Shown here: piece by piece, positions 1-64,000 of the stretch
How the letters are laid out: each line of letters opens with the position of its first letter
Position numbering within the stretch: the stretch's first letter is position 1
From: Corynebacterium pilosum DSM 20521 = CIP 103422
GTDB taxonomy: Bacteria; Actinomycetota; Actinomycetes; Mycobacteriales; Mycobacteriaceae
Direction of reading: 5' to 3'
DNA length: 64,000 nucleotides
NCBI RefSeq assembly: GCF_000373805.1
Contig: NZ_KB892450.1
Location: 62,001-126,000 of the forward strand
Notes under the pieces: model-generated
Databases searched by the model: none
What the model saw: only the letters and a program-made list of their open reading frames with translations
Told to the model about the DNA's origin: nothing
Program-made: the position numbers and the translations under genes

Positions 1-1
1 C

Positions 2-1066
2 GAACATATGATGAGCGTGGCCTCTGGCCTGGATTCCATGGTGATCGGCGAGCAGCAGATTATCGGCCAGGTGCGCACCAGCTACCAGGAAGCACAAGAG
101 CAAGGCACGGTGGGCCCTGGGCTGCATTCCCTGGCTCAGTCCGCGCTGCGCGCAGGTAAGCGCGTGCACACCGAAACCGAGATCGACGATGCTGGTGGCT
201 CCATGGTCACCTTCGCCTTCGATGTCGCCCGCGAAGAGATGGGCGTGGAGGATTTCTCTGGCACCACGGCCCTCGTCCTCGGGGCAGGCGCCATGGCCTC
301 CTTGGCGGCCACCCAATTGGGCAAGCAGGGCGTCGATAAGCTCATTATTGCTAACCGCACCCGATCGCGCGCCGAACGCCTGGCAGAGCACTCGCGGGAG
401 GCAGGGGTGCCGGCGGAGGTCGTGGACTTTGACGCGCGCGCCGGAGCGCTCAGCCGCGTTGACCTGGCAGTATCTGCTACCGCTACCGACGAATTCACCA
501 TCACACCAGAGGACATTTCTGGCCCAGTTATGCTGGTGGACCTCTCGCTGCCACGCGACATCGATGACGCCGTGGAGGACACCGAGGGCGTGCGCCTGGT
601 CAACATCGAATACTTGCACGCCCGCCAGGAACAGGAAGGTGACACGGATTCGTCTGCGCGCCGGGACGCGGAGGCGATTATCGACGAAGAACTCGCCGCC
701 TACACCTCCGCTGAACGTGTTCGCGATGTCACTCCTGCGGTGACCCAACTGCGACGCACTGCGGCCGGGCTTGTCGACGAGGAATATGCGCAGCTGAAGA
801 ACCGGCTGCCCCACTTGGACGACGATGACCTGCGCCAAGTTGCGCGCAGCATGAAGCGCGTGGTGGACAAACTCCTGCACAAGCCCACCGTGATGGTGAA
901 GGAACTGGCGGCGACTGAAGGTACCGTCAGCTATGAGACGGCACTGCAGGTGCTGTTTGGTTTGCCGTCGGCGGCCCCTGCCGTGGCGGTGGACGTGGAT
1001 AAATTGCCCGACCGCGAAGAACTCGATTTAAGCCCAGAGACCCTGGGCAACTCAAAGGAGAACTAA
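2..1066 (+). CDS. hemA: Glutamyl-tRNA reductase, 5' end cut by window edge
   Basis: First committed step of C5-pathway tetrapyrrole synthesis: NADPH-dependent reduction of glutamyl-tRNA to glutamate-1-semialdehyde in the cytosol. The reading frame is open to the first bases of the window. It enters the family block [20 protein letters not shown], so roughly the first 95 residues, including the catalytic Cys domain, lie upstream; the ATGs at 8 and 11 are internal. A Rossmann NADPH domain follows ([20 protein letters not shown], about 65 residues after the ATG at 8; then [14 protein letters not shown]), and then the C-terminal dimerisation domain. hemC starts 2 nt after the stop, so the two are co-transcribed. 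Its product feeds HemL at 15.2 kb. Identity is very secure; only the true start is unseen. Confidence 0.96.
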
Positions 1067-1067
1067 G

Positions 1068-1949
1068 TTGCTGAAGATTGGTACACGGGGCTCGAAGCTG
1101 GCCACCACTCAGGCTGGTCACCAGCGCGACGCGATCAATGCCGCAGGTTACGAATCCGAACTGCACATCGTCACCACTGCTGGTGACGTGAATATGGCTC
1201 CCGTGGAACGCATCGGGGTCGGCGTGTTCACCGCGGCGCTGCGCGAGGCACTGTTCGCCGGCGAGTGCGATATTGCGGTCCACTCGTTTAAGGATCTTCC
1301 GACGGCCTATGAGCCACGCACACACCTGATCACCCCGGTGCGGGAGGATCGTCGTGAAGCACTGATCGCCCGCGACGGACTCACCTTGGACACGCTGCCG
1401 GAGGGGGCGCGGGTGGGAACATCAGCACCGCGACGCATCTCGCAGCTTCGTGCCCGTCGCCCAGACCTGGATATTCAGCCGCTGCGCGGCAACATCGACA
1501 CCCGTATGGGCAAGGTCACCAAGGGTGAGCTTGATGCCGTGGTGCTGGCGTACGCGGGCATCTCGCGCGTGGGCATGGGCAATGTGGCCACCGAGGTCTT
1601 CGAACCGACCGTGATCATGCCGGCCCCCGCGCAGGGCGCCTTGGCCGTGGAGGCGCGCGTGGATGACATGGATGCCCGCGCCGCGATCGACGTGCTGGCA
1701 GACCACGATGTGCTGAAAGCCGTCACCGCTGAGCGCACTGTCCTGGCCACGCTCGAAGCTGGCTGCACCGCGCCAGTGGCCGCCTACGCGGATCTGGACG
1801 GCGATACCCTGACCTTGCATGCGGGCGTCTTCGCGCTGGACGGTTCGCGCCAGCTGGTGCACCACGCCACCGGGACCGATCCGGTGGGGTTGGGCCAGGA
1901 AGTTGCGAATGCTCTGCTGGAGCAGGGCGCCGCAACTATAATTGGCTAG
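1068..1949 (+). CDS. hemC: Porphobilinogen deaminase (hydroxymethylbilane synthase)
   Basis: Polymerises four porphobilinogens into hydroxymethylbilane. The 293-residue product starts at TTG 1068, with AAGGAGA 5-6 nt upstream inside the end of hemA. Family blocks are the N-terminal [14 protein letters not shown], the substrate-binding [10 protein letters not shown] (about residue 70), [14 protein letters not shown] and [12 protein letters not shown], and the dipyrromethane-cofactor cysteine in [12 protein letters not shown] (about residue 230). Length is normal for the family. The last codons contain a TATAAT (1937-1942) that may serve the next gene. Confidence 0.97.
1937..1942 (+). promoter_or_regulatory. 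Putative -10 element TATAAT inside the end of hemC
   Basis: A consensus-like -10 lies 9 nt before the ATG at 1952, so the small downstream gene could be transcribed separately with almost no leader. No convincing -35 is seen. This rests only on motif and spacing. Confidence 0.4.
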
Positions 1950-1951
1950 TT

Positions 1952-2305
1952 ATGGCACTCCTTTCCATTTCCGATGACCGCGTCACCGTCACCTTGAGGT
2001 GGTGGGAAAAGATCGCGGCGCGCCGTTCCCATCTGACGATTCCGCTGCGGGTAATCCGCGGCGTGTCGTGCGTGGATGATGCGCGTGCGGCGCTGGGGGA
2101 GGGGGAGCGTACGTACGCTACCCACATCCGTGGGCTTACTTACTCAGGCACGATGAACCGCGGTGGGAAACCAGTCCTGGGAATCTGCCACGGCCTGGGC
2201 CCAGGCATCGTTTTAGAGCTGGAGGATGCCACCTACGGGGCGATTGTGATCTCCACGCCGCATGCCGAAAAATACGCGGAGATGTTGGCATCGCGCGTTG
2301 CTTAA
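1952..2305 (+). CDS. Conserved hypothetical protein, possible PH-like fold
   Basis: A 117-residue soluble protein with no signal peptide or membrane segment. It begins 2 nt after the hemC stop. It is rich in short alternating hydrophobic stretches (DRVTVTLRWWEKIAA, ITIPLRVIRGVSCV-like, GIVLELEDATYGAIVIST), which suggests a small beta-barrel such as the bacterial PH-like folds; I cannot confirm a family. It lies in the heme operon between hemC and hemD, but nothing in it points to a tetrapyrrole function. It is a real gene by codon usage, tight spacing and its own -10-like box. Confidence 0.75.
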   Translation: MALLSISDDRVTVTLRWWEKIAARRSHLTIPLRVIRGVSCVDDARAALGEGERTYATHIRGLTYSGTMNRGGKPVLGICHGLGPGIVLELEDATYGAIVISTPHAEKYAEMLASRVA

Positions 2306-2603
2306 GGGCAACGGTGGGGCGTGAAAACGACGGTGTAAAATAGGTGGCCGTTTTTCCTATTTGGCTTTCCTAAATTAAGGTGTAACTATCATACGTTGAT
2401 AAACCAACCGTCCACGTGGTCCCCTTATCGGGGATATGGCCTTATGAGCAGCACTTTTATGCGTTCGTTGGGGTGTGGGTGGCGGAGTTATTCAACACTA
2501 GCGAAAACCGTAAACGCCTTCACATTTGGCTTGCCGGCATCTCGGGGCACGTGATCATTTCCGCGTGCTCTTGCCGCAGACCCGAAGTAGAAAAGAATCG
2601 TCT
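2306..2603 (+). other. Intergenic region before hemD
   Basis: About 300 nt, less GC-rich than its surroundings. The 2341-2400 stretch is AT-rich and holds a weak promoter-like pair (TTGGCT 2361-2366 and TAACTA 2383-2388, 16-nt spacer). It also has an imperfect palindrome, CCTAAATTAAGG, around 2369-2380. I see no convincing gene; a 63-codon ORF at 2416-2607 runs into the hemD start and lacks a ribosome binding site. Confidence 0.4.
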
Positions 2604-4301
2604 ATGACCATGGCCCACCAACCGCCCCAGCCGGCGAAAGTCGTCTTCGTCGGCGCAGGCCCGGGCAACCCGGATTTGCTCACCGTGCGTGCACGTGAAG
2701 TTTTGGAAAACAATGCGTACGCCGTCGTCGATAGTGACGTGCTTCCTGAAATCCGTGCCGTCATCGGCGCAGCGTTGCCCGTGCCGCAGCACAAACAGGA
2801 TGCCGCCGACAAGGAATATGAGCAGATGTGCGCCGCAGCGAAGGAGGCTGGGGCGCGCCGTAAGCCACCGAAGCCGGAGGACCCGACCGCGGCCGAGGTG
2901 TCGGAATCCGTGGAGGATTTGGACGCACGGATTGAGCAGATCAAGCAGGTGATGGGCGCGTCCGAGCAGTCCATCATCGATGGTGAGGCTGGCGACGGCG
3001 ACGTGATTCGCCTTGTTGCCGGCAATCCTTTGACGCGTGACTCCGTGATGGAGGAGATCGCCGCCGTGGCCGCCGCCGGCCTGGAGTTCCAGGTGGTGCC
3101 GGGCATGAGCCTGCCGTCGACCGTGCCCTCGTTTGCCGGTATTGCGTTAGGTTCAACCTATACGGAGGCAGATTTGACCAATGATGTTGATTGGGATCAG
3201 TTGGCGTCCGCCCCGCAGCCGCTTGTGCTGCAGGCAGAGGCTGAGGACTTGCCGACGATCGCAGCGGAACTGACCGAGCGTGGCTATTCGCCGTCGACGC
3301 CGGTGTACGTGACGACGAATGGCACCACCCGTTTGCAGCGCACCTTTGATGCCACACTGGGCACCATCGGGAAACTGGATGCGGAGTTGCCAGGAAAACT
3401 CGTCGTCACGCTTGGCACTGTGGCTGATGACCGCACGAAGTATTCGTGGTGGGAAAACCGGCCCCTGTATGGGTGGCGCGTGCTGGTGCCGCGCACGAAG
3501 GCTCAGGCTGCGGCGATGTCGACGCGCTTGTCCGGTTATGGTGCGATTCCGCAGAGCGTGCCGACGATCTCCCTGGAGCCGCCGCGCAACCCGGCGCAGA
3601 TGGATCGCGCCATCAAGGGGATCGTGGAGGGCCGGTACCAGTGGATCGTGTTCACCTCGGTCAACGCAGTGACTGCTGTGTGGGATAAGTTCGCGGACCT
3701 GGGCTTGGATGCGCGTTCCTTCGCGGGCGTGCATCTGGCCGCGGTGGGCACGAAGACTGCTGACGCGATCCGCGCCAAAGGCATGACCCCGGAGCTGCTG
3801 CCGCACCGTACCAAGCAAAACGCGGCCGGACTGGTCGAAGTATTCCCCGAATATGTCGAGGAGCTAGATCCGGTGTCGCGTGTGCTTCTGCCGCGGGCTG
3901 ACCTGGGCACTGATGTGCTGTCGGACGGCCTAGCAGAGCTGGGCTGGGAAGTCGACGATGTGGTGGCGTACCGCACCGTACGCGCCGCGCCGCCACCGCC
4001 GGAGACGCGCGACATGATCAAGACCGGTGGTTTTGATGCCGTCTGCTTCACCTCCGCGTCCACCGTGAAGAACCTGGTGGGCATTGCCGGTAAGCCGCAT
4101 CAGCGCACCATCATCGCCTGCATCGGACCGATGACCGCGGCCGAAGCGGAAGAGCAGGGCCTGCGCGTCGATGTCGTCCCCGAGGTCGCTGATGTGCCGT
4201 CGCTTGTCGACGCCCTGGCCGACCACGTGGCCCAGTTGCGTGCTGCCGGCCAGCTCCCACCGCCGCGCAAGAAGCGGCGTGCGCGCAGGAAGTCGTCCTA
4301 A
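2604..4301 (+). CDS. hemD: Uroporphyrinogen-III synthase with degenerate SUMT-like N-terminal domain
   Basis: A 565-residue fusion. The C-terminal half (from about residue 290, after the WWENRPLYGWRVLVPRTKAQ junction) is uroporphyrinogen-III synthase, which cyclises hydroxymethylbilane: IVFTSVNAVTAVWDKF, AVGTKTADAIRAKG, LLPRADLGTDVLSDGL, CFTSASTVKNLVG. The N-terminal half is a tetrapyrrole methylase fold (VVFVGAGPGNPDLLTVRARE; VVPGMSLPSTVPSFAGIALG) of the CobA/CysG type. The usual GDPFVFGRGGEE block is replaced by AGNPLTRDSVMEE, and a charged insertion sits around residues 70-110, so methylase activity is doubtful. The frame is open further upstream, but ATG 2604 precedes the conserved start; its ribosome binding site is weak. 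A basic tail (KKRRARRKSS) ends the protein. Confidence 0.9.
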   Translation: MTMAHQPPQPAKVVFVGAGPGNPDLLTVRAREVLENNAYAVVDSDVLPEIRAVIGAALPVPQHKQDAADKEYEQMCAAAKEAGARRKPPKPEDPTAAEVSESVEDLDARIEQIKQVMGASEQSIIDGEAGDGDVIRLVAGNPLTRDSVMEEIAAVAAAGLEFQVVPGMSLPSTVPSFAGIALGSTYTEADLTNDVDWDQLASAPQPLVLQAEAEDLPTIAAELTERGYSPSTPVYVTTNGTTRLQRTFDATLGTIGKLDAELPGKLVVTLGTVADDRTKYSWWENRPLYGWRVLVPRTKAQAAAMSTRLSGYGAIPQSVPTISLEPPRNPAQMDRAIKGIVEGRYQWIVFTSVNAVTAVWDKFADLGLDARSFAGVHLAAVGTKTADAIRAKGMTPELLPHRTKQNAAGLVEVFPEYVEELDPVSRVLLPRADLGTDVLSDGLAELGWEVDDVVAYRTVRAAPPPPETRDMIKTGGFDAVCFTSASTVKNLVGIAGKPHQRTIIACIGPMTAAEAEEQGLRVDVVPEVADVPSLVDALADHVAQLRAAGQLPPPRKKRRARRKSS

Positions 4302-4340
4302 GCGAACTGAGACCTAAGCCATAGGCCCTTTACTCGTGTG

Positions 4341-4370
4341 ATTTCCCCCACTATGCTTGGGGGAAATTTC
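4341..4370 (+). terminator. Strong hairpin after hemD overlapping a -10-like box
   Basis: A perfect 10-bp stem, ATTTCCCCCA (4341-4350) with TGGGGGAAAT (4358-4367), and a 7-nt loop, just 39 nt after the hemD stop. It could end the hemD transcript. The loop contains TATGCT (4352-4357), a plausible -10 for the dehydrogenase gene, so it may equally be an operator. The T-run is short. Confidence 0.5.
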
Positions 4371-4389
4371 ACAACGAAGGAGCCAGATC

Positions 4390-5781
4390 ATGGGATACGC
4401 AACCACCAACCCGTTTACCGGAGAGGTCGTCAAGGAATTCGAGACCGCCACCGCCGAGCAGATCGACCAGGCAATCGCCAAGGCTGATCAGGAATTCCGC
4501 GAGTGGAGCCAGCTGCCCGTCGCCCAGCGCGTCGAGGTTCTGCAGAAGGCAGCGGACATCTTGAAGGCGGAGAAGCGCGAGTTCGCCGAGGTGCTCACCC
4601 TGGAGATGGGCAAGCTCATCGGCGAGGCTGAGGCAGAGGTAGACCTGTGCATCGGAATGCTGGAGTACTACGTCAACAACGGCGAGGAACACCTAGCGCC
4701 GCGCTCAATCCCTGCAGAGGGCTTCGATGAGGGCGACGTGCTCCTGGTGAAAGAGCCCCTCGGTGTGCTGTACGCCGTCGAACCGTGGAACTTCCCGTAC
4801 TACCAGGTCATTCGCATTGGTGCGCCACAGTTCACCGCGGGTAACACGATCGTGCTCAAGCACGCGTCGAACGTCCCACAGTCCGCGCTGAAGATGGAGG
4901 AGCTGATCAAGCGGGCCTCTGGTCGCGAGGGACTGTTGGTCAACGTTTTTGCTTCCCACGACGCCAGCGAGCAGATCTTGGGCGATCCTCGCGTGCGTGG
5001 TGTCGCGCTCACCGGTTCGGAGGGCGCGGGTGCGGCGGTTGCCCAGGTGGCCGCGAAGAACCTGAAGAAGTCTACCCTTGAGCTTGGTGGTGCGGACGCG
5101 TTCATCGTGCTTGCCGACGCCGACCTTGACAAGACCGTCGAGTGGGCAGTCTTCGGCCGCCACTGGAACGCGGGCCAGGTCTGTGTGTCGTCGAAACGCA
5201 TGATCATCGTCGACGAGCTTTACGACGAGTTCCTGGCCAAGTACAAGGAGCGTGTGGCGCAGTTGGTGGCTGGCGATCCGATGGATCCGCAGACCACCCT
5301 CGCCCCACTGTCCTCGCAGGGTGCTGCCGATGACCTGATGAAGCAGGTGGAGAAGGCGAAGGCCGATGGCGTCGAGGTTGAGGAGATCACCATTGATCTG
5401 CCTGAGACCGGGGCATTCGTGCAGCCGGCCATCATGACGGGGATCGATCCTTCCTCTGAGGTGGGCTGCTCCGAATTCTTCGGCCCTATCTCCCAGCTCT
5501 ACCGTGCGAAGGACGCTGATCACGCGATCGAGATCGCGAACGCCTCCCCGTTCGGGCTGGGCGGCTCCATCTTCTCCGCGGACGTGGAGAACGCGAAGAA
5601 GTTGGCGCGCAAGATCGACACCGGCATGGTCTACATCAACCAGCCGACTGGCGTGAAGGCGGATATTCCTTTCGGCGGTACAAAGCGCTCTGGCTATGGC
5701 CGCGAGCTGATCGATTTGGGCCTGCTTGAGTTCGTTAACGAGAAGGTCGTGGTGAACCGCGATATCGACGGCGACTTCTAA
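4390..5781 (+). CDS. NAD(P)-dependent aldehyde dehydrogenase, succinate-semialdehyde type
   Basis: Oxidises an aldehyde, most likely succinate semialdehyde, to the acid. The product is 463 residues starting at ATG 4390, with AAGGAG 7 nt upstream; an in-frame ATG at 4357 lies in the hairpin loop and is rejected. Family blocks are VEPWNFPYYQ, LKHASNVPQSALK, the general-base Glu in LELGGADAF, the catalytic Cys in NAGQVCVSSKR, and IPFGGTKRSGYGRELI near the C terminus. It is a single-gene unit between hairpin and hemB, with no GABA or tetrapyrrole partner, so the substrate is inferred from family resemblance only. Confidence 0.88.
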   Translation: MGYATTNPFTGEVVKEFETATAEQIDQAIAKADQEFREWSQLPVAQRVEVLQKAADILKAEKREFAEVLTLEMGKLIGEAEAEVDLCIGMLEYYVNNGEEHLAPRSIPAEGFDEGDVLLVKEPLGVLYAVEPWNFPYYQVIRIGAPQFTAGNTIVLKHASNVPQSALKMEELIKRASGREGLLVNVFASHDASEQILGDPRVRGVALTGSEGAGAAVAQVAAKNLKKSTLELGGADAFIVLADADLDKTVEWAVFGRHWNAGQVCVSSKRMIIVDELYDEFLAKYKERVAQLVAGDPMDPQTTLAPLSSQGAADDLMKQVEKAKADGVEVEEITIDLPETGAFVQPAIMTGIDPSSEVGCSEFFGPISQLYRAKDADHAIEIANASPFGLGGSIFSADVENAKKLARKIDTGMVYINQPTGVKADIPFGGTKRSGYGRELIDLGLLEFVNEKVVVNRDIDGDF

Positions 5782-5889
5782 ACGCCGTGCCGCGCGGGCT
5801 CGTGTGACTGTCAGAGATGGCGAAATACCTCTCGGCGCTGTTGCTGCCTAAGATGGGCCAGTAACGAAACAACCGAAAGGAACACCGCT

Positions 5890-6891
5890 GTGTCTGCGTT
5901 TGAGTTCACCCGCCGCCCGCGTCGGCTCCGCCAGAATCCAGCTCTGCGTGAGCTGGTCGCCGAAACCCGGTTGAGTGCCGCCGATTTCATCCTGCCGATG
6001 TTCGTCGCCGACGGCATCGAAGAGAAAAGAGAGATCAGCTCCATGCCGGGGGTGTACCAGCACACCTCAGACTCTCTGGTGCAGGCCGTCGAGGAGGCCG
6101 CGGAGGCCGGGATTAAGTGCATCGATCTCTTCGGCGTTCCCCTCGATAGCGACAAGGATGCCCAGGGTTCGGTGGCCTGGGCAGAAGACGGCGTGCTCAA
6201 CCGCAACCTGGCACGCCTGCGCAAGGAGTTCGGCGATGACATCATGATCATGGCCGATACCTGCCTCGACGAGTTCACTGACCACGGCCACTGTGGCGTG
6301 GTCACCACCGATCGCCACGGCAACACCATCGTGGATAACGATGAGACCGTGAAGCTCTACCAGCAGATGGCCGTCGCCCAGGCGGAGGCCGGCGCACACA
6401 TTGTCAGCCCATCCGGCATGATGGACGGCCAGATCGGCGCCATCCGCCAGGCCCTAGACGCCGCCGGCTTCCAGGACGTGGTCATCATGGCGTACTCGGC
6501 GAAATACGCCTCCAGTTTCTTCGGCCCGTTCCGCGAGGCAGTCGGTTCCTCGCTGCAAGGCGATCGTCGGACGTACCAGCAGGACCCCGCCAACGTGCGC
6601 GAGTCCCTGCTGGAAACGCAGTTGGATATCGACGAAGGCGCGGATTTTGTCATGGTCAAGCCCGCCATGCCATACCTGGACGTGCTGGCCAAGGTGGCTG
6701 AGATGTCGCCGGTGCCGGTGGCTGCGTACCAGGTCTCTGGCGAGTACGCGATGATCCAGGCCGCGGGCCGCAACGGTTGGGTGGACCAGGACGCGGTGAT
6801 GATGGAGTCCTTGATGTCCATCAAGCGCGCCGGGGCAGACCAAATTCTGACGTACTTCGCCGTCGACGCCGCTAAGGCACTGAAGGGTTAG
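5890..6891 (+). CDS. hemB: Delta-aminolevulinic acid dehydratase (porphobilinogen synthase)
   Basis: Condenses two 5-aminolevulinates to porphobilinogen. The product is 333 residues from GTG 5890 with GAAAGGA upstream. Both Schiff-base lysines are present (AYSAKYASSFFGPFR and FVMVKPAMPYLD). The metal site reads DTCLDEFTDHGHCG: of the three cysteines of zinc enzymes only the outer ones remain and the central Cys is Asp, which suggests Mg2+ rather than Zn2+ dependence. The two following membrane-protein genes and the P-type-ATPase-like gene are closely spaced behind it, so they are probably one transcript. Confidence 0.97.
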   Translation: MSAFEFTRRPRRLRQNPALRELVAETRLSAADFILPMFVADGIEEKREISSMPGVYQHTSDSLVQAVEEAAEAGIKCIDLFGVPLDSDKDAQGSVAWAEDGVLNRNLARLRKEFGDDIMIMADTCLDEFTDHGHCGVVTTDRHGNTIVDNDETVKLYQQMAVAQAEAGAHIVSPSGMMDGQIGAIRQALDAAGFQDVVIMAYSAKYASSFFGPFREAVGSSLQGDRRTYQQDPANVRESLLETQLDIDEGADFVMVKPAMPYLDVLAKVAEMSPVPVAAYQVSGEYAMIQAAGRNGWVDQDAVMMESLMSIKRAGADQILTYFAVDAAKALKG

Positions 6892-6899
6892 CGCAGGTA

Positions 6900-7526
6900 A
6901 TGACGATAGCCCCCAACGGAAGTAACGCTCCCGCCCCGCGAGCGCCACAGCCACCTCCACCACAGCCATCGGGCTCATCAGAGCCCGCCGGCAAGAAGCG
7001 CCCCGAGGTGATCACGTACCTCATCGGGATCTGGTCGTTCATGGTGGGCGCGGAGCTCCTCCACCAGATCTTGAGCGTGACGATGAGTCTGCTCGACCCA
7101 TCGGCCCTGAAAGCCGCCGCGCGGGAAACGGCGGATGAGAACCCAGAGATCCCTGCGGCTGCGGTTGACCTATCGGTCTACCTGTCCATCGGGTTTATGG
7201 CGTTGGTCATGCTTGTGCTCCTCGGCCTGCTGCTGTGGATGTTGGCGCTGTTCGCCAAGCAGCACAAATGGTCTGGTTACGCCCGCCGGTTGCTCTATAT
7301 TTTCTCCCTCTTCTTCGCTTTCCGCATGCTGCTGGTCTTCTTGGCAACCCCGGGTGCTTCAGACGTTCCCCTCTGGTTGTTCGCTTTCGACGGCATGGTG
7401 CAAATTGCGCTTGGAGTTGCGGGAATACTGGGAGTGTTCTTTGCTAACAAGGAAGAAGCGTTAGCGTGGACTGGCGAGGATCAGCGCCCGCCTTTCGCCA
7501 AGTCTGATTCTGACAAGAAGAAATAA
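6900..7526 (+). CDS. Membrane protein with proline-rich N terminus, unknown function
   Basis: A 208-residue protein beginning 9 nt after the hemB stop. Residues 1-40 are a Pro/Ser/Ala-rich, basic, probably disordered segment (a PQPPPPQP run), followed by about four hydrophobic helices (around residues 40-60, 95-120, 130-150, 160-180) and a Lys/Asp-rich tail. No catalytic motif is visible. It is grouped with the next membrane gene and the P-type-ATPase-like gene, so a shared membrane complex is possible but unproven. Confidence 0.8.
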   Translation: MTIAPNGSNAPAPRAPQPPPPQPSGSSEPAGKKRPEVITYLIGIWSFMVGAELLHQILSVTMSLLDPSALKAAARETADENPEIPAAAVDLSVYLSIGFMALVMLVLLGLLLWMLALFAKQHKWSGYARRLLYIFSLFFAFRMLLVFLATPGASDVPLWLFAFDGMVQIALGVAGILGVFFANKEEALAWTGEDQRPPFAKSDSDKKK

Positions 7527-7541
7527 GAAAAGAGCTGCCCC

Positions 7542-8027
7542 ATGCCTTCGATGTTCCCGTCGTTTAGCGCCCACCCCGATGATTTAAACCGGCGTTATGA
7601 CATGACTGTGGGCGACGATTGGCCACGTTCGCTGAAGATTTCTTTCTGGCTGATCATCGTTGGCGCGGTGCTCATGTTGGTCACCGCCATGCGTGCGGTG
7701 GCCGTCGGGGTGCCGGACCAGGCTCCGAACCAGGAGTTCGCGGAGGCGTATTTGCGCAACATGTGGTTCATGGTCGTCGTCAATGCGGTTACGGCCTTGG
7801 TGATGGCTGGTGCTGCCTCTTACCTGCGTAAAGGCAGCCGCACGGCCAGGATCGTCGTTGCGGTATGCATCGCTGTCGCATGTTTTTTCAACGTGGTGGC
7901 CTTCGCCATTCGCATCGCTGGGCTGTCTGCGATCGTGATCGTCGCGGTGCTTGCGTTCGCCGCACTGTTCCTCTTCCGCCCGAAGGCTAATGCTTATATT
8001 GCGAAAAAGACGGAAGAGTCGCGATGA
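7542..8027 (+). CDS. Four-helix membrane protein, unknown function
   Basis: A 161-residue protein with four predicted membrane helices after a short soluble N terminus (about residues 30-52, 72-95, 103-122, 126-144) and a charged C-terminal tail (AKKTEESR). The start is ATG 7542 with AAAAGAG upstream. Its stop overlaps the start of the P-type-ATPase-like gene by 4 nt (ATGA, 8024-8027), so the two are translationally coupled. I do not recognise a family. Confidence 0.8.
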   Translation: MPSMFPSFSAHPDDLNRRYDMTVGDDWPRSLKISFWLIIVGAVLMLVTAMRAVAVGVPDQAPNQEFAEAYLRNMWFMVVVNAVTALVMAGAASYLRKGSRTARIVVAVCIAVACFFNVVAFAIRIAGLSAIVIVAVLAFAALFLFRPKANAYIAKKTEESR

Positions 8028-10615
8028 GCGACCCCCATGGTGACCACGTCTCTCGTGCGATTGATTCCGCAGTTGAGGCGGCCCGGAGCGTGGGCATTGA
8101 GCTTAACGACGATCAACCGGCCCATGATTTAGCGGCTCGACCAAAGACGTCGCTGGCGTTTGACCTGCGAAACTTGCCCGATGTCACGGATCTCGGGGCT
8201 GTGGAAAATGCGCTAGAAGAGCTACCGGGTGTGCGTGCGCGCCTTGTGTACTCGACGAAGACCGCGTGGATCACGGCACCGGATTTGATGGATCCTTCTG
8301 ATGTGATCGCCGTGATGGAGCGTTACGGTATTGACGCGGTGATGACGGATTCTTCTCTGCGGCGCCGCATCGTGGCGTCCCATACGGAGGAGCGCCACGG
8401 CGCGGTTCCTCGTCGTGCGATGCGTGGAACGAAAGGCATGAGCGGGCGGATGCGCCGCCTCCAGGCGGAGGAGGCGCGGGCCTTAGATTCGGCGCGCACG
8501 GCCGGTTTCCTGCGTAATCAGCGAGCCAACCAGCGGCGCACGGGGGCCGACCAGGACGTTTTGTACACCTCGCGGGAGATGATGACGGTCCCGCGCCTCT
8601 TGGTGGCGTTGATCCTAGGCATTCCTGTGATTGTGGTGTCGTATTTTCAGGCATTGCAGTTTCCGGGTTGGCAGTGGGTGGCGCTTGTGATGAGCGCTCC
8701 CGTGGTGGTGTGGTCGGCGTGGCCTTTCCACCGCGCGCTGGTCGGTGGGGTGCGCCGGGGCCTGACTGCCCTGGATGGGGCGAGTTCGCTGGCGATTCTG
8801 GTGGCGTTTACGTGGTCCATCGCTCTGCTTGTGGGCACTCCGGCGGGGGATATTGGGTGGAATTCGGAGCCGAAGTGGTTCGCGTTTAACCACTCTCGGT
8901 TGTCCGACGGTGAGCTCTTTCTCGACGTGGCCTGCGGGATGACCATCTTGCTGCTGGCCGGCCGCATCTGGACGATGCGCGCTAGACCCAGCCTGCTCAA
9001 CGAGATGGCGCGGCGTCGACCTGACCCGTCAACGCAGGTGGCTCTCTCGGTGCGCAATAGGGCGACCGGCGCAGTCGGGGTGCACCATGTGAACTTGGGG
9101 GAGGTCAGCCCCGGCGACGATATTGTGCTGCATGCTGGCGAGATCATCCCGGTCGATGGACGCGTGATCGGCGGTTCGTGCGAACTTGAGCCCGGGCTGA
9201 TCGACGCCCGCGAAGACATGGTGGTCAAGGTGAATTCGCAGGTCTTTGCGGGTTCGCGGATTGTCGATGGGCAGATCAAGGTGCGCGTGGAAAAGACCGG
9301 GCACCAGACCCGTATGGCCGCTACGCACCGCTGGATTCAGGATGCTTCGCAGCGCCAGCACCAGGCCACCATGCTGTCCACGAGGACGGCGAGCTGGTTG
9401 ATCCCCGCCGCTGTGGTGATAGCCTTGATTGATTTCATGGCGTGGGTGGCGCTGTCGAATAATTACAACGCCGCGATGGCGACCGCGCTGGCGATTCTGG
9501 CCTCGGTAGCCCCGACGGCGTTGGCGCTGTCGCCCTCGATCGCGATCCGGCTGGGCATCGAATCGTCGGCACGCAACGGCATCATGATCCGCGACGGCAA
9601 GACGCTACGCAAGCTGGAAAACCTGGACACCGTCATCTTCAACCGGGTGGGCACGCTCGTCCTGCCGGAGATGAACGTGGAAACGATCACCGCGGAGCGT
9701 GGCGAAAACGCTGACATGGTGCTGCGCGTGGCGGGCGCTTTGTCGATGGAATCGGACCACCCTTCGGCCCAGGCGATCGTCCGCGCCGCCCGCGAAGCCC
9801 GCGACCACGCCGAAGGCGGCGACGAGGTGCCGCACTGGATTGACGTGACCAACCTGGAGATCACCAAGGAAGGCGATTTCAAGGGCCGCATCGAGCTATT
9901 CACGCGTGACGACGAGGGCGTGGAGCACCCGCACCAGGTCGATGCACTGCTGTGGCGGCCCACCAACCTTTCTAGCCTGCACGGCCGGCTCGCCGTTGCC
10001 GCTACGGCAGGCGGTACGCCCATCGTCGTGCGGTGGAAGGGTAAAGACCGCGGCGTGATTACCCTCTATGACCCGATCAAGGACGATGCTCAAGAAGCCG
10101 TGACCCGCCTGGAGGACATGGGGCTGGAGACCATGATGCTCTCGCGCGATACCTATCCCGTGGCGCGCAAGTTCGCGGACCTGCTGGGCATTTCCTCTGT
10201 TCTTGCGGGCATCAGCAGCAACGATAAGCCGAAGACTGTGCGTTCCGTGCACACCCAAGGTGCCAACGTGGCCATGGTGGGGGACCACTCGGTGGAGTCC
10301 TCCCTGAAGGTCGCGGACGTGGGCATCTTGGTGAATGCTGGCGACAAACTCGACACCAGCCGCGACATGCACGACAAGCTGTCGGTCGCCGTGGTGCGCG
10401 ACGATGTCTCCGCCATCCCTCAGCTGATCGAGCAAGCCCGCCGCGTGTGCACCATCATTGACCGCAATATCGTCTATTCGTGGGCGTATAACATCACGGC
10501 GATGGCGCTGGCCGTCGCAGGGCTGCTGCACCCGATGGCTGCGACGGTGCTGATGCTGGGCATGTCGCTGTTTGTGGAAGTACGCTCCGTGTCGGCGAAA
10601 AAATTCCCCCACTAG
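8024..10615 (+). CDS. P-type ATPase-like membrane protein lacking catalytic residues
   Basis: 863 residues with the architecture of a P1B metal-transporting ATPase: an N-terminal HMA-like ferredoxin fold without a CxxC (about 40-108), a long basic linker, membrane helices from about 190, an actuator-like region (VSPGDDIVLHAGEIIPVDGR) and a P-domain. Key residues are missing. The membrane CPC is Ala-Pro-Thr (about residues 496-498), the phosphorylated Asp of DKTGT is Asn (FNRVGTL, N540), the TGES loop reads as VNSQ, and GDGxND is GDHSVESS. The fold seems kept (SDHPSAQAI; VGDHSVESSLKVADVGI) and the frame is intact over 2.6 kb, so it is probably expressed as a non-transporting or regulatory protein. 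Similar genes sit between hemB and hemE in relatives, from memory, where they are annotated as cation ATPases. Confidence 0.85.
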   Translation: MSDPHGDHVSRAIDSAVEAARSVGIELNDDQPAHDLAARPKTSLAFDLRNLPDVTDLGAVENALEELPGVRARLVYSTKTAWITAPDLMDPSDVIAVMERYGIDAVMTDSSLRRRIVASHTEERHGAVPRRAMRGTKGMSGRMRRLQAEEARALDSARTAGFLRNQRANQRRTGADQDVLYTSREMMTVPRLLVALILGIPVIVVSYFQALQFPGWQWVALVMSAPVVVWSAWPFHRALVGGVRRGLTALDGASSLAILVAFTWSIALLVGTPAGDIGWNSEPKWFAFNHSRLSDGELFLDVACGMTILLLAGRIWTMRARPSLLNEMARRRPDPSTQVALSVRNRATGAVGVHHVNLGEVSPGDDIVLHAGEIIPVDGRVIGGSCELEPGLIDAREDMVVKVNSQVFAGSRIVDGQIKVRVEKTGHQTRMAATHRWIQDASQRQHQATMLSTRTASWLIPAAVVIALIDFMAWVALSNNYNAAMATALAILASVAPTALALSPSIAIRLGIESSARNGIMIRDGKTLRKLENLDTVIFNRVGTLVLPEMNVETITAERGENADMVLRVAGALSMESDHPSAQAIVRAAREARDHAEGGDEVPHWIDVTNLEITKEGDFKGRIELFTRDDEGVEHPHQVDALLWRPTNLSSLHGRLAVAATAGGTPIVVRWKGKDRGVITLYDPIKDDAQEAVTRLEDMGLETMMLSRDTYPVARKFADLLGISSVLAGISSNDKPKTVRSVHTQGANVAMVGDHSVESSLKVADVGILVNAGDKLDTSRDMHDKLSVAVVRDDVSAIPQLIEQARRVCTIIDRNIVYSWAYNITAMALAVAGLLHPMAATVLMLGMSLFVEVRSVSAKKFPH

Positions 10616-10634
10616 TCCCAAGGAGTATGTCACC

Positions 10635-10985
10635 ATGCGTTTTCACGCCGCCATCCCTATTCTTGCTGTGAACAGCGTGGAATCGGTCCACGAGTTCTAC
10701 ACAGCCATCTTCGGCGAGACCGACATCGAGCCCGAGGCCGGCATCGCCGAGTGGGAGGTGTCCGCGGGCCACTACGTCCAGGTCGCCGAAATACCTGAGC
10801 GCGCAGGTCAGGGCGCAGTAGTCGTCGGCACGCGCGATGTGCAGTCGCTTGTCGACGAGCTCCGCGCCCGAAACCTTCCTGTCACCGATGTGGAGGATTA
10901 CTCCTTCGTCAAGGTAGCCGTGGCCGTGGATCCTGACGGAAATGAGATCCAATTCGCTGAAGACGTAGACACAGCGGAGGACTAG
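10635..10985 (+). CDS. VOC (glyoxalase/dioxygenase superfamily) protein
   Basis: A 116-residue single-domain protein with the paired beta-alpha-beta-beta-beta pattern: IPILAVNSVESVHEFYTAIF at the N terminus and the typical closing block VDPDGNEIQFAED. ATG 10635 is chosen because AGGAG (10621-10625) lies 9 nt before it; the frame is open further upstream inside the preceding gene. The family covers glyoxalases, dioxygenases and antibiotic-binding proteins; nothing here decides between them. It lies 19 nt behind the ATPase-like gene. Confidence 0.82.
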   Translation: MRFHAAIPILAVNSVESVHEFYTAIFGETDIEPEAGIAEWEVSAGHYVQVAEIPERAGQGAVVVGTRDVQSLVDELRARNLPVTDVEDYSFVKVAVAVDPDGNEIQFAEDVDTAED

Positions 10986-11044
10986 GCGGACGGCCCGGGT
11001 GGGGCAGTTTCCTTCTGTCAAACTTTTGGTCCACAATGGGGGAC

Positions 11045-12094
11045 ATGAAACGTCGCGACCTAAAGAATGCCCCGCTGCTTGAGGCAGCCAATGGCCGTAC
11101 CCCCTCCCGCACCCCGGTCTGGTTCATGCGCCAGGCCGGTCGCTCCCTTCCGGAGTACAAGAAAGCACGCGAAGGCATCTCCATGCTGGACTCGTGCTTC
11201 ATGCCCGAGCTGCTCGCTGAGATCACGATGCAGCCGGTGCGCCGCCACGACGTGGACGGGGCCATCTTGTTCTCCGATATCGTGGTGCCGCTGCGCGCCG
11301 CCGGCGTGGGTGTAGAGATTGTGCCCGGCCGCGGACCAGTGATGGACAAGGCGATCGAGTCGCGTTCCGACGTCGATGCGCTTCCCATCCTCGACCACGA
11401 GGTAGAAGAGGTCGCGGACGGCATCGAGATCATCCTGGATGAGCTGACCGACCAGCAGGTACTCATCGGCTTCGTCGGCGCACCTTTCACCCTGGCCAGC
11501 TACCTGGTGGAAGGCGGCCCCTCGAAGAACCATGAGAAGACCAAGGCCATGATGCACGGCGACCCAGACACCTGGCACGCCCTGATGAAGCGCATCGTGC
11601 CCACCGTGAAGAATTTCCTGCGCACCCAGGTGAACGCGGGCATCGACGCCATGCAGCTCTTTGATTCCTGGGCTGGGTTCCTGACGCGCAAGGACTATGT
11701 TGAGCACGTGCTGCCGTATTCGGTGGAGATCCTGGAATCGGTGGCGGGCGAGATTCCGCGCATCCACTTCGGCGTGGCCACCGGCGAAATTCTTGGGGCC
11801 ATGAGCGATGCCGGCTCTGAGGTCATGGGTGTGGACTGGCGCGTCCCACTCGACGAGGCCGCGAAGCGTTTCTCTAGCCCGCGCGTATTGCAGGGCAACC
11901 TGGATCCGGCGATGCTGTTCGCCGGTTCCGATGTTGTGCGCTCCGAAGTCGCACGTATCAAGGCCGAGGCCGCCCGCGCGATCGAGGCAGGCGATGCGAC
12001 CGGCCACATCTTCAACCTGGGACATGGTGTCTTGCCCACCACCCAGGCGGAGGCCATCACCGAAGCAGTGGCCATTATCCACGAGGAGCAGTAA
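11045..12094 (+). CDS. hemE: Uroporphyrinogen decarboxylase
   Basis: Decarboxylates uroporphyrinogen III to coproporphyrinogen III. Family blocks are PVWFMRQAGRSLPEYKKARE at the N terminus, ILFSDIVVPLRAAG, GFVGAPFTLASYLVEGG, DSWAGFL and NLGHGVLPTT near the end. ATG 11045 (349 residues) is preferred over the in-frame ATG 11036, because a CACAAT box (11032-11037) sits exactly 7 nt before it. That is the same leaderless spacing seen at many genes here, and it would leave ATG 11036 untranscribed. hemY follows without any gap. Confidence 0.97.
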   Translation: MKRRDLKNAPLLEAANGRTPSRTPVWFMRQAGRSLPEYKKAREGISMLDSCFMPELLAEITMQPVRRHDVDGAILFSDIVVPLRAAGVGVEIVPGRGPVMDKAIESRSDVDALPILDHEVEEVADGIEIILDELTDQQVLIGFVGAPFTLASYLVEGGPSKNHEKTKAMMHGDPDTWHALMKRIVPTVKNFLRTQVNAGIDAMQLFDSWAGFLTRKDYVEHVLPYSVEILESVAGEIPRIHFGVATGEILGAMSDAGSEVMGVDWRVPLDEAAKRFSSPRVLQGNLDPAMLFAGSDVVRSEVARIKAEAARAIEAGDATGHIFNLGHGVLPTTQAEAITEAVAIIHEEQ

Positions 12095-13495
12095 ATGAAA
12101 TTTGCCATCGTTGGCGCAGGACTTGCTGGCTTGACCAGTGCATACGAAATTCGGAAGGCGGAGCCGGACGCGCATATCGACGTCTACGAGGCCACCGACC
12201 GTATCGGCGGAAAACTTCTTACCGTCCCCTTCGACGCCGGCCCCACCGACATGGGCGCAGAAGCCTTCTTGTATCACCGGCCCGCGGCGCGCGAGTTCTT
12301 CACTGAGCTCGGCCTTGCCGACAAGATCAAGTTCCCCTCGGGGCTGCGTTCCACGGTGTTTACCGGCGGGGAGCTGAAAAACTTGCCACGCGGCGGGATG
12401 ATGGGCATCCCCTCGTCGTCAAGTCCCGTGGAACACCTGGTCAGCGAGGAGACCGCCGCGCGTATCGACGCCGAGGCCGACCAGCCGGGGATCGACTGGG
12501 AAGTCGGCGGCGACATGAACGTGGGTGCCCTGGTGCGCGAACGCATGGGCGATGAGGTCGTGGACCGCATCGTGTCCGCCCTGCTTGGTGGGGTGTATTC
12601 CTGCACGGCCGATGATTTAGGCATCCGCGCAACGATCCCGCGCCTGGCCGAGGAGTTCGACCGCCTGGCTGAGGCGGGGGAGAAGGTCACCTTCCACGCC
12701 GCCATCGAGGCGATCAGCCAGCAGCGCAAAGAACAGTCCGCCGGCGTGAAGCCCGGGCCGGTGTTCGGCTCCTTCGACGGCGGCTACGCCGAGGTGTACG
12801 AGACCCTGGCGGAGAAGTCCGGCGCCAACATCTACATTGATGCGTTCATCTCTGGCGCCAAGCGCACCGACGCTGGCAAATTCACCCTGACCGGCGGGCA
12901 GGACGAGGAGTACGATCGACTGATCCTGGCTACCCCCGCCCCGACCACGGCGCTTCTGCTGCGCGACATCGCCCCGGAGGCAGGGGGCGCCCTGAAGTCG
13001 GTGCAGCTTGCGGACAGTGCGGTCGTCGGCATGCGCTTTGCTTCCGACGAGGGCCTGCCCGATAACTCCGGAGTGCTGGTCGCCGCCGATCAGGAGGGTG
13101 TGCACGCCAAGGCCTTCACGTTCTCCTCGAAGAAGTGGCCGCACCTCGGCGAGCGCGGCGGGGCACTGGTGCGCGCCAGCTTCGGACGCTTCGGAGACAC
13201 CATCGCGCGCGATACCGACGAGGACACCCTGGTCGATTGGGCGCTCGACGACCTCCAGACCACCACCGGTTTCGACGGCCGCGCCGCCGGCCTAGAGGAG
13301 ATCTATGTGCAGCGCTGGCTCGGCGGCCTTCCGCGTTACGACGAGAACCACATCGCCACCGTGCGCAAGGTTTTCTCGCTTATCGACGACGTCCCCGGCC
13401 TTGCCCTGACTGGCGCGTGGGCTGGGGGAGTGGGTGTGCCCGCCGTGATCACCCACGCGAAGGAGACCGTGGCCGGCATGCTGGGTGAGGATTAG
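12095..13495 (+). CDS. hemY: Coproporphyrinogen/protoporphyrinogen oxidase (HemY/CgoX type)
   Basis: FAD-dependent oxidase, 466 residues; in actinobacteria this family generally works in the coproporphyrin-dependent branch (coproporphyrinogen III to coproporphyrin III). The N-terminal dinucleotide fold reads IVGAGLAGLTSAYEIRKAEP, followed by DRIGGKLLT. The C-terminal FAD block reads LALTGAWAGGVGVPAVITHA. The ATG directly abuts the hemE stop (TAA-ATG), so translation is probably coupled. The later steps (ferrochelatase, HemQ) are not in this window. Confidence 0.93.
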   Translation: MKFAIVGAGLAGLTSAYEIRKAEPDAHIDVYEATDRIGGKLLTVPFDAGPTDMGAEAFLYHRPAAREFFTELGLADKIKFPSGLRSTVFTGGELKNLPRGGMMGIPSSSSPVEHLVSEETAARIDAEADQPGIDWEVGGDMNVGALVRERMGDEVVDRIVSALLGGVYSCTADDLGIRATIPRLAEEFDRLAEAGEKVTFHAAIEAISQQRKEQSAGVKPGPVFGSFDGGYAEVYETLAEKSGANIYIDAFISGAKRTDAGKFTLTGGQDEEYDRLILATPAPTTALLLRDIAPEAGGALKSVQLADSAVVGMRFASDEGLPDNSGVLVAADQEGVHAKAFTFSSKKWPHLGERGGALVRASFGRFGDTIARDTDEDTLVDWALDDLQTTTGFDGRAAGLEEIYVQRWLGGLPRYDENHIATVRKVFSLIDDVPGLALTGAWAGGVGVPAVITHAKETVAGMLGED

Positions 13496-13522
13496 TCACG
13501 ATCTGGACTAGATTAGGTGAGC

Positions 13523-14251
13523 GTGAACCAGAATCCTGAAGAAACCCCCACTGAGCAAGAGTCCGAGTGGTGGGAAGAACCCGGCATGCCGTGGAACAAG
13601 AAGCCCGGCAAGGCCGACTACTGGTGCCTCGGCTGGCTCGGGTTCGTCGGCCTGTTCGGCATGGCGATGATCCCGCTGCGCGCCTGGCTTTTGGGCCTGT
13701 CGCCCGAGGTCATGCTGGCGTTGACGGGCTCCCGGCTGGGTGCCGCGTCGACGGGTGCTTTGGCCGCCGTCGGCCAGGCGCCGGGGTGGATCTGGTACCT
13801 GCTGATCGGCTCTGTCGTGGCCATCAAGTTTGACTGGGTGTACTGGTGGGCCGGCAAGCTGTGGGGCCGCGGGATGCTGGACGTCTACGCCGAGCAGTCG
13901 GCCCGTACAGCCCGCAATATTGAGCGCGCCGAACGCTGGACCCAGAAGTTGGGCTGGTTCGGCATTTTTCTCGCCTACCTGCCGATTCCTTTGCCGATCG
14001 CCCTCGTAGTCTTCATCATGAGCGGTGCCACCGGCATGAAGGTGGGCAAGTTTATGGTGCTCAACTTCATCGCCAAAACGGTGTGGAACCTGGGCTACTT
14101 TGCACTGGGCTACGCCATCGGCGAGCCGGTTGTCTACGTGCTGGAGCAGTACCAGAAGGTGGCTGGCTGGATCGCGATCGCCCTGGTTGTCGTGGTGATG
14201 GCCTCGGTGTTCTACAAGCAGTCGAAAAACGATTCCAGCGCGGCCAAATAG
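13523..14251 (+). CDS. DedA/SNARE-associated-like membrane protein
   Basis: 242 residues with an acidic, Trp-containing N terminus, about five membrane helices, and the re-entrant block GWFGIFLAYLPIPLPIALVV, which resembles DedA (VTT-domain) proteins linked to lipid scrambling. The usual DedA Arg/Glu pattern is only partly visible, so the family call is moderate. GTG 13523 is chosen because TAGATT (13509-13514) lies 8 nt upstream; a GTG at 13517 would fall before the expected transcript start. It is convergent with the next gene on the minus strand. Confidence 0.7.
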   Translation: MNQNPEETPTEQESEWWEEPGMPWNKKPGKADYWCLGWLGFVGLFGMAMIPLRAWLLGLSPEVMLALTGSRLGAASTGALAAVGQAPGWIWYLLIGSVVAIKFDWVYWWAGKLWGRGMLDVYAEQSARTARNIERAERWTQKLGWFGIFLAYLPIPLPIALVVFIMSGATGMKVGKFMVLNFIAKTVWNLGYFALGYAIGEPVVYVLEQYQKVAGWIAIALVVVVMASVFYKQSKNDSSAAK

Positions 14252-14268
14252 GTCGCGCTGACTTGGGC

Positions 14269-15132
14269 CTACTCGTTGCGGTAGACCATGAGCGAAGAGA
14301 AGTCATGGTCGCCGCGACCACGTTCAGCCTGCTCATCCAAGGAATCCAGCGCAGCGCGCACCGCGGGGAGGTCCTTATCGGTGGAATCCAGCATGAGTCG
14401 CGCATCCTTCGCGATCGCATCCACGGTGAAATCACCCGGCGAGGTCTCCCGCTCACCCAGCACAAACGGCTGCTTCATGTTGCGCATGAACTCTAAACCG
14501 GTGGATCCCAACAGTTCGGAGACCTCCGCGGCGTCCAAGCCCTGCGACTCACCCAAGTACAGCGCCTCCTTATAGCCCTGCGCGGTCACGGCCAGCGCCA
14601 GGTTAGCCAGCAGCTTGCCCGTGGCTGCCTTCGCCCCAGAATCGACGACCTTCAGCCGCTCCGGGTTAGCAGCGGCCCACGGTGCGACTACCTCAGCCAC
14701 GGTTTCTCGTCGTGAAGCGTCCGCCCCACCCACGTAAACGCCCAGCTTGCCGTTGCGCGCCGGGGTCAGTGTGCCCACCACCGGGGCGTGCACATAACTA
14801 GGGACGGCCGCGGCGAACTCCGTGGCGTCCTCCGGCGACACGGTAGTGGTATCCGTCCAGGTCACGCCCTCGGGGATCAGGCCTGGCTCGATCACGACCT
14901 CGCGCACGGTGTCCGGACCGAACAGCGAAGTAATCACCAAGTCCGCGCCTTCGACGGCCTCCGCGGGGGTATCGGCAGCACGCGCGCCCTTATCGACGAG
15001 CGCCTGCGTCTTCTCCTTCGTGCGGTTCCACACGGTGAGGCTGTGGTCGTCGACAAGCTTCAACGCCAGCTCGGTGCCCATGCGACCCAAGCCCAAGAAT
15101 GCAATATTTAATGAAGTGTTCATGCTCACCAT
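14269..15132 (-). CDS. NAD(P)-dependent 3-hydroxyisobutyrate dehydrogenase-like oxidoreductase
   Basis: About 287 residues of the beta-hydroxyacid dehydrogenase family: N-terminal NIAFLGLGRMGTELALKLVD (GxGxxG), substrate-binding block (HAPVVGTLTPARNGKLGVYVGG), and the catalytic-lysine region DSGAKAATGKLLANL (the family Lys is in the GxGxxxKxxxN-like GAKAATGKLLAN). The frame is open much further upstream, but conserved sequence starts at MNTSLN. ATG 15132 has a GATAAT/TAATTC box 7-9 nt before it; ATG 15123 is the alternative. It is divergent from hemL. The substrate is unknown. Confidence 0.85.
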   Translation of the reverse strand: MVSMNTSLNIAFLGLGRMGTELALKLVDDHSLTVWNRTKEKTQALVDKGARAADTPAEAVEGADLVITSLFGPDTVREVVIEPGLIPEGVTWTDTTTVSPEDATEFAAAVPSYVHAPVVGTLTPARNGKLGVYVGGADASRRETVAEVVAPWAAANPERLKVVDSGAKAATGKLLANLALAVTAQGYKEALYLGESQGLDAAEVSELLGSTGLEFMRNMKQPFVLGERETSPGDFTVDAIAKDARLMLDSTDKDLPAVRAALDSLDEQAERGRGDHDFSSLMVYRNE

Positions 15133-15197
15133 GGTGCCAGAATTATCACTGGTCGTCCCATGCCCAATCGGGATGGCTTGGTGAGGGCAGGCTGAAC

Positions 15198-15203
15198 TAC
15201 AAT
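15198..15203 (+). promoter_or_regulatory. -10 element TACAAT of hemL
   Basis: TACAAT lies exactly 7 nt before ATG 15211, the position expected for a leaderless transcript starting at that A. An upstream ATG (15202) overlaps the -10 and is therefore unlikely to be used. Confidence 0.6.
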
Positions 15204-15210
15204 GGTGCGC

Positions 15211-16542
15211 ATGACTGCCCGAGATCTTTTTAGCCAGAATACGTCGAGTAATACCGCCAAGTCCGCCGAGCTGTTTCAGCGCGCGCAGGCGGTGACCCCG
15301 GGTGGCGTGAACTCCCCGGTGCGCGCCTTCGGTTCTGTGGGCGGGCAGACCCGCTTCATCACCAAGGCCGAAGGATCGCGCCTGACGGACGTGGACGGCA
15401 ACGAATACGTTGACCTGGTGAACTCCTGGGGGCCGATGGTGCACGGCAACTCGCATCCGGCCATTCTGGAGGCTGTGGAAAAGGCCATGAAGGATGGCTT
15501 GAGTTTCGGTGCTCCCACCGCCGGTGAGGTGGAGCTGGCGCAGGCCATCATCGACCGCACCAGCGTCGATGCGGTGCGCATGGTCAACTCCGGTACCGAG
15601 GCAACCATGAGTGCGGTGCGTCTAGCGCGTGGGTTTACGCAGCGCGCGAAGATCATCAAGTTTGACGGCTGCTACCACGGCCACGTGGACTCCCTGCTGG
15701 CATCCGCGGGTTCAGGCGTGGCTACTTTTGCGCTGCCGGACTCCCCGGGGGTGACGGGTGCGCAGGCGGGCGACACGATCGTCGTGAAGTACAACGATCT
15801 TGACGCGGTCCGCCAAGCCTTCGCGGAGCACCCAGGCGAAATCGCGGCCATCATCACGGAGGCCGCCGCCGGCAACATGGGCACCGTCGCACCGCAGGAG
15901 GGCTTCAACGCGGCGCTGAAGCAGATCGCGCACGACAACGGCGCGCTGCTGATCATCGACGAAGTGATGACCGGCTTCCGCACCTCCTACTCCGGCTGGT
16001 ACGGCGTGGATCACGTGGCTGGCGACCTGACCACCTTCGGCAAGGTCATCTCCGGCGGACTTCCCGCGGCAGCCTTCGGCGGGCGCGCGGACATCATGGC
16101 GCATCTCGCGCCGAACGGCCCCGTCTACCAGGCAGGCACGCTGTCCGGAAACCCGGTGGCGATGGCTTCCGGTCTGGCGTCGCTGAAGCTGGCCAGCGAA
16201 GACATCTACCCAACCCTGCACGCTAACGCCGACCAGCTGGAGAAACTCATCAGCGAAGCGCTCACTCGCGAAGGCGTGGCGCACCACATCCAGCGCGCCT
16301 CCACGATGCTGTCCATCCGCTTCGCCGAAGGGGAGGGCCACAACTTCGAGGACATGAAGGCTGCTGAGACCTTCCGTTTCGCGCCGTTCTTCCACGCCCT
16401 GCTGGACCACGGCGTCTACGGCCCACCCAGCGCGTTTGAGACCTGGTTCGTCTCCACGGCACTTAACGACGATGATTTCGCCGCCATCGAAGCCGCCCTC
16501 AAACCGGCAGCTGCCGCTGCAGCCAGCGCGACCGCAGAGTAA
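15211..16542 (+). CDS. hemL: Glutamate-1-semialdehyde 2,1-aminomutase
   Basis: PLP enzyme converting glutamate-1-semialdehyde to 5-aminolevulinate, the step after HemA. The product is 443 residues. Signature blocks are [61 protein letters not shown] and the PLP-lysine block [18 protein letters not shown]. Start ATG 15211 is chosen from the leaderless spacing to TACAAT. An Ala-rich tail (about 12 residues) ends the protein. The phosphatase gene follows after 15 nt, so hemL probably heads the operon that continues into the cytochrome c maturation genes. Confidence 0.97.
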
Positions 16543-16557
16543 AGGACTGACTCAAGC

Positions 16558-17166
16558 ATGACCACCACCATCGTCCACCTGGTCCGCCACGGCGAGGTCT
16601 ACAACCCCGGCAAGATCCTTTACGGGCGCATCCCGGGTTACCACCTGTCCTCGCGCGGGCACTCCATGGCGGCTGCCACCGCGGATTCCTTCCGCGGCCA
16701 CGACGTCACCTACCTGGCCGCCAGCCCCTTGGAGCGCGCCCAGGAAACCGCCGCGCCGATCTCCAAGGTCACCGGGCTTGAAGTGCGAACCGACGAGGCA
16801 CTGATCGAATCCGGCAACCGGTTTGAAGGCCTGCGCACCAAAGGCTGGCGTTCGCAGCTGTGGAACCCAATCCGCTGGCGGCTCATGACCGACCCGTCCG
16901 TGCCCAGCTGGGGCGAGCCTTATGAGGAGATCCTGGCGCGCATGATGGACGCGGTCGAACGCGCCCGGCTCGCGGCCGAGGGGCACGAGGCGATTCTGGT
17001 GAGCCACCAGCTGCCGATCGTGATGGTGCAGCGCGCCGTCGCCGATAAGCCGCTGCCACATAACCCGCTGGACCGCCAATGCGATTTGACGAGCGTGACC
17101 TCTTTGCTGTTTCGTGATGGCATACTTACTGAATCCTTCTATTCCACCCCAGCACGAGAGATCTAA
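16558..17166 (+). CDS. Histidine phosphatase (phosphoglycerate mutase family)
   Basis: 202 residues. The catalytic RHG motif sits at the N terminus (HLVRHGEVYNP), with AASPLERAQETA and a C-terminal ILVSHQLPIVM block giving the second catalytic His. This superfamily includes cofactor-dependent mutases and many phosphatases; the substrate cannot be read from sequence. It starts 15 nt after hemL and ends directly before the thioredoxin-like gene. The same hemL-phosphatase-thioredoxin-ccdA order occurs in related genomes as I recall it. Confidence 0.88.
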   Translation: MTTTIVHLVRHGEVYNPGKILYGRIPGYHLSSRGHSMAAATADSFRGHDVTYLAASPLERAQETAAPISKVTGLEVRTDEALIESGNRFEGLRTKGWRSQLWNPIRWRLMTDPSVPSWGEPYEEILARMMDAVERARLAAEGHEAILVSHQLPIVMVQRAVADKPLPHNPLDRQCDLTSVTSLLFRDGILTESFYSTPAREI

Positions 17167-17742
17167 ATGCGCACACGTTGTGGCCTGGTAGCGGTCCTCA
17201 CCGCTGCGAGTCTAGCCCTGACCGCCTGCGGCCAGGACACCGGCAACACCCAAACCTTCGCCTTCCATTCGCCCGGCGGCGAGGTGGAGATTTTCTACCC
17301 CGAAGAAGAACGCAAACCGATTCAGGATTTCTCCGGCGAATCGCTTAACGACGAGGGCGAGACCATCAGCCTCTCCGATTTCGAAGGCCAAGTTGTGGTC
17401 CTCAACGCGTGGGGGCAGTGGTGCGCGCCGTGCCGCGCCGAGGTCGACGACCTGCAAGAGGCGCACGAGGCGCTTGGCGACGACGGCACCGTGCTGGGCA
17501 TTAATGTGCGCGACTATAACGCCCAGATCGCCCGCGATTTTGTGGAAGACAACGGAGTTACTTACCCCTCTATTTATGATCCGCCGTTCAAGACGGCCGC
17601 GGCACTGGGCGGCGTGCCCACCTCGGTCATCCCGACCACGATCGTGCTGGACCAAGAACACCGCCCAGCCGCCGTTTTCCTCCGCGAGGTCAACGCGCAG
17701 GACATTTTGGATGTTACCGATGAGCTGATCGCTAATGGGTGA
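17167..17742 (+). CDS. TlpA/ResA-like thiol-disulfide lipoprotein
   Basis: A membrane-anchored thioredoxin-fold protein that probably keeps apocytochrome c cysteines reduced for heme attachment. 191 residues. The N-terminal lipoprotein signal ends in LTAC (Cys about 19), and the redox active site WCAPC sits in NAWGQWCAPCRAEVDDL (about residue 85), with the cis-Pro region GGVPTSVIPTT. The start ATG directly follows the previous stop, and the end overlaps ccdA by 8 nt. CcdA downstream is the expected electron donor. Confidence 0.93.
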   Translation: MRTRCGLVAVLTAASLALTACGQDTGNTQTFAFHSPGGEVEIFYPEEERKPIQDFSGESLNDEGETISLSDFEGQVVVLNAWGQWCAPCRAEVDDLQEAHEALGDDGTVLGINVRDYNAQIARDFVEDNGVTYPSIYDPPFKTAAALGGVPTSVIPTTIVLDQEHRPAAVFLREVNAQDILDVTDELIANG

Positions 17743-18520
17743 GGTCTTCGCTGACGCCGCCGCCACCGGACCTCTGCTGATCGGCCTGCTGGCCGCGGCT
17801 TTGGCCGGGCTGGTGTCCTTCGCCTCGCCGTGCGTGGTGCCCTTGGTGCCGGGTTACATGTCCTACCTCACCGGCATTGTTGGTGGGGAAATGACCATGG
17901 ACAAGGAGTACGGCCCGCGAGTGGGCAATCGTCGGAAAGGCGCCGTCGTCGGTGCGGCCCTGCTGTTCGTCCTGGGCTTTTCCGTGGTGTTCATCCTTAT
18001 GTCGGTCTCCGTGTTCGGGGCCGTGAGTGTTATCCAGCTCAACCGGGACCTGCTCATGCGCATCGGTGGGGTAGTGACCATCATTATGGGCTTGGTTTTC
18101 ATGGGCATGGTGCCCGCCCTGCAGCGCGACACCCGCATGCAGCCCAAGAAGCTGGCCACCTGGGTCGGCGCGCCCCTGCTCGGCGGGGTGTTCGCCCTGG
18201 GCTGGACGCCGTGCCTTGGCCCCACCCTGGCCGCCATCATCTCCGTGGCAGTGGGCACCGACGGCATGACCGCCGCCCGCGGCACCCTGCTCATCCTGGG
18301 CTACTGCCTGGGACTGGGGATACCCTTCATCCTGATCGCCCTGGGCTCGGCGCGCGCCATGAAGACTTTCGATTTTCTGCGCAAGCATTCACGCACCCTG
18401 CAGATCATCGGCGGAATTTCGATGATTATCGTGGGGATAGCACTCTTGACCGGCGCCTGGAACTATTTCATCAGCTGGTCGCAATCGCTGGTCGCCGACT
18501 TCGGCACCACGGTCATTTAA
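17735..18520 (+). CDS. ccdA: Cytochrome c biogenesis protein CcdA
   Basis: A polytopic membrane protein (261 residues, about six helices) that carries electrons from cytoplasmic thioredoxin across the membrane. Its two redox cysteines lie in the family motifs SFASPCVVPLVPGYMSYL (first helix) and GWTPCLGPTLAAI (fourth helix). It overlaps the thioredoxin-like gene by 8 nt and is followed 22 nt later by resB, the usual System II order. Confidence 0.95.
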   Translation: MGEVFADAAATGPLLIGLLAAALAGLVSFASPCVVPLVPGYMSYLTGIVGGEMTMDKEYGPRVGNRRKGAVVGAALLFVLGFSVVFILMSVSVFGAVSVIQLNRDLLMRIGGVVTIIMGLVFMGMVPALQRDTRMQPKKLATWVGAPLLGGVFALGWTPCLGPTLAAIISVAVGTDGMTAARGTLLILGYCLGLGIPFILIALGSARAMKTFDFLRKHSRTLQIIGGISMIIVGIALLTGAWNYFISWSQSLVADFGTTVI

Positions 18521-18542
18521 CCACCGAAGAAAGGACTCGGAC

Positions 18543-20186
18543 GTGCAACAGGTGTGGACGTGGCTGAAGAAGGCGTGGCACTGGCTGACCAGTATGCGCA
18601 CCGCCCTGGTCCTGCTCTTCCTCCTGGCGCTCGTCTCCATCCCCGGCGCCCTACTGCCGCAGCGCACGGTCAGCGAATTCCAGGTCGACGAGTGGATCGA
18701 ATCCAACCCGCGCCTCGGCGCCGTCTACGACAGGCTGCAGCTTTTCGACGTCTTCAGCTCCACCTGGTTCATCGCGATCGTCACCCTACTGATGGTCTCC
18801 CTAGTCGGCTGCATCATTCCGCGCTCCTGGGACCACTACAAGGCCTACAAAACACCACCCACCAGGGCACCGAAATTTCTCCACCGCATGCCCATGCACG
18901 CAGAGGCGATCGTCGATAAGCCTCTTGATCAAGCCAAGGCCGACGCAACCCGGGCGCTGAAGCGCTGGCACGTCGCCGAATATAGTGCCGACGAGGACCG
19001 CGCCGGTGCCAACTCCCTGTCCGCCGAACGCGGCTACGGGCGTGAGCTGGCGAACCTGATCTTCCACATCGGGATCGTCGCCGTGCTGGTCACCGTGTTC
19101 ATCGGGCGAATGATCTACTACGAAGGCCAAGTGATCGTGGTCACGGATTCCGAGTCCGAATACGCCGTGCCCGTGGAACAATCGCAGGAATTCTGCAACA
19201 CCTCGCCCGCCAACTTCGACTCCTTCCGCGCCGGCGCGCTTTTCGACGGCACCGGGCTTACCCCCTTCTGCTTCGTCTCCCACAACTTCGCCGCCGACTA
19301 CCTACCGAACGGGCAGGCGCAAGAGTTCACCTCCGATATCAGCTATGCGCTTGGCGACGAGATCACCACCGACCCTGAGACCTGGTCGGATTACACGCTG
19401 CGCGTCAACCACCCGCTGCGCCTTGGCGGCGACCGCATCTACCTGCAGGGCCACGGGTTCGCCCCGCAGATCACGGTGACGTGGCCGAATGGGGAATCGC
19501 GCACCCAAATGATCCAGTTCCGCCCGGATGACCCGACCTTCTTCCTGTCCTCCGGCGTAATGCGTTTCGATCCGCCGGCCGGCATGTACCCCGACCTGTT
19601 CGAGCGCCGCCAGAACCAGATCGCCATCGAAGGCCTGTTTGCCCCCACCGCCCGGTGGGGAGGCGTGGACGGCAACGAGCTCAGCTCTTCCTTCCCGTCG
19701 ATGCAGGACCCGGCGATGGCCATCGACATCTACCGCGGCGACGCCGGCCTGGACTCCGGACGCCCGCAGAACATCTTCGTCCTCGACCAGACACTTGTCG
19801 CGAACGGGCAGCTGCAGAAGGTCGACCGCGTCAACCTGGCCCCCGGCGAGGAAGCCACCATCGACGGCGGGATCACCGTGCGTTTCGACGGTGCCGCCGA
19901 ATACGCCAACTACCAAGTCAGCCATGACCCCTCCCAGGGATGGGTGCTGGCTTCGGCCATCGTGATGCTGGCCGGTCTGATCGGCTCGTTGATGATCAAG
20001 CGCCGCCGCGTGTGGGTGCGCTTCACGCCTAGCGACGATGGCTCGTCGACACGCATCGAAATGGGCGGTCTGGCGCGCACCGACCGTGCAGGATGGACCA
20101 GCGAATTCGACGAGCTGACCAACGCGATCGCTGGGCGGGTCGACCCGGATACTGATGACTCTGACGTGATGGGGTACGACGACTAA
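18543..20186 (+). CDS. resB: Cytochrome c synthase subunit ResB
   Basis: 547 residues, start GTG 18543 with GAAAGGAC upstream. Three N-terminal helices (starting with SMRTALVLLFLLALVSIPGALLPQR) are followed by a large extracytoplasmic domain (about residues 190-460) and a last helix (ASAIVMLAGLIGSLMIKRRR). With CcsB it forms the heme-delivery and ligation complex for c-type cytochromes. The C-terminal cytoplasmic tail is acidic. Confidence 0.93.
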   Translation: MQQVWTWLKKAWHWLTSMRTALVLLFLLALVSIPGALLPQRTVSEFQVDEWIESNPRLGAVYDRLQLFDVFSSTWFIAIVTLLMVSLVGCIIPRSWDHYKAYKTPPTRAPKFLHRMPMHAEAIVDKPLDQAKADATRALKRWHVAEYSADEDRAGANSLSAERGYGRELANLIFHIGIVAVLVTVFIGRMIYYEGQVIVVTDSESEYAVPVEQSQEFCNTSPANFDSFRAGALFDGTGLTPFCFVSHNFAADYLPNGQAQEFTSDISYALGDEITTDPETWSDYTLRVNHPLRLGGDRIYLQGHGFAPQITVTWPNGESRTQMIQFRPDDPTFFLSSGVMRFDPPAGMYPDLFERRQNQIAIEGLFAPTARWGGVDGNELSSSFPSMQDPAMAIDIYRGDAGLDSGRPQNIFVLDQTLVANGQLQKVDRVNLAPGEEATIDGGITVRFDGAAEYANYQVSHDPSQGWVLASAIVMLAGLIGSLMIKRRRVWVRFTPSDDGSSTRIEMGGLARTDRAGWTSEFDELTNAIAGRVDPDTDDSDVMGYDD

Positions 20187-20215
20187 GCAGTCTTGGCCGA
20201 ACCCCATCGGCGGGG

Positions 20216-20221
20216 TAGGCT
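20216..20221 (+). promoter_or_regulatory. -10 element TAGGCT of the ccsB gene
   Basis: TAGGCT ends 8 nt before ATG 20230, the leaderless spacing. The gene can thus be transcribed independently of resB as well as by read-through. Confidence 0.5.
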
Positions 20222-20229
20222 GAGGATTT

Positions 20230-21258
20230 ATGAACGTCAATACCGACTTGGCAGAACTGTCCGATCTGTCATTTTTCACCGCCTGCATCATCTACCTTGC
20301 CGCGTTGATCGTCTCCTTGGTCTACTACGGCCGCATGCAAGGCGTCATCGACATGCGCCGCGTCCGCGACGCACAACAGGTAGAGCAGAAGCAGCTGGTC
20401 AACGTCGGCGGCGGGGGCTCGTCGACAAGCGATTTCGAAAGCTCCCATGGGCTTATCGACGAGCCCTTCGACCAAGACGAGTACGACAAGAGGGTTAAAG
20501 GCGCGCGCAAACTGGCGGGCATGACCCAGGGGCTGGTGTGGTTCGGTATCGCGCTGCACCTGGTCAGCGTGGTCACCCGTGGTATCGCGGCGGAGCGTTT
20601 CCCGCTGGGCAACATGTACGAGTACATCGCGGCCGCCACTTTGGGCACGATGGTTGTGGCGGCGATCGTCGCGCAGCGCAAGAACTGGCACACCATGTGG
20701 CCGTGGGTGCTCAGCCCCATGGTCATCCTGATGTTCATCAACTCCACCGTGCTGTGGGTTCCGGCGTCGCCGCTGCTGCCGGCGCTGCAGTCTAACTGGC
20801 TGCCGATTCACGTGTCGTCGGTGGCCGGTGGCGCGTCGATCGGCATGGTCTCCGGCGTTTTCGCCCTGCTCTACCTGCTGCGGATCTGGCAGCCCAAGGG
20901 CAAGGAACACGGCTTCTTCGGCGCCGTGGCGAAGCCGCTGCCGAGCGCAAAGACACTGGACTCGCTGACGTACAAGACCGCGATCATCACCCTGCCGGTG
21001 TTTGGTATTGGCATCCTGCTGGGCGCGGTGTGGGCCGAGGCATCCTGGGGCCGCCCGTGGGGCTGGGACCCGAAGGAGACCGTCTCCCTGATTACCTGGA
21101 TCCTGTACGCTGCCTACCTGCACGCGCGCGCCACCGCCGGCTGGAAGAACTACAAGGCCGCCTGGATCAACGTGCTGGCGTTGGCCACCAACCTCTTCAA
21201 CCTGTTCTTCATCAACATGGTGGTGTCCGGGCTGCACTCCTATGCGGGGTTAAACTAA
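20230..21258 (+). CDS. ccsB: Cytochrome c synthase subunit CcsB/ResC (heme handling)
   Basis: A 342-residue polytopic protein. The tryptophan-rich heme-binding segment WGRPWGWDPKETVSLITW (about residues 270-287), with flanking histidines (ALHLVS; YLHARA; GLHSYAG at the C terminus), is diagnostic of System II CcsA/ResC proteins. About eight helices. It is the last gene of the maturation operon, and a strong terminator follows 16 nt later. Confidence 0.95.
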   Translation: MNVNTDLAELSDLSFFTACIIYLAALIVSLVYYGRMQGVIDMRRVRDAQQVEQKQLVNVGGGGSSTSDFESSHGLIDEPFDQDEYDKRVKGARKLAGMTQGLVWFGIALHLVSVVTRGIAAERFPLGNMYEYIAAATLGTMVVAAIVAQRKNWHTMWPWVLSPMVILMFINSTVLWVPASPLLPALQSNWLPIHVSSVAGGASIGMVSGVFALLYLLRIWQPKGKEHGFFGAVAKPLPSAKTLDSLTYKTAIITLPVFGIGILLGAVWAEASWGRPWGWDPKETVSLITWILYAAYLHARATAGWKNYKAAWINVLALATNLFNLFFINMVVSGLHSYAGLN

Positions 21259-21274
21259 AAGTTTTGACGCGGAA

Positions 21275-21315
21275 AGCGGGCGAGAATGGGCTATCTCGCC
21301 CGCTTTGCCGTTCTT
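21275..21315 (+). terminator. Rho-independent terminator of the cytochrome c maturation operon
   Basis: Perfect 11-bp GC-rich stem, AGCGGGCGAGA (21275-21285) with TCTCGCCCGCT (21294-21304), 8-nt loop, then a T-rich tail (TTGCCGTTCTTT). Confidence 0.85.
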
Positions 21316-21616
21316 TAGGTGACCTACGTTTGGGGGTAAATTGGTGTGGGGTAGCGGTAGCTTCTACCTTTTCGGTGAGAATAAAAATGATTTTCAGCAG
21401 GAATTCGATAGGAGGCACCTGTTGGAAATGGGTGATAATTAAGTCATATCGCCCAGTAGGTCTATTTAGCCAAACATAAAACCCTGAACTGCTGCTTTTC
21501 TCCCCAGCTTTGCGATTTTCTTCATACTGCGAACCTGTAAACTTATGACCTAGGGAATCTAAGATAGTCACAATTCCCGCACGAATCCCGCACGTTCGAC
21601 TTTGAAGGAGTTCGCT
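21316..21616 (+). other. AT-rich gene-free stretch before the XRE regulator
   Basis: About 300 nt with lower GC than the surrounding genes and no supported gene. The last 60 nt hold a plausible promoter (TAAGAT, 21560-21565) for the regulator gene and a tandem 11-bp repeat. The base composition hints that this stretch was acquired or is decaying. Confidence 0.4.
21573..21594 (+). repeat. Tandem 11-bp repeat, candidate operator
   Basis: ATTCCCGCACG (21573-21583) is followed without gap by AATCCCGCACG (21584-21594), just downstream of the -10-like TAAGAT and 22 nt before the XRE start. One helical turn apart in direct orientation, it is a plausible autorepression site. Confidence 0.45.
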
Positions 21617-21871
21617 ATGGCTGGTCCACGAAATAAGGCCGGCAAACCAGCCAGCGAAGACCCCATCCTAATTGAGCTGGGGCAATCGCTGGCAGCCCGG
21701 CGTCGCGCCGAAGGCCGCCTGCAGCAAGAAGTCGCAGAAGCCGCAGGAGTATCGCGCTCGACGCTGCACACCATCGAACATGGTGGCGCTGGGGTCCGCT
21801 TCGAAAAGGTCGTCGCCGTCGCGCGCGCCCTCGGCCTCGAGGTCCGCTTCGCAGAAGTGGAAAAGGACTAA
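21617..21871 (+). CDS. XRE-family HTH transcriptional regulator
   Basis: 84 residues, almost entirely a helix-turn-helix (LGQSLAARRRAEG, QQEVAEAAGVSRSTLHTIEHG, FEKVVAVARALGLEVRF), which resembles HipB-like antitoxin regulators. Start ATG 21617 has AAGGAG (21604-21609) 7 nt upstream. No toxin (HipA-like) gene lies next to it; the neighbour downstream is an unrelated convergent membrane protein. Confidence 0.85.
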   Translation: MAGPRNKAGKPASEDPILIELGQSLAARRRAEGRLQQEVAEAAGVSRSTLHTIEHGGAGVRFEKVVAVARALGLEVRFAEVEKD

Positions 21872-21884
21872 CGACGAATAACCT

Positions 21885-22169
21885 TTAACCTTCCGCCTTG
21901 CCGTCTTCCGGACGGTCTTGGCGGAATTTTTTCTGCCGCTCCTCTTCCTCGCGAGCTCGGCGCTCCTGTTCCTCTTTGGCGCGGCGTTGTTTGAAGCGTT
22001 CCTTTTCAATGCTCCACAGGAAGTCCTCGTCGTCGTCCGGCCCCTTGATGGCTGGCGGTTGCTCACGGGCGCGCTGGGCGTCGATACGCGCTTGACTGCC
22101 CGGGCCGAAAGCCCGCCAGACCAGCCAGACCGCCAGCAGAAGCAAAATAATGAGGATTAAGCGTCCCAT
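21885..22169 (-). CDS. Small membrane-anchored protein with charged coiled-coil tail
   Basis: 94 residues: one N-terminal helix (GRLILIILLLLAVWLVWRAF), then an Arg/Glu-rich segment (about residues 45-85) likely to form a long helix or coiled coil in the cytoplasm. Start ATG 22169 is chosen because TATGCT (minus strand; plus coordinates 22177-22182) lies exactly 7 nt before it; an in-frame ATG at 22181 overlaps that -10. Function unknown. Confidence 0.75.
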   Translation of the reverse strand: MGRLILIILLLLAVWLVWRAFGPGSQARIDAQRAREQPPAIKGPDDDEDFLWSIEKERFKQRRAKEEQERRAREEEERQKKFRQDRPEDGKAEG

Positions 22170-22225
22170 GCCCACCAGCATACTTGGTTAGGGTTTACCA
22201 CTTTCGACTGACTAGGCTGGGGTGC

Positions 22226-22537
22226 GTGTCTACTTCCGTAAACGAGTCCGATGTCAAAGCCACCCGCTCCCGCGCCAACCGCGCAGTCGCGGTCTACGGC
22301 CTGTTGCGCGTCTTGTTGTTCGTCGTGCTCACCGCGATCATCCAGGTCGTGGCGCTGCTTATCGACGCCCCCGTCCCCCTCGTCATGTCCGCCCTCCTGG
22401 CGCTGATCGTGGCCTTCCCGCTATCGATGTTGGTGTTCCGCCGCCAACGTCTCGAAGCCACTGAGGCCGTGGCGGCCTGGTCGGCGCAGCGCCGCGAGAA
22501 GAAGGAATGGGTCGCCCGCGAGCTTTCGGAACGCTAA
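22226..22537 (+). CDS. DUF4229-like two-helix membrane protein
   Basis: 103 residues with two adjacent hydrophobic helices (about 20-40 and 45-65) followed by an Arg/Glu-rich cytoplasmic tail (FRRQRLEATEAVAAWSAQRR). That architecture is typical of the actinobacterial DUF4229 group. GTG 22226 lies exactly 7 nt after TAGGCT (22213-22218), so it is leaderless; longer in-frame starts would overlap the promoter. No function is known. Confidence 0.75.
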   Translation: MSTSVNESDVKATRSRANRAVAVYGLLRVLLFVVLTAIIQVVALLIDAPVPLVMSALLALIVAFPLSMLVFRRQRLEATEAVAAWSAQRREKKEWVARELSER

Positions 22538-22540
22538 AAA

Positions 22541-23476
22541 CTAGTTACCGAATAGAAGGGCGATCAGGATCATCGCGGGCATCGCCAGGAACGTGGTGAG
22601 AAAGACGGTATCGCGCGCCACGATCTCCCCGCGCTGGTATGTGGCCGCATAGTTGTACACGTTCTGGGCCGTCGGCAGCGCTGCGAGGATCACGCCGGCG
22701 TAGAGAAGGTCCGTCGGCAAGCCCATCGCCCACCCCGTGGCAAAAGCGATGATCGGCATGATGATCAGTTTCAGCGTCGTCGCGGTGATCACCGCGGGGC
22801 GGTCGGGTTTGTGGTCCAGCACCGTGCCGCCGTGCAGGGAAGCGCCGAAACTCATCAGGATCATCGGAATGGACGCGCCTCCGAGCAGCTCAATCGGCGC
22901 CATGACCGGCTGCGGCACCGTGATCCCCAGCCACGCCACGATCACGCCGAGCAGCGGCGCGATCACCACCGGCGACGTCACCCCGGAGCGTATAGCGTCC
23001 ACGATTTTTCCAGAGCGCGAGCGTGACGACGATTCGTCGACCGTCAACCCTGCGATCACAAAGGGTGTGAACACCACCATCTGCAGCACCAACACCGGGA
23101 TGACCCAGGTGGCGTCGCCGATGACGTAGATGGAGATCGGCAACCCAATATTCACGGAGTTGAAGTAGCTGGCCGAGGCCGCGCCAGCGGTGGTCGTCGG
23201 AACGTCCTGCCGAAAGAAGGCCGCCGACAGTGCCCAGTAGATCGCGGCGGTGGCCACCGTGGAGATCAGCACCACCAGCACCACCGGCGAGAAGAAGGTG
23301 GACACGTCCGAGCCCGCCACCGAAGAAAACAGCAGCGCCGGCGTGGCCGCGTAGAAGGCGACCTTGTTGAACATCAGGCGCTGCTTGCCCGGCCCGATCA
23401 CGCCTTTGCGCGCGAGGAAGTAGCCGGTAGCGATCACCGCGAAAATTATTGCGAAGCCCGTAATCACATCCAGCAT
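22541..23476 (-). CDS. AEC-family (auxin efflux carrier-like) transporter
   Basis: 311 residues with about ten membrane helices in the two-fold repeated AEC pattern. It starts with a helix followed by RKGVIGPGKQRLMFNKVAFY and ends ILAALPTAQNVYNYAATYQ...PAMILIALLFG. Bacterial members export organic acids or similar anions; the substrate is unknown here. Start ATG 23476 has GAGAGGAAG upstream, so this gene is leadered, unlike most neighbours. Confidence 0.85.
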   Translation of the reverse strand: MLDVITGFAIIFAVIATGYFLARKGVIGPGKQRLMFNKVAFYAATPALLFSSVAGSDVSTFFSPVVLVVLISTVATAAIYWALSAAFFRQDVPTTTAGAASASYFNSVNIGLPISIYVIGDATWVIPVLVLQMVVFTPFVIAGLTVDESSSRSRSGKIVDAIRSGVTSPVVIAPLLGVIVAWLGITVPQPVMAPIELLGGASIPMILMSFGASLHGGTVLDHKPDRPAVITATTLKLIIMPIIAFATGWAMGLPTDLLYAGVILAALPTAQNVYNYAATYQRGEIVARDTVFLTTFLAMPAMILIALLFGN

Positions 23477-23575
23477 GTGTCGCTTCCTCTCTGTGTCGAC
23501 TCTTCCAAGCAGTATCCCAGCATCCCGCCGCGGTAGGCAACGCCACTAGCACATAACGCAACAACGCCGCGAAAG

Positions 23576-23643
23576 TTATCCACAATCCGCGGTTTCATCC
23601 ACTCTAGTGTGCAAAGCGCGCGAGTTATCCACAGATTTCCATT
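23576..23643 (+). promoter_or_regulatory. Two perfect DnaA-box sequences
   Basis: TTATCCACA occurs at 23576-23584 and 23635-23643, same orientation, 59 nt apart, in the 209-nt gap between the divergent AEC transporter and HNH genes. Two exact 9-mers so close together suggest DnaA binding. Confidence 0.55.
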
Positions 23644-23685
23644 CCGCCCCCGCGCACGTGCTCGCGCTGTCTTATCGTCGAAGCC

Positions 23686-24792
23686 ATGGACGCATTCGAA
23701 GCTTTTGCAGCGCAGTGGCGCGGCGGCATGGCTGTCATTGAGGCAGCTCACGGCCGCAGCGTCATCGACCTGTGCCGCAGTGGCATCGACCGGACCTTGG
23801 CCAAGCAGATCGAGAAGCTGGGCAAAGTCTATTGTGGCCCCACCCAGTCCACGCGGAAGCAGGCGAACGCCCGCACGGCCGGCCGCGACAACCAGCACAC
23901 TATTAATACGTTGCTGGAGATTGAACGCCTCGTCGGCAAGCTTGACGACGATAAGCACGCCTGGCCGATGCGCCTGGCCCTGGTCCGGGAGCCTGCCGAC
24001 ATCCGTGGCCTGCATGCGCGTGCCGACGAGCTCCTCGCCGGCTATAACGCGCCCACCAAGCCGAACCCGGAGATGAAGCTGGGGCACAAGGCGGTGCCTG
24101 ATTCGACGCTCACCGACGTGTCCGTGCGCGGGCCTGCCCACCTGGCGAAGGCGGCGTTGGATCGGGCGCATGCGCTTGCCGACGAAACCGGCGTGGATCC
24201 TGCCGAGGCGTTTTTGCAGCTGGCCGCCTCTGATTCTGCGGGCGGGGGACCGGTGCTGGATCCGGCGATCATCATCCCGCTCAATGAGGAGGTTGCCGGC
24301 TGGGAAGAGATGGGGCTGGATGAGGTCCGCCTGTCGATGACGAACGGCACCACCATGACGGGCGCCGATTTCGTCCGTGCCCACCTTTCGGCCCAGGGCT
24401 ACGCGCTGCTGGTGGACCCGATCAGCGGGGAAGATCTAGAACTGTACCGGCTTTCCGACGAGGCCCGCTTCGCCACCGTCAAACAAAGGCTGCGCCAGCG
24501 ACTGAAAACACCGGTGTGCGCGTGGCCCGGCTGCGGACGGCCCGCCGACGAATCCCAGATGCACCACATCACGGCCTTTAAACACGGCGGGAAGTCGGAG
24601 ATGAAGAACTTCACTTGCCTGTGCGAGTTCCACAACGGGCGTAACGACGATGACCGTGACCGGCCGCGTTATGGGCACATCGACAAGATTGATGGCCTGG
24701 ATTATTGGATGCCGGCGTTCGGCGGTAAGCCGGTGTTGAACAATCATCCCGCGGCGAAGGGCGGGGCGATCAGGTTGGTGCGCGGCGGTTAG
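23686..24792 (+). CDS. HNH endonuclease-domain protein
   Basis: 368 residues with a C-terminal HNH/zinc module: Cys pair CAWPGCGRPADES, MHHITAFKHGG, then CLCEFHNGRND (about residues 280-325). The N-terminal 250 residues resemble the alpha-helical part of the HNH proteins repeated in many actinobacterial genomes. The start has TATCGT (23673-23678) exactly 7 nt upstream (leaderless). Two DnaA boxes lie just upstream. It carries three copies of the GCTTNNCGACGA word. The stop overlaps the menA stop by 4 nt on the opposite strand. Confidence 0.82.
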   Translation: MDAFEAFAAQWRGGMAVIEAAHGRSVIDLCRSGIDRTLAKQIEKLGKVYCGPTQSTRKQANARTAGRDNQHTINTLLEIERLVGKLDDDKHAWPMRLALVREPADIRGLHARADELLAGYNAPTKPNPEMKLGHKAVPDSTLTDVSVRGPAHLAKAALDRAHALADETGVDPAEAFLQLAASDSAGGGPVLDPAIIIPLNEEVAGWEEMGLDEVRLSMTNGTTMTGADFVRAHLSAQGYALLVDPISGEDLELYRLSDEARFATVKQRLRQRLKTPVCAWPGCGRPADESQMHHITAFKHGGKSEMKNFTCLCEFHNGRNDDDRDRPRYGHIDKIDGLDYWMPAFGGKPVLNNHPAAKGGAIRLVRGG

Positions 24793-25694
24793 CCGAGCGC
24801 GCCGAAGAACAGGGCCACCGTGGTTGCGATGGCCCACACAAGCATGGCCTTACCGTTGATGCCGAGCACTGGGATGAGGTCTTTTCCGCGCGCGCCTCTC
24901 AATACGGTAATGGCCCCGTGCAGGGCGAGGGGGAGCGCGATGAGCCCGATCAGTGTCGGTAGGTAGGCCGCGGCGATGAACAGCGTCATCACAAAGGGCA
25001 CGAGCGACAGGATGGCGAAGAGGCGACGGGCGTTGGTGTCGCCAAGCCGCACCGCCAAGGTCATTTTGCCGGTGGCGGAGTCGGAGGGGATGTCGCGGAT
25101 ATTATTGGCCATGTTCACGCTCGCGGAGATCGACCCGGTGCCCACCGCCGCGGCCACTCCGACCCAGCTGATCGCCCCGGCCTGCGTGTACTCGGTACCC
25201 AGCACCGCGACGAGTCCGAAGAAGACGAACACGGCGACCTCACCAAGGCCCCGGTAGCCGTAGGGGTTTTTACCGCCGGTGTAAAACCACGCCCCTGCGA
25301 TGCACACCGCCCCGACGAGGATGAACCACCACGCCGACCACAACGACAAGAGAATGCCCGCCACCGCGGCCACACCAAAACTTAAGAAGGCGGCGCGTTT
25401 CACAGCCTGCGGGTCGGCAAGCCCGGAGCCGGTCAGGCGAGTTGGTCCGGTGCGGTCGTCGTCGGTGCCGCGGATGCCATCGGAGTAGTCGTTCGAAAAG
25501 TTCACGCCGATGATCAGCGCCCACGCCACCACCAACGCCAGGAGGGCCCGCCCAAAGTGCGCCCCGCCGGCAAAGGCGGCAGCGCCCGTGCCGACGATCA
25601 CCGGTGCCCACGCATTCGCCCACGTGTGGGGGCGCGCAGCCTCCCACCAATCGCGACGCGTTGCCGAATAGGAGGCCGAACTGGAGGTAGTCAT
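24789..25694 (-). CDS. menA: 1,4-dihydroxy-2-naphthoate prenyltransferase
   Basis: A UbiA-family membrane enzyme (301 residues, about eight helices) joining the polyprenyl chain to dihydroxynaphthoate to give demethylmenaquinone. The first Asp-rich motif is in NFSNDYSDGIRGTDDDRTGP (about residue 72) and the second in NIRDIPSDSATGKMTLAVRL (about residue 195). Start ATG 25694 lies 7 nt after TAGGAT on the minus strand (plus 25702-25707), which sits in the last codons of menE. Confidence 0.95.
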   Translation of the reverse strand: MTTSSSASYSATRRDWWEAARPHTWANAWAPVIVGTGAAAFAGGAHFGRALLALVVAWALIIGVNFSNDYSDGIRGTDDDRTGPTRLTGSGLADPQAVKRAAFLSFGVAAVAGILLSLWSAWWFILVGAVCIAGAWFYTGGKNPYGYRGLGEVAVFVFFGLVAVLGTEYTQAGAISWVGVAAAVGTGSISASVNMANNIRDIPSDSATGKMTLAVRLGDTNARRLFAILSLVPFVMTLFIAAAYLPTLIGLIALPLALHGAITVLRGARGKDLIPVLGINGKAMLVWAIATTVALFFGALG

Positions 25695-25697
25695 GCA

Positions 25698-26849
25698 TTA
25701 CATCCTAAACAGGCCCGCAACTTTCCGACGATCCACCTTCCCCGGCCCAATCAGCGGCATCTGATCCACATGCAGAATCTCCTTCGGCACCTGCCACCGC
25801 GGCAATTCCTCAAAGGCCTCCAGCAGATCGGTCCGCGAAGCCGTTCCCGAATATGCGGTGACGATGCGCTGCCCCAACCGGTCATCCGGCACACCAACCA
25901 CGCACGCGGCGTCCACGCCCTCGAGGGCCAGCATGTGCTTTTCGACGACCTCTGGGTGCAGTTTCAAACCGCCGGAGTCGATGATGGTGTCCAGCCGCCC
26001 CGTAACCAGCAGTTGATCGTCGACAAGCGAACCGGCGTCCGACGTGGCAAACCAGCCCTTGCGGGCAAACGCCTCGTGTTCGGGGAGGTTGCGGTAGCCG
26101 TGGGCGATCATGGGGCCGCCGAGGTGGATCCGATTGTTGTCGTCTTCCGCCAGCCTGACCTGCGCGCCTGCGATGGGGCGGCCGTTGTACACGCAGCCGC
26201 CGGAGGTTTCGCTGGAGCCATACGTGGTGACCACGCGGATGCGCAGGTCCTCGGCCGCGCGCAGTAGCTTCGGGCTGGTGGCGGCGCCGCCGACGAGGAC
26301 CCCGTGGAAAAGTCGTAGCGCCTCGATGCCTTCGAGGGTGCGCATCGCCTTATCTAGCTGCATGGGTGTGAGCGAGGTGTAGCAGCGATCGCCGGTCTCG
26401 TGGAGTTCGCGGGAAAGGGCAGCAAATTCGGTGATGTCGAAGCCGCCGGTGAGGTCGCAGGCGGCGGGCTCGACCCCGGCGATGAGGCTGCGGATCAGCA
26501 CCTGCAGGCCGGCGATGTGGTGGGCGGGCATCGCAAGGAGCCATTGCCCGGGCCCGCCGAGGAACTGGTGCGTGGCATCCGCGCTGGAGACCAGGTTGGC
26601 GGCGGTGAGCTGCGCGCCCTTCGGCGTGCCCGTCGACCCGGACGTGGACACCACCAGGGCGATCGCCGCGTCGATATCGTGGCCAGCGCGCTGCGAAGCC
26701 TTCAACACCTGCGTGCGCGCCGGGTCCTCCGCGGGGACGGGCAGCAGGCTGCGTTCCCCGGCGATGGCCTGCTCTAGATCGGGGAGCACGGCGGTCGGGT
26801 CCGCAAGGCTGACGGGCAGGGTTTCCAGAACATGCGACGATCGATTCAC
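25698..26849 (-). CDS. menE: o-Succinylbenzoate-CoA ligase
   Basis: An adenylate-forming enzyme activating o-succinylbenzoate to its CoA thioester. 383 residues from GTG 26849, short like other actinobacterial MenE proteins. Motifs: VVSTSGSTGTPKGAQLT (phosphate loop), TTYGSSETSGGCVYNG, and VTGRLDTIIDSGGLKLHPEVV with the C-terminal catalytic Lys in GPGKVDRRKV. TAAGGT (plus 26858-26863) precedes the start by 8 nt; the frame is open upstream but a longer start is not supported. menA follows immediately. Confidence 0.94.
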   Translation of the reverse strand: MNRSSHVLETLPVSLADPTAVLPDLEQAIAGERSLLPVPAEDPARTQVLKASQRAGHDIDAAIALVVSTSGSTGTPKGAQLTAANLVSSADATHQFLGGPGQWLLAMPAHHIAGLQVLIRSLIAGVEPAACDLTGGFDITEFAALSRELHETGDRCYTSLTPMQLDKAMRTLEGIEALRLFHGVLVGGAATSPKLLRAAEDLRIRVVTTYGSSETSGGCVYNGRPIAGAQVRLAEDDNNRIHLGGPMIAHGYRNLPEHEAFARKGWFATSDAGSLVDDQLLVTGRLDTIIDSGGLKLHPEVVEKHMLALEGVDAACVVGVPDDRLGQRIVTAYSGTASRTDLLEAFEELPRWQVPKEILHVDQMPLIGPGKVDRRKVAGLFRM

Positions 26850-26874
26850 ACCCGATAACCTTAGCCGGGCTGAT

Positions 26875-27429
26875 TTACTGGCCCAGTTTGTCCACGCTAT
26901 CGGGCAGCTGAGTGAACGTCGGCACGCGCTCTTGCTGCGCATCCACAGCAACCAGGGTGCGCTGGATCAGCACCGAGGGATCGTCGAAACGCGTACCCGT
27001 CCCGTCCAGCTTGTACCAGGTGAACAAGGTGGTGGAGACCATGTCGCGCTCATCGTCGTTGAAGCGCGTGATCAGGCGCGCCTCGGCATGGGTGTCGCTT
27101 GCGTGATCGATTGCGCTTAACGACGACACCTGCCCCGCATCCACCGGCACCGGTTCTTTGAGCCCGGTGAAGATCGTTTCGAAAGGCACCCGTCCGTCGA
27201 GCACCCATGTATAGGTGGCGACGTTCTGGTAGAAGCCGTGGGTGGGTTCGTCGGCACGCAATAGCATCACGCCGGACTGCTCGGGTGGCACGCCCTGGGT
27301 GAGTTCGGTGACGTCGCTCCACCCGTCGGGAAGCTCCCAGAACATGTCCGCGCTGCCGAAGCCGTAGGGGGAAATGCCGGTCACGGCGATGGCGTGGTTG
27401 TTGAGTCTGTCGGCGAGGAAATCGGTCAT
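26875..27429 (-). CDS. Hypothetical protein, possibly LpqN/PsbP-like fold
   Basis: 184 residues, soluble, no signal peptide. The succession of an aromatic beta-rich core (QNVATYTWVLDGRVPFETIF; ARLITRFNDDERDMVSTTLF; VLIQRTLVAVDAQQ) loosely recalls LpqN/PsbP-like domains, but I cannot confirm this. Start ATG 27429 is 8 nt after TACGCT (plus 27438-27443), leaderless. It lies just upstream of menE (26 nt) and points the same way, so it may be co-transcribed; a role in menaquinone synthesis is not shown. Confidence 0.7.
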   Translation of the reverse strand: MTDFLADRLNNHAIAVTGISPYGFGSADMFWELPDGWSDVTELTQGVPPEQSGVMLLRADEPTHGFYQNVATYTWVLDGRVPFETIFTGLKEPVPVDAGQVSSLSAIDHASDTHAEARLITRFNDDERDMVSTTLFTWYKLDGTGTRFDDPSVLIQRTLVAVDAQQERVPTFTQLPDSVDKLGQ

Positions 27430-27566
27430 GGGCACCAAGCGTAGCGGGTGGGTTGGGGGAGGGGTGGCCACCTGGCCACTTTTCACGCCGGGGCCTACGT
27501 CTGACCCGAAGAAGCCTTTAGCCTAAAGGGCGAGTGTGAAGTGGTACGGAAGGTAGGGTTGTTGAC

Positions 27567-27854
27567 ATGGCTTTCGCGGATTTTAAGACGAAGAACTTAG
27601 TTCTGCTGCTCGTTGTGTTGGTTGTTGCCTACGTCGCCGGCATTGCGTTCCAGCACGAGTCATTATCCATCGTGGCTTCTATCATGCTGTCAGGATGTTT
27701 GGCCATCTTTGGGTCGGTCTATTTGGCGCGAGGGTTTCGCAAAAAGGGGATTGGCAACGTCAATATCCTGGTCGTGATTAACTTCGTGTTAACTACGTTT
27801 TTGGTGTACTTCCTGCTAAGAGTTGTGGCCGACTTAGTGGTTCAGGCGTTGTGA
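27567..27854 (+). CDS. Small membrane protein upstream of a two-component system
   Basis: 95 residues with about three hydrophobic helices (LVLLLVVLVVAYVAGIAF; SIMLSGCLAIFGSVYLA; ILVVINFVLTTFLVYFLL). Start ATG 27567 is exactly 7 nt after TAGGGT (27554-27559), leaderless. Its stop overlaps the GTG start of the sensor kinase gene by 4 nt (GTGA 27851-27854), so the two are translationally coupled. Function unknown; it could be a sensory or accessory partner of the kinase. Confidence 0.75.
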   Translation: MAFADFKTKNLVLLLVVLVVAYVAGIAFQHESLSIVASIMLSGCLAIFGSVYLARGFRKKGIGNVNILVVINFVLTTFLVYFLLRVVADLVVQAL

Positions 27855-28884
27855 TCCCAGTGACTTTGTGCAGTGGGCGCGGTGAGTTTCTTCTTTCACT
27901 TGCCATCGTCGCTCTTTGCTGGTGGATCTGGCCAGGCCAATTTGCTTTTGTTTGGGCTGGAGGCCTTGTCATTGCATGGGCGATGATTATTACACCAGGC
28001 TATCCCCCTCTGGGGAATGTCTTCCTCCTGGCAGTGGTTGTGGCATTATTTTCTGAAGGCTCACCACTTGCCTTGATTACGATGTCGCTGGGGTTCATCC
28101 TCGTCGAAGTATTCGTGGCAAACCGGGAGTGGAAAGCTGCGGGTGCGGCGGCTACTATGCTCGCCGTATTTTTTCTTTTAGGGGAGTTTTCTTGCGGCGT
28201 GGTAGGCAGCACCGAGATTGCAGTGGGTGCCGTCGCGGCAGGTTGCGGGGTTGCTTCTCTGGTGGGGGTGCTGCAAGCACGTTGTTTGCAGCTGTCGGTG
28301 CGGATGGCTGCGACAACCACTGCAGCAGAAACGAGTGTGCGCCTCAAAATCGCGCGTGAATTGCATATGGGGGTCGGTGATAGTTTGACCCGCTTGGTGG
28401 TGGCTGCAGAAGATGCCCACCCTGACGTTGCTCGGGAAGCACGGCGAGCTGCCTTGCGATTGCGAGAAACGTTGCGGGACCTGAAAACTCCGACACCGAT
28501 GCACTCAACCACCGATCTCGTTGTTGAGGTTCGGGAGGGCGTTGCAAGCCTGAGAAAAGCAGAGCTGCACGTCTCTACGCAGGGAATCAACGGGCGGTGC
28601 GACGTCAATCCCCTTGTTGCGGTGGTAGCTCGTGAACTTCTTACCAACGCTGTGAAGTATGCGGAATCAGAAGCTCAGATCACCTTAGAGACGACGAGTG
28701 CGGGCGGCGTGCTTCTAGTCTGTAATGATGTCAAAACGCCGAGGCCGGCAGAACTACAAGGGGGTTAGCGTTGGAAGCAGGCGCACGTCTTTACTTTCGA
28801 GAAGCTAATGGGATGGCGGTGGCGGCATTGGAATTCCCATGGCACGACAGTAAGGCTCGAGATGGTGCATTTTTTGGTGCTTGA
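27851..28884 (+). pseudogene. Sensor histidine kinase (NarL-type), frameshifted near its C terminus
   Basis: Intact to residue 305 (stop at 28766-28768): about five membrane helices (about residues 10-140), a HisKA_3-like dimerisation helix with the phospho-His in KIARELHMGVGDSL (about residue 170; the usual Asp after His is Met), and the N-box LLTNAVKYAESEAQITL. The ATP-binding domain then stops abruptly at a run of five G (28760-28764). One extra G would continue the protein as LALEAGARLYFREANGMAVA to a TGA at 28884, overlapping the response regulator start in the usual way. So the gene has lost one base, or the base is missing from the assembly. GC is lower than in the flanking men genes. 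Confidence 0.75.
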
Positions 28885-29451
28885 CGACGATGAAGCCGTC
28901 GCCCGTTGGGTTATGGAGCTTGCTTCCCGACGTCTAGGGGTGGAGGCCTGCTTTCACACCTCGGGCAGCGAAGCACTGAGAGCGATCGAAACGCAGCCAG
29001 TCAGAGCGATCATGTGCGACGTGCGGATGCCCGAAATGTCAGGGATTGAGTTCACGCGCACGGTGGCAGCAAGCGATGATCCTCCGACCATCGTCGGAAT
29101 GACATCGTTTGATGAAGATTTCAACCTGATTGAAATGCTCAGGGCTGGCGCATCGGGGATGGTCCTGAAGACAGGGCCGCAGGAGCATATCGTGGCAGAG
29201 GGTTCATTTCGCCAGAATTGGCGCCACGACTGGGAAAATTCCTCATTCCAGCCATTGAGCCACAGTGCCGACGCGTACTTTCTGAACGGGAACAGGAAAT
29301 ACTGGGCCTGGTTATTGCTGGCGAATCGAATACACGCATCGCGCGCAAGCTACACATCTCGGTGTCCACCGTGAAGAAGCATCTGGTGGAACTATTTCGG
29401 GTGTTCGAGGTAGAAAGCAGAGTGCAGTTAGTCGTCGCAGCACAACGCTGA
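28862..29451 (+). pseudogene. NarL/LuxR-family response regulator, frame broken between receiver and DNA-binding domains
   Basis: The receiver domain begins at ATG 28862: acidic pocket LVLDDDEAV, phospho-acceptor Asp in IMCDVRMPEMSG, Thr in GMTSFDED, Lys in MVLKTG. The frame then leaves homology near 29197 and ends at 29374. The expected C-terminal part is read in another frame, from about GFISPELAPRLGKF (29196-29240) to a LuxR helix-turn-helix (LSEREQEILGLVIAG; TRIARKLHISVSTVKKHLVE) ending at 29451. The linker is about 8-10 residues shorter than usual, so a deletion of about 25 or 28 nt is more likely than a single lost base. Confidence 0.72.
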
Positions 29452-29481
29452 TCTCCAACCGGAATCGGTTGGAGATCAGCG
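29446..29481. terminator. Perfect 15-bp hairpin between convergent genes
   Basis: CGCTGATCTCCAACC (29446-29460) and its exact complement (29467-29481) with a 6-nt loop. It overlaps the stop of the response regulator and precedes the end of menB (minus strand), so it can terminate both directions, although no U-run follows. Confidence 0.7.
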
Positions 29482-29516
29482 TCCACAGCGAAACGCTCCG
29501 ATTCTTATGAAGCCGG

Positions 29517-30452
29517 CTAGTAGTAGAAGGGGAACTCCTCCCAGTTGGGATCGCGCTTTTCCAAAAACGCCTCCTTGCCCTCGACGGCTTCGTCGGTCAT
29601 GTACGCCAGGCGGGTGGCCTCACCGGCGAAGACTTGCTGGCCCATCAGGCCATCGTCGACAAGGTTGAAAGCGAACTTGAGCATGCGCTGCGCGGTGGGG
29701 GATTTGCCGTTGATCTCACGCGCCACCTGGATCGCTTCGGCCTCGAGCTCGCCGTGGTCGGCCACGATATTGACGGCACCCATGCGGTACATATCGTCGG
29801 CCGTGTAGGTCCGGCCCAGGAAGAAGATCTCGCGAGCAAATTTCTGGCCGACCATCTTCGCCAGGTAGGCGCTGCCGTAGCCCGCGTCGAAGGAGCCGAC
29901 GTCGGCGTCGGTCTGCTTGAAGCGGGCTTCCTGGCGGGAGGCAATGGTCATATCGCACACCACGTGCAGGGAGTGGCCGCCGCCAGCCGCCCAGCCGTTG
30001 ACCACGGCGATGACCACTTTGGGCATGGTGCGGATCAGACGCTGCACCTCAAGGATGTGCAGGCGGCCGCCCTCGGCCTTGGCGCGGGCCTCGTCCACCG
30101 CAGAATCGTCGTCGGCGGTGGCGTACTGGTAGCCAGAGCGGCCGCGGATGCGCTGGTCGCCGCCGGAGCAGAAACCCCAGCCGCCGTCTTTTTCGGAGGG
30201 CCCGTTGCCCGTCAGCAGCACAACGCCCACGGAGGGGTCGCGCCGGGCGTGGTCGAGGGCCCGGTACAGTTCGTCGACGGTGTGGGGGCGAAACGCGTTG
30301 CGTACTTCGGGGCGGTCGAAGGCAATGCGGACGATGCCGTCGGCGCGCGAGGAGCCCACGTGGCGGTGGTACGTAATGTCCGTTAGTTCGGCGAAGCTGT
30401 CGACCACCTTCCACTGCGAAGGGTCAAAGGGTTGCTCGGTGGAGTAGCTCAT
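29517..30452 (-). CDS. menB: 1,4-dihydroxy-2-naphthoyl-CoA synthase
   Basis: A crotonase-fold enzyme, 311 residues, that cyclises o-succinylbenzoyl-CoA. Blocks: RIAFDRPEVRNAFRPHTVDE, GGWGFCSGGDQRIRG (oxyanion hole and catalytic region), VNGWAAGGGHSLHVVCDMT, DADVGSFDAGYGSAYLAK and the C-terminal KRDPNWEEFPFYY. Start ATG 30452 lies 8 nt after TAAGCT on the minus strand (plus 30461-30466). The open frame continues upstream through menC but is not real there. It is divergent from menC with overlapping -10 boxes. Confidence 0.96.
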   Translation of the reverse strand: MSYSTEQPFDPSQWKVVDSFAELTDITYHRHVGSSRADGIVRIAFDRPEVRNAFRPHTVDELYRALDHARRDPSVGVVLLTGNGPSEKDGGWGFCSGGDQRIRGRSGYQYATADDDSAVDEARAKAEGGRLHILEVQRLIRTMPKVVIAVVNGWAAGGGHSLHVVCDMTIASRQEARFKQTDADVGSFDAGYGSAYLAKMVGQKFAREIFFLGRTYTADDMYRMGAVNIVADHGELEAEAIQVAREINGKSPTAQRMLKFAFNLVDDGLMGQQVFAGEATRLAYMTDEAVEGKEAFLEKRDPNWEEFPFYY

Positions 30453-30458
30453 AGGGCC

Positions 30459-30466
30459 TAAGCTTA
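30459..30466. promoter_or_regulatory. Overlapping divergent -10 boxes of menB and menC
   Basis: The 8-mer TAAGCTTA is self-complementary and supplies TAAGCT to both strands: plus 30459-30464 (7 nt before menC ATG 30472) and minus 30461-30466 (8 nt before menB ATG 30452). The two start codons are only 19 nt apart. Confidence 0.65.
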
Positions 30467-30471
30467 TCTGC

Positions 30472-31422
30472 ATGGTTGACGTTGATGAGATTTTGGAGCG
30501 CGCCCACGTTGTATCACTGCCGATGGCGGTGCGGTTCCGCGGGGTTGATCGTCGTGAAGCACTGCTCATCGACGGCCCCGCCGGCTGGGGCGAATTTTCC
30601 CCCTTCCTGGAGTACGGGCCGGCCGAGGCCAGCGCCTGGCTCGCGGCGGGCGTGGAGGTCGCGTTCGAGGGTTTGCCGGAGGCGCGCGGATCGGTCGAGG
30701 TCAACGGCACGATCCCAGCAGTCGACGCGGCGCGCGTCCCCGAGGTCATGGCGCGCTACCCGGGCGTGCGCACGTTTAAGGTGAAGGTGGCGGAGGCCGG
30801 GCAGACGCTTAACGACGACATCGCGCGCGTCTCCGCTGTACGCAAGACCATGCCGGATGCCGTGATCCGGGTGGACGCGAATCGGGGCTGGACCGTGGAC
30901 CAGGCAGTAGAGGCCGCCGCCACGCTGGGAGAGCTCGAATATATGGAGCAGCCGTGCGCCACCGTGGAGGAGCTGGCGCGATTGCGCGGACTCGTCGATA
31001 CGCCGATCGCCGCCGACGAGTCAATCCGCAAAGCCGAGGACCCCTACCGCGTCGCCGAATATGAGGCCGCCGACGTGGCCGTGGTGAAGGTGGCGCCGCT
31101 GGGTGGGGTGCGCCGGCTGGTGGAGATTTCGCGCCGGCTGGATCTGGCGTTGACGGTGGCCAGTGCTTTGGACACGGCGGTGGGGATCCACGCTGGTCTG
31201 GTGGCGGCGCAGCTGACGGGCTCGCGGGCGGCGGGCCTGGCGACGCAGCGCCTCTTCGCCGAGGACGTGGTGGATCCGGGGGAGCTTGTCGACGGGCGCC
31301 TGACCATCTCGCCTGTCCAGCCCGATCCGGCGCGGCTGCATGAACTGCGGGCGGCGCCTGATCGCAAAGATTGGTGGTTCCAGCGGGTGCGCGAGGCCCA
31401 CGCGTGCTTGATTGCGCGGTAA
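30472..31422 (+). CDS. menC: o-Succinylbenzoate synthase
   Basis: An enolase-superfamily dehydratase making o-succinylbenzoate. 316 residues. Catalytic and metal residues are in FKVKVAE (Lys pair, about residue 102), RVDANRGW (Asp), YMEQPC (Glu), ADESIRK (Asp/Glu) and VVKVAPLGG (Lys). The transcript probably begins at the ATG itself. The TAA stop (31420-31422) is the first half of the -10 of the following gene. Confidence 0.94.
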   Translation: MVDVDEILERAHVVSLPMAVRFRGVDRREALLIDGPAGWGEFSPFLEYGPAEASAWLAAGVEVAFEGLPEARGSVEVNGTIPAVDAARVPEVMARYPGVRTFKVKVAEAGQTLNDDIARVSAVRKTMPDAVIRVDANRGWTVDQAVEAAATLGELEYMEQPCATVEELARLRGLVDTPIAADESIRKAEDPYRVAEYEAADVAVVKVAPLGGVRRLVEISRRLDLALTVASALDTAVGIHAGLVAAQLTGSRAAGLATQRLFAEDVVDPGELVDGRLTISPVQPDPARLHELRAAPDRKDWWFQRVREAHACLIAR

Positions 31423-31432
31423 AGTGGCGCCC

Positions 31433-31915
31433 ATGGATGACCAGACACGCCAGTTCGGACGACCTGAAGACGATCGACCGCACCAGCAGTTCCCGCAGCG
31501 CTACTCTGAGCCGAGTTACGGGCAGGGCTATGAGCCTTACGACGAGCCCTACCGCCCTGACCAGCGCAGCTATCAGCCGGAGCCGGAGAAGAAGTCCGAC
31601 ACCGGCATGATCGTGTTGGGCATCGTGGCGGTCTTGGCGGTGCTGGCGACCATCGTGTTGTTCTTTATGTGGCGGGGCGCGGCGCAGGAAGCGAACCAGC
31701 CGCCACCACCACCGGTCACCGTCACCCAGACGGAGACTACGACGGAGGACGCGCCGCTGATCCCGCGTGACATTCTGCCACGCGATGACCAGGGTAATCC
31801 GCAGCTGCCAAGCGAGATCCCCACGACGATCCCGCCTGAGGTGTCCGAGGGCGCCCAGGACGCGCAGGAGTGGTTGGACGGTCTGCTCACCGACTTGGAG
31901 AACGCGCTGCAGTAA
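31433..31915 (+). CDS. Membrane-anchored Pro/Gln-rich protein, unknown function
   Basis: 160 residues. A Tyr/Pro/Gln-rich, charged N terminus (about 1-58) precedes one transmembrane helix (TGMIVLGIVAVLAVLATIVL) and an extracytoplasmic Pro/Thr-rich region. Start ATG 31433 is exactly 7 nt after TAAAGT (31420-31425). Such cytoplasmic-tail, single-helix proteins are common in corynebacteria and often linked to the cell envelope; no specific role can be read here. Confidence 0.78.
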   Translation: MDDQTRQFGRPEDDRPHQQFPQRYSEPSYGQGYEPYDEPYRPDQRSYQPEPEKKSDTGMIVLGIVAVLAVLATIVLFFMWRGAAQEANQPPPPPVTVTQTETTTEDAPLIPRDILPRDDQGNPQLPSEIPTTIPPEVSEGAQDAQEWLDGLLTDLENALQ

Positions 31916-31938
31916 TCCGCACGCGTACGGTGGGACGC

Positions 31939-34260
31939 ATGCATGATGCGACGAATGGTTTCATTGAGGTCCGCGACGCCCACCTGCACAACCTGAAGCA
32001 CGTTGATGTGCGCATTCCCCGTGGGCAGCTGGTGGCTGTCACGGGGATTTCTGGTTCGGGGAAGTCGTCGTTGGCGTTTGGCACGATTCATGGTGAGGCG
32101 CAGCGGCGCTATTTTGAGTCGGTGGCGCCTTTCGCCCGCCGCCTGATCGCAGGTGCGACGGATCCGCAGGTGGAGGCGGTGAAGGGGTTGCCGCCGTCGG
32201 TGGCGTTGGAGCAGAACAGGGCGCAGCCGAATGCGCGCTCGTCGGTGGGGACGGTCTCGTCGATGTCGAATCTGGTGCGCCTGCTGTTTTCCCGCGCCGG
32301 CGATTACCCGAAAGCCCAGGAACATCTGGACGCGGAGTGCTTTTCCCCGAATACTACGAGTGGCATGTGCCCGACGTGCCAGGGCACGGGTGTGGTGCAT
32401 GAGCCGACGGAGGCGTCGATGGTGCCGGACCCGAGCAAATCGATCGACGAGGGCGCGATTGAGGCGTGGCCCGGCGCGTGGGCGGGGAAGAATTTTCACG
32501 ATATTTTGGCCACGTTGGGCGTCGATATGCACAGCCCATGGCGCGATCTTCCGCAGGACACGCGCGAGTGGATTTTGTATACGGAGGAGCGTCCGATCGT
32601 GACGGTGCATCCGGTGCGGTCCGCTGAGCAGGTGGAGAAGACGTATCAGGGGCAGTGGCGCAGTGTGGCTAGCTACCTGAATCACACGTTGTCCACGACG
32701 GAGTCGGATACTTTGCGCGCCCGCACGTTGCGTTTCATGGAGACACATCAGTGCCCGACGTGCGATGGCCGCCGCCTGAATCAGGCCGCGCTGACGGTCA
32801 CGTTTCGCGGGGTGCCGATCGACGAGTTCAACGCGCTGGAGCTTTCGCGTATCGACGATCTGCTCGGCGAGCCGCGCACTGAGGCGGAACGCCTGCTGAT
32901 CGGCCAGCTGCGCCCAATCCTCACGTCTGCCGTGGAGCTGGGGTTGGGCCACCTCACGTTGGATCGAGCCTCAAGCACCCTATCTGCGGGCGAGCTGCAG
33001 CGTCTGCGCCTAGCCAGCCAGCTGCGCACCGGTTTATTCGGCGTGACGTATGTGTTGGATGAGCCTTCGGCCGGCCTGCACGTTCGCGAGCGCCAGGCGG
33101 TGATCGGGATTGTGCGCCGCCTCCTGGACTCCGGCAATTCGGTGCTGCTGGTGGAGCATGACATGGATTTGGTCCGCCAGTGCGATTGGATCGTCGACGT
33201 GGGCCCCGGAGCCGGCGAGGGCGGCGGTGAGATTTTGTATTCGGGCCCGCTGGACGGGTTTGTCGTCGATACGCCTACCCGGCGCGCGCTGGATGCCACG
33301 TTGTCGCTTAACGACGAGGCCCCCGCCCCGGAGCACGTGCTGGAGCTGGAGGGGATCACGGTGCGCACTTTGAGGGGCGTGGATGTGGAGATCCCGCTGG
33401 GCCAGTTCACGGCGGTGGCGGGGTTGTCGGGCACGGGTAAGTCGACGCTGGTCAGTGGGGTGTTGCCGGCGCTTTTGGGCGAGGAGTCTGAGCTGGAGTT
33501 CGAGGGCTCTGTGCGCGGTGCGGAGCATGTCGATCGCACCGTTGTGATCACGCAGAAGCCGATTGGCCGGAACGCGCGCTCCACGCTGTCGACCTATACG
33601 GGCCTGTTCGATCATGTGCGGAAGCTTTTCGCGTCGACGCCGGAGGCGAAGAAGCGCGGCTGGACGGTGAGCCGTTTCTCCTACAACGTCAAGCAGGGCC
33701 AGTGCCCGACGTGCCAGGGCGAGGGCCAGATTGAGGTGGAGCTGATTTTCCTGCCCGGCAGCTATACGCAGTGCCCGGATTGTCGTGGGAAGCGCTATAA
33801 CGAGGAGACGCTGGAGGTCACGTGGAATGGCCACACCGTCGCCGACATCTTGCACCTGACCGTCGATGAGGCCCGCGAGGTCTTTGCTGAGGAGCAGAAG
33901 ATCGATAGGTCGCTGCGCGCGCTCCAAGCCATTGGCCTGGGCTACCTGCGTCTAGGGCAGGGCGCCCCGGAGCTGTCCGGTGGTGAGGCCCAGCGCATCA
34001 AGCTGGCCACCGAGTTGCAGCGCACCTCCCGCGGCCACACCCTCTATATTCTGGATGAGCCCACCACGGGCCTGCACCCGGCCGATACGGAGAAGTTGAT
34101 CGCGGAGCTGCGCCGGCTCGTCGAGAAGCGAAACACGGTGGTCGTCGTGGAGCACAACCTGGCGGTGCTGGCCCAGGCCGACCGCCTCATCCAGCTGGGT
34201 GAGGAGATCACGGTGGGGACCCCGGCCGAAAGTGCGGACCTTTTTGCCTCTGTAAACTAA
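31939..34260 (+). CDS. UvrA paralogue (excinuclease ABC subunit A-like ATPase)
   Basis: 773 residues, shorter than housekeeping UvrA (about 950). Two ABC ATPase modules: Walker [13 protein letters not shown] (about residue 37) and [13 protein letters not shown] (about residue 497); signatures [15 protein letters not shown] and [15 protein letters not shown], each followed by a Walker B ([22 protein letters not shown]). Zinc-module pairs CPTCQGTG and CPTCQGEG...CPDCRGKRY are kept. The reduced length is consistent with a UvrA2-type protein lacking part of the UvrB-binding region, a class tied to DNA-adduct or drug tolerance. ATG 31939 is 7 nt after TACGGT (31926-31931). Its end carries the -10 of menD. 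Confidence 0.88.
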
Positions 34261-34265
34261 GGCGC

Positions 34266-35888
34266 ATGTCTGAATCGCTCGCACTGGCCACTGCAGTCGT
34301 CGGCACGATCGCCGATCATGTCACCGACGTGGTGATCTGCCCCGGATCCCGCAACTCCCCGCTGGTCTACGCGCTGCTGGCGCGCCGGGATCTGCGCGTG
34401 CATGTGCGTATCGACGAACGTTCCGCCGCCTTTACCGCGCTGGGCATTGCGCGGGTGCAGCGCCGCCATGTCGCCGTGGTGATGACCAGCGGTACCGCGG
34501 TGGCGAATTGCCTGCCGTCGGTGGTGGAGGCGCACATGTCGCACACTCCGCTGCTGATCGTGAGCGCTGATCGGCCCGCGCGCCTGCTAGGTACCGGCGC
34601 TTCGCAGACGATCTGGCAGGAGGGCATTTTCGGCCGCTATGCCGCCACCCAGTCCGTTTCTGAGCCGGCGGATGTTGAGCGTCTCGATTTTTCCGCCGAC
34701 CAGGTTCACATCAACGTCGCCCTGGATACCCCGCTTGTGCCCGATCAACTTCCACAGCCAACTGGTACAGCGGGGCGCCTGGTGGGGCCGGGCAGGTTGT
34801 CGTCGATAAGCGAACGCGTGGACCACGGCGAAGTCGAGCTTGACCTGGACAAAGATACCCTGGTCATCGCCGGTGATGAGGCGTGGGAGGTGCCGGGGCT
34901 GGAGCACGTGCCGACGATCGCCGAGCCGACCGCCCCCACCCCGTTTCATCAGGTGCACCCGCTGGCCGCGCGCTTCTTCGCGCAGAGTGCGGTGGAAATT
35001 AGTCACGATGGTGGCGATTTTGCGGCGCGCACGAAGCCGGAACAGGTGGTCGTCGTGGGGCATCCGACGCTGCACCGCGACGTGATGGCGCTGCTGGCCG
35101 ACCCCGAGATCGACGTGATTGGCCTGTCGCGCACCGAGACCTTCACGGGCCAGCCGGATCGGCGCGGCACCCGGGTGAAAACCACTGGCCAGCCTAGCGA
35201 TACCTGGCTGAAGGTGTGCGAAGCTGCCGGTGACGTGGGCGCGCAGACCGTGCGTGATGCGCTTGCCGACGAGGCCTACGGTTTTACCGGCCTGCACGTG
35301 GCCGCCGCCGTGGCCGACACTCTGGGCGTGGGGGACTCGCTGGTGCTGGGCAGCTCGAACCCGGTGCGCGACGCTAGCTTCGTCGGCCTGCCCTTCGACG
35401 GCGTCTCCACGTACTCCGCGCGCGGTGCCGCCGGCATCGACGGCACCATCTCCCAAGCCGTCGGTGTTGCCCTGGCGACCCAGGCGCTGCACCCCGACGA
35501 GATCCGCGCCCCGCGCACCGTGGCCCTGATGGGGGACCTGACCTTCCTGCACGACATCAACGGGCTGCTCATCGGCCCCGACGAACCGCGCCCTGGCAAC
35601 CTCACCATCGTCGTAGCGAACGACGACGGCGGCGGCATCTTCGAAACCCTCGAAGTCGGCGCAGATCCTGTCCGCGACGCCTTCGAACGCGGCTTCGGCA
35701 CCCCGCACGAGGCCGATATCGAGGCCCTCGCCGCGGGCTATAACGTGGACTACCTGCGCGCCGACAGCCTGCGCGAACTGCTCGAACACCTGATGGCCGT
35801 TGACGAAGCCCCCGCCCCGATCACCGTGATCGAGGCCCGCACCCAACGCGATACCCGCCGCAGCCTGGCCGAAAGGCTGAATAAGTAA
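34266..35888 (+). CDS. menD: SEPHCHC synthase (menaquinone step 2)
   Basis: A thiamine diphosphate enzyme condensing isochorismate with 2-oxoglutarate. 540 residues. Blocks: [16 protein letters not shown] and [16 protein letters not shown] at the N terminus, a C-terminal ThDP-binding region [19 protein letters not shown]...[17 protein letters not shown] 34266 follows TAAACT (34253-34258) by 7 nt; that box overlaps the stop of the UvrA-like gene. The next gene starts on the menD stop codon. Confidence 0.95.
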
Positions 35889-36325
35889 TGATGCGCCGCC
35901 GCCTCCACCAGCTGATCCTCCTGCTCTACGCAGCGGCGATGATCGGCGCTGCAGCCATGGTGGTGGGCCCGGCGATCAACGACGCCATCATCATGAGCGA
36001 CCCCGGCCGCGGCATGGCCACCGTCACCGGTGTCAGCCCGATCCGCACCGCCGTCGACTACCAGGATGAAAACGGCCGCTACCACTCGCCACCGACCGGC
36101 CTGCTCTACCCGTCCGGGCTGGGGGAGGGCCAACAGGTCTGGGTCACCTACGCGAAGAGCGACCCGGACCTCGTCAAAGTGGAGGGCCGCATGTGGACCC
36201 TTTCGCTCATTCCGGCGTTCAGCGTTGCGGTGGTCTCCACTCTTATCGCTGTGCTGGCGTGGGTCGGCGTCGATAAGCTGGGGAAGAGTTCACCTAGAGT
36301 TACCCGCAGGTCAAGAAAACGTTAG
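35888..36325 (+). CDS. DUF3592-like membrane protein
   Basis: 145 residues, helix-loop-helix: an N-terminal helix (LILLLYAAAMIGAAAMVVG), a beta-rich extracytoplasmic loop with the block ATVTGVSPIRTAVDYQDENG...GLGEGQQVWVTYAKSDP, and a C-terminal helix (IPAFSVAVVSTLIAVLAWV) with a basic tail. The pattern fits DUF3592. The start ATG overlaps the menD stop by one base, so it is translationally coupled. Function unknown. Confidence 0.8.
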   Translation: MMRRRLHQLILLLYAAAMIGAAAMVVGPAINDAIIMSDPGRGMATVTGVSPIRTAVDYQDENGRYHSPPTGLLYPSGLGEGQQVWVTYAKSDPDLVKVEGRMWTLSLIPAFSVAVVSTLIAVLAWVGVDKLGKSSPRVTRRSRKR

Positions 36326-36337
36326 TGTGCCTAGGAG

Positions 36338-37552
36338 ATGATGGCCGTTATGCGAGTAGGAATCGTTGCCGAATCTTTCCTCCCAAACATCAACGGGGTG
36401 ACCAACTCCGTCCTGCGAGTCCTGGAACACCTCAAGGAACACGGCCATGACGCGATGGTCGTCGCGCCGGGCGCCCGCGATTTTGAGGAAGAGGTTCCCG
36501 ATTACCTCGGCTCTCCTATCGTGCGTGTGCCGACGGTCCGCCTCCCGCTTGTCGACTCCCTCCCGATCGGCGTGCCCACCTTAGCTGTCAACGAATCCCT
36601 GGCCGCGTTCAAACCCGATGTCGTCCACTTGGCCAGCCCCTTCGTCCTCGGCGGCGCCGGGGCCGTTGCCGCACGCCAACTTCGGCTGCCCGCCGTGGCG
36701 CTCTATCAGACCGACGTTGCAGGCTTTGCGACGAAGTACCACTTCACAGCGCTCTCCAACGCGGCATGGGAATGGACCCGCACACTACACAACATGACAG
36801 AACTGACCCTGGCGCCCTCGTCGATGGCTATCCAGGAACTGCAAAGCCACGGCATCAACAACATCCACCACTGGGGCCGCGGGGTGGACACGGAGCTGTT
36901 CCAGCCGCAGAAGCGTTCGTCGGTACTGCGCCGCCAGTGGGACCGCACCGGCCGCAAGCACATCGTCGGATTCGTCGGCAGGCTGGCCGCGGAGAAGTCC
37001 GTTTCTCGGCTGCGTCCGCTGGTGGGTCGTCGTGACGTGCAACTGGTCATCGTCGGCGACGGGCCCGAGCGGGAGAACCTGGAGCGCGAACTGCCCGGCG
37101 CCGTGTTCACGGGCGCGCTGACCGGGGAGGACCTAGCGCGTGCCTACGCCAGCCTGGACCTCTTCGTGCACACGGGCGAATTTGAGACTTTCTGTCAGGC
37201 GATTCAGGAGGCGCAGGCTTCGGGCGTGCCGACGATCGGGCCGCGCGCCGGCGGTCCTGTGGATTTGGTCCAGGAACGCTACAACGGGCTGCTGCTCGAC
37301 GTGGGCACCTTCGAACGCGAACTCCCCACCGCCGCCGAGTGGCTCCTAGACACCAGCCGTCACGATCACCTGCGCCGCAACGCGCGGGCCTCCGTGGAGG
37401 ATAAGACGTGGTCGGCGCTGGGCGATCAGCTGTTGGGCTACTACGAAGACGCGATCGAATCCTTTGAAACGCGCAGCCCGCAACCGTTTATCGGGCTGCC
37501 GGAACTGCCTGCGTGGGCTGCCCGTGCGCTGGGTTCCCGCGACGTCGCGTAG
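36338..37552 (+). CDS. mgtA: GDP-mannose-dependent alpha-mannosyltransferase MgtA-like (GT4)
   Basis: 404 residues, GT-B fold glycosyltransferase acting at the cytoplasmic membrane. N-terminal domain MRVGIVAESFLPNINGVTNS; C-terminal nucleotide-sugar domain with GFVGRLAAEKSV, IVGDGPERENLE and the EX7E block GEFETFCQAIQEAQASGVP. In Corynebacterium glutamicum the gene beside menD is mgtA, which mannosylates a glucuronosyl-diacylglycerol anchor for lipomannan-like lipids; the call rests on family and synteny. Three in-frame ATGs compete. TAGTGT (36323-36328) lies 9 nt before ATG 36338, while AGGAG (36333-36337) lies 12 nt before ATG 36350, so the true start may be 12 nt later. Confidence 0.88.
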   Translation: MMAVMRVGIVAESFLPNINGVTNSVLRVLEHLKEHGHDAMVVAPGARDFEEEVPDYLGSPIVRVPTVRLPLVDSLPIGVPTLAVNESLAAFKPDVVHLASPFVLGGAGAVAARQLRLPAVALYQTDVAGFATKYHFTALSNAAWEWTRTLHNMTELTLAPSSMAIQELQSHGINNIHHWGRGVDTELFQPQKRSSVLRRQWDRTGRKHIVGFVGRLAAEKSVSRLRPLVGRRDVQLVIVGDGPERENLERELPGAVFTGALTGEDLARAYASLDLFVHTGEFETFCQAIQEAQASGVPTIGPRAGGPVDLVQERYNGLLLDVGTFERELPTAAEWLLDTSRHDHLRRNARASVEDKTWSALGDQLLGYYEDAIESFETRSPQPFIGLPELPAWAARALGSRDVA

Positions 37553-37554
37553 CA

Positions 37555-38034
37555 CTAGGGGTTGATCAGTAGGCGCGACTGCCTCCACAGGTACACCACG
37601 AGTGTGACCACGATGAGGAAATCCACCACGATATACACCGAATGCATGTAGCCAAACGGGGCGGCTTCGCCTGCGATGACAGCTTCGGTGCGAATATTAA
37701 GCATCGGGCGTACCACGGCCACCTTTAGCGCGAGTAGGCCGATCAGCGCCCACACCCAGCCCAGGTCCGGGTGGACAAACTTCGTGCGTAACGCGCTGCA
37801 CAGCAGCCAGACGGCGAGGATGATTTCGGCTGCGTTCATGGCGGTAAACACCAGCTTGCCGATGCCCAGCCCCAGCGGGATCGTCATCCCCGGCGCCTGA
37901 AATTTTAGGGGTGCTTCGAAGCCGTCGATGGCGACGATGATGCCCAGCCACACCGCCGGCAGAATCAGACGCATCGCCAGGCTAAAGCGGCGCGGAGTCT
38001 CCTTAGTTCGGGAACGCGTTTCAGGTGTAGACAT
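37555..38034 (-). CDS. Membrane protein, unknown function
   Basis: 159 residues with about four helices ([75 protein letters not shown]). ATG 38034 lies exactly 7 nt after TATGGT on the minus strand (plus 38042-38047); an upstream in-frame ATG overlaps that box. It is divergent from menG, with the two -10 boxes only 14 bp apart. The stop is 2 nt from the end of mgtA (convergent). Confidence 0.75.
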
Positions 38035-38075
38035 ACCCCGCACCATACTTTAGGCGTCGATTACACTGGCTACCT

Positions 38076-38765
38076 ATGGCCAAGGCGAATCTGGATAAGC
38101 AACCCTTCGACGTCGCGGGAATGTTCGACGATGTGGGAAAAAACTATGACATCACGAACACGATCTTGTCGTTTGGGCAGGACCGCTACTGGCGCAAGCG
38201 CACCCGCGAACGCCTCAATTTGAAGCCCGGCCAGAAGGTACTGGACCTGGCCGCGGGTACGGCGGTGAGCACGGTGGAGCTGGCGAAGTCCGGTGCATGG
38301 TGCGTGGCCTGCGACTTTTCCCAGGGCATGCTGGAGGCTGGCCGGGATCGGGATGTTCCGAAGGTCGTCGGCGATGCGATGCATTTGCCTTTCGACGATG
38401 AATCTTTCGACGCTGTCACCATTTCCTATGGGCTGCGCAATATTCACGATTTCCGGACGGGGCTGCGCGAGATGGCGCGGGTGACCAAACCCGGGGGCAC
38501 GCTGGTGGTTAATGAGTTTTCCACTCCGGTGGTGCCGGTGTTTTCCACCGTGTACAAGGAGTATTTGATGCGGGCGTTGCCGGCGATCGCCAAGGTGGTC
38601 TCCTCCAACGGGGAGGCCTACGAATACCTGGCCGAATCGATCCGTGCGTGGCCCGACCAGGAGGGCCTTGCCGCCGAGATCAACGCGAACGGTTGGGAAG
38701 ACTGCGGCTGGCAGAATCTTACCTTCGGCATCGTAGCGATGCACGCCGCCACTAAACCGATATAG
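38076..38765 (+). CDS. menG: Demethylmenaquinone methyltransferase
   Basis: A SAM-dependent methyltransferase, 229 residues, doing the last ring methylation of menaquinone. UbiE/MenG blocks: [20 protein letters not shown] at the N terminus, SAM motif [15 protein letters not shown], acidic motif [32 protein letters not shown]. The start is 8 nt after TACACT (38062-38067). The last four codons and the stop lie inside the left arm of a long inverted repeat (38754-38842). Confidence 0.95.
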
Positions 38766-38842
38766 TCCTCGGCCCATACTGCGCGGTACCACTAGGTTTT
38801 CAATAACCTACCCGCACTATGTAGCGAGGACTATATCGGTTT
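38754..38842. repeat. Long imperfect palindrome (89 nt) at the end of menG
   Basis: An 18-bp perfect outer repeat (38754-38771 with 38825-38842) encloses inner pairings CATACTGCG/CGCACTATG (38775-38783 with 38813-38821, one mismatch) and TAGGTT/AACCTA (38793-38798 with 38805-38810, loop TTCAAT). As RNA it is one long hairpin between convergent menG and menJ. It may be a bidirectional terminator or a small MITE-like element; the menG stop lies inside it. Confidence 0.7.
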
Positions 38843-38876
38843 GCGAAAAAAGGGGGCGGGGAAAGGGACAGGGCCC

Positions 38877-40106
38877 TTAGGCGACGTCCCACAAGGGGGT
38901 GTCCCGGCGCGCCCGCGAGACAACGGAGCCGGCACCGCGCCAGGCACGGGCGAGGATGTCGCGGTCTTCGTCGGTAATCAGGTTGCCCATCAGGCGCGCC
39001 GCCGCCGGCATGAGGGCCGCACCCACAGGTCCCCGCAGAGCGAGGGGCCCGACGGCCGGCAGGAATTGCGGGTAGGTCAACAAGCGCGCAGCAGTGCGTG
39101 CCAGCAGAAACGCCTCACCATAAGCCTCGCGCAGCCGGTCCGGCCACGTCAGCGTGAAATCGGCAGACGCGCCCAACATTTCCACCGCCATCACCGCAGA
39201 TTCCAGACCATAGTCAATGCCTTCCCCATTGAGCGGGTTTACCAGCGCGGCCGCATCGCCGATCAGCATCCAGTTGCCACCCGCCACATTGGAGACAGCC
39301 CCGCCCATCGGCAACAGTGCGGAAGTGATGGAGTGTTCGTCGTCAAGCGACCATTCTTCGCGGACGAGCGCGGCGTAATCGGCAAGCAGTTTCTTGGTGT
39401 TCAGCTTGGCCGGGCGCGCCGAGGTGCTTAATGCGCCGCAGCCGAGGTTGACGGTGCCGTCGCCGAGCGGGAAAATCCAGCCATATCCGGGCTGGATGGC
39501 GCCGTCGGCATCGCGCAGTTCGACGTGGGAGTGCATCCACGGTTCGTCGGAGTAGGGCGTGGCGCAGTAGGAGCGGGCGGCGATTCCGTAGACCTCGTCG
39601 CGGTGCCACTGCCGTCCCAGCAGTTTGCCGAAGGGGGAGCGCACGCCGTCGGCCACGATGACCCAGCGCGGGGTGACAGGGCCGCGCGGGGTGTTGATCG
39701 TCGTGATGCGGCTGCCCGAGACCTCCACATCGTTGGCGGGGCAGTCTTCCCAGACTTCGGCGCCGGCTAAGCGGGCTTCGTCGACAAGCGCTGCGTCAAA
39801 ACCGACGCGGGGACGGGCGGATCCGACTTTGCCGAACTGGCCGTCGGGCCATGGTGCGGTGACTGCGCCGCCGTATCCAACCAGCTTCAGCCCCTTGTTG
39901 CGGTATTTGGGGAGGACGTGCTCCACGCCGAGGGCCCGCAGGGTGTGGACTGCGCGCGGGGTCAGGCCGTCGCCGCAGGTTTTGTCGCGGGGGAAGGTTT
40001 GGGCGTCGAGGAGCAGCGTGTCGTAGCCTGAGCGGGCGGCGGCGAGTGCTGCGGCGGCTCCTGCGGGCCCGGCTCCGACAACGACACATTCTTTAGTTAC
40101 AGTCAC
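38877..40106 (-). CDS. menJ: Geranylgeranyl reductase-family flavoprotein, MenJ-like menaquinone reductase
   Basis: 409 residues with an N-terminal FAD fold (VVVGAGPAGAAAALAAARSG; DAQTFPRDKTCGDGLTPRAV) and the second FAD block NWMLIGDAAALVNPLNGEGIDYG (about residue 290). In mycobacteria the same position, between menG and a polyprenyl synthase, holds MenJ, which saturates one isoprene unit of menaquinone; the assignment follows from that synteny plus family. GTG 40106 is chosen because CACAAT (plus 40114-40119) lies 7 nt before it; an in-frame ATG at 40115 overlaps that box. Confidence 0.88.
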   Translation of the reverse strand: MTVTKECVVVGAGPAGAAAALAAARSGYDTLLLDAQTFPRDKTCGDGLTPRAVHTLRALGVEHVLPKYRNKGLKLVGYGGAVTAPWPDGQFGKVGSARPRVGFDAALVDEARLAGAEVWEDCPANDVEVSGSRITTINTPRGPVTPRWVIVADGVRSPFGKLLGRQWHRDEVYGIAARSYCATPYSDEPWMHSHVELRDADGAIQPGYGWIFPLGDGTVNLGCGALSTSARPAKLNTKKLLADYAALVREEWSLDDEHSITSALLPMGGAVSNVAGGNWMLIGDAAALVNPLNGEGIDYGLESAVMAVEMLGASADFTLTWPDRLREAYGEAFLLARTAARLLTYPQFLPAVGPLALRGPVGAALMPAAARLMGNLITDEDRDILARAWRGAGSVVSRARRDTPLWDVA

Positions 40107-40189
40107 TTGTCCCATTGTGCCAGACACGTTTTTGCCCACCCCAGGGTGTGTCTGGTGCATGTATTGGACTACGGTTGAGGGGCAAGAAT

Positions 40190-40195
40190 TATGAT
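40190..40195 (+). promoter_or_regulatory. -10 element TATGAT of the polyprenyl synthase gene
   Basis: TATGAT lies 27 nt before ATG 40223. Unlike most neighbours this gene would have a short leader with GTGAGG as ribosome binding site. A TTGGAC at 40164-40169 is a possible -35 with a long 20-nt spacer. Confidence 0.45.
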
Positions 40196-40222
40196 CGTTT
40201 CCAGTTTGTGAGGTCCGTACCG

Positions 40223-41239
40223 ATGACACAGGGCACCAATGCCTCACCCCGCCATGCCTCCAGCGTGGACTTGGGTGATGAGGCCCTCAGCGCACGTATC
40301 GACGAAGGGATGCGCGCGGTGGAGGAGTTGCTTGTCGACGAGCTCTCTACCGGAGCGGATTTCGTCAATGAGAAGGTGCTGCATCTCGCGCAGGCTGGCG
40401 GGAAGCGGTTCCGCCCGTTGATGGCGTTGCTGGCCAGTGAGTATGGGCCTGAGACGGGCTCGCCGAAGGTGGTGAAGGCTGCGACGATCGTCGAGATGGT
40501 GCACCTGGCCACCTTGTATCACGATGATGTGATGGATGAGGCGGAGATGCGTCGCGGCGTGGAGTCTGCGAATTCGCGCTGGGGTAATTCGGTGGCGATT
40601 TTGGCTGGCGATATCCTGCTGGCGCACACTTCGCGGCTGATGAGCCAGCTGGATACCGATACGGTGCATCACTTTTCTGAGACCTTTGGCAAACTTGTCA
40701 CGGGCCAGATGCGGGAGACGATCGGCGCGCAGGGCAGCGATCCGGTTGAGCACTACCTGAAGGTCATCGACGAGAAGACGGGCGTGCTGATCGCCTCCGC
40801 GGGCTATTTAGGTGCGCGCCATTCCGGTGCGTCCGAAGAGATCGTGGATGCCATGTACAAGCTGGGTTCTGCGATTGGCATGGTGTTCCAGATCGTCGAT
40901 GACATGATCGACATATTCTCTGCGACCGACCAGTCCGGCAAAACCCCCGGCACCGACCTTCGCGAGGGCGTGTTCACCCTGCCGGTGTTGTATGCGCTGG
41001 AGGAAGACACCGAGGTGGGCGAGCAGCTGCGTGGCATGCTCACCGGCCCGCTTGACGACGACGCCGACGTCGAGCGCGCCCTCGAGCTGCTCAGCCAGTC
41101 CACGGGCCGCGAACGTTCCCTGGAGGCTGTCAAGCACTATTTGGCGCTTGCCGACGAACAAATCCAGCGACTGCCCGATATTCCCGCGACCGGCGCACTG
41201 CGCATGCTGGCCCGCTACACCGTCGACCGCGTCGGATAA
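40223..41239 (+). CDS. Long-chain polyprenyl diphosphate synthase
   Basis: A trans-isoprenyl diphosphate synthase, 338 residues, likely making the menaquinone side chain given its place beside menG and menJ. First aspartate-rich motif in LATLYHDDVMDEAEMRR (about residue 97), second in GMVFQIVDDMIDIFSA (about residue 225), and GKRFRPLMALLASE near the N terminus. Small residues before the first motif agree with a long product; the exact chain length cannot be read. The frame is open upstream, but ATG 40223 fits the promoter and conserved start. Confidence 0.92.
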   Translation: MTQGTNASPRHASSVDLGDEALSARIDEGMRAVEELLVDELSTGADFVNEKVLHLAQAGGKRFRPLMALLASEYGPETGSPKVVKAATIVEMVHLATLYHDDVMDEAEMRRGVESANSRWGNSVAILAGDILLAHTSRLMSQLDTDTVHHFSETFGKLVTGQMRETIGAQGSDPVEHYLKVIDEKTGVLIASAGYLGARHSGASEEIVDAMYKLGSAIGMVFQIVDDMIDIFSATDQSGKTPGTDLREGVFTLPVLYALEEDTEVGEQLRGMLTGPLDDDADVERALELLSQSTGRERSLEAVKHYLALADEQIQRLPDIPATGALRMLARYTVDRVG

Positions 41240-41260
41240 AAGGTCCTTTTACCTGCCGAT

Positions 41261-41291
41261 TTGCCAATGTGTAGTGCCCGTGTTGTAAGGT
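41261..41291 (+). promoter_or_regulatory. Putative promoter of the tRNA cluster
   Basis: TTGCCA (41261-41266) and TAAGGT (41286-41291) with a 19-nt spacer, ending 25 nt before tRNA-Tyr. Confidence 0.4.
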
Positions 41292-41316
41292 AGTTCACGC
41301 ACTTGAAAAAGCGCTT

Positions 41317-41402
41317 GCCAGGTTGTCCGAGCGGCCAAAGGAAGCGGACTGTAAATCCGCCGGCTCACGCCTTCAGAAGTTCGAATCTTCTACCTGGCAC
41401 CA
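41317..41402 (+). tRNA. tRNA-Tyr (anticodon GTA)
   Basis: A class II tRNA of 86 nt. Acceptor GCCAGGT pairs with ACCTGGC, anticodon GTA at 41351-41353, long variable arm, T-arm AGAAGTTCGAATCTTCT, and an encoded CCA end (41400-41402). Confidence 0.95.
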
Positions 41403-41405
41403 GCT

Positions 41406-41443
41406 AGCACCCACTGCGAATATTCGCGGTGGGTGCTTTTTCG
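41406..41443 (+). terminator. Terminator after tRNA-Tyr
   Basis: AGCACCCAC (41406-41414) pairs with GTGGGTGCT (41429-41437), extended by GCGAA/TTCGC inside, followed by a run of five T. Confidence 0.85.
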
Positions 41444-41445
41444 TT

Positions 41446-41475
41446 GCTTAACGACGGGGCGCCTCGTCGTTAAGC
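41446..41475. repeat. Inverted pair of the GCTTAACGACG word
   Basis: GCTTAACGACG (41446-41456) and its exact complement CGTCGTTAAGC (41465-41475) with an 8-nt spacer, in non-coding DNA right after the tRNA-Tyr terminator. It belongs to the genome-wide GCTTNNCGACGA family and can form an 11-bp hairpin. The 165 nt that follow, up to tRNA-Thr, hold no gene; AT-rich boxes such as TTATATG near 41548 may be its promoter. Confidence 0.7.
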
Positions 41476-41640
41476 GCCTGGGTACGGAAGCGCCATATCG
41501 CGCTGAAAGGGGGCCGCGAAAAGGTTAGTTATGCTGGCGATTTGTGTTATATGTGATGATCGGGTTAATCTTTCAAAGGCTTCAACAGAGCGGACAACGC
41601 AAAGCGAAAGCGAGAGCGTAGTCCACAACTAAGAGGCTGT

Positions 41641-41713
41641 GCCCCCTTAGCTCAGTCGGTAGAGCGTTTCCATGGTAAGGAAAAGGTCAGCAGTTCGATT
41701 CTGCTAGGGGGCT
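41641..41713 (+). tRNA. tRNA-Thr (anticodon GGT)
   Basis: 73 nt. Acceptor GCCCCCT pairs with AGGGGGC, D-arm GCTCAGTCGGTAGAGC, anticodon loop ATGGTAA (GGT at 41674-41676), T-arm AGCAGTTCGATTCTGCT. The CCA end is not encoded. Confidence 0.95.
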
Positions 41714-41757
41714 CTGTTGCTTGAATACGTACCTTCGGGTGCGGGAGCAGGCGGCAT

Positions 41758-41834
41758 GGCGGTGTAGCTCAGCTGGTGAGAGCGCGCGACTCATAATCGC
41801 GAGGTCGAGAGTTCGAGTCTCTCCACCGCTACCA
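41758..41834 (+). tRNA. tRNA-Met, elongator (anticodon CAT)
   Basis: 77 nt with encoded CCA. Acceptor GGCGGTG pairs with CACCGCT (first pair G-U), anticodon CAT at 41792-41794. The anticodon stem lacks the three G-C pairs of initiators, so it is an elongator. Confidence 0.93.
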
Positions 41835-41900
41835 CCCAAAGAACCGGTTCACTGGCGAACCGTGGTAGGGTAAGCGTACTGTCTTAAGTGATAGTCACCA

Positions 41901-41976
<76 letters not shown>

Positions 41977-41999
41977 AAGTTTTTGACTAGAGGAGTGCT

Positions 42000-42326
42000 G
42001 TGAGCGAAGACCAGCCAAAGCGCGACGGCCAGGCCACGCCAACCGGTAAGCGTCAGCTGAGCGGTGCCAGTACTACTTCTTCCACGTCCTATGAGGCGAA
42101 GAAGGTTGCGCGCCAAACTCCTGAGAGCGACGATAAGCCAGGTGGCGGCGTAGCCGCGTTCCCGGGCGAGGTTGTTCAGGAGGTCCGCAAGGTCGTGTGG
42201 CCCACCGGCCGCCAGATGCTGAACTACACGCTGATTGTGTTCGCGTTCCTCATCATCTTGACCGCGCTGGTGTGGGGTGTGGATACGCTGACAACCATGG
42301 GTGTAGAAGCCGTTCTGGTTCCTTAA
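42000..42326 (+). CDS. secE: Preprotein translocase subunit SecE
   Basis: 108 residues. A Ser/Thr/Lys-rich N-terminal extension, the amphipathic SecE helix (FPGEVVQEVRKVVWPTGRQML) and a single C-terminal membrane helix (YTLIVFAFLIILTALVWGV). Start GTG 42000 with AGAGGAG upstream. SecE stabilises SecY in the Sec translocon. A terminator and a separate promoter divide it from nusG, so the two are not simply one operon here. Confidence 0.95.
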   Translation: MSEDQPKRDGQATPTGKRQLSGASTTSSTSYEAKKVARQTPESDDKPGGGVAAFPGEVVQEVRKVVWPTGRQMLNYTLIVFAFLIILTALVWGVDTLTTMGVEAVLVP

Positions 42327-42343
42327 GCCGCCAAGAGTTTTGA

Positions 42344-42376
42344 CCCGCTGACCCTGTCCAGGGCAGCGGGTTTTGT
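42344..42376 (+). terminator. Terminator after secE
   Basis: CCCGCTG (42344-42350) pairs with CAGCGGG (42364-42370), with a further CCCT/AGGG pairing inside, followed by TTTTGT. Confidence 0.85.
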
Positions 42377-42384
42377 GATCAGAG

Positions 42385-42414
42385 TTGAAAAGGGCCAGTT
42401 TTCTCAGCTATAGT
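42385..42414 (+). promoter_or_regulatory. Strong promoter of nusG
   Basis: TTGAAA (42385-42390), 18-nt spacer, TATAGT (42409-42414), about 100 nt before the nusG start: a near-consensus housekeeping promoter. Confidence 0.7.
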
Positions 42415-42515
42415 GGCCCCATTGAATCATTGACTTGATCCCGTCACCCCCGTCGCCATAAAAGATGCAGGGGTAGGCGGGATAATTTATTGGTAAAACC
42501 AGTCTGGAGAACACC

Positions 42516-43523
42516 ATGAGCGACAACACCACAGAAGACACGGGCCTGACCCAAGAAGAAATCGACGTTATCGAAGAAAAGGAAATGATCGACGAGGGCG
42601 CACCCGTCAGCCCAGCCACCGAACCGGTCGCCGAAACCGCAGAGCGCATGGAGGCCGCCCACGAACGCGCTGAGGAAGCTGAGGGCGACGCAGGCGAGAC
42701 CGGTGTCGACGAGCCGACTTTCCCGGTGGATGATTCGATCGTCGAAGCGCACGAGCGCGCCGTCGAGCAGACGCAGGAGTCGCTCGAGGCTTCCGACGAC
42801 GCCGCCGAGCAGACCCCCGAGGAGGCCGCAGCGGCAGCCCTGGGCGACACTGAGGCTGTCGACGAGGAGGCGGAGAAGCGGAGGCGTCTGCGCGAGTTCA
42901 CCCGCGAGCTGAAGAAGCTGCCGGGCCAGTGGTACATCATCCAGTCCTACTCGGGCTACGAGAACAAAGTGAAGACCAACCTCGATATGCGCGCCCAGAC
43001 CCTGGAGGTGGAGGACTCGATCTATGACGTCGTGGTTCCCATCGAGCAGGCAGTCGAGCTGAAGGACGGCAAGCGCAAGCTGGTCAAGCGCAAGCTGTTG
43101 CCGGGCTACGTGCTGGTGCGCATGGACATGAACGATGCGGCGTGGTCTGTGGTCCGTGAGACCCCAGGTGTGACCTCCTTCGTGGGCAACGAGGGCAACG
43201 CCACCCCGGTCAAGCACCGCGATGTCGCCAAGTTCCTCATGCCGAAGGAAGCTCCCGTCGATGGGGACGAGGCCGCAGCGAAGACGGTCACGAACAGCGA
43301 GGGCGAGACCGTCGTCGCTACGCCTGGTGAGGAAGCAAAGAAGATCGCGCATGACTTCGAGGTCGGCGAGGCCGTCACCATCCTGTCGGGCGCGCTGGCG
43401 TCTGTATCGGCGACGATCAACGCGATCGACGAGGAAACCGGCAAAATCCAGGCCCTGGTGTCCATCTTCGGCCGCGAAACCCCTGTGGAGCTCACCGCGG
43501 ATCAGGTGGAGCGCATCAACTAG
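42516..43523 (+). CDS. nusG: Transcription termination/antitermination factor NusG
   Basis: 335 residues, longer than E. coli NusG (about 180) because of a very acidic N-terminal extension (about residues 1-120, Glu/Asp/Ala-rich), common in actinobacteria. The NGN domain follows (KLPGQWYIIQSYSGYENKVK; VLVRMDMNDAAWSVVRETPG), then a small insert and the KOW domain (FEVGEAVTILSGALASVSAT, about residue 285). It binds RNA polymerase and couples it to Rho or the ribosome. Start ATG 42516. Confidence 0.96.
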   Translation: MSDNTTEDTGLTQEEIDVIEEKEMIDEGAPVSPATEPVAETAERMEAAHERAEEAEGDAGETGVDEPTFPVDDSIVEAHERAVEQTQESLEASDDAAEQTPEEAAAAALGDTEAVDEEAEKRRRLREFTRELKKLPGQWYIIQSYSGYENKVKTNLDMRAQTLEVEDSIYDVVVPIEQAVELKDGKRKLVKRKLLPGYVLVRMDMNDAAWSVVRETPGVTSFVGNEGNATPVKHRDVAKFLMPKEAPVDGDEAAAKTVTNSEGETVVATPGEEAKKIAHDFEVGEAVTILSGALASVSATINAIDEETGKIQALVSIFGRETPVELTADQVERIN

Positions 43524-43530
43524 ACGCGTT

Positions 43531-43560
43531 TTGCTTTCCGACGAAGCACCTGCGTAAACT
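43531..43560 (+). promoter_or_regulatory. Putative rplK-rplA promoter
   Basis: TTGCTT (43531-43536), 18-nt spacer, TAAACT (43555-43560). One GCTTNNCGACGA copy (43533-43544) overlaps the -35 and spacer. The 136-nt leader that follows contains a hairpin around 43563-43590 and may be the site of L1 autoregulation, which is known for this operon in other bacteria; I cannot confirm it here. Confidence 0.5.
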
Positions 43561-43696
43561 TGTCTGCCGTGTGTCTTTCGGGGCACGCGGCACATAATCA
43601 TCTCCCCGGTGGCTGGCTTGTAATGGCTGGCATCCGGCAGGGTGGCTGTTATTCATCGTGGCATTCACCCCTGAAACATGGAATTGAGGTAATTCG

Positions 43697-44125
43697 ATGG
43701 CTAAGAAGAAGGTAACTGGTCTGATCAAGCTTCAGATCGAAGCAGGCCAGGCTAACCCGGCTCCTCCAGTCGGTCCTGCACTGGGTGCTCACGGCGTGAA
43801 CATCATGGAGTTCTGCAAGGCGTACAACGCTGCAACGGAGTCCATGCGTGGCGACGTCGTCCCAGTTGAGATCACCGTCTACGAAGACCGCTCCTTCGAC
43901 TTCATCCTGAAGTCTCCTCCAGCAGCGAAGCTGCTTCTGAAGGCTGCTGGCCTGAAGAAGGGCTCCGGCGTCCCACACACCGACAAGGTCGGTTCTGTGA
44001 CCTGGGATCAGTGCAAGGAGATTGCAGAGAAGAAGAAGAATGACCTGAACGCTCGTGACATCGAGGCTGGCGCGGCGATCATCGCTGGTACCGCTCGTTC
44101 CATGGGTATCACCGTCAACAAGTAA
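43697..44125 (+). CDS. rplK: 50S ribosomal protein L11
   Basis: 142 residues. [20 protein letters not shown] and [20 protein letters not shown] at the N terminus (23S rRNA GTPase centre, thiostrepton region) and [18 protein letters not shown] in the C-terminal RNA-binding domain. GAGGTAATTCG precedes the ATG. It is followed by rplA after 62 nt. Confidence 0.98.
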
Positions 44126-44187
44126 ACATTCATGTGGGAGGGCCTGCCTGGCCCGAACCACACTCCTACATCACGTAAGGATCAAAC

Positions 44188-44904
44188 ATGGCAAAGAAGA
44201 AGTCCCGCCGTTACGAAGAGGCTGCTAAGCTCGTCGACCGCACCAAGGAATACCACCCACTGGATGCTGTTGCGCTGGCGAAGGAGACCTCCTCCAAGAA
44301 CTACGATGCATCCATCGACGTCGCTATGCGTCTGTCCGTGGACCCACGCAAGGCTGACCAGCTGGTGCGCGGCACCGTTAACCTGCCAAACGGCACCGGT
44401 AAGACCGTGCGCGTTGCTGTTTTCGCCGAGGGCGAGAACGCGACCAAGGCTAAGGAAGCTGGCGCTGACATCGTCGGTACCGACGAGCTGATCGAGCAGA
44501 TCAACGCCGGCACCATCGATTTCGACGTGGCCATCGCTACCCCTGATCAGATGGCGAAGGTCGGCCGCGTTGCCCGCGTCCTGGGCCCTCGTGGTCTGAT
44601 GCCGAACCCGAAGACCGGCACCGTCACCCCTGACGTTGCAAAGGCAATCGAGGACGTCAAGGGCGGCAAGATCTCCTTCCGCGTTGACAAGGCATCGAAC
44701 CTGCAGGCGATGATCGGTAAAGCGTCCTTCACCCCTGAGCAGCTAGCTGAGAACTACGGCGCGCTTCTCGACGAGGTCCTGCGCCTGAAGCCATCCTCGG
44801 CAAAGGGCGTGTACCTGAAGAAGGTCGTTGTCTCCGCAACCACTGGCCCTGGTGTTCCAGTGGATACCAGCGTGCAGAAGAACTACACGGAGAAGCAGGC
44901 TTAA
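44188..44904 (+). CDS. rplA: 50S ribosomal protein L1
   Basis: 238 residues. [61 protein letters not shown] (RNA-binding core) and [19 protein letters not shown]1 binds the 23S L1 stalk and, in other bacteria, its own mRNA. A strong terminator follows 18 nt after the stop. Confidence 0.98.
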
Positions 44905-44922
44905 ACCTCCTGTGGCCTAGCT

Positions 44923-44970
44923 CCCCGCTCGTTGGGCTGAGAAATCAGTGTCCAACAAGCGGGGTTTTTT
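44923..44970 (+). terminator. Terminator of rplK-rplA
   Basis: CCCCGCT (44923-44929) pairs with AGCGGGG (44958-44964), with TTGG/CCAA inside, followed by six T (44965-44970). Confidence 0.9.
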
Positions 44971-44989
44971 CTGTGCATAATGAGATGCG

Positions 44990-45667
44990 ATGGATAAGCA
45001 GCAGACAACACAACGTGAGCCCGCGGATGGCGGTGCTTGGGGTGGATTCATCGCTGCAGCGACCGGGTTAGTGTTGGCCACCCTCGCGTTGACTGGCACC
45101 GCCACGGACTATGTGCGCCCGGGCTTTGTGCCGCTGATCTTACTGACCGGGGTGGCACTGCTCGTGTTCGGTGTGTGGACGATGGGCGCCTCCAGCATCC
45201 CGGGCACACCCCGCGCGAGCGCGTGGGCCGTGGTAGCGGTTGCGGTGCTCGCGGTTGTGGCGGCACCGGGCCCCTTGGGAAGTTACTTCGTCGATACGGG
45301 TCGAACCGCCACGGTGCAGGCCGCATCAGCACCCACCGAACGCCCAGAAGGGGAGACCCGCCTGGATACTTTGGCAGCGGCCTATGATGCCGGACAGGCA
45401 GACGGGGCGCACGTAACCGTGGAAGGTTTCGCCGGCAGCGGCCAGGAGGGGACGATCAGCCAGGGACGCTGGTTCCTCGCCCGGTACAAGATCACGTGCT
45501 GCGTTGCCGATGCTACCGGTGTCCGCATCGCGCTACTCGGCGCCATTCCCGAACAAGGCCAGTGGTACCGCGCCACCGGCCATGTCACCGCAGATGACTA
45601 CGGGGAGATGGCCTTGGAGGTTTCCGAACTTACGCTTATCGACGAGCCCGAGGTGCCTTACCTATGA
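44990..45667 (+). CDS. TIGR03943-like membrane protein, partner of the following permease
   Basis: 225 residues. Three N-terminal helices (about residues 17-38, 45-65, 78-98), then an extracytoplasmic beta-rich domain with KITCCVADATGVRI, a double-cysteine block typical of the TIGR03943 group. CATAAT (44976-44981) lies 8 nt before the ATG, so the mRNA may be leaderless. It overlaps the next gene by 4 nt (ATGA). These pairs are widespread in Gram-positive bacteria; the transported substrate is not established. Confidence 0.8.
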   Translation: MDKQQTTQREPADGGAWGGFIAAATGLVLATLALTGTATDYVRPGFVPLILLTGVALLVFGVWTMGASSIPGTPRASAWAVVAVAVLAVVAAPGPLGSYFVDTGRTATVQAASAPTERPEGETRLDTLAAAYDAGQADGAHVTVEGFAGSGQEGTISQGRWFLARYKITCCVADATGVRIALLGAIPEQGQWYRATGHVTADDYGEMALEVSELTLIDEPEVPYL

Positions 45668-46665
45668 CTGGGCCACACCCGTCGTCGTTAAGCACTCGTG
45701 CCCACAGCCCTGCGCTGCTGCTTATTCTGCTGCTTGGGGCTGTGTTGGCAGTCGACGCTTTTGGTCCGCCGATTGTGCCGCAGGATGCTTTTCAGACGTG
45801 GGTGTCGCTGCTGGTGGGAGTGACCGTGCAGGCGCTGCCTTTTCTTGTTCTAGGTGTGGCGCTGTCGGCGGCCCTGACTGTCTTTGTTCCGGAGACGGCG
45901 CTGCTGCGTTACCTTCCGCGCAGGAAAGCGGTGGCGGTGCCGGTGGTCGCGGTATCCGGAATGGCGCTGCCGGCGTGCGAATGTGCGTCGGTGCCCGTGG
46001 CCAATTCGTTGCTGCGTAAGGGGCTGCCACCGGCGGCGGCCCTGGCGTTTATGCTGGCCAGCCCGGCGATTAATCCTGTAGTGCTGGTGTCTACTGCCGT
46101 CGCTTTTACTGGGCAGCCAGCCATGGTGTGGGCTCGGTTTGCGGCAAGTTTGGCGGTGGCATGCCTGGTGGGCTGGCTGTGGCGGGGAAGTCTCAAGGCA
46201 GCACGGAGCGGCGATCACGACCATGCGCATCACGGCGCGGACACTTCACGTGCAGACGCTTTCCGCGCTGCCTTCATCCATGACTTCCTGAACTCTGCGG
46301 GGTTCCTTGCCATTGGCGCTGCGATCGCGGCGACGCTCAAGGTCTTTATCCCACCGGCGGCGCTGCAGGTGCTGGCAGATAACTGGTGGCTGGCCATCCT
46401 GGTCATGGCTGCCCTTGCGGTTCTTATGGCGCTGTGCTCAGAGGCGGACGCGTTCATCGCTGCCAGTTTCACCTTCGTCTCGCCGACAGCGCAGCTGGTG
46501 TTCATGGTGGTGGGGCCGGTCGTGGATACCAAGCTGATCGCCATGCAGTACGGCGCGTGGGGGAGAAAATTTGTGGTGCGGTTCGTGCCCTTCGTACTTG
46601 TGGTGGCCGTGGGGATGGCGATGCTCGTCGGGTGGCTCGTATTTGGTCTGGGATCGGCGACATGA
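45664..46665 (+). CDS. UPF0718/ArsP-like permease
   Basis: 333 residues with about eight helices. Conserved blocks are ALPFLVLGVALSAALTVF, the Cys-containing LPACECASVPVANSLLRKG, AFMLASPAINPVVLVSTAVA and LCSEADAFIAASF. A His/Asp-rich loop (DHDHAHHGADTSRADAF) in the middle could bind a metal. The family includes the organoarsenical exporter ArsP and many members of unknown substrate. The start overlaps its partner gene by 4 nt. Confidence 0.85.
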   Translation: MTGPHPSSLSTRAHSPALLLILLLGAVLAVDAFGPPIVPQDAFQTWVSLLVGVTVQALPFLVLGVALSAALTVFVPETALLRYLPRRKAVAVPVVAVSGMALPACECASVPVANSLLRKGLPPAAALAFMLASPAINPVVLVSTAVAFTGQPAMVWARFAASLAVACLVGWLWRGSLKAARSGDHDHAHHGADTSRADAFRAAFIHDFLNSAGFLAIGAAIAATLKVFIPPAALQVLADNWWLAILVMAALAVLMALCSEADAFIAASFTFVSPTAQLVFMVVGPVVDTKLIAMQYGAWGRKFVVRFVPFVLVVAVGMAMLVGWLVFGLGSAT

Positions 46666-46670
46666 AAGCA

Positions 46671-46703
46671 TTTTCACCCAGTTTTCACAGAGTATTCACA
46701 TTC
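46671..46703 (+). repeat. Three tandem 11-bp repeats upstream of the FAD-HTTM cassette
   Basis: TTTTCACCCAG, TTTTCACAGAG and TATTCACATTC follow each other without gaps (46671-46681, 46682-46692, 46693-46703), sharing T-TTCAC. Phased to one helical turn and lying 46-78 nt before the GTG 46749, they look like a binding array for a regulator. Confidence 0.55.
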
Positions 46704-46748
46704 TAGTGGCACACTGGAGGTATTCCTCGATCCACAAGGAGAGCGCTA

Positions 46749-48260
46749 GTGTCCGACCAGTACCGGGCTGTCATCGTCGGCAGCGGGCCGAACGGGCTGA
46801 CCGCCGCCGCCAGGCTTGCCGCCGCGGGATGGGCTGTCGATGTCTACGAGCGCAACGCCCGCCCCGGCGGGGCTGCGGCCAGCACCGGCGACATTTTCCC
46901 CGGCCACATCGTTGATCTTGGTGCGGCTGGCCACCCGTTCGGTGTGGCTAGCCCTGCTTTCCGCGCGCTCGACCTGGAAAGCCACGGTCTTCGATGGAAA
47001 CATGCCCCCTATGAGTTGGCGCACCCGCTTGATCATGGCGAGCCGGCTCTGCTCAGCCGCTCGCTCGACGACACGGCTGAACGTTTGGGCGAGGACGCGA
47101 AGAACTGGACCCGCCTGCACGAGCCTGTTGTGAACCACATCGACGAGCATCTAGAAAATTTCTTGGTGCCCATCCTGCGCTGGCCCGCCCACCCGGTCCG
47201 CATGGTGCAGTTCGGCCTGCCGGGCATCCTGCCTGCCGCGACGCTTGGCAAGACACTGTTTCGCACAGAGAAGGCCCGCGCCCTCCTGGCAGGCAGCGCG
47301 GTCCACGCCATTACTTCCCCGGCACGTGTCTTCACAGGTGCTTTCGGCATGCTCTTCGGTGGCTTGGGAATGACGCGCGGCTGGCCCGTGGCGGAAGGCG
47401 GAACACAAGCGATCGTCGATGCGCTCACGAGCGTGATCACAAGCAACGGCGGCAGGATCCACACCAACGCCGAGGTGACCAACTTGCGCGAACTACCGCG
47501 TGCCGACGCCACCATCCTCAACCTCACCCCACACCAGGTACTTGGGCTACGCGGCCTCACACTGACGCGCGCACAGCAACGTCCCCTTCGTCGCTGGCGC
47601 TACGGCACCGCGACCTGGAAAGTCGATTTCCAACTGGCGGAACCGGTCCCGTGGGAGGATCCGCGCGCCGGCCAGGCCGCCACCGTGCACCTGGGTGGCA
47701 CCACCAGCGATATCGCCCGCGCAGAAGACGAAGCAGCACGCGGAAAAATGCCAGATAAGCCCTTTGTCATGGCGTGCCAACAGTATGTGGCCGACCCCTC
47801 CCGCGGCCTCACCCTGTGGACCTACGCCCACGTACCCCACGGTTTCACAGAATCGCACCCGGGGCAGGTTGCTGAGGCGATCACCAAGCAAATTGAACGT
47901 TTCGCTCCAGGTTTTCGGGATGTGATCGTCGATAAGCACGAAACAAGCCCTGCGCAACTTCAGACGTGGAATCCCAACCTCATCGGTGGGGATATCGCCG
48001 GTGGTGCGATGACCGGGTTGCAGACGCTCATGCGCCCCGGTATCGCTGCGCATCCGCATCGGCTGGCACCGGGGGTGTACCTTGCCTCGGCTTCTACGCC
48101 ACCGGGAGCCGGCGTGCACGGGATGCCCGGCTGGCACGCGGCGGGGGAGGCACTGCGACGACGAACGCACGCGATTGGATTGCCCTTGCCTCCTATGCCG
48201 GCATCGCTGCCGTGCTCACAAGCCCGCTGCGTCACTACGTCGGCCCCATCGACGAAGTGA
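46749..48260 (+). CDS. Phytoene-desaturase-like FAD oxidoreductase with read-through C terminus
   Basis: 503 residues as read. N-terminal FAD fold VIVGSGPNGLTAAARLAAAG with DVYERNARPGGAAAS, TRGWPVAEGGTQAIVDAL in the middle, and the closing GxGVHGMPGWHAAGEAL block (about residues 455-468). It is closest to the PYROXD2/phytoene dehydrogenase-like group with unknown substrate. Homologues usually end soon after that block. Here the frame runs on for 33 residues into the next gene, because CGACGA stands where CGATGA or CGACGATGA would give a stop. GTG start with AAGGAG upstream. It heads a three-gene cassette. Confidence 0.82.
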   Translation: MSDQYRAVIVGSGPNGLTAAARLAAAGWAVDVYERNARPGGAAASTGDIFPGHIVDLGAAGHPFGVASPAFRALDLESHGLRWKHAPYELAHPLDHGEPALLSRSLDDTAERLGEDAKNWTRLHEPVVNHIDEHLENFLVPILRWPAHPVRMVQFGLPGILPAATLGKTLFRTEKARALLAGSAVHAITSPARVFTGAFGMLFGGLGMTRGWPVAEGGTQAIVDALTSVITSNGGRIHTNAEVTNLRELPRADATILNLTPHQVLGLRGLTLTRAQQRPLRRWRYGTATWKVDFQLAEPVPWEDPRAGQAATVHLGGTTSDIARAEDEAARGKMPDKPFVMACQQYVADPSRGLTLWTYAHVPHGFTESHPGQVAEAITKQIERFAPGFRDVIVDKHETSPAQLQTWNPNLIGGDIAGGAMTGLQTLMRPGIAAHPHRLAPGVYLASASTPPGAGVHGMPGWHAAGEALRRRTHAIGLPLPPMPASLPCSQARCVTTSAPSTK

Positions 48261-48685
48261 ACCGGAAGAAGAACGACGAAGACTCCTTCCCTCTGTCCAC
48301 CTACCCGATGTTCTCGGCGTACCGTCGCGGACGCATCACCGTGCCCCATGTGATCGGGCTGACGGCGACAGGTCAGCGCATTAACCTGCACTACACGCAT
48401 TTTGGCCTAGGCGGGCTGAATCACACACGTCGTCAGCTGTCGAAAGCGATCCGCAAGAAACGCGCGGTGGAGGTAGCACAGGCCTACGCCGATTCAGTGG
48501 CACGGCGGCCGCGCGACAACGAGCGCGACGTGGTCGAAGTGCTTGTGGTGCGCTCGCGTTTCCTTTTCGACGAATACTTCTCCAGCAACAAGAAGCCGCA
48601 GGCCGAATCCGTCCACGCCCGCTGTTTAATTGGGAGCCAGGCTGAGGCCGGGCCCGGCAAGCCGCTGCCACGAATGGAGGACTAA
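48158..48685 (+). CDS. Orphan protein with an apparent ACG start
   Basis: 175 residues if read from ACG 48158. One N-terminal hydrophobic helix (WIALASYAGIAAVLTSPL), then a soluble domain (STYPMFSAYRRGRITVPHVI; RQLSKAIRKKRAVEVAQAY; DVVEVLVVRSRFLFDEYF). No ATG, GTG or TTG lies before the helix in this frame, yet GGGGGAGG (48143-48150) is ideally spaced 7 nt before ACG 48158. It is a real frame (codon usage, neighbours), and such proteins accompany HTTM proteins. If ACG is not used, the first GTG would cut off the membrane helix. Function unknown. Confidence 0.7.
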   Translation, partial: TTNARDWIALASYAGIAAVLTSPLRHYVGPIDEVNRKKNDEDSFPLSTYPMFSAYRRGRITVPHVIGLTATGQRINLHYTHFGLGGLNHTRRQLSKAIRKKRAVEVAQAYADSVARRPRDNERDVVEVLVVRSRFLFDEYFSSNKKPQAESVHARCLIGSQAEAGPGKPLPRMED

Positions 48686-49561
48686 ATGCACATCATGGAT
48701 CTCTTTCGCCCGCGCGCCCGCGCCGAGCGCCCTGCCGTCCTGCGTATCGGCTTCAACGGTTTTTCCGCGGTGCATAACGCTTTAAGACGACCAATCATCC
48801 GCGATATCCACCGCCAACCAGCCAACCGCTTCCACCCGGTGGGCGTGTGCCGCGTGCTGTCGAAACCGCTGCCCCCGAAGGTGGCCGACGCCCTTTTCGA
48901 CGCCGCCCAGGTAGTCAACGCCTTAGCGTTGGTGGGGCTGGCCCACAAAGTGACCGGGCCCGCTAATGCGCTCTTACAGCTGTGGACCATGACGTATCGC
49001 AACTCTTTTGGCATGATCCTGCACAACGACAACATGCTGGTCATGCAGCAGATGGCGGTAGGTTTTGGCCCCTCGGCGGACGCCCTGTCTGCGGACGCGT
49101 GGATCCGCGATCGCACTCTACTGCCCGAAAAGTACTCCCGCTCATACGGTGAGGCGAACACGCTAGCCAATATTGCAGCCACCGCCGTCTACTTCACCTC
49201 CGGGGTGGCCAAGGTGCGCAACGAATACGGCTGGCGCTGGGCCAGCGGGGTGGCTTTGCGCGAACAGGTCGCGGCTGATGCGGTGCGCAAGGAAGTTTTT
49301 GGCTCTGAGGCACCCAATGGTGCAGAGAAGCTTTATAACGCCAAGGGCCCGCTCGGCTTGTTGGCCGCAGGGGCTTTGGCTGTCGAGCTTTTGAGCCCCC
49401 TGGCCCTGCTCAACCGGCGCGCCGGGCAGCTCTTTGCCTTGGCCGCGTGTGCCATGCACTGGGGCATTCGCCTAGTGATGGGGATCAAGTTCACCTACAA
49501 CATGTCCGGGGTGAGCTATTTGGGCTATTTTCCGGTCGGCCCGGAGCTGCGCGCCCTCTAA
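48686..49561 (+). CDS. HTTM-domain membrane protein (vitamin K carboxylase-like fold)
   Basis: 291 residues with several helices and HTTM-family blocks: LLQLWTMTYRNSFGMILHNDNMLV (about residue 108), ANTLANIAATAVYFTSGVAKVRNEYG and the closing MHWGIRLVMGIKFTYNMSGV. HTTM proteins share the membrane fold of gamma-glutamyl carboxylase, but most have unknown activity. ATG 48686 directly follows the orphan gene's stop, with GGAGG upstream. With the FAD enzyme and the orphan it forms one operon, suggesting a quinone- or lipid-linked redox reaction. Confidence 0.82.
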   Translation: MHIMDLFRPRARAERPAVLRIGFNGFSAVHNALRRPIIRDIHRQPANRFHPVGVCRVLSKPLPPKVADALFDAAQVVNALALVGLAHKVTGPANALLQLWTMTYRNSFGMILHNDNMLVMQQMAVGFGPSADALSADAWIRDRTLLPEKYSRSYGEANTLANIAATAVYFTSGVAKVRNEYGWRWASGVALREQVAADAVRKEVFGSEAPNGAEKLYNAKGPLGLLAAGALAVELLSPLALLNRRAGQLFALAACAMHWGIRLVMGIKFTYNMSGVSYLGYFPVGPELRAL

Positions 49562-49563
49562 AG

Positions 49564-49625
49564 CACTTTCGGCCGACAAATTCGCGAGATTTTGGAAAAT
49601 CAGCGGCATTTGTCGGCCGAAAGTG
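49564..49625. repeat. 62-nt palindromic element after the HTTM gene
   Basis: Perfect 18-bp inverted repeat (49564-49581 with 49608-49625; CACTTTCGGCCGACAAAT) with a second stem, GATTTT/AAAATC, in the loop. It lies between the convergent HTTM gene and nirD. It could be a bidirectional terminator or a dispersed palindromic repeat. Confidence 0.7.
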
Positions 49626-49648
49626 TCATGGGTGGCAGTCAGGCGACG

Positions 49649-49960
49649 CTAGCCGACGATAATCTGCCCGCCTTCCTGCTTCACCGGGTAGGTCGGGATC
49701 ACAACTTCGTCCTCTTGGAGTGAGGTACCGTCGTCCAGGTAGAACTTCTGCTTCAGCATGGGGGAGGCGACGGTGGGGCGACCCTCGTGCTCGCCAATAA
49801 TGCCGCGGCTCATCACAGCAGCACGAGAATACGGGTCAATATTGGACAGCGCGTAGAGTTCACCGCCGACCAAGTAGACCGCTACTTGCTCGTCGTTAGG
49901 CATGAGCACCGCCACGCCCAGGTTCTCTTCCAGTTTGGATGCGTCAAAAGAAATACTCAT
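49649..49960 (-). CDS. nirD: Nitrite reductase (NADH) small subunit
   Basis: 103 residues with a Rieske-like beta fold (VAVYLVGGELYALSNIDPYS; GIIGEHEGRPTVASPMLKQK). The Fe-S ligands are absent, as is normal for assimilatory-type NirD. It starts 13 nt after the nirB stop, so it is the second gene of a nirBD operon on the minus strand. Confidence 0.93.
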   Translation of the reverse strand: MSISFDASKLEENLGVAVLMPNDEQVAVYLVGGELYALSNIDPYSRAAVMSRGIIGEHEGRPTVASPMLKQKFYLDDGTSLQEDEVVIPTYPVKQEGGQIIVG

Positions 49961-49972
49961 AGCTGATCTTCC

Positions 49973-52474
49973 TTACACAGTGGGCATGGGAAGTGGGACG
50001 ATACGCCCGGTGTCCTCGTCGTGGCCGAACTGGACCGTCGGGTCCGGGGATTCCGGCGCGTTGACGAAGGACACGAAGCGGTTGAGTTTGTCGGGGTCCT
50101 GGAGGACGGCGGCCCACTCATCGGTGTAGTCGTCGACATGCTTTGCGACGAACGCGTCGAGATCCTTGGCGATGCCCAAAGAATCGTCCACGATGACACT
50201 CTTGATGTACTCCAAGCCACCCTGGATGGATTCCTGCCACCTAGCGGTGCGCTGCAGACGGTCCGCGGTGCGGATGTAGAAGGCAAGGTAGCGGTCGATA
50301 TAGCGGACGAGTTCTTCGCCGGAAAGATCCCCGATCAGGAGCTGGGCGTGGACTGGGGTGGCGCCGCCGTTGCCGCCGACGTACAGGTTCCAGCCCTTGT
50401 CGGTGGCGATCACGCCGACGTCCTTGCCGCGGGCCTCTGCGCACTCGCGCGCGCAGCCGGAGACGCCCATCTTGAACTTGTGCGGTGCGCGCAGGCCGCG
50501 GTAGCGCAACTCCAGCTTGATCGCCATGCCGACGGAATCTTGCTGACCATAGCGGCACCAGTCGGTGCCCACGCAGCTCTTCACACTGCGCAAAGACTTG
50601 CCGTAGGCCTGGCCGGACTCCATGCCGTTGTCGACCAGCTTCTTCCAGATCGCGGGCAGGTCTTCCAGCCGGGCGCCGAACAAGACGATGCGCTGGGCGC
50701 CCGAGATCTTGGAGTACAGACCGTATTCCTCCGCGACTTCGGCGATCACACGCATTTGGTGCGGGGTGATATTGCCTGCTGGCAGGCGTGGGCACACCGA
50801 ATAGGTGCCATTTTTCTGGATATTGCCCAGGAAGCGGTCATTGGTGTCTTGCAGAGAGGCGTTCTGGCCCTCCAGAATGTGATCTGAGGTGGACAGGGAG
50901 GCGAAGATGGAACCCAGGGTGGGTTTGCACACTTCGCAGCCGCCACCGGTGCCGAAACGTCCGATGAACTCGTCGAAGTCACGGATGCCGGTTGCCTGGG
51001 CGATCTGGAAGAGCTCGGTGCGCGACTGGTCGAAGTGTTCGCACACGCTGCGGGACTGCTCGATACCTTCGGCGTCGAGCAGCTTGCTCAGCAGCGGGAT
51101 GCACGAACCGCAGGCGGTGCCGGCGTTCGTGCACTTCATGACGGCCTTGGTGGTGTGGTTGCCGTCGGCGATCGCTTCGCGGATGGCACCTTTCGATACG
51201 TCGTTGCAGGAGCAGATCTGGGCTTCGTCGGGAAGCGCTGAGACACCCACCGCTGGCGAGTCGCCGGCGGGGGCGATGAAGCTGACGGGGTCGCCGGGCA
51301 ACTCGGTGCCGACCATCGGGCGCAGCATCGAGTAATTATCGGCCTCGCCAACCAGCATGCCTCCGAGCAGGGTGTGCTTATCGGCATCCAGAATGAGTTT
51401 CTTGTACACGCCGGAGATCGGGTCATTGATCTGCAGCTCGACCTTGTCCTCGCTGTCGGAGAAGGCATCGCCGAAGGAGGCAACGTCCACGCCCATCAGC
51501 TTCAGCTTGGTGGAGGTATCGGGGTCTTCGAAGTCCTTGATGGGGTTGCCGGTGAGGCGGGCGGCGGTGATTGCGGCCATCGAGTTGCCTGGTGCGACAA
51601 GGCCGTAGAGTTCGCCTTCGACGGCGGCGCACTCGCCGACGGCGGAGACGTGCTTGATCCCGGTGAAGCATTGGCGGTCTACGAGAAATCCGCCGCGTGG
51701 GCCGGTGGGCAGGCCAGAGCCCTCAGCAAGTTCATCGCGGGCGCGGATACCGGCCGAGAATACGACGATGTCGGTCTGGATCTCGCGACCATCGCCCAAG
51801 TCCAAGATGACGGAGCCTTCGCGCTCTTGTGATTCGCGGATTTCACGCGTTGCGGCGTTGACGTGCACCTCCACGCCCAGTGCGCGGATGGCCTCTGCAA
51901 GAAGGTCACCGCCGGCGTCGTCGACCTGCAGTGGCATCAGGCGTGGCGCCATTTCGACGACGTGGGTGCGCACGCCCATCTTCTTCAGGGCATTCGCGGC
52001 CTCCAATCCGAGTAAACCGCCACCAATCACGGCGGCGCGCACACGCCCCTCCTTGTGCTGAGAATCCTCCACGGCCTTGCGGATGCCATCGAGGTCTTCC
52101 AGGGTGCGGTACACGTGGCAGGCGGGTAGGTCGTGGCCGGGGATTGGTGGCACGAAGGCTTGGGAGCCCGTCGCCAGAATCAGCTCGTCGTAGGAGATGG
52201 TGCGATCGTCGTTAAGCGTGACCGTCTTTGCGTCAGGATCGACGCTTGTGGCGCGCGCGTGCAATACGTCGACGTGGTCGGGAAGTGGGGGTAGGTCGAG
52301 GGCGTTGGGGTCCCACGTCTCGGCGTATTCGGAGAGGTGGACGCGATCATAAGCCCAGCCGGGCTCTTCGCCAATGATGGTGATTTTCGCTTGCTTGTTG
52401 CGCTTCAGCAGTTCCTCGGCAGTGCGGTGGCCGACGGGACCGAAGCCGACAATGACGTAATGCGTGGTAGACAT
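49973..52474 (-). CDS. nirB: Nitrite reductase (NADH) large subunit, siroheme enzyme
   Basis: 833 residues reducing nitrite to ammonium in the cytosol. Domains in order: FAD/NADH oxidoreductase (VIVGFGPVGHRTAEELLKRN; ILATGSQAFVPPIPG; AVIGGGLLGLEAANALKKMG), BFD-like [2Fe-2S] module (CSCNDVSKGAIREAI with CGSCIPLL, about residue 425), a second BFD-like segment, and the siroheme/[4Fe-4S] domain (CVGTDWCRYGQQDSV; MGVSGCARECAEARGKDVG). GGAGG lies 11 nt before the ATG. No nitrate reductase or transporter gene is near. The operon sits between HTTM and rplJ, and needs siroheme, for which the only methylase-like domain in the window is the degenerate one in hemD. Confidence 0.95.
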   Translation of the reverse strand: MSTTHYVIVGFGPVGHRTAEELLKRNKQAKITIIGEEPGWAYDRVHLSEYAETWDPNALDLPPLPDHVDVLHARATSVDPDAKTVTLNDDRTISYDELILATGSQAFVPPIPGHDLPACHVYRTLEDLDGIRKAVEDSQHKEGRVRAAVIGGGLLGLEAANALKKMGVRTHVVEMAPRLMPLQVDDAGGDLLAEAIRALGVEVHVNAATREIRESQEREGSVILDLGDGREIQTDIVVFSAGIRARDELAEGSGLPTGPRGGFLVDRQCFTGIKHVSAVGECAAVEGELYGLVAPGNSMAAITAARLTGNPIKDFEDPDTSTKLKLMGVDVASFGDAFSDSEDKVELQINDPISGVYKKLILDADKHTLLGGMLVGEADNYSMLRPMVGTELPGDPVSFIAPAGDSPAVGVSALPDEAQICSCNDVSKGAIREAIADGNHTTKAVMKCTNAGTACGSCIPLLSKLLDAEGIEQSRSVCEHFDQSRTELFQIAQATGIRDFDEFIGRFGTGGGCEVCKPTLGSIFASLSTSDHILEGQNASLQDTNDRFLGNIQKNGTYSVCPRLPAGNITPHQMRVIAEVAEEYGLYSKISGAQRIVLFGARLEDLPAIWKKLVDNGMESGQAYGKSLRSVKSCVGTDWCRYGQQDSVGMAIKLELRYRGLRAPHKFKMGVSGCARECAEARGKDVGVIATDKGWNLYVGGNGGATPVHAQLLIGDLSGEELVRYIDRYLAFYIRTADRLQRTARWQESIQGGLEYIKSVIVDDSLGIAKDLDAFVAKHVDDYTDEWAAVLQDPDKLNRFVSFVNAPESPDPTVQFGHDEDTGRIVPLPMPTV

Positions 52475-52583
52475 CGTGGTTAGGGCCTCCAGATAACGGC
52501 AGTAGGCGTCCTCAACATGCCCACCACCTGGTAGGTATTATTTTAGAATAAACCGTTGGAAATATTCGCGCTTTGCGACGATT

Positions 52584-52612
52584 TTGTGATCGGCTGTGCT
52601 CCTTGTTATAGT
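52584..52612 (+). promoter_or_regulatory. Promoter of rplJ-rplL
   Basis: TTGTGA (52584-52589), 17-nt spacer, TATAGT (52607-52612). The predicted transcript has a leader of about 215 nt. Confidence 0.65.
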
Positions 52613-52618
52613 CAGCGA

Positions 52619-52834
52619 CGAAGTTTGAACGGCGTGAACCGCCGTGCTCAAGTTTCACCGAAGACCGTCGGTTACCTCCCTGGTGGAGGTCGAAGGAGCT
52701 CCGAAAGGGGCCAACCCACGCAGGAGAAACGTGGCTCATTGCATCTTAAGGTGTGCCTCGTGCTTCTGCACGGGGCAATTTTTATTGCCCCGGGCGGATC
52801 AAAACCAATGAAGCATTTGGAAGGAGGCGTGAAG
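52619..52834 (+). ncRNA. L10-type ribosomal protein leader with attenuator-like hairpins
   Basis: Long untranslated leader of rplJ. It contains several hairpins (GAACGGC/GCCGTGC-like near 52628-52650; a GGAGGTC...GGAGCTCC region near 52683-52697) resembling the L10 autoregulatory leaders known upstream of rplJ in many bacteria. At its end two hairpins compete: GCCTCGTGC/GCACGGGGC (52755-52763 with 52768-52776) followed by AATTTTTATT, terminator-like, and CGGGGCAAT/ATTGCCCCG (52771-52779 with 52784-52792), which uses the same GGGGC. Confidence 0.65.
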
Positions 52835-53356
52835 ATGGCAAACCCAAAGAACGTAGCAGAACTCGCTGCTCTGAAGGAGAAGTTTGCGGGCGCAAGCTCG
52901 ATTGTCCTGACCGAGTACCGTGGTCTGACCGTTGCTCAGCTCCAGGAGCTGCGTAGCGAGCTGGGCTTTGATGTCGAACTCCACGTCGCCAAGAACACCC
53001 TCGTGAAGATCGCTGCTGGTGAGCAGGGTATCGAGGGTCTCGATGAGCTTCTGACCGGCCCAACCGCTGTTGCCTTCATCCAGGGCGAGGCAGTGGATGC
53101 GGCGAAGGTTATGAAGAAGTTCGCCAAGGACAACGAAGCATTCGTCGTCAAGGGCGGCTACATGGACGGCAACGCACTGACCGCTGATCAGGTCTCTGCA
53201 ATCGCCGACATGGACAACCGCGAGACCACTCTTGCCAAGCTCGCAGGCGCATTCGAAGGTTCCTTGGCCAAGGCAGCCGGCCTGTTCCAGGCACCAGCAT
53301 CCAAGACCGCACGTCTGGTTGCTGCCCTGCAGGACAAGCAAGAAGACGCTGCTTAA
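52835..53356 (+). CDS. rplJ: 50S ribosomal protein L10
   Basis: 173 residues. MANPKNVAELAALKEKF, TEYRGLTVAQLQELRSEL, HVAKNTLVKIAA and the C-terminal helix that docks the L7/L12 dimers. Start ATG 52835 with AAGGAGG (52821-52827) upstream; the frame is open through the leader, but the longer versions are not protein. It forms the ribosomal stalk base and, in other bacteria, represses its own mRNA. Confidence 0.97.
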   Translation: MANPKNVAELAALKEKFAGASSIVLTEYRGLTVAQLQELRSELGFDVELHVAKNTLVKIAAGEQGIEGLDELLTGPTAVAFIQGEAVDAAKVMKKFAKDNEAFVVKGGYMDGNALTADQVSAIADMDNRETTLAKLAGAFEGSLAKAAGLFQAPASKTARLVAALQDKQEDAA

Positions 53357-53429
53357 AACAAGACTCTAGAACACACCACAATTTTTACTCAGGCCCACAG
53401 ATTGCGGCCTGAACAGAAAGGAAGCCACC

Positions 53430-53819
53430 ATGGCTAAGCTCACCAAGGACGAGCTCATTGAGCAGTTCAAGGAAATGACCCTCATCGAACTTTCCGAGTT
53501 CCTGAAGGAATTCGAGGAGGTCTTCGACGTGACCGCTGCTGCTCCAGTTGCTGTTGCAGCTGCAGGCGCACCTGCTGGCGGCGACGCTGCTGCTGAGGAA
53601 GAGAAGGACGAGTTCGACGTTGTCCTGACCGCTGCAGGCGACAAGAAGATCGGTGTTATTAAGGCTGTCCGCGAGATCGTCTCCGGCCTGGGCCTGAAGG
53701 ACGCGAAGGAAATGGTCGAGTCCGCACCAAAGGCTGTCCTCGAGGGCGCAAACAAGGAAGACGCAGAGGCTGCAAAGGCGAAGCTGGAAGAGGCAGGCGC
53801 TACTGTCGAGCTGAAGTAA
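53430..53819 (+). CDS. rplL: 50S ribosomal protein L7/L12
   Basis: 129 residues, very acidic. N-terminal dimerisation domain ([20 protein letters not shown]), Ala-rich hinge (about residues 35-55) and the C-terminal factor-binding domain ([32 protein letters not shown]). AAAGGAAG lies upstream. It is the last gene of the rplJL operon. Confidence 0.98.
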
Positions 53820-53834
53820 TTCCGCTTACTGCTT

Positions 53835-53885
53835 GAAACCCCTACCGTTTGGAGTTGAAACTCCGCGCGGTGGGGGTTTCCTTTT
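53835..53885 (+). terminator. Terminator of rplJ-rplL
   Basis: GAAACCCCTACCG (53835-53847) pairs with CGGTGGGGGTTTC (53868-53880), with an inner GGAGTT/AACTCC stem, followed by CTTTTG. Confidence 0.88.
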
Positions 53886-53915
53886 GTCTTGGACGCAACC
53901 TGTAGACTTCCCCTT

Positions 53916-54821
53916 ATGCTTCCAAAGTCCCGTATTTTTTCAGCGCTTCTCGTCGGCCTCGGAGTCGCCTTGATCGTCGCGGGGCTTGTGGCGCCAAGAT
54001 TCCTTGTGGGCGACGGACGCATGCCGCTCGACATGGAGAACACCACATATACACTTTACGACGAGAATGGCACCGTTGAGGGGGAAACAACGGGGGTCAC
54101 TCGTCAACTGCACATGGATATTCAGAACCCAGCCAATGAGGACATGGTGTCCCTGCGCGTAGGGGAGACGCTATTTGAAGGTAACGATGGCACGGAATTT
54201 GATGCGCTGTTGAGCGCCCAAACGTGGAACTGGGAAATGGACCGCCTCACGGGTGAGGCCCTCAGTCCGGTAACACTGTCTACCGTGATGGTGGTGCCCC
54301 CGGAAACTGTGGAGATGGATGGGCCGTGGCTCAAACTGCCGACCGATTTCGACGAGGAAACAGCGGAGATTTTTGATCCGTTCCTGCGTGAAGCCGCGCC
54401 GGCTACCTATACCGGGGCGAACGAGGCCGGTGGTGAGGTGAACAATTACAACCAGGTTGTGGAGCCGACGAACCTGGCCACCAAGTATCCCGCCATCAAT
54501 AACACGAAAACCGTGAACGACGATGAGGGCAACGCTGAGCAGCTCTTCCTCAGCTATGAGGCGAACACGGGGGTGCTCGTCGGTATGCACGAAGACGTGG
54601 ACCTGTATTACGCGGATCGGGAGGGCAACCGCGTCGAGGACTATGTTTCCTACGCCGCGGCCACCGCGAATGATGCGGCGCGCGTGGATGAGCTGTCCAG
54701 CATCCCGTCGCAAGCGACCTCGCGCACGATCACCATCGTCGTGATTGTGCTTGGTGCGGTACTTGCGCTGGTGGGGCTGATCGGAGCGTTGCGCCCCGAT
54801 CGTCGTAAAGCGAAAAACTAA
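53916..54821 (+). CDS. DUF3068-like envelope protein with two membrane helices
   Basis: 301 residues: N-terminal helix (ALLVGLGVALIVAGLVAP), a large extracytoplasmic beta-rich domain (LDMENTTYTLYDENGTVEGE; LTGEALSPVTLSTVMVVPPE; VNNYNQVVEPTNLATKYPAI) and a C-terminal helix (TITIVVIVLGAVLALVGLIG) with a basic tail. This fits the actinobacterial DUF3068 group, of unknown role in the envelope. ATG 53916 lies exactly 7 nt after TAGACT (53903-53908), leaderless. The stop overlaps that of the next gene by 4 nt on the other strand. Confidence 0.8.
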   Translation: MLPKSRIFSALLVGLGVALIVAGLVAPRFLVGDGRMPLDMENTTYTLYDENGTVEGETTGVTRQLHMDIQNPANEDMVSLRVGETLFEGNDGTEFDALLSAQTWNWEMDRLTGEALSPVTLSTVMVVPPETVEMDGPWLKLPTDFDEETAEIFDPFLREAAPATYTGANEAGGEVNNYNQVVEPTNLATKYPAINNTKTVNDDEGNAEQLFLSYEANTGVLVGMHEDVDLYYADREGNRVEDYVSYAAATANDAARVDELSSIPSQATSRTITIVVIVLGAVLALVGLIGALRPDRRKAKN

Positions 54822-55180
54822 TCCTCGCCCAAGACGCGGTACATGCAGCGGAAGGCTGCGAGGGTCTTTGGGACGCCGATATAAGGCATGAGGTGGACGA
54901 AGCACTCGGCGACCTCTTCCTTGCTCATGCCCGCCTGGTTCAAGGCGGTGGCGATGTGGCCCTCAAGCTGAGGCTCGGTGCCGCCCATCGCGGCAAGCGC
55001 GGCCATCGTCAGCATCTGACGATCGCGCAGTTCTAGGCCCTCGCGCTGGTAGGTGCCCCCGAAGATGCCGCCGACGACGAAGTCCGATGCGCCGGGGGCA
55101 TAGCGGTCGAGTTGCTCTTTAAAGCCTTCGCCGGTGTTGGTGTCATCGATGAATTTCTGACCCTTGTCCATAGAAAACAT
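54818..55180 (-). CDS. Carboxymuconolactone decarboxylase-family protein
   Basis: 120 residues with the single CMD domain: GGIFGGTYQREGLELRDRQM and TEPQLEGHIATALNQAGMSK (the family E-x-x-x-H). It lacks the AhpD CxxC, so a peroxidase-partner role is unlikely; it resembles stand-alone gamma-carboxymuconolactone decarboxylase-like proteins. AAAGGAA lies upstream of ATG 55180. No aromatic catabolism genes are nearby. Confidence 0.85.
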   Translation of the reverse strand: MFSMDKGQKFIDDTNTGEGFKEQLDRYAPGASDFVVGGIFGGTYQREGLELRDRQMLTMAALAAMGGTEPQLEGHIATALNQAGMSKEEVAECFVHLMPYIGVPKTLAAFRCMYRVLGED

Positions 55181-55618
55181 GGAGATATTCCTTTCTGTTG
55201 GAAAACGTTATGGCCTCACCGTAGCAGGAAAATGCCTGTACAGCGCCCGTTGGGCGAGTGGGCCGCGCGAGGCGGTGCGCCGTGTTATTGCAAAAAACAG
55301 GGGAGTCGGTGCTAGAGTTCCCTGCAGCACCAATCGGCGGGCCCGCGCGGTGGGAAGACGGCATGGCGTGGAACGGTCAGGGTAGTTAGTTTTCGTTCGC
55401 CTTTACAAGCGCCGACCTATCGTATAAGGTAGGTCTTTGCGCTGGAAGCCGTCTCCGGCGACACTGAAACCTTGCTCACGGCTGATTTGGAAAAATCGAC
55501 TTGACAAGGTGATTTTGTGCTATCCGGGGGCGGAACTTCCACAGCAGACCGAATGCTAATTATCCAGCGGAATTCCTGAAGATTGTAAAGCCAGAGCAAT
55601 CGGAGGGACCCGCGTGAG
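55181..55618 (+). promoter_or_regulatory. rpoB upstream region with several promoter-like elements
   Basis: About 440 nt without a supported gene. Candidates: TTGCAA (55288-55293), 19-nt spacer, TAGAGT (55313-55318) with an upstream TGC; and TTTACA (55402-55407), 17-nt spacer, TAAGGT (55425-55430). The second -10 overlaps an inverted repeat, GACCTA (55414-55419) and TAGGTC (55430-55435). A TTGACA at 55501-55506 lacks a well-spaced -10. The leader to rpoB would be 180-300 nt. Confidence 0.5.
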
Positions 55619-58600
55619 GTGCTGGAAGGACCCATCTTGGCAGTCTCCCGCCAGACCAAGTCAGTGGCCGATATCCCCGGAGCCCAGAAGCGGTACTCGT
55701 TCGCGAAGATCAGCGAACCGATCCCCGTTCCCGGGCTCCTTGACGTACAGTCCGAATCCTTTTCGTGGCTCGTCGGAACGCCGGAGTGGCGTGAACGACA
55801 GCAGGAGTTACGCGGACCAGATGCCCGCGTAACCAGTGGCCTCGAGGACATCCTCGATGAGCTGTCCCCGATTCAGGATTACTCGGGCAACATGTCCCTC
55901 TCCCTGTCGGAGCCACGCTTCGACTCGGTGAAGTACACCGTCGACGAGTGTAAAGACAAGGACATTAACTACTCTGCTCCGCTTTACGTGACCGCAGAGT
56001 TCATTAACAACGACACCCAAGAGATCAAGTCTCAGACGGTGTTCATCGGCGATTTCCCGCTGATGACCGACAAGGGCACGTTCATCGTGAACGGTACCGA
56101 GCGTGTCGTCGTCTCCCAGCTGGTACGTTCACCAGGTGTGTACTTCGACGAGACCATCGACAAGTCCACCGAGCGTCCATTGCATTCCGTGAAGGTGATC
56201 CCTTCCCGCGGTGCATGGCTCGAGTTCGACGTCGATAAGCGCGATACCGTCGGCGTGCGTATTGATCGTAAGCGCCGTCAGCCTGTCACCGTGCTGTTGA
56301 AGGCACTGGGGTGGACCGAGGCGCAGATTAAGGAGCGCTTCGGCTTCTCCGAGATCATGATGACCACCCTCGAATCCGATGGCGTGGCCAATACCGACGA
56401 GGCACTGCTGGAGATCTACCGCAAGCAGCGTCCAGGCGAGCAGCCGACGCGCGACCTTGCGCAGTCCCTGCTGGAGAACTCGTTCTTCAACGCAAAGCGT
56501 TATGACCTGGCGAAAGTGGGTCGTTACAAGATCAACCGCAAGCTGGGCCTCGGCGGCGACCACGATGGTCTGCTTACCTTGACCGAGGAAGATCTCGCGA
56601 CCTCCCTCGAGTACCTGGTGCGCCTGCATGCAGGTGAGCGTGAGATGACGTCGCCAACGGGCGAGGTCATCCCGATCAACACCGACGACATCGACCACTT
56701 CGGTAACCGTCGTCTGCGCACCGTGGGCGAGCTGATCCAGAACCAGGTCCGCGTGGGCCTGTCCCGCATGGAGCGTGTCGTGCGCGAGCGCATGACCACT
56801 CAGGACGCAGAGTCGATCACCCCGACCTCCCTGATCAACGTGCGCCCAGTCTCGGCTGCGATCCGTGAGTTCTTCGGTACCTCGCAGCTGTCGCAGTTCA
56901 TGGACCAGAACAACTCCCTGTCCGGTCTGACGCACAAGCGTCGTCTGTCCGCACTGGGCCCTGGTGGTCTGTCCCGTGAGCGCGCCGGCATTGAGGTCCG
57001 AGACGTGCACCCATCGCACTACGGCCGCATGTGCCCGATTGAGACCCCGGAAGGCCCGAACATTGGCCTGATCGGTGCGCTGTCCTCCTACGCCCGCGTG
57101 AACGCGTTCGGCTTTATCGAGACCCCATACCAGAAGGTCGAAAACGGCAAGCTGACCGACCAGATCGACTACCTCACCGCAGACGAGGAGGACCGTTTCG
57201 CGATTGCTCAGGCAGCAACCGAAATGGACGATGAGGGCAACATCACCGAGGAGCGTATCGAGGTCCGTATCAAGGACGGCGATATCGCGGTGACCGACGC
57301 TCAGGGCGTCGACTACCTCGACATTTCCCCACGCCAGATGGTGTCTGTCGCAACCGCTATGATTCCGTTCTTGGAGCATGACGACGCGAACCGTGCCCTG
57401 ATGGGTGCCAACATGCAGAAGCAGGCTGTGCCGCTGCTGCGTGCTGAGGCACCTTATGTGGCAACCGGTATGGAGCAGCGCGCCGCATATGACGCAGGTG
57501 ACATGGTCATCTCTGCGAAGGCGGGCGTTGTTGAGAACGTCTCCGGTGACATGATCACGATCATGGACGACGAAGGCCAGCGCGACACCTACTTGCTGCG
57601 CACCTACGAGCGCACCAACCAGGGCACCTGCTACAACCAGCTGCCACTGGTCAACATCGGCGATCGTGTCGAAGCAGGCCAGGTCATTGCTGACGGCCCA
57701 GGCACCAAGGACGGCGAAATGTCGCTTGGCCGCAACCTGCTGGTTGCGTTTATGCCTTGGGAAGGCCACAACTACGAGGACGCCATCATCCTGAACCAGC
57801 GCGTTGTGGAAGATGACATCCTCACCTCCGTTCACATCGAAGAGCACGAGATCGATGCCCGCGACACCAAGCTGGGTGCCGAGGAAATCACTCGCGAGAT
57901 CCCGAACGTGGGCGAAGACGTCCTCAAGGACCTCGACGAGCGCGGTATCGTCCGCATTGGTGCAGACGTGCGCGACGGCGACATCCTCGTCGGTAAGGTC
58001 ACCCCGAAGGGCGAGACCGAGCTGACCCCAGAGGAGCGCCTGCTGCGCGCCATCTTCGGTGAGAAGGCCCGCGAAGTGCGCGACACCTCCCTGAAGGTGC
58101 CACACGGTGAGACCGGCAAGGTCATCGCTGTGCGTCGCTTCTCTCGCGAGGACGACGACGATCTGAGCCCAGGCGTGAACGAGATGATTCGCGTCTACGT
58201 CGCCCAGAAGCGCAAGATTCAGGACGGCGACAAGATGGCTGGCCGCCACGGCAACAAGGGTGTCGTCGGCAAGATCCTGCCGCAGGAAGACATGCCATTC
58301 ATGGCTGACGGTACGCCTGTGGACATCATCCTGAACACCCACGGTGTGCCACGTCGTATGAACATTGGTCAGGTCCTCGAGGTGCACTTGGGCTGGCTGG
58401 CGAAGGCAGGCTGGACCGTGAACCCAGACGACCCTGCGAACGCGAAGCTGCTGGAGACCCTGCCTGAGGCGCTGTACGACGTGCCGGCAGACTCTCTGAC
58501 CGCTACTCCTGTGTTCGATGGTGCAACCAACGAAGAGATCGCAGGCCTGCTTGCGAACACCAAGCCGAACCGTGACGGTGATGTCATGGTCGATGGTGAC

Positions 58601-59113
58601 GGCAAGACGGTGCTGTTCGACGGCCGCTCCGGCGAGCCATTCGATTACCCGATCTCCGTGGGCTACATGTACATGCTGAAGCTGCACCACTTGGTGGATG
58701 AGAAGATCCACGCTCGTTCCACGGGCCCTTACTCCATGATTACCCAGCAGCCGCTGGGTGGTAAGGCACAGTTCGGTGGCCAGCGCTTCGGTGAGATGGA
58801 GGTGTGGGCAATGCAGGCATACGGCGCTGCCTACACCCTGCAGGAGCTGCTGACGATCAAGTCGGATGACGTTGTTGGCCGTGTGAAGGTCTACGAGGCC
58901 ATCGTCAAGGGTGACAACATCCCTGACCCAGGCATTCCGGAGTCCTTCAAGGTCCTCCTCAAGGAGCTGCAGTCCCTGTGCCTCAACGTTGAGGTCCTTG
59001 CTGCAGACGGCACCCCAATGGAGCTGGACGGCGATGACGACGATGACCACGCGGGTTCCTCGCTGGGCATCAACCTCTCGCGCGACGAAGGCTCCTCAGC
59101 AGACACCGCGTAA
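55619..59113 (+). CDS. rpoB: DNA-directed RNA polymerase subunit beta
   Basis: 1164 residues. GTG 55619 gives the N terminus [20 protein letters not shown] expected for corynebacteria; a TTG 18 nt later is an alternative. Rif-region block [20 protein letters not shown] and [20 protein letters not shown] (about residues 417-450) is wild type at the Asp, His and Ser positions commonly changed in rifampicin resistance. It also has the [14 protein letters not shown] and [19 protein letters not shown] blocks and an acidic C terminus. rpoC follows after 146 nt, co-transcribed. Confidence 0.98.
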
Positions 59114-59227
59114 CCGCCAGGCGGGAGTGCCCTCACGCTCCCTCGCTTCACCTTTACTAGGTGGAGCTAGGGGAGTGCGGCGGCACCCTCTGAACCGCAT
59201 TTAGACTCTGAAATTTTTCGCAATCGA

Positions 59228-59243
59228 TCCTCCCGTTTGGGAG
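59228..59243 (+). promoter_or_regulatory. Small hairpin before rpoC
   Basis: CCTCCC/GGGAGG (59228-59233 with 59238-59243) with a TTTG-like 4-nt loop, just upstream of the purine-rich ribosome binding site and GTG 59260. The hairpin ties up a GGAGG but leaves GAAAGGG free. The rest of the 146-nt rpoB-rpoC gap holds no gene. Confidence 0.4.
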
Positions 59244-59259
59244 GTGAAAGGGAATTTAC

Positions 59260-62200
59260 GTGTTTGACGTAAACCTCTTCGACGAGCTCCGCATCGGCCT
59301 GGCCACTGCCGACGACATCCGCCGCTGGTCCCATGGCGAGGTCAAGAAGCCGGAGACCATTAACTACCGCACGCTCAAGCCAGAGAAGGACGGCCTGTTC
59401 TGCGAGCGTATTTTCGGCCCTACCCGTGACTGGGAGTGTGCTTGTGGCAAGTACAAGCGCGTCCGTTACAAGGGCATCATCTGTGAACGCTGTGGCGTTG
59501 AGGTAACCAAGTCCAAGGTGCGTCGTGAGCGCATGGGCCACATTGAGCTGGCCGCACCCGTGACCCACATTTGGTACTTCAAGGGTGTTCCTTCCCGCCT
59601 GGGCTACCTGTTGGACCTGGCGCCGAAGGACCTTGAGCGCATCATCTACTTCGCTGCGAACATCATTACCAGCGTTGACGATGAGGCACGCCACGCAGAC
59701 ATGTCCACCCTTGAGGCGGAGATGATACTGGAAAAGCGCGAGGTAGAGCAGGACGTTGAGTCCGACATCGCTGAGCGCGCCCAGAAGCTGGAGGAAGACC
59801 TCGCAGCTCTGGAGGCCGAGGGTGCCAAGGCAGATGCACGCAACAAGGTGCAGAAGGCTGCCGACAAGGAAATGCAGAACATGCGCGACGCCGGTGAACG
59901 CGAGGTGGAACGCCTCGACGAGATCTGGCAGACCTTTGTGAAGCTGGCCCCGAAGCAGATGATTATCGACGAGAACCTCTACGAGGAACTCGTGGACCGC
60001 TACGAGGACTACTTCACTGGCGGCATGGGTGCTGAAGCACTGCAGACCCTGATCCGTGGCTTCGACCTGGATGCGGAAGCTGAAGAGCTGAACCACATCA
60101 TCGCCGAAGGCAAGGGCCAGAAGAAGCAGCGTGCCTTGAAGCGCCTGAAGGTTGTTGCAGCCTTCCAGCGCTCTGGTAACGATCCTGCTGGCATGATTCT
60201 TGACGCGATTCCGGTGATCCCACCAGAGCTGCGTCCGATGGTCCAGCTTGACGGTGGCCGTTTCGCCACCTCGGACCTGAACGACCTGTACCGCCGCGTG
60301 ATCAACCGCAACAACCGTTTGAAGCGCATGATCGAGCTGGGTGCACCAGAGATCATCGTGAACAACGAGAAGCGCATGCTGCAGGAGTCTGTTGACGCGC
60401 TGTTCGACAACGGCCGTCGCGGCCGCCCAGTCACTGGCCCGGGCAACCGCCCACTGAAGTCCCTGTCTGACCTGCTGAAGGGTAAGCAGGGTCGCTTCCG
60501 CCAGAACCTGCTGGGTAAGCGTGTGGACTACTCTGGCCGTTCGGTGATTATCGTCGGTCCGCAGCTGAAGCTGCACGAGTGTGGTCTGCCGAAGCTGATG
60601 GCTTTGGAGCTGTTCAAGCCGTTCGTGATGAAGCGTCTGGTCGACAATGACTATGCGCAGAACATCAAGTCCGCGAAGCGCATGGTGGAGCGCCAGCGCC
60701 CTGAGGTGTGGGACGTCCTTGAAGAGGCGATTTCTGAGCATCCAGTGCTGCTGAACCGCGCACCAACCCTGCACCGTCTGGGCATCCAGGCCTTTGAGCC
60801 GAAGCTGGTCGAGGGTAAGGCTATCCAGCTGCACCCACTGGCCTGTGAGGCGTTCAACGCTGACTTCGACGGTGACCAGATGGCAGTTCACCTGCCGCTG
60901 TCCGCTGAAGCACAGGCTGAGGCACGCATCCTCATGCTGTCGTCGAACAACATCCTGTCCCCGGCATCGGGCAAGCCACTGGCTCTGCCACGCCTGGACA
61001 TGGTGACCGGCCTCTACTTCTTGACCATGAAGAAGGGCGAGGACGAGATCGGCGGCCAGGGCCCATACCGCGAGGCTGACTCCGAAGGTCCGGCACGTGG
61101 CGTGTACTCCTCGCACCGTGAGGCGATCATGGCGAAGGACCGCGGCGCACTCGGCCTGCAGGCTCCCATCAAGGTGCGCATTGACCACCTGCGTCCAACC
61201 CCAGAAATCGAGGCTGAACAGTTCCCCGATGGTTGGGAAAAGGGCCAGGCGTGGATGATGGACACCACCTTGGGCCGCATCCAGTTCAATGAGCTGCTGC
61301 CATACAACTTCCCGTACCAGGAAGGCGCCATGGTCCGTAAGGGCGGTGGCGATGACAAGGTGCTTCTGGGCGACATCATCGCTGAGATGGTAGAGAAGTA
61401 CCCGATGATCACCGTGGCGCAGACGCTGGACAAACTGAAGGATGCCGGTTTCTACTGGTCGACTCGTTCTGGCGTGACCATCTCGATGTCTGACGTTCTG
61501 GTTCTGCCGAACAAGGATGAGATCCTTGAGCAGTACGAGAAGGAAGCAGAAGAGATTGAGCGCAAGTTCTGGGAGAAGGGTGCGCTGACGGAGGAGAACC
61601 GTTACGACCGCCTCGTGGAGCTGTGGCAGGATGCCACGAACCAGGTTGGCCAGGCCGTGGAGGATCTCTACCCGGACGACAACCCAATTCCGATGATCGT
61701 GAAGTCCGGTGCTGCCGGTAACATGCGTCAGATCTGGACCCTGGCCGGCATGAAGGGCATGGTCGTGAACTCGCGTGGTGAGTACATCACCCGTCCGATT
61801 AAGACCTCCTTCCGCGAAGGCCTGTCGGTGTTGGAGTACTTCAACAACTCCCACGGTTCCCGTAAGGGTCTGGCCGATACGGCTCTGCGTACCGCTGACT
61901 CCGGTTACCTCACTCGCCGTCTGGTGGACGTGGCGCAGGATGTCATTGTCCGCGAGGATGACTGTGGCACCCGCCAGGGTGTGCGTGTCCCGGTCGCCGA
62001 GAAGGTGGGCGAGGGCAAGTTCGTCCGCCACGAGCTGGTGGAGACCTCGGTGTCTGGTCGCGTGGTGGCAAATGACATCACCGACGCTGCCGGCAACATC
62101 GTCGTCGAGGCAGGCACCAACCTGTCTGAGGCGCTCATCGACAAGATCGTTGAGGCAGGCCATGAGCAGATCAAGGTCCGCTCGGTCCTGACCTGCCAGA

Positions 62201-63258
62201 CCCCAACCGGTGTGTGCGCGAAGTGCTACGGCAAGTCCATGGCTTCCGGCCACTTGGTCGATATCGGCGAGGCAGTGGGTATTGTCGCTGCTCAGTCGAT
62301 TGGTGAGCCTGGCACCCAGCTGACGATGCGTACGTTCCACCAGGGTGGTGTCGGCGGCGACATTACCGGCGGTCTACCACGTGTGCAGGAGCTGTTCGAG
62401 GCCCGCGTGCCGAAGAACCGCGCCCCGATCGCGTCGGTTGCCGGTACGGTCTCGCTTTCCGACGAGGGCAACTTCTGGACCCTCACCATTACCCCGGACG
62501 ATGGTTCGGACGATGTGGTGTACGAGAAGCTGTCGAAGCGTCAGGGCCTGGCACAGGTGCGTCGTCCAATGGAGTCCAACCCGGATGCCATGATCGAGCG
62601 CTCTCTGCGCGAAGGTGACCACGTTGAGGTGGGCGACCGTCTGCTGCGCGGTGCGGCTGACCCGCACGACGTGCTCGAGGTTCTGGGCCGTCGCGGTGTG
62701 GAGAAGCACTTGATCGATGAGGTGCAGGCCGTGTACCGCACCCAGGGTGTGTCCATTCACGACAAGCACATCGAGATCATCATTCGCCAGATGCTGCGCC
62801 GTGGCACTGTCATCGACGCGGGATCCACCCAGTACCTCCCAGGTACTTTGGCGGATCTGTCCGAGGCGAAGCAGGTCAACTCTGGTGTGGTCGCCGATGG
62901 TGGTCAGCCTGCAGAGTTGCGCTCCGAGATCATGGGTATCACCAAGGCGTCGCTTGCGACCGAGTCCTGGCTGTCCGCCGCCTCGTTCCAGGAGACCACG
63001 CGTGTGCTCACTGATGCTGCGATCAACCGTCGTTCCGACCAGCTGATCGGTCTGAAGGAGAACGTGATCATCGGTAAGCTCATCCCGGCTGGTACTGGTA
63101 TCTCACGCTACCGCAACATCTCCGTGAAGCCGACCGAGGCCGCACGTTCCGTGGCGTACTCGATCCCAAGCTTCGGCGACTCCATCTACGGCGATGATGG
63201 CTACGGTGAGTTCACCGGCGCCTCCGTCCCGCTGGATGAGTACGGATTCGACATGTAA
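59260..63258 (+). CDS. rpoC: DNA-directed RNA polymerase subunit beta'
   Basis: 1332 residues from GTG 59260. N-terminal zinc site [20 protein letters not shown], bridge and active centre [20 protein letters not shown] (Mg2+ Asp triad, about residue 535), second zinc site with Cys in DDCGTRQG and [19 protein letters not shown], and trigger loop [20 protein letters not shown]. The actinobacterial length is normal. A large terminator follows, bracketed by inverted copies of the GCTTNNCGACGA word. Confidence 0.98.
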
Positions 63259-63285
63259 AACGCAGGCCTCTGGCTAATTCGGTCT

Positions 63286-63352
63286 GCTTAACGACGATAG
63301 GCCCCGCCTTTTCCTGGTCTAAACAGGAGAGGCGGGGCCTTCGTCGTAAAGC
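63286..63352 (+). terminator. rpoBC terminator bracketed by inverted GCTTNNCGACGA copies
   Basis: Inner stem GGCCCCGCCT (63300-63309) with AGGCGGGGCC (63330-63339), plus TCCTG/CAGGA inside. It is extended outwards by GCTTAACGACGA (63286-63297) and TCGTCGTAAAGC (63341-63352), which pair except at one position. Confidence 0.85.
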
Positions 63353-63358
63353 GGCGTT

Positions 63359-63387
63359 TTGATCCTGAAGGGTTGCTGTAGTAGTGT
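63359..63387 (+). promoter_or_regulatory. Putative promoter of rpsL
   Basis: TTGATC (63359-63364), 17-nt spacer, TAGTGT (63382-63387). The roughly 190-nt leader that follows contains a TCCCAC/GTGGGA hairpin near 63397-63420 and no gene. Confidence 0.5.
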
Positions 63388-63582
63388 TATGCGGGTATCC
63401 CACGTCTAGATGGTGGGAGCCTGATTTTTTACCCAGTAGGCCAGCGAGAGCGGCTGACTGGTTTTTGCACGTTTAAATGCAAGAAGATGAAACCAGGCAT
63501 TACAGCTTGAAATGCCAAGCTTTCCAAACAATCGGTCGGCATCCCCGGCCGGAAGCCGATCAGATCAACAGAAAGACGGTTC

Positions 63583-63957
63583 ATGCCAACTATCCAGCAG
63601 CTGGTCCGCAAGGGCCGCCACGATAAGAGCCAGAAGGTTGCTACGGCAGCCCTGAAGGGTTCCCCGCAGCGTCGTGGCGTGTGCACCCGCGTGTACACCA
63701 CCACTCCGAAGAAGCCTAACTCTGCACTGCGTAAGGTTGCCCGTGTGCGCCTGACGTCCGGTATTGAGGTTTCTGCTTACATCCCAGGTGAGGGCCACAA
63801 CCTCCAGGAGCACTCCATGGTGCTTGTCCGTGGTGGTCGTGTGAAGGACCTCCCAGGTGTTCGCTACAAGATCGTCCGCGGCGCTCTGGACACCCAGGGT
63901 GTCAAGGACCGCAAGCAGGCCCGCTCCCGCTACGGTGCAAAGAAGGGTGGCAACTAA
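63583..63957 (+). CDS. rpsL: 30S ribosomal protein S12
   Basis: 124 residues. [37 protein letters not shown] and [19 protein letters not shown]. The two lysines commonly changed in streptomycin resistance (PKKPNSA and VKDLPG) are wild type. Decoding-centre protein; heads the str operon with rpsG directly behind. Confidence 0.98.
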
Positions 63958-63959
63958 AA

Positions 63960-64000
63960 ATGCGTAAGAATTCCGCGCCAAAGCGCGCAGTAGTCAAGGA
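63960..64000 (+). CDS. rpsG: 30S ribosomal protein S7, 3' part outside the window
   Basis: Only the first 13 codons are present: MRKNSAPKRAVVK, which matches the start of actinobacterial S7. ATG 63960 lies 2 nt after the rpsL stop. The call is supported by position and these residues. Confidence 0.88.
   Translation, partial: MRKNSAPKRAVVK

What the first reader, a model, noticed from the sequence alone, without database searches (positions are those of the whole stretch)
769..63352. A 12-bp word, GCTTNNCGACGA, recurs about 45 times: candidate DNA uptake-type signal
I counted about 45 exact copies (10 fixed positions) in 64 kb, 27 on plus and 18 on minus. A rough hand estimate for a 60 percent GC random sequence is well under one. 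Copies lie in unrelated genes on both strands and in non-coding DNA, are nearly absent from the conserved rpoB and rpoC, and form inverted pairs at two transcript ends. Density (about one per 1.4 kb), length, lack of strand bias and use in terminator hairpins all recall the DUS/USS sequences of Neisseria and Pasteurellaceae. I know of no such signal in Corynebacterium. Alternatives are a nucleoid-protein site, a restriction-modification target, or a codon-pair habit (Leu-X-Asp-Asp/Glu), although copies occur in several frames and outside genes.
Basis: partly seen in the sequence, partly recalled or inferred. Interest (0 to 1): 0.92.

Follow-up and report, generated by a model that had tools for sequence, protein, structure and literature searches.

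The report
Corynebacterium DNA self-recognition word with dialects
Many Corynebacterium species carry the same short DNA word hundreds to nearly two thousand times, in dialects that have changed by the same single letter at many matching places, which looks like an 'own DNA' label for taking up DNA, a kind of label known so far from two Gram-negative families.

Summary
The window holds 48 exact GCTTNNCGACGA (0.33 expected), its genome 1593 (reversed control 29). Codon-preserving shuffles give 15 where 267 are seen; all six frames carry it. By hand tally 170 of 242 Corynebacterium genomes hold at least 200 of the core GCTTNNCGACG, 17 others a second dialect GCTTNNCGATGC, 55 neither; 199 other genomes of the order stay near control level. 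Between C. tuberculostearicum and dialect-B relative KPL1814, 32 of 56 aligned words differ, in the fixed letters, by exactly C9 to T and 3 are unchanged; the other eight letters are kept in 35 of 56 words against 18% of frame-matched neighbours. Polarity is weak. Best reading: a DUS/USS-like uptake self-recognition sequence, read by an unidentified receptor of the ComEA-ComEC/Tad machinery (about 0.62). Uptake is untested, machinery genes do not separate word-bearing from word-free species, and my one receptor prediction failed. Ten paper searches showed no report of it.

The parts
769..780 (+). word copy, in gene 8-1066(+)
1349..1360 (-). word copy, in gene 1068-1949(+)
5217..5228 (+). word copy, in gene 4390-5781(+)
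8101..8112 (+). word copy, outside my gene calls but inside ORF 8024-10615(+)
10847..10858 (+). word copy, in predicted gene 10635-10985(+)
13378..13389 (+). word copy, in gene 12095-13495(+)
14707..14718 (-). word copy, in gene 14269-15096(-)
15047..15058 (-). word copy, in gene 14269-15096(-)
17343..17354 (+). word copy, in gene 17167-17742(+)
17472..17483 (+). word copy, in gene 17167-17742(+)
18910..18921 (-). word copy, in gene 18543-20186(+)
19349..19360 (+). word copy, in gene 18543-20186(+)
20419..20430 (-). word copy, in gene 20230-21258(+); inverted pair with 20451
20451..20462 (+). word copy, in gene 20230-21258(+)
23930..23941 (-). word copy overlapping 23940 in inverted orientation, in gene 23686-24792(+)
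23940..23951 (+). word copy, in gene 23686-24792(+)
24174..24185 (+). word copy, in gene 23686-24792(+)
24450..24461 (+). word copy, in gene 23686-24792(+)
25937..25948 (+). word copy, in gene 25698-26789(-)
26017..26028 (-). word copy, in gene 25698-26789(-)
27115..27126 (+). word copy, in gene 26875-27429(-)
28879..28890 (+). word copy, outside my gene calls but inside ORF 28808-29374(+)
30549..30560 (-). word copy, in gene 30472-31422(+)
30807..30818 (+). word copy, in gene 30472-31422(+)
33306..33317 (+). word copy, in gene 31939-34260(+)
34118..34129 (-). word copy, in gene 31939-34260(+)
34800..34811 (-). word copy, in gene 34266-35888(+)
35261..35272 (+). word copy, in gene 34266-35888(+)
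36723..36734 (+). word copy, in gene 36338-37552(+)
39337..39348 (-). word copy, in gene 38877-40106(-)
39778..39789 (-). word copy, in gene 38877-40106(-)
40330..40341 (+). word copy, in gene 40265-41239(+)
41050..41061 (+). word copy, in gene 40265-41239(+)
41146..41157 (+). word copy, in gene 40265-41239(+)
41446..41475 (-). non-coding hairpin: word 41464-41475(-) with a core copy lacking the final A, 41446-41457(+)
43533..43544 (+). word copy, outside my gene calls but inside ORF 42444-43601(-)
44763..44774 (+). word copy, in gene 44188-44904(+)
45634..45645 (+). word copy, near the end of gene 45071-45667(+)
45682..45693 (-). word copy, outside my gene calls but inside ORF 45664-46665(+), inverted to 45634
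47926..47937 (-). word copy, in gene 46749-48260(+)
50140..50151 (+). word copy, in gene 49973-52474(-)
51225..51236 (-). word copy, in gene 49973-52474(-)
52206..52217 (-). word copy, in gene 49973-52474(-)
52570..52581 (+). word copy, outside my gene calls but inside ORF 52556-53356(+)
54800..54811 (-). word copy, in gene 54006-54821(+)
62454..62465 (+). word copy, the only exact one in rpoC (59260-63258)
63286..63352 (.). hairpin after rpoC whose stem base is the word pair 63286-63297(+) and 63341-63352(-)
   Evidence: -54.7 kcal/mol, z -9.0
3400..55781 (.). 20 copies of the tolerated variant GCGTNNCGACGA, first bases: 3400-, 3556+, 5188-, 9563-, 9904+, 10822-, 13333+, 20043-, 23021+, 24018+, 24639+, 26981-, 27248-, 30992-, 32847+, 33263-, 34406+, 37224+, 43312-, 55770-
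   Evidence: variant observed 118 times against 5.9 expected in 457 kb
330..56240 (.). 13 copies of the core without final A (GCTTNNCGACGB), first bases: 330-, 4202+, 5109+, 18740+, 19238+, 22357+, 22711-, 27323-, 28922+, 31284+, 36267-, 41446+, 56229-

Best explanation
The word is the core of a DNA self-recognition (uptake) sequence of the genus Corynebacterium. Shown: a core GCTTNNCGACG is spread over the chromosome on both strands in up to about 1,960 copies, against codon choice, in most of 242 Corynebacterium genomes and in none of 199 sampled genomes of other genera of the order; it exists in lineage dialects (added A; C9 to T with a C at +12, counting from 0), and between two sister lineages the dialect differs in place at orthologous copies. 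Inferred: a sequence-specific double-strand DNA receptor on the uptake machine (Tad/Flp pilus plus ComEA and ComEC, encoded in nearly every genome) binds the word; fragments with the word are taken up and recombined more often, so copies accumulate by biased replacement; when the receptor's preference shifts by one base the copies follow, giving dialects that favour exchange within a species group. The receptor is unknown.
For: 1593 copies against 29 for the reversed control. 314 in 457 kb against 2.6, 5.0 and 10.5 for Markov orders 3, 4, 5; each single change inside CGACG gives only 0-7 copies. 267 in genes against 15.0 +- 3.0 (within-gene synonymous shuffle), 14.4 (context-aware) and 2.7 (codon order). 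All six frames. Forward and reverse copies about equal in the genus-wide tables; random spacing, CV 1.06. 199 genomes of other genera of the order near control level. Second dialect found de novo in two of four low-count genomes sampled, then counted genus-wide. In-place conversion: of 56 aligned core words 32 read CGATG, 3 are kept; CGACG outside words is kept in 88 and reads CGATG in 64 of 378; Fisher p 4e-8; the other eight letters are kept in 35 of 56 against 843 of 4630 frame-matched neighbours. C. striatum plasmid pTP10: 7 words, all at 5.8-13.1 kb (two in tetAB, five among chromosome-type genes), none in the other roughly 42 kb read. ComEA (SLBB, HHH_3), ComEC and a Tad cluster in this genome. 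Copies of GCTTNNCGAYG in named species: tuberculostearicum 1039, striatum 1262, aurimucosum 1259, KPL1814 1064.
Against: No uptake or transformation experiment. ComEC (241 of 242), ComEA (242 of 242 at E 0.001 or better, some weakly) and TadA (239 of 242, 232 over the cut-off) are present with or without the word, so the machinery does not predict it. My receptor prediction failed: the ComEA residue associated with dialect B in two lineages was absent from four of five newly fetched B genomes and present in five new core genomes and one word-free genome. Hairpin use is modest (9 of 47 words called intergenic). A weak strand bias exists in one genome (169 against 132, p 0.038). Natural transformation of a Corynebacterium did not turn up in the listed tops (25, 25, 20 papers) of searches that matched 444, 147 and 219 papers.
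Confidence: 0.62

Rival explanations
1. The word is a recombination or repair landmark inside the cell (Chi-like, for a RecBCD/AddAB/AdnAB-type enzyme), selected because it aids break repair; dialects follow changes in that enzyme.
For: Genome-wide abundance of a short non-palindromic word; slight excess on the G-rich strand in G022 (169 against 132).
Against: Orientation is nearly even: G022 82/68 and 63/88 on the two halves, own genome 229/203 (p 0.23), GCGT variant included; known Chi sites are strongly polar (recalled, no call). Words are absent from most of one resident plasmid, which a repair role does not demand.
Confidence: 0.15
2. Binding site of a nucleoid or chromosome-organising protein.
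For: Random spread, both strands.
Against: A one-base difference at 32 of 56 orthologous copies with the other bases kept suggests a strong drive per copy; thousands of nucleoid sites would each be under weak selection (inference). No such protein was identified, and none was searched for.
Confidence: 0.1
3. Recognition sequence of another DNA-transfer machine, such as a TraB-type translocase or a gene-transfer agent.
For: Would also enrich words by biased replacement and give dialects; genus-limited in my sample.
Against: Needs a transfer system shared by most of the genus; I did not search for one.
Confidence: 0.07
4. Restriction-modification or epigenetic mark.
For: Bipartite word; the dialect difference is C against T in a CpG, as methyl-C decay would give.
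Against: Restriction targets are normally avoided, not enriched (recalled); CGACG outside words shows no comparable shift (88 kept, 64 CGATG of 378), and the other eight letters are kept. No methylation data were available.
Confidence: 0.05
5. Codon-pair or protein-motif habit (Leu-X-Asp-Asp/Glu).
For: 161 of 267 genic copies are in one frame.
Against: Synonymous shuffles give 15 against 267; at LxD[DE] the Leu codon is CTT in 190 of 252 against 1265 of all 11,881 Leu codons in the sample; 106 genic copies in the other five frames; one-base dialect difference.
Confidence: 0.01

Closest known systems
DUS (DNA uptake sequence) of Neisseriaceae
   Same: Short word in about 940 to 5,900 copies per genome, dialects differing by one or a few bases and following phylogeny (PMC3630211, abstract and section 'DUS dialects'); use in terminator hairpins (PMC1852404, passages).
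   Different: Unrelated sequence and phylum; core interrupted by NN; fewer hairpins here (9 of 47 words called intergenic); no counterpart of the receptor ComP (PMC3868556, passages) is known here, and none was searched for; uptake effect not shown.
USS (uptake signal sequence) of Pasteurellaceae, e.g. Haemophilus influenzae
   Same: Similar abundance (about 1,300 copies, PMC5217627, passage), use in terminators; further preferred positions downstream of the core (here C at +15 and +21; for USS recalled).
   Different: Different sequence and phylum; PMC12616744 (search listing with start of abstract) predicts a minor pilin as USS receptor, none is identified here.
Micrococcus luteus competence (ComEA, ComEC, Tad/Flp pili)
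   Same: Actinobacterial uptake machinery of the same parts (PMC6370729, passages).
   Different: No uptake sequence is mentioned for M. luteus in the passages I saw.
Chi sites
   Same: Short abundant non-palindromic word (recalled).
   Different: Polarity with replication nearly absent here; dialect difference in place at orthologous copies.

Membership tests
DNA uptake sequences (DUS/USS) | Short word in hundreds to thousands of copies, far above chance and codon bias | tested here: met
DNA uptake sequences (DUS/USS) | Both orientations about equal, spread over coding and non-coding DNA | tested here: met
   the non-coding share is an upper bound, as my gene calls miss some frames
DNA uptake sequences (DUS/USS) | Dialects consistent within species groups | tested here: met
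   G024 and C. macginleyi are mixed
DNA uptake sequences (DUS/USS) | Scarce in recently acquired DNA | tested here: inconclusive
   one plasmid only: 7 words, all within 7.4 kb of 50 kb, two of them in tetAB genes
DNA uptake sequences (DUS/USS) | Frequent as inverted pairs in terminators | tested here: inconclusive
   9 of 47 words called intergenic paired, 1 of 47 in direct repeat; two folded hairpins
DNA uptake sequences (DUS/USS) | Host encodes uptake machinery | tested here: met
   ComEC 241/242, ComEA 242/242, TadA 239/242; not discriminating, since word-free genomes have it too
DNA uptake sequences (DUS/USS) | A dedicated receptor that prefers the word | tested here: inconclusive
   ComEA residues proposed failed on new genomes; no ComP-like search was made
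DNA uptake sequences (DUS/USS) | The word increases uptake or transformation | not testable with these tools
   needs an experiment
Chi / KOPS type polar sites | Strong orientation bias along the replichores | tested here: not met
   G022 fwd/rev 82/68 and 63/88; own 229/203
Restriction-modification target | Methylation of the word, avoidance without it | not testable with these tools
   no methylation data; strong enrichment is opposite to avoidance

The most novel reading that the evidence does not exclude
Corynebacterium evolved, independently of Neisseriaceae and Pasteurellaceae, a self-DNA uptake code shared by most of the genus, with at least three dialects, whose reader has shifted by one base more than once; by extrapolation from 107 kb, hundreds of copies were rewritten in place, and one lineage (C. 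macginleyi) is apparently part-way through a further shift (GCTTNNTGATG).
Probability: 0.58. Interest if true: 0.95.

Novelty: new variant of a known kind. Interest (0 to 1): 0.9.

Why it matters
Uptake sequences are, as far as I know (recalled), described only for two Gram-negative families; my ten paper searches showed none for Corynebacterium or other Actinobacteria in what they listed. It would also imply natural transformation in common commensals, predict who exchanges genes with whom, and suggest a way to introduce DNA into them.

Tried and rejected
Coding artefact: rejected by three codon-aware shuffles and a codon-order shuffle. Composition artefact: rejected by Markov orders 3-5 and the reversed control. 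Polar site (Chi, KOPS): polarity close to even. Foreign islands as word-poor regions: the five longest word-free gaps of my own-genome sample hold rpoBC (Pfam) and genes that I recognise by eye from translations as fusA-tuf, cytochrome bc1/oxidase, metE-like and dnaE genes; these are conserved genes, not islands, so 'absent from foreign DNA' could not be tested there; the remaining gaps were not inspected. Machinery presence as a predictor: no, ComEC, ComEA and TadA are nearly universal. Many word-free genomes have a more divergent TadA (E 1e-109 to 1e-125), but I did not separate this from phylogeny. ComEA as reader: exploratory association, prediction written down first, failed on new genomes: of five new B genomes only G175 (same lineage as the training set) has E at the position, G032, G156, G024 have A and G097 has Q, while core genomes G149, G211, G195, G089, G044 and word-free G131 have E. 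Divergence of ComEA and the Tad minor pilin between the sister dialect groups (69% and 72% identity against 89% for the neighbouring helicase) is suggestive at most. A further unknown word in word-free G007 and G011: none of the forms scanned stood out as a dispersed word in 80 kb each. Structure prediction and fold searches were not used.

The 170/17/55 split of 242 genomes is a hand tally of printed tables with thresholds of my choice: at least 200 core words (GCTTNNCGACGA plus GCTTNNCGACGB); or fewer than 200 with at least 60 GCTTNNCGATGC (73-551 in the 17 counted). G024 (352 core, 646 dialect B) is counted with the 170. Ten of the 55 (G008, G103, G108, G114, G124, G139, G170, G178, G231, G232; 101-195 core words) are weakly enriched or uncertain rather than clearly free. 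The tables include genomes under 90% complete.
Full report
What is there. The pattern GCTTNNCGACGA occurs 48 times in the 64-kb window (29 plus, 19 minus) where dinucleotide shuffles give 0.33. The genome behind the window (2,531,632 bases, 35 contigs) holds 779 forward and 814 reverse copies; the pattern read backwards gives 7 and 22. The genus is Corynebacterium: two of the unnamed same-genus genomes (G151, G102) have contigs of the same lengths as the named C. sp. KPL1814 (414,795) and C. macginleyi (149,405), and the best named match to its 761-aa helicase among the 80 kept is C. lubricantis, 81%. Positions below count from 0 at the first G.

Shape of the word. In 457 kb of this genome I count 314 copies; Markov models of order 3, 4 and 5 predict 2.6, 5.0 and 10.5. 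Each single change inside CGACG gives only 0 to 7 copies (0.5 to 4.7 expected), while GCGTNNCGACGA is tolerated (118 against 5.9) and the first and last letters are softer (13 to 28 copies of each change). In the 47 copies that I called intergenic the NN is mostly A or T, C precedes the word in 70%, and C is preferred at +15 (64%) and +21 (70%). The C at +15 and +21 recurs in the logos of other genomes of both dialects; part of that may be codon position three.

Not a coding habit. I called genes in the 457 kb with a simple codon model (402 genes, 87% coverage); this is not a curated annotation. Genic copies: 161 in the frame that reads Leu-x-Asp-Asp/Glu, and 14, 12, 45, 19, 16 in the other five; 47 called intergenic, 0.76 per kb against 0.67 in genes. 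The intergenic figure is an upper bound: of the 8 such copies in the window 5 lie in a longer open frame. Within-gene synonymous shuffles give 15.0 +- 3.0 (maximum of 100: 22) where 267 are seen; global synonymous draws 11.9; context-aware draws 14.4; codon-order shuffles 2.7. At LxD[DE] the leucine codon is CTT in 190 of 252 cases, though CTT is 1265 of the 11,881 leucine codons. So the word dictates codons.

Distribution over the genus. Three genus-wide counts over the same 242 genomes show GCTTNNCGACGA from 1 to 1593 copies, the core without final A (GCTTNNCGACGB) from 7 to 1614, and GCTTNNCGATGC from 4 to 646. By hand tally 170 of 242 have at least 200 core words (highest 1,964 in G199), 17 others have the T form instead, 55 have neither by these thresholds (ten of them weakly enriched or uncertain). 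Forward and reverse copies are about equal. In 199 genomes of other genera of the order the count is near the reversed control (highest ratio about 2.4 by my reading). In the window's genome and in G022, G036, G099, G100 and G033 most core words end in A.

Dialects. The T form was found without being looked for, in a de novo search of 80-kb samples of four genomes with low counts of the window's word: G001 and G004 gave it, G007 and G011 gave no such word. Logos of the T form show C at +12 in 93% (G001), 71% (G004) and 97% (six other genomes) of copies. A further count, GCTTNNTGATG, stands out in G102, that is C. macginleyi (240 against control 9), and is modestly raised (about 100) in some ten others.

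Names. Counts of GCTTNNCGAYG (reversed control): C. lubricantis 1333 (115), haemomassiliense 1456 (115), tuberculostearicum 1039 (61), aurimucosum 1259 (76), minutissimum 1206 (86), striatum 1262 (84), silvaticum 1162 (46), KPL1814 1064 (83, T form), macginleyi 532 (81, T form), mastitidis 242 (22), meridianum 157 (70); near control in glyciniphilum, dentalis, falsenii, suicordis, sp. ACRPH, a faecal MAG, Williamsia, Gordonia and Dietzia (dialects from 22-kb loci). I passed 28 of the 80 loci to that count.

Phylogeny. A tree of 46 helicase sequences (root at the midpoint, for drawing only) puts the three outgroups beside a word-free Corynebacterium clade (glyciniphilum, falsenii, dentalis, suicordis, ACRPH, the faecal MAG), fork support 88/81. 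Other word-free or weak species (G131, G012, G008, G043, meridianum, mastitidis) lie among word-bearing ones. The T form appears in four places: G032; G107 with G004, G209, G027; G097 with G129; and G001, KPL1814, macginleyi. The last group is sister (100/100) to the C-form tuberculostearicum and ACRPO. By parsimony on this tree the dialect changed at least three times, though some inner forks are weak (80/51, 86/75).

In-place conversion. In 107.5 kb of C. tuberculostearicum against 120 kb of KPL1814 (94 kb aligned, 81% identity) 56 of 60 core words are aligned: 32 have all other fixed letters and only C9 as T, 3 are unchanged, 2 read TGATG. Against 80 kb of G001 it is 21 of 35 aligned, 2 unchanged. 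CGACG outside words: 88 of 378 unchanged, 64 CGATG; Fisher p 4e-8, and 2e-6 for G001. The other eight fixed letters are all kept in 35 of 56 words against 843 of 4630 (18%) of frame-matched neighbouring positions. In reverse, 32 of 53 aligned T words of KPL1814 are C words in tuberculostearicum and 4 are T words in both. Within the T group 38 of 39 are the same word between KPL1814 and G001; against macginleyi 22 of 40 are the same and 8 read TGATG. A plain mutational bias at CpG does not explain this, since the same pentamer elsewhere does not follow to this degree.

Where it is scarce. The five longest word-free gaps of my own-genome sample hold conserved genes: rpoBC (Pfam) and, recognised by eye from translations, fusA-tuf, cytochrome bc1/oxidase, metE-like and dnaE genes. 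In 50 of the 51.4 kb of C. striatum plasmid pTP10 there are 7 core words, all between 5.8 and 13.1 kb: two in the tetAB genes and five in a stretch with dihydroorotate dehydrogenase, mshC and similar chromosome-type genes; none in the rest. Chromosomal density would give about 22, an order-3 Markov model 2. One plasmid is an anecdote.

Polarity and spacing. In 22 windows of the closed genome G022 copies (GCGT variant included) are 145 forward and 156 reverse; 169 lie on the G-rich strand and 132 on the other (p 0.038), explained at least partly by the preferred coding frame (inference); own genome 229 and 203 (p 0.23). Gaps are random (CV 1.06).

Machinery. This genome has comEA and comEC next to each other and a Tad/Flp cluster beside an HAD-like gene and a DECH helicase; the cluster, or most of it, was found at all 19 loci compared, dialects A, B and none. 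ComEC is found in 241 of 242 genomes, ComEA in 242 of 242, TadA in 239 of 242. They cannot tell word-bearing from word-free species. M. luteus, another actinobacterium, transforms with ComEA, ComEC and Flp/Tad pili (PMC6370729, passages), so the parts are plausible.

Between the sister dialect groups ComEA (69% identity, five against five genomes) and the Tad minor pilin (72%, six against six) differ more than the helicase (89%). Four ComEA columns looked associated with the T form, at p-values that two columns of the helicase control also reached; the prediction was written down and failed in new genomes.

Reading. Words that are abundant, non-polar, genus-limited, present against codon choice, dialect-forming and different in place at many orthologous sites need something that reads them copy by copy and biases which copy survives. 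Uptake by transformation is thought to do that in Neisseriaceae, where dialects are distributed consistently with the phylogeny and act as barriers (PMC3630211, abstract and one section). I put uptake at 0.62; a Chi-like or nucleoid role, another transfer machine or a modification system share the rest. The word is DUS-like in abundance, orientation and dialects; plasmid and terminator features are inconclusive; uptake was not tested. I therefore say that it works like a DUS rather than that it is one.

Print. Searches whose listings showed no report of it: the word itself and six filled-in, reverse or related forms, Corynebacterium with uptake-sequence or competence terms, Actinobacteria with uptake sequences, motif terms. 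These cover open PMC papers only; only the top of a longer list was shown. PMC5217627 (passages and abstract) scanned 569 genomes; for three Corynebacterium species the passages that I saw list CRISPR-related pairs only.

Noticed in passing
G102 (= C. macginleyi), L110, L212-L215: GCTTNNTGATG 240 copies against control 9, beside 230 GCTTNNCGATGC: looks like a further one-base dialect shift in progress.
   Followed up: partly
G024: Mixed dialects in one genome: 646 GCTTNNCGATGC, 136 GCTTNNCGACGA, 216 other core words.
   Followed up: no
G185, G129: T-form genomes with poor competence-gene matches: G185 (90% complete) has no ComEC match and weak ComEA (4.6e-5), G129 weak ComEA (3.4e-5) but a ComEC match; recent loss, divergence or assembly gaps.
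   Followed up: no
L250 (pTP10) 5.8-13.1 kb: Stretch with tetAB and chromosome-type genes (dihydroorotate dehydrogenase, mshC, undecaprenyl-diphosphatase) inside a resistance plasmid; it alone carries the host's words, so words may mark the chromosomal origin of plasmid segments.
   Followed up: partly
G011:C1:1-80000 (L068-L071): Strong repetition of CACCNNCACC and CGACGNNGACG without the uptake-type word; perhaps low-complexity coding repeats.
   Followed up: no
L079 (G100:C1:1-20000): Six copies of TGTGGATAAC, both strands, in 20 kb; perhaps DnaA boxes of the origin.
   Followed up: no
many word-free genomes, e.g. G007, G011, G018, G230: TadA more divergent from TIGR03819 (E 1e-109 to 1e-125) than in most word-bearing genomes; clade effect or a real change of the pilus, not resolved.
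   Followed up: partly
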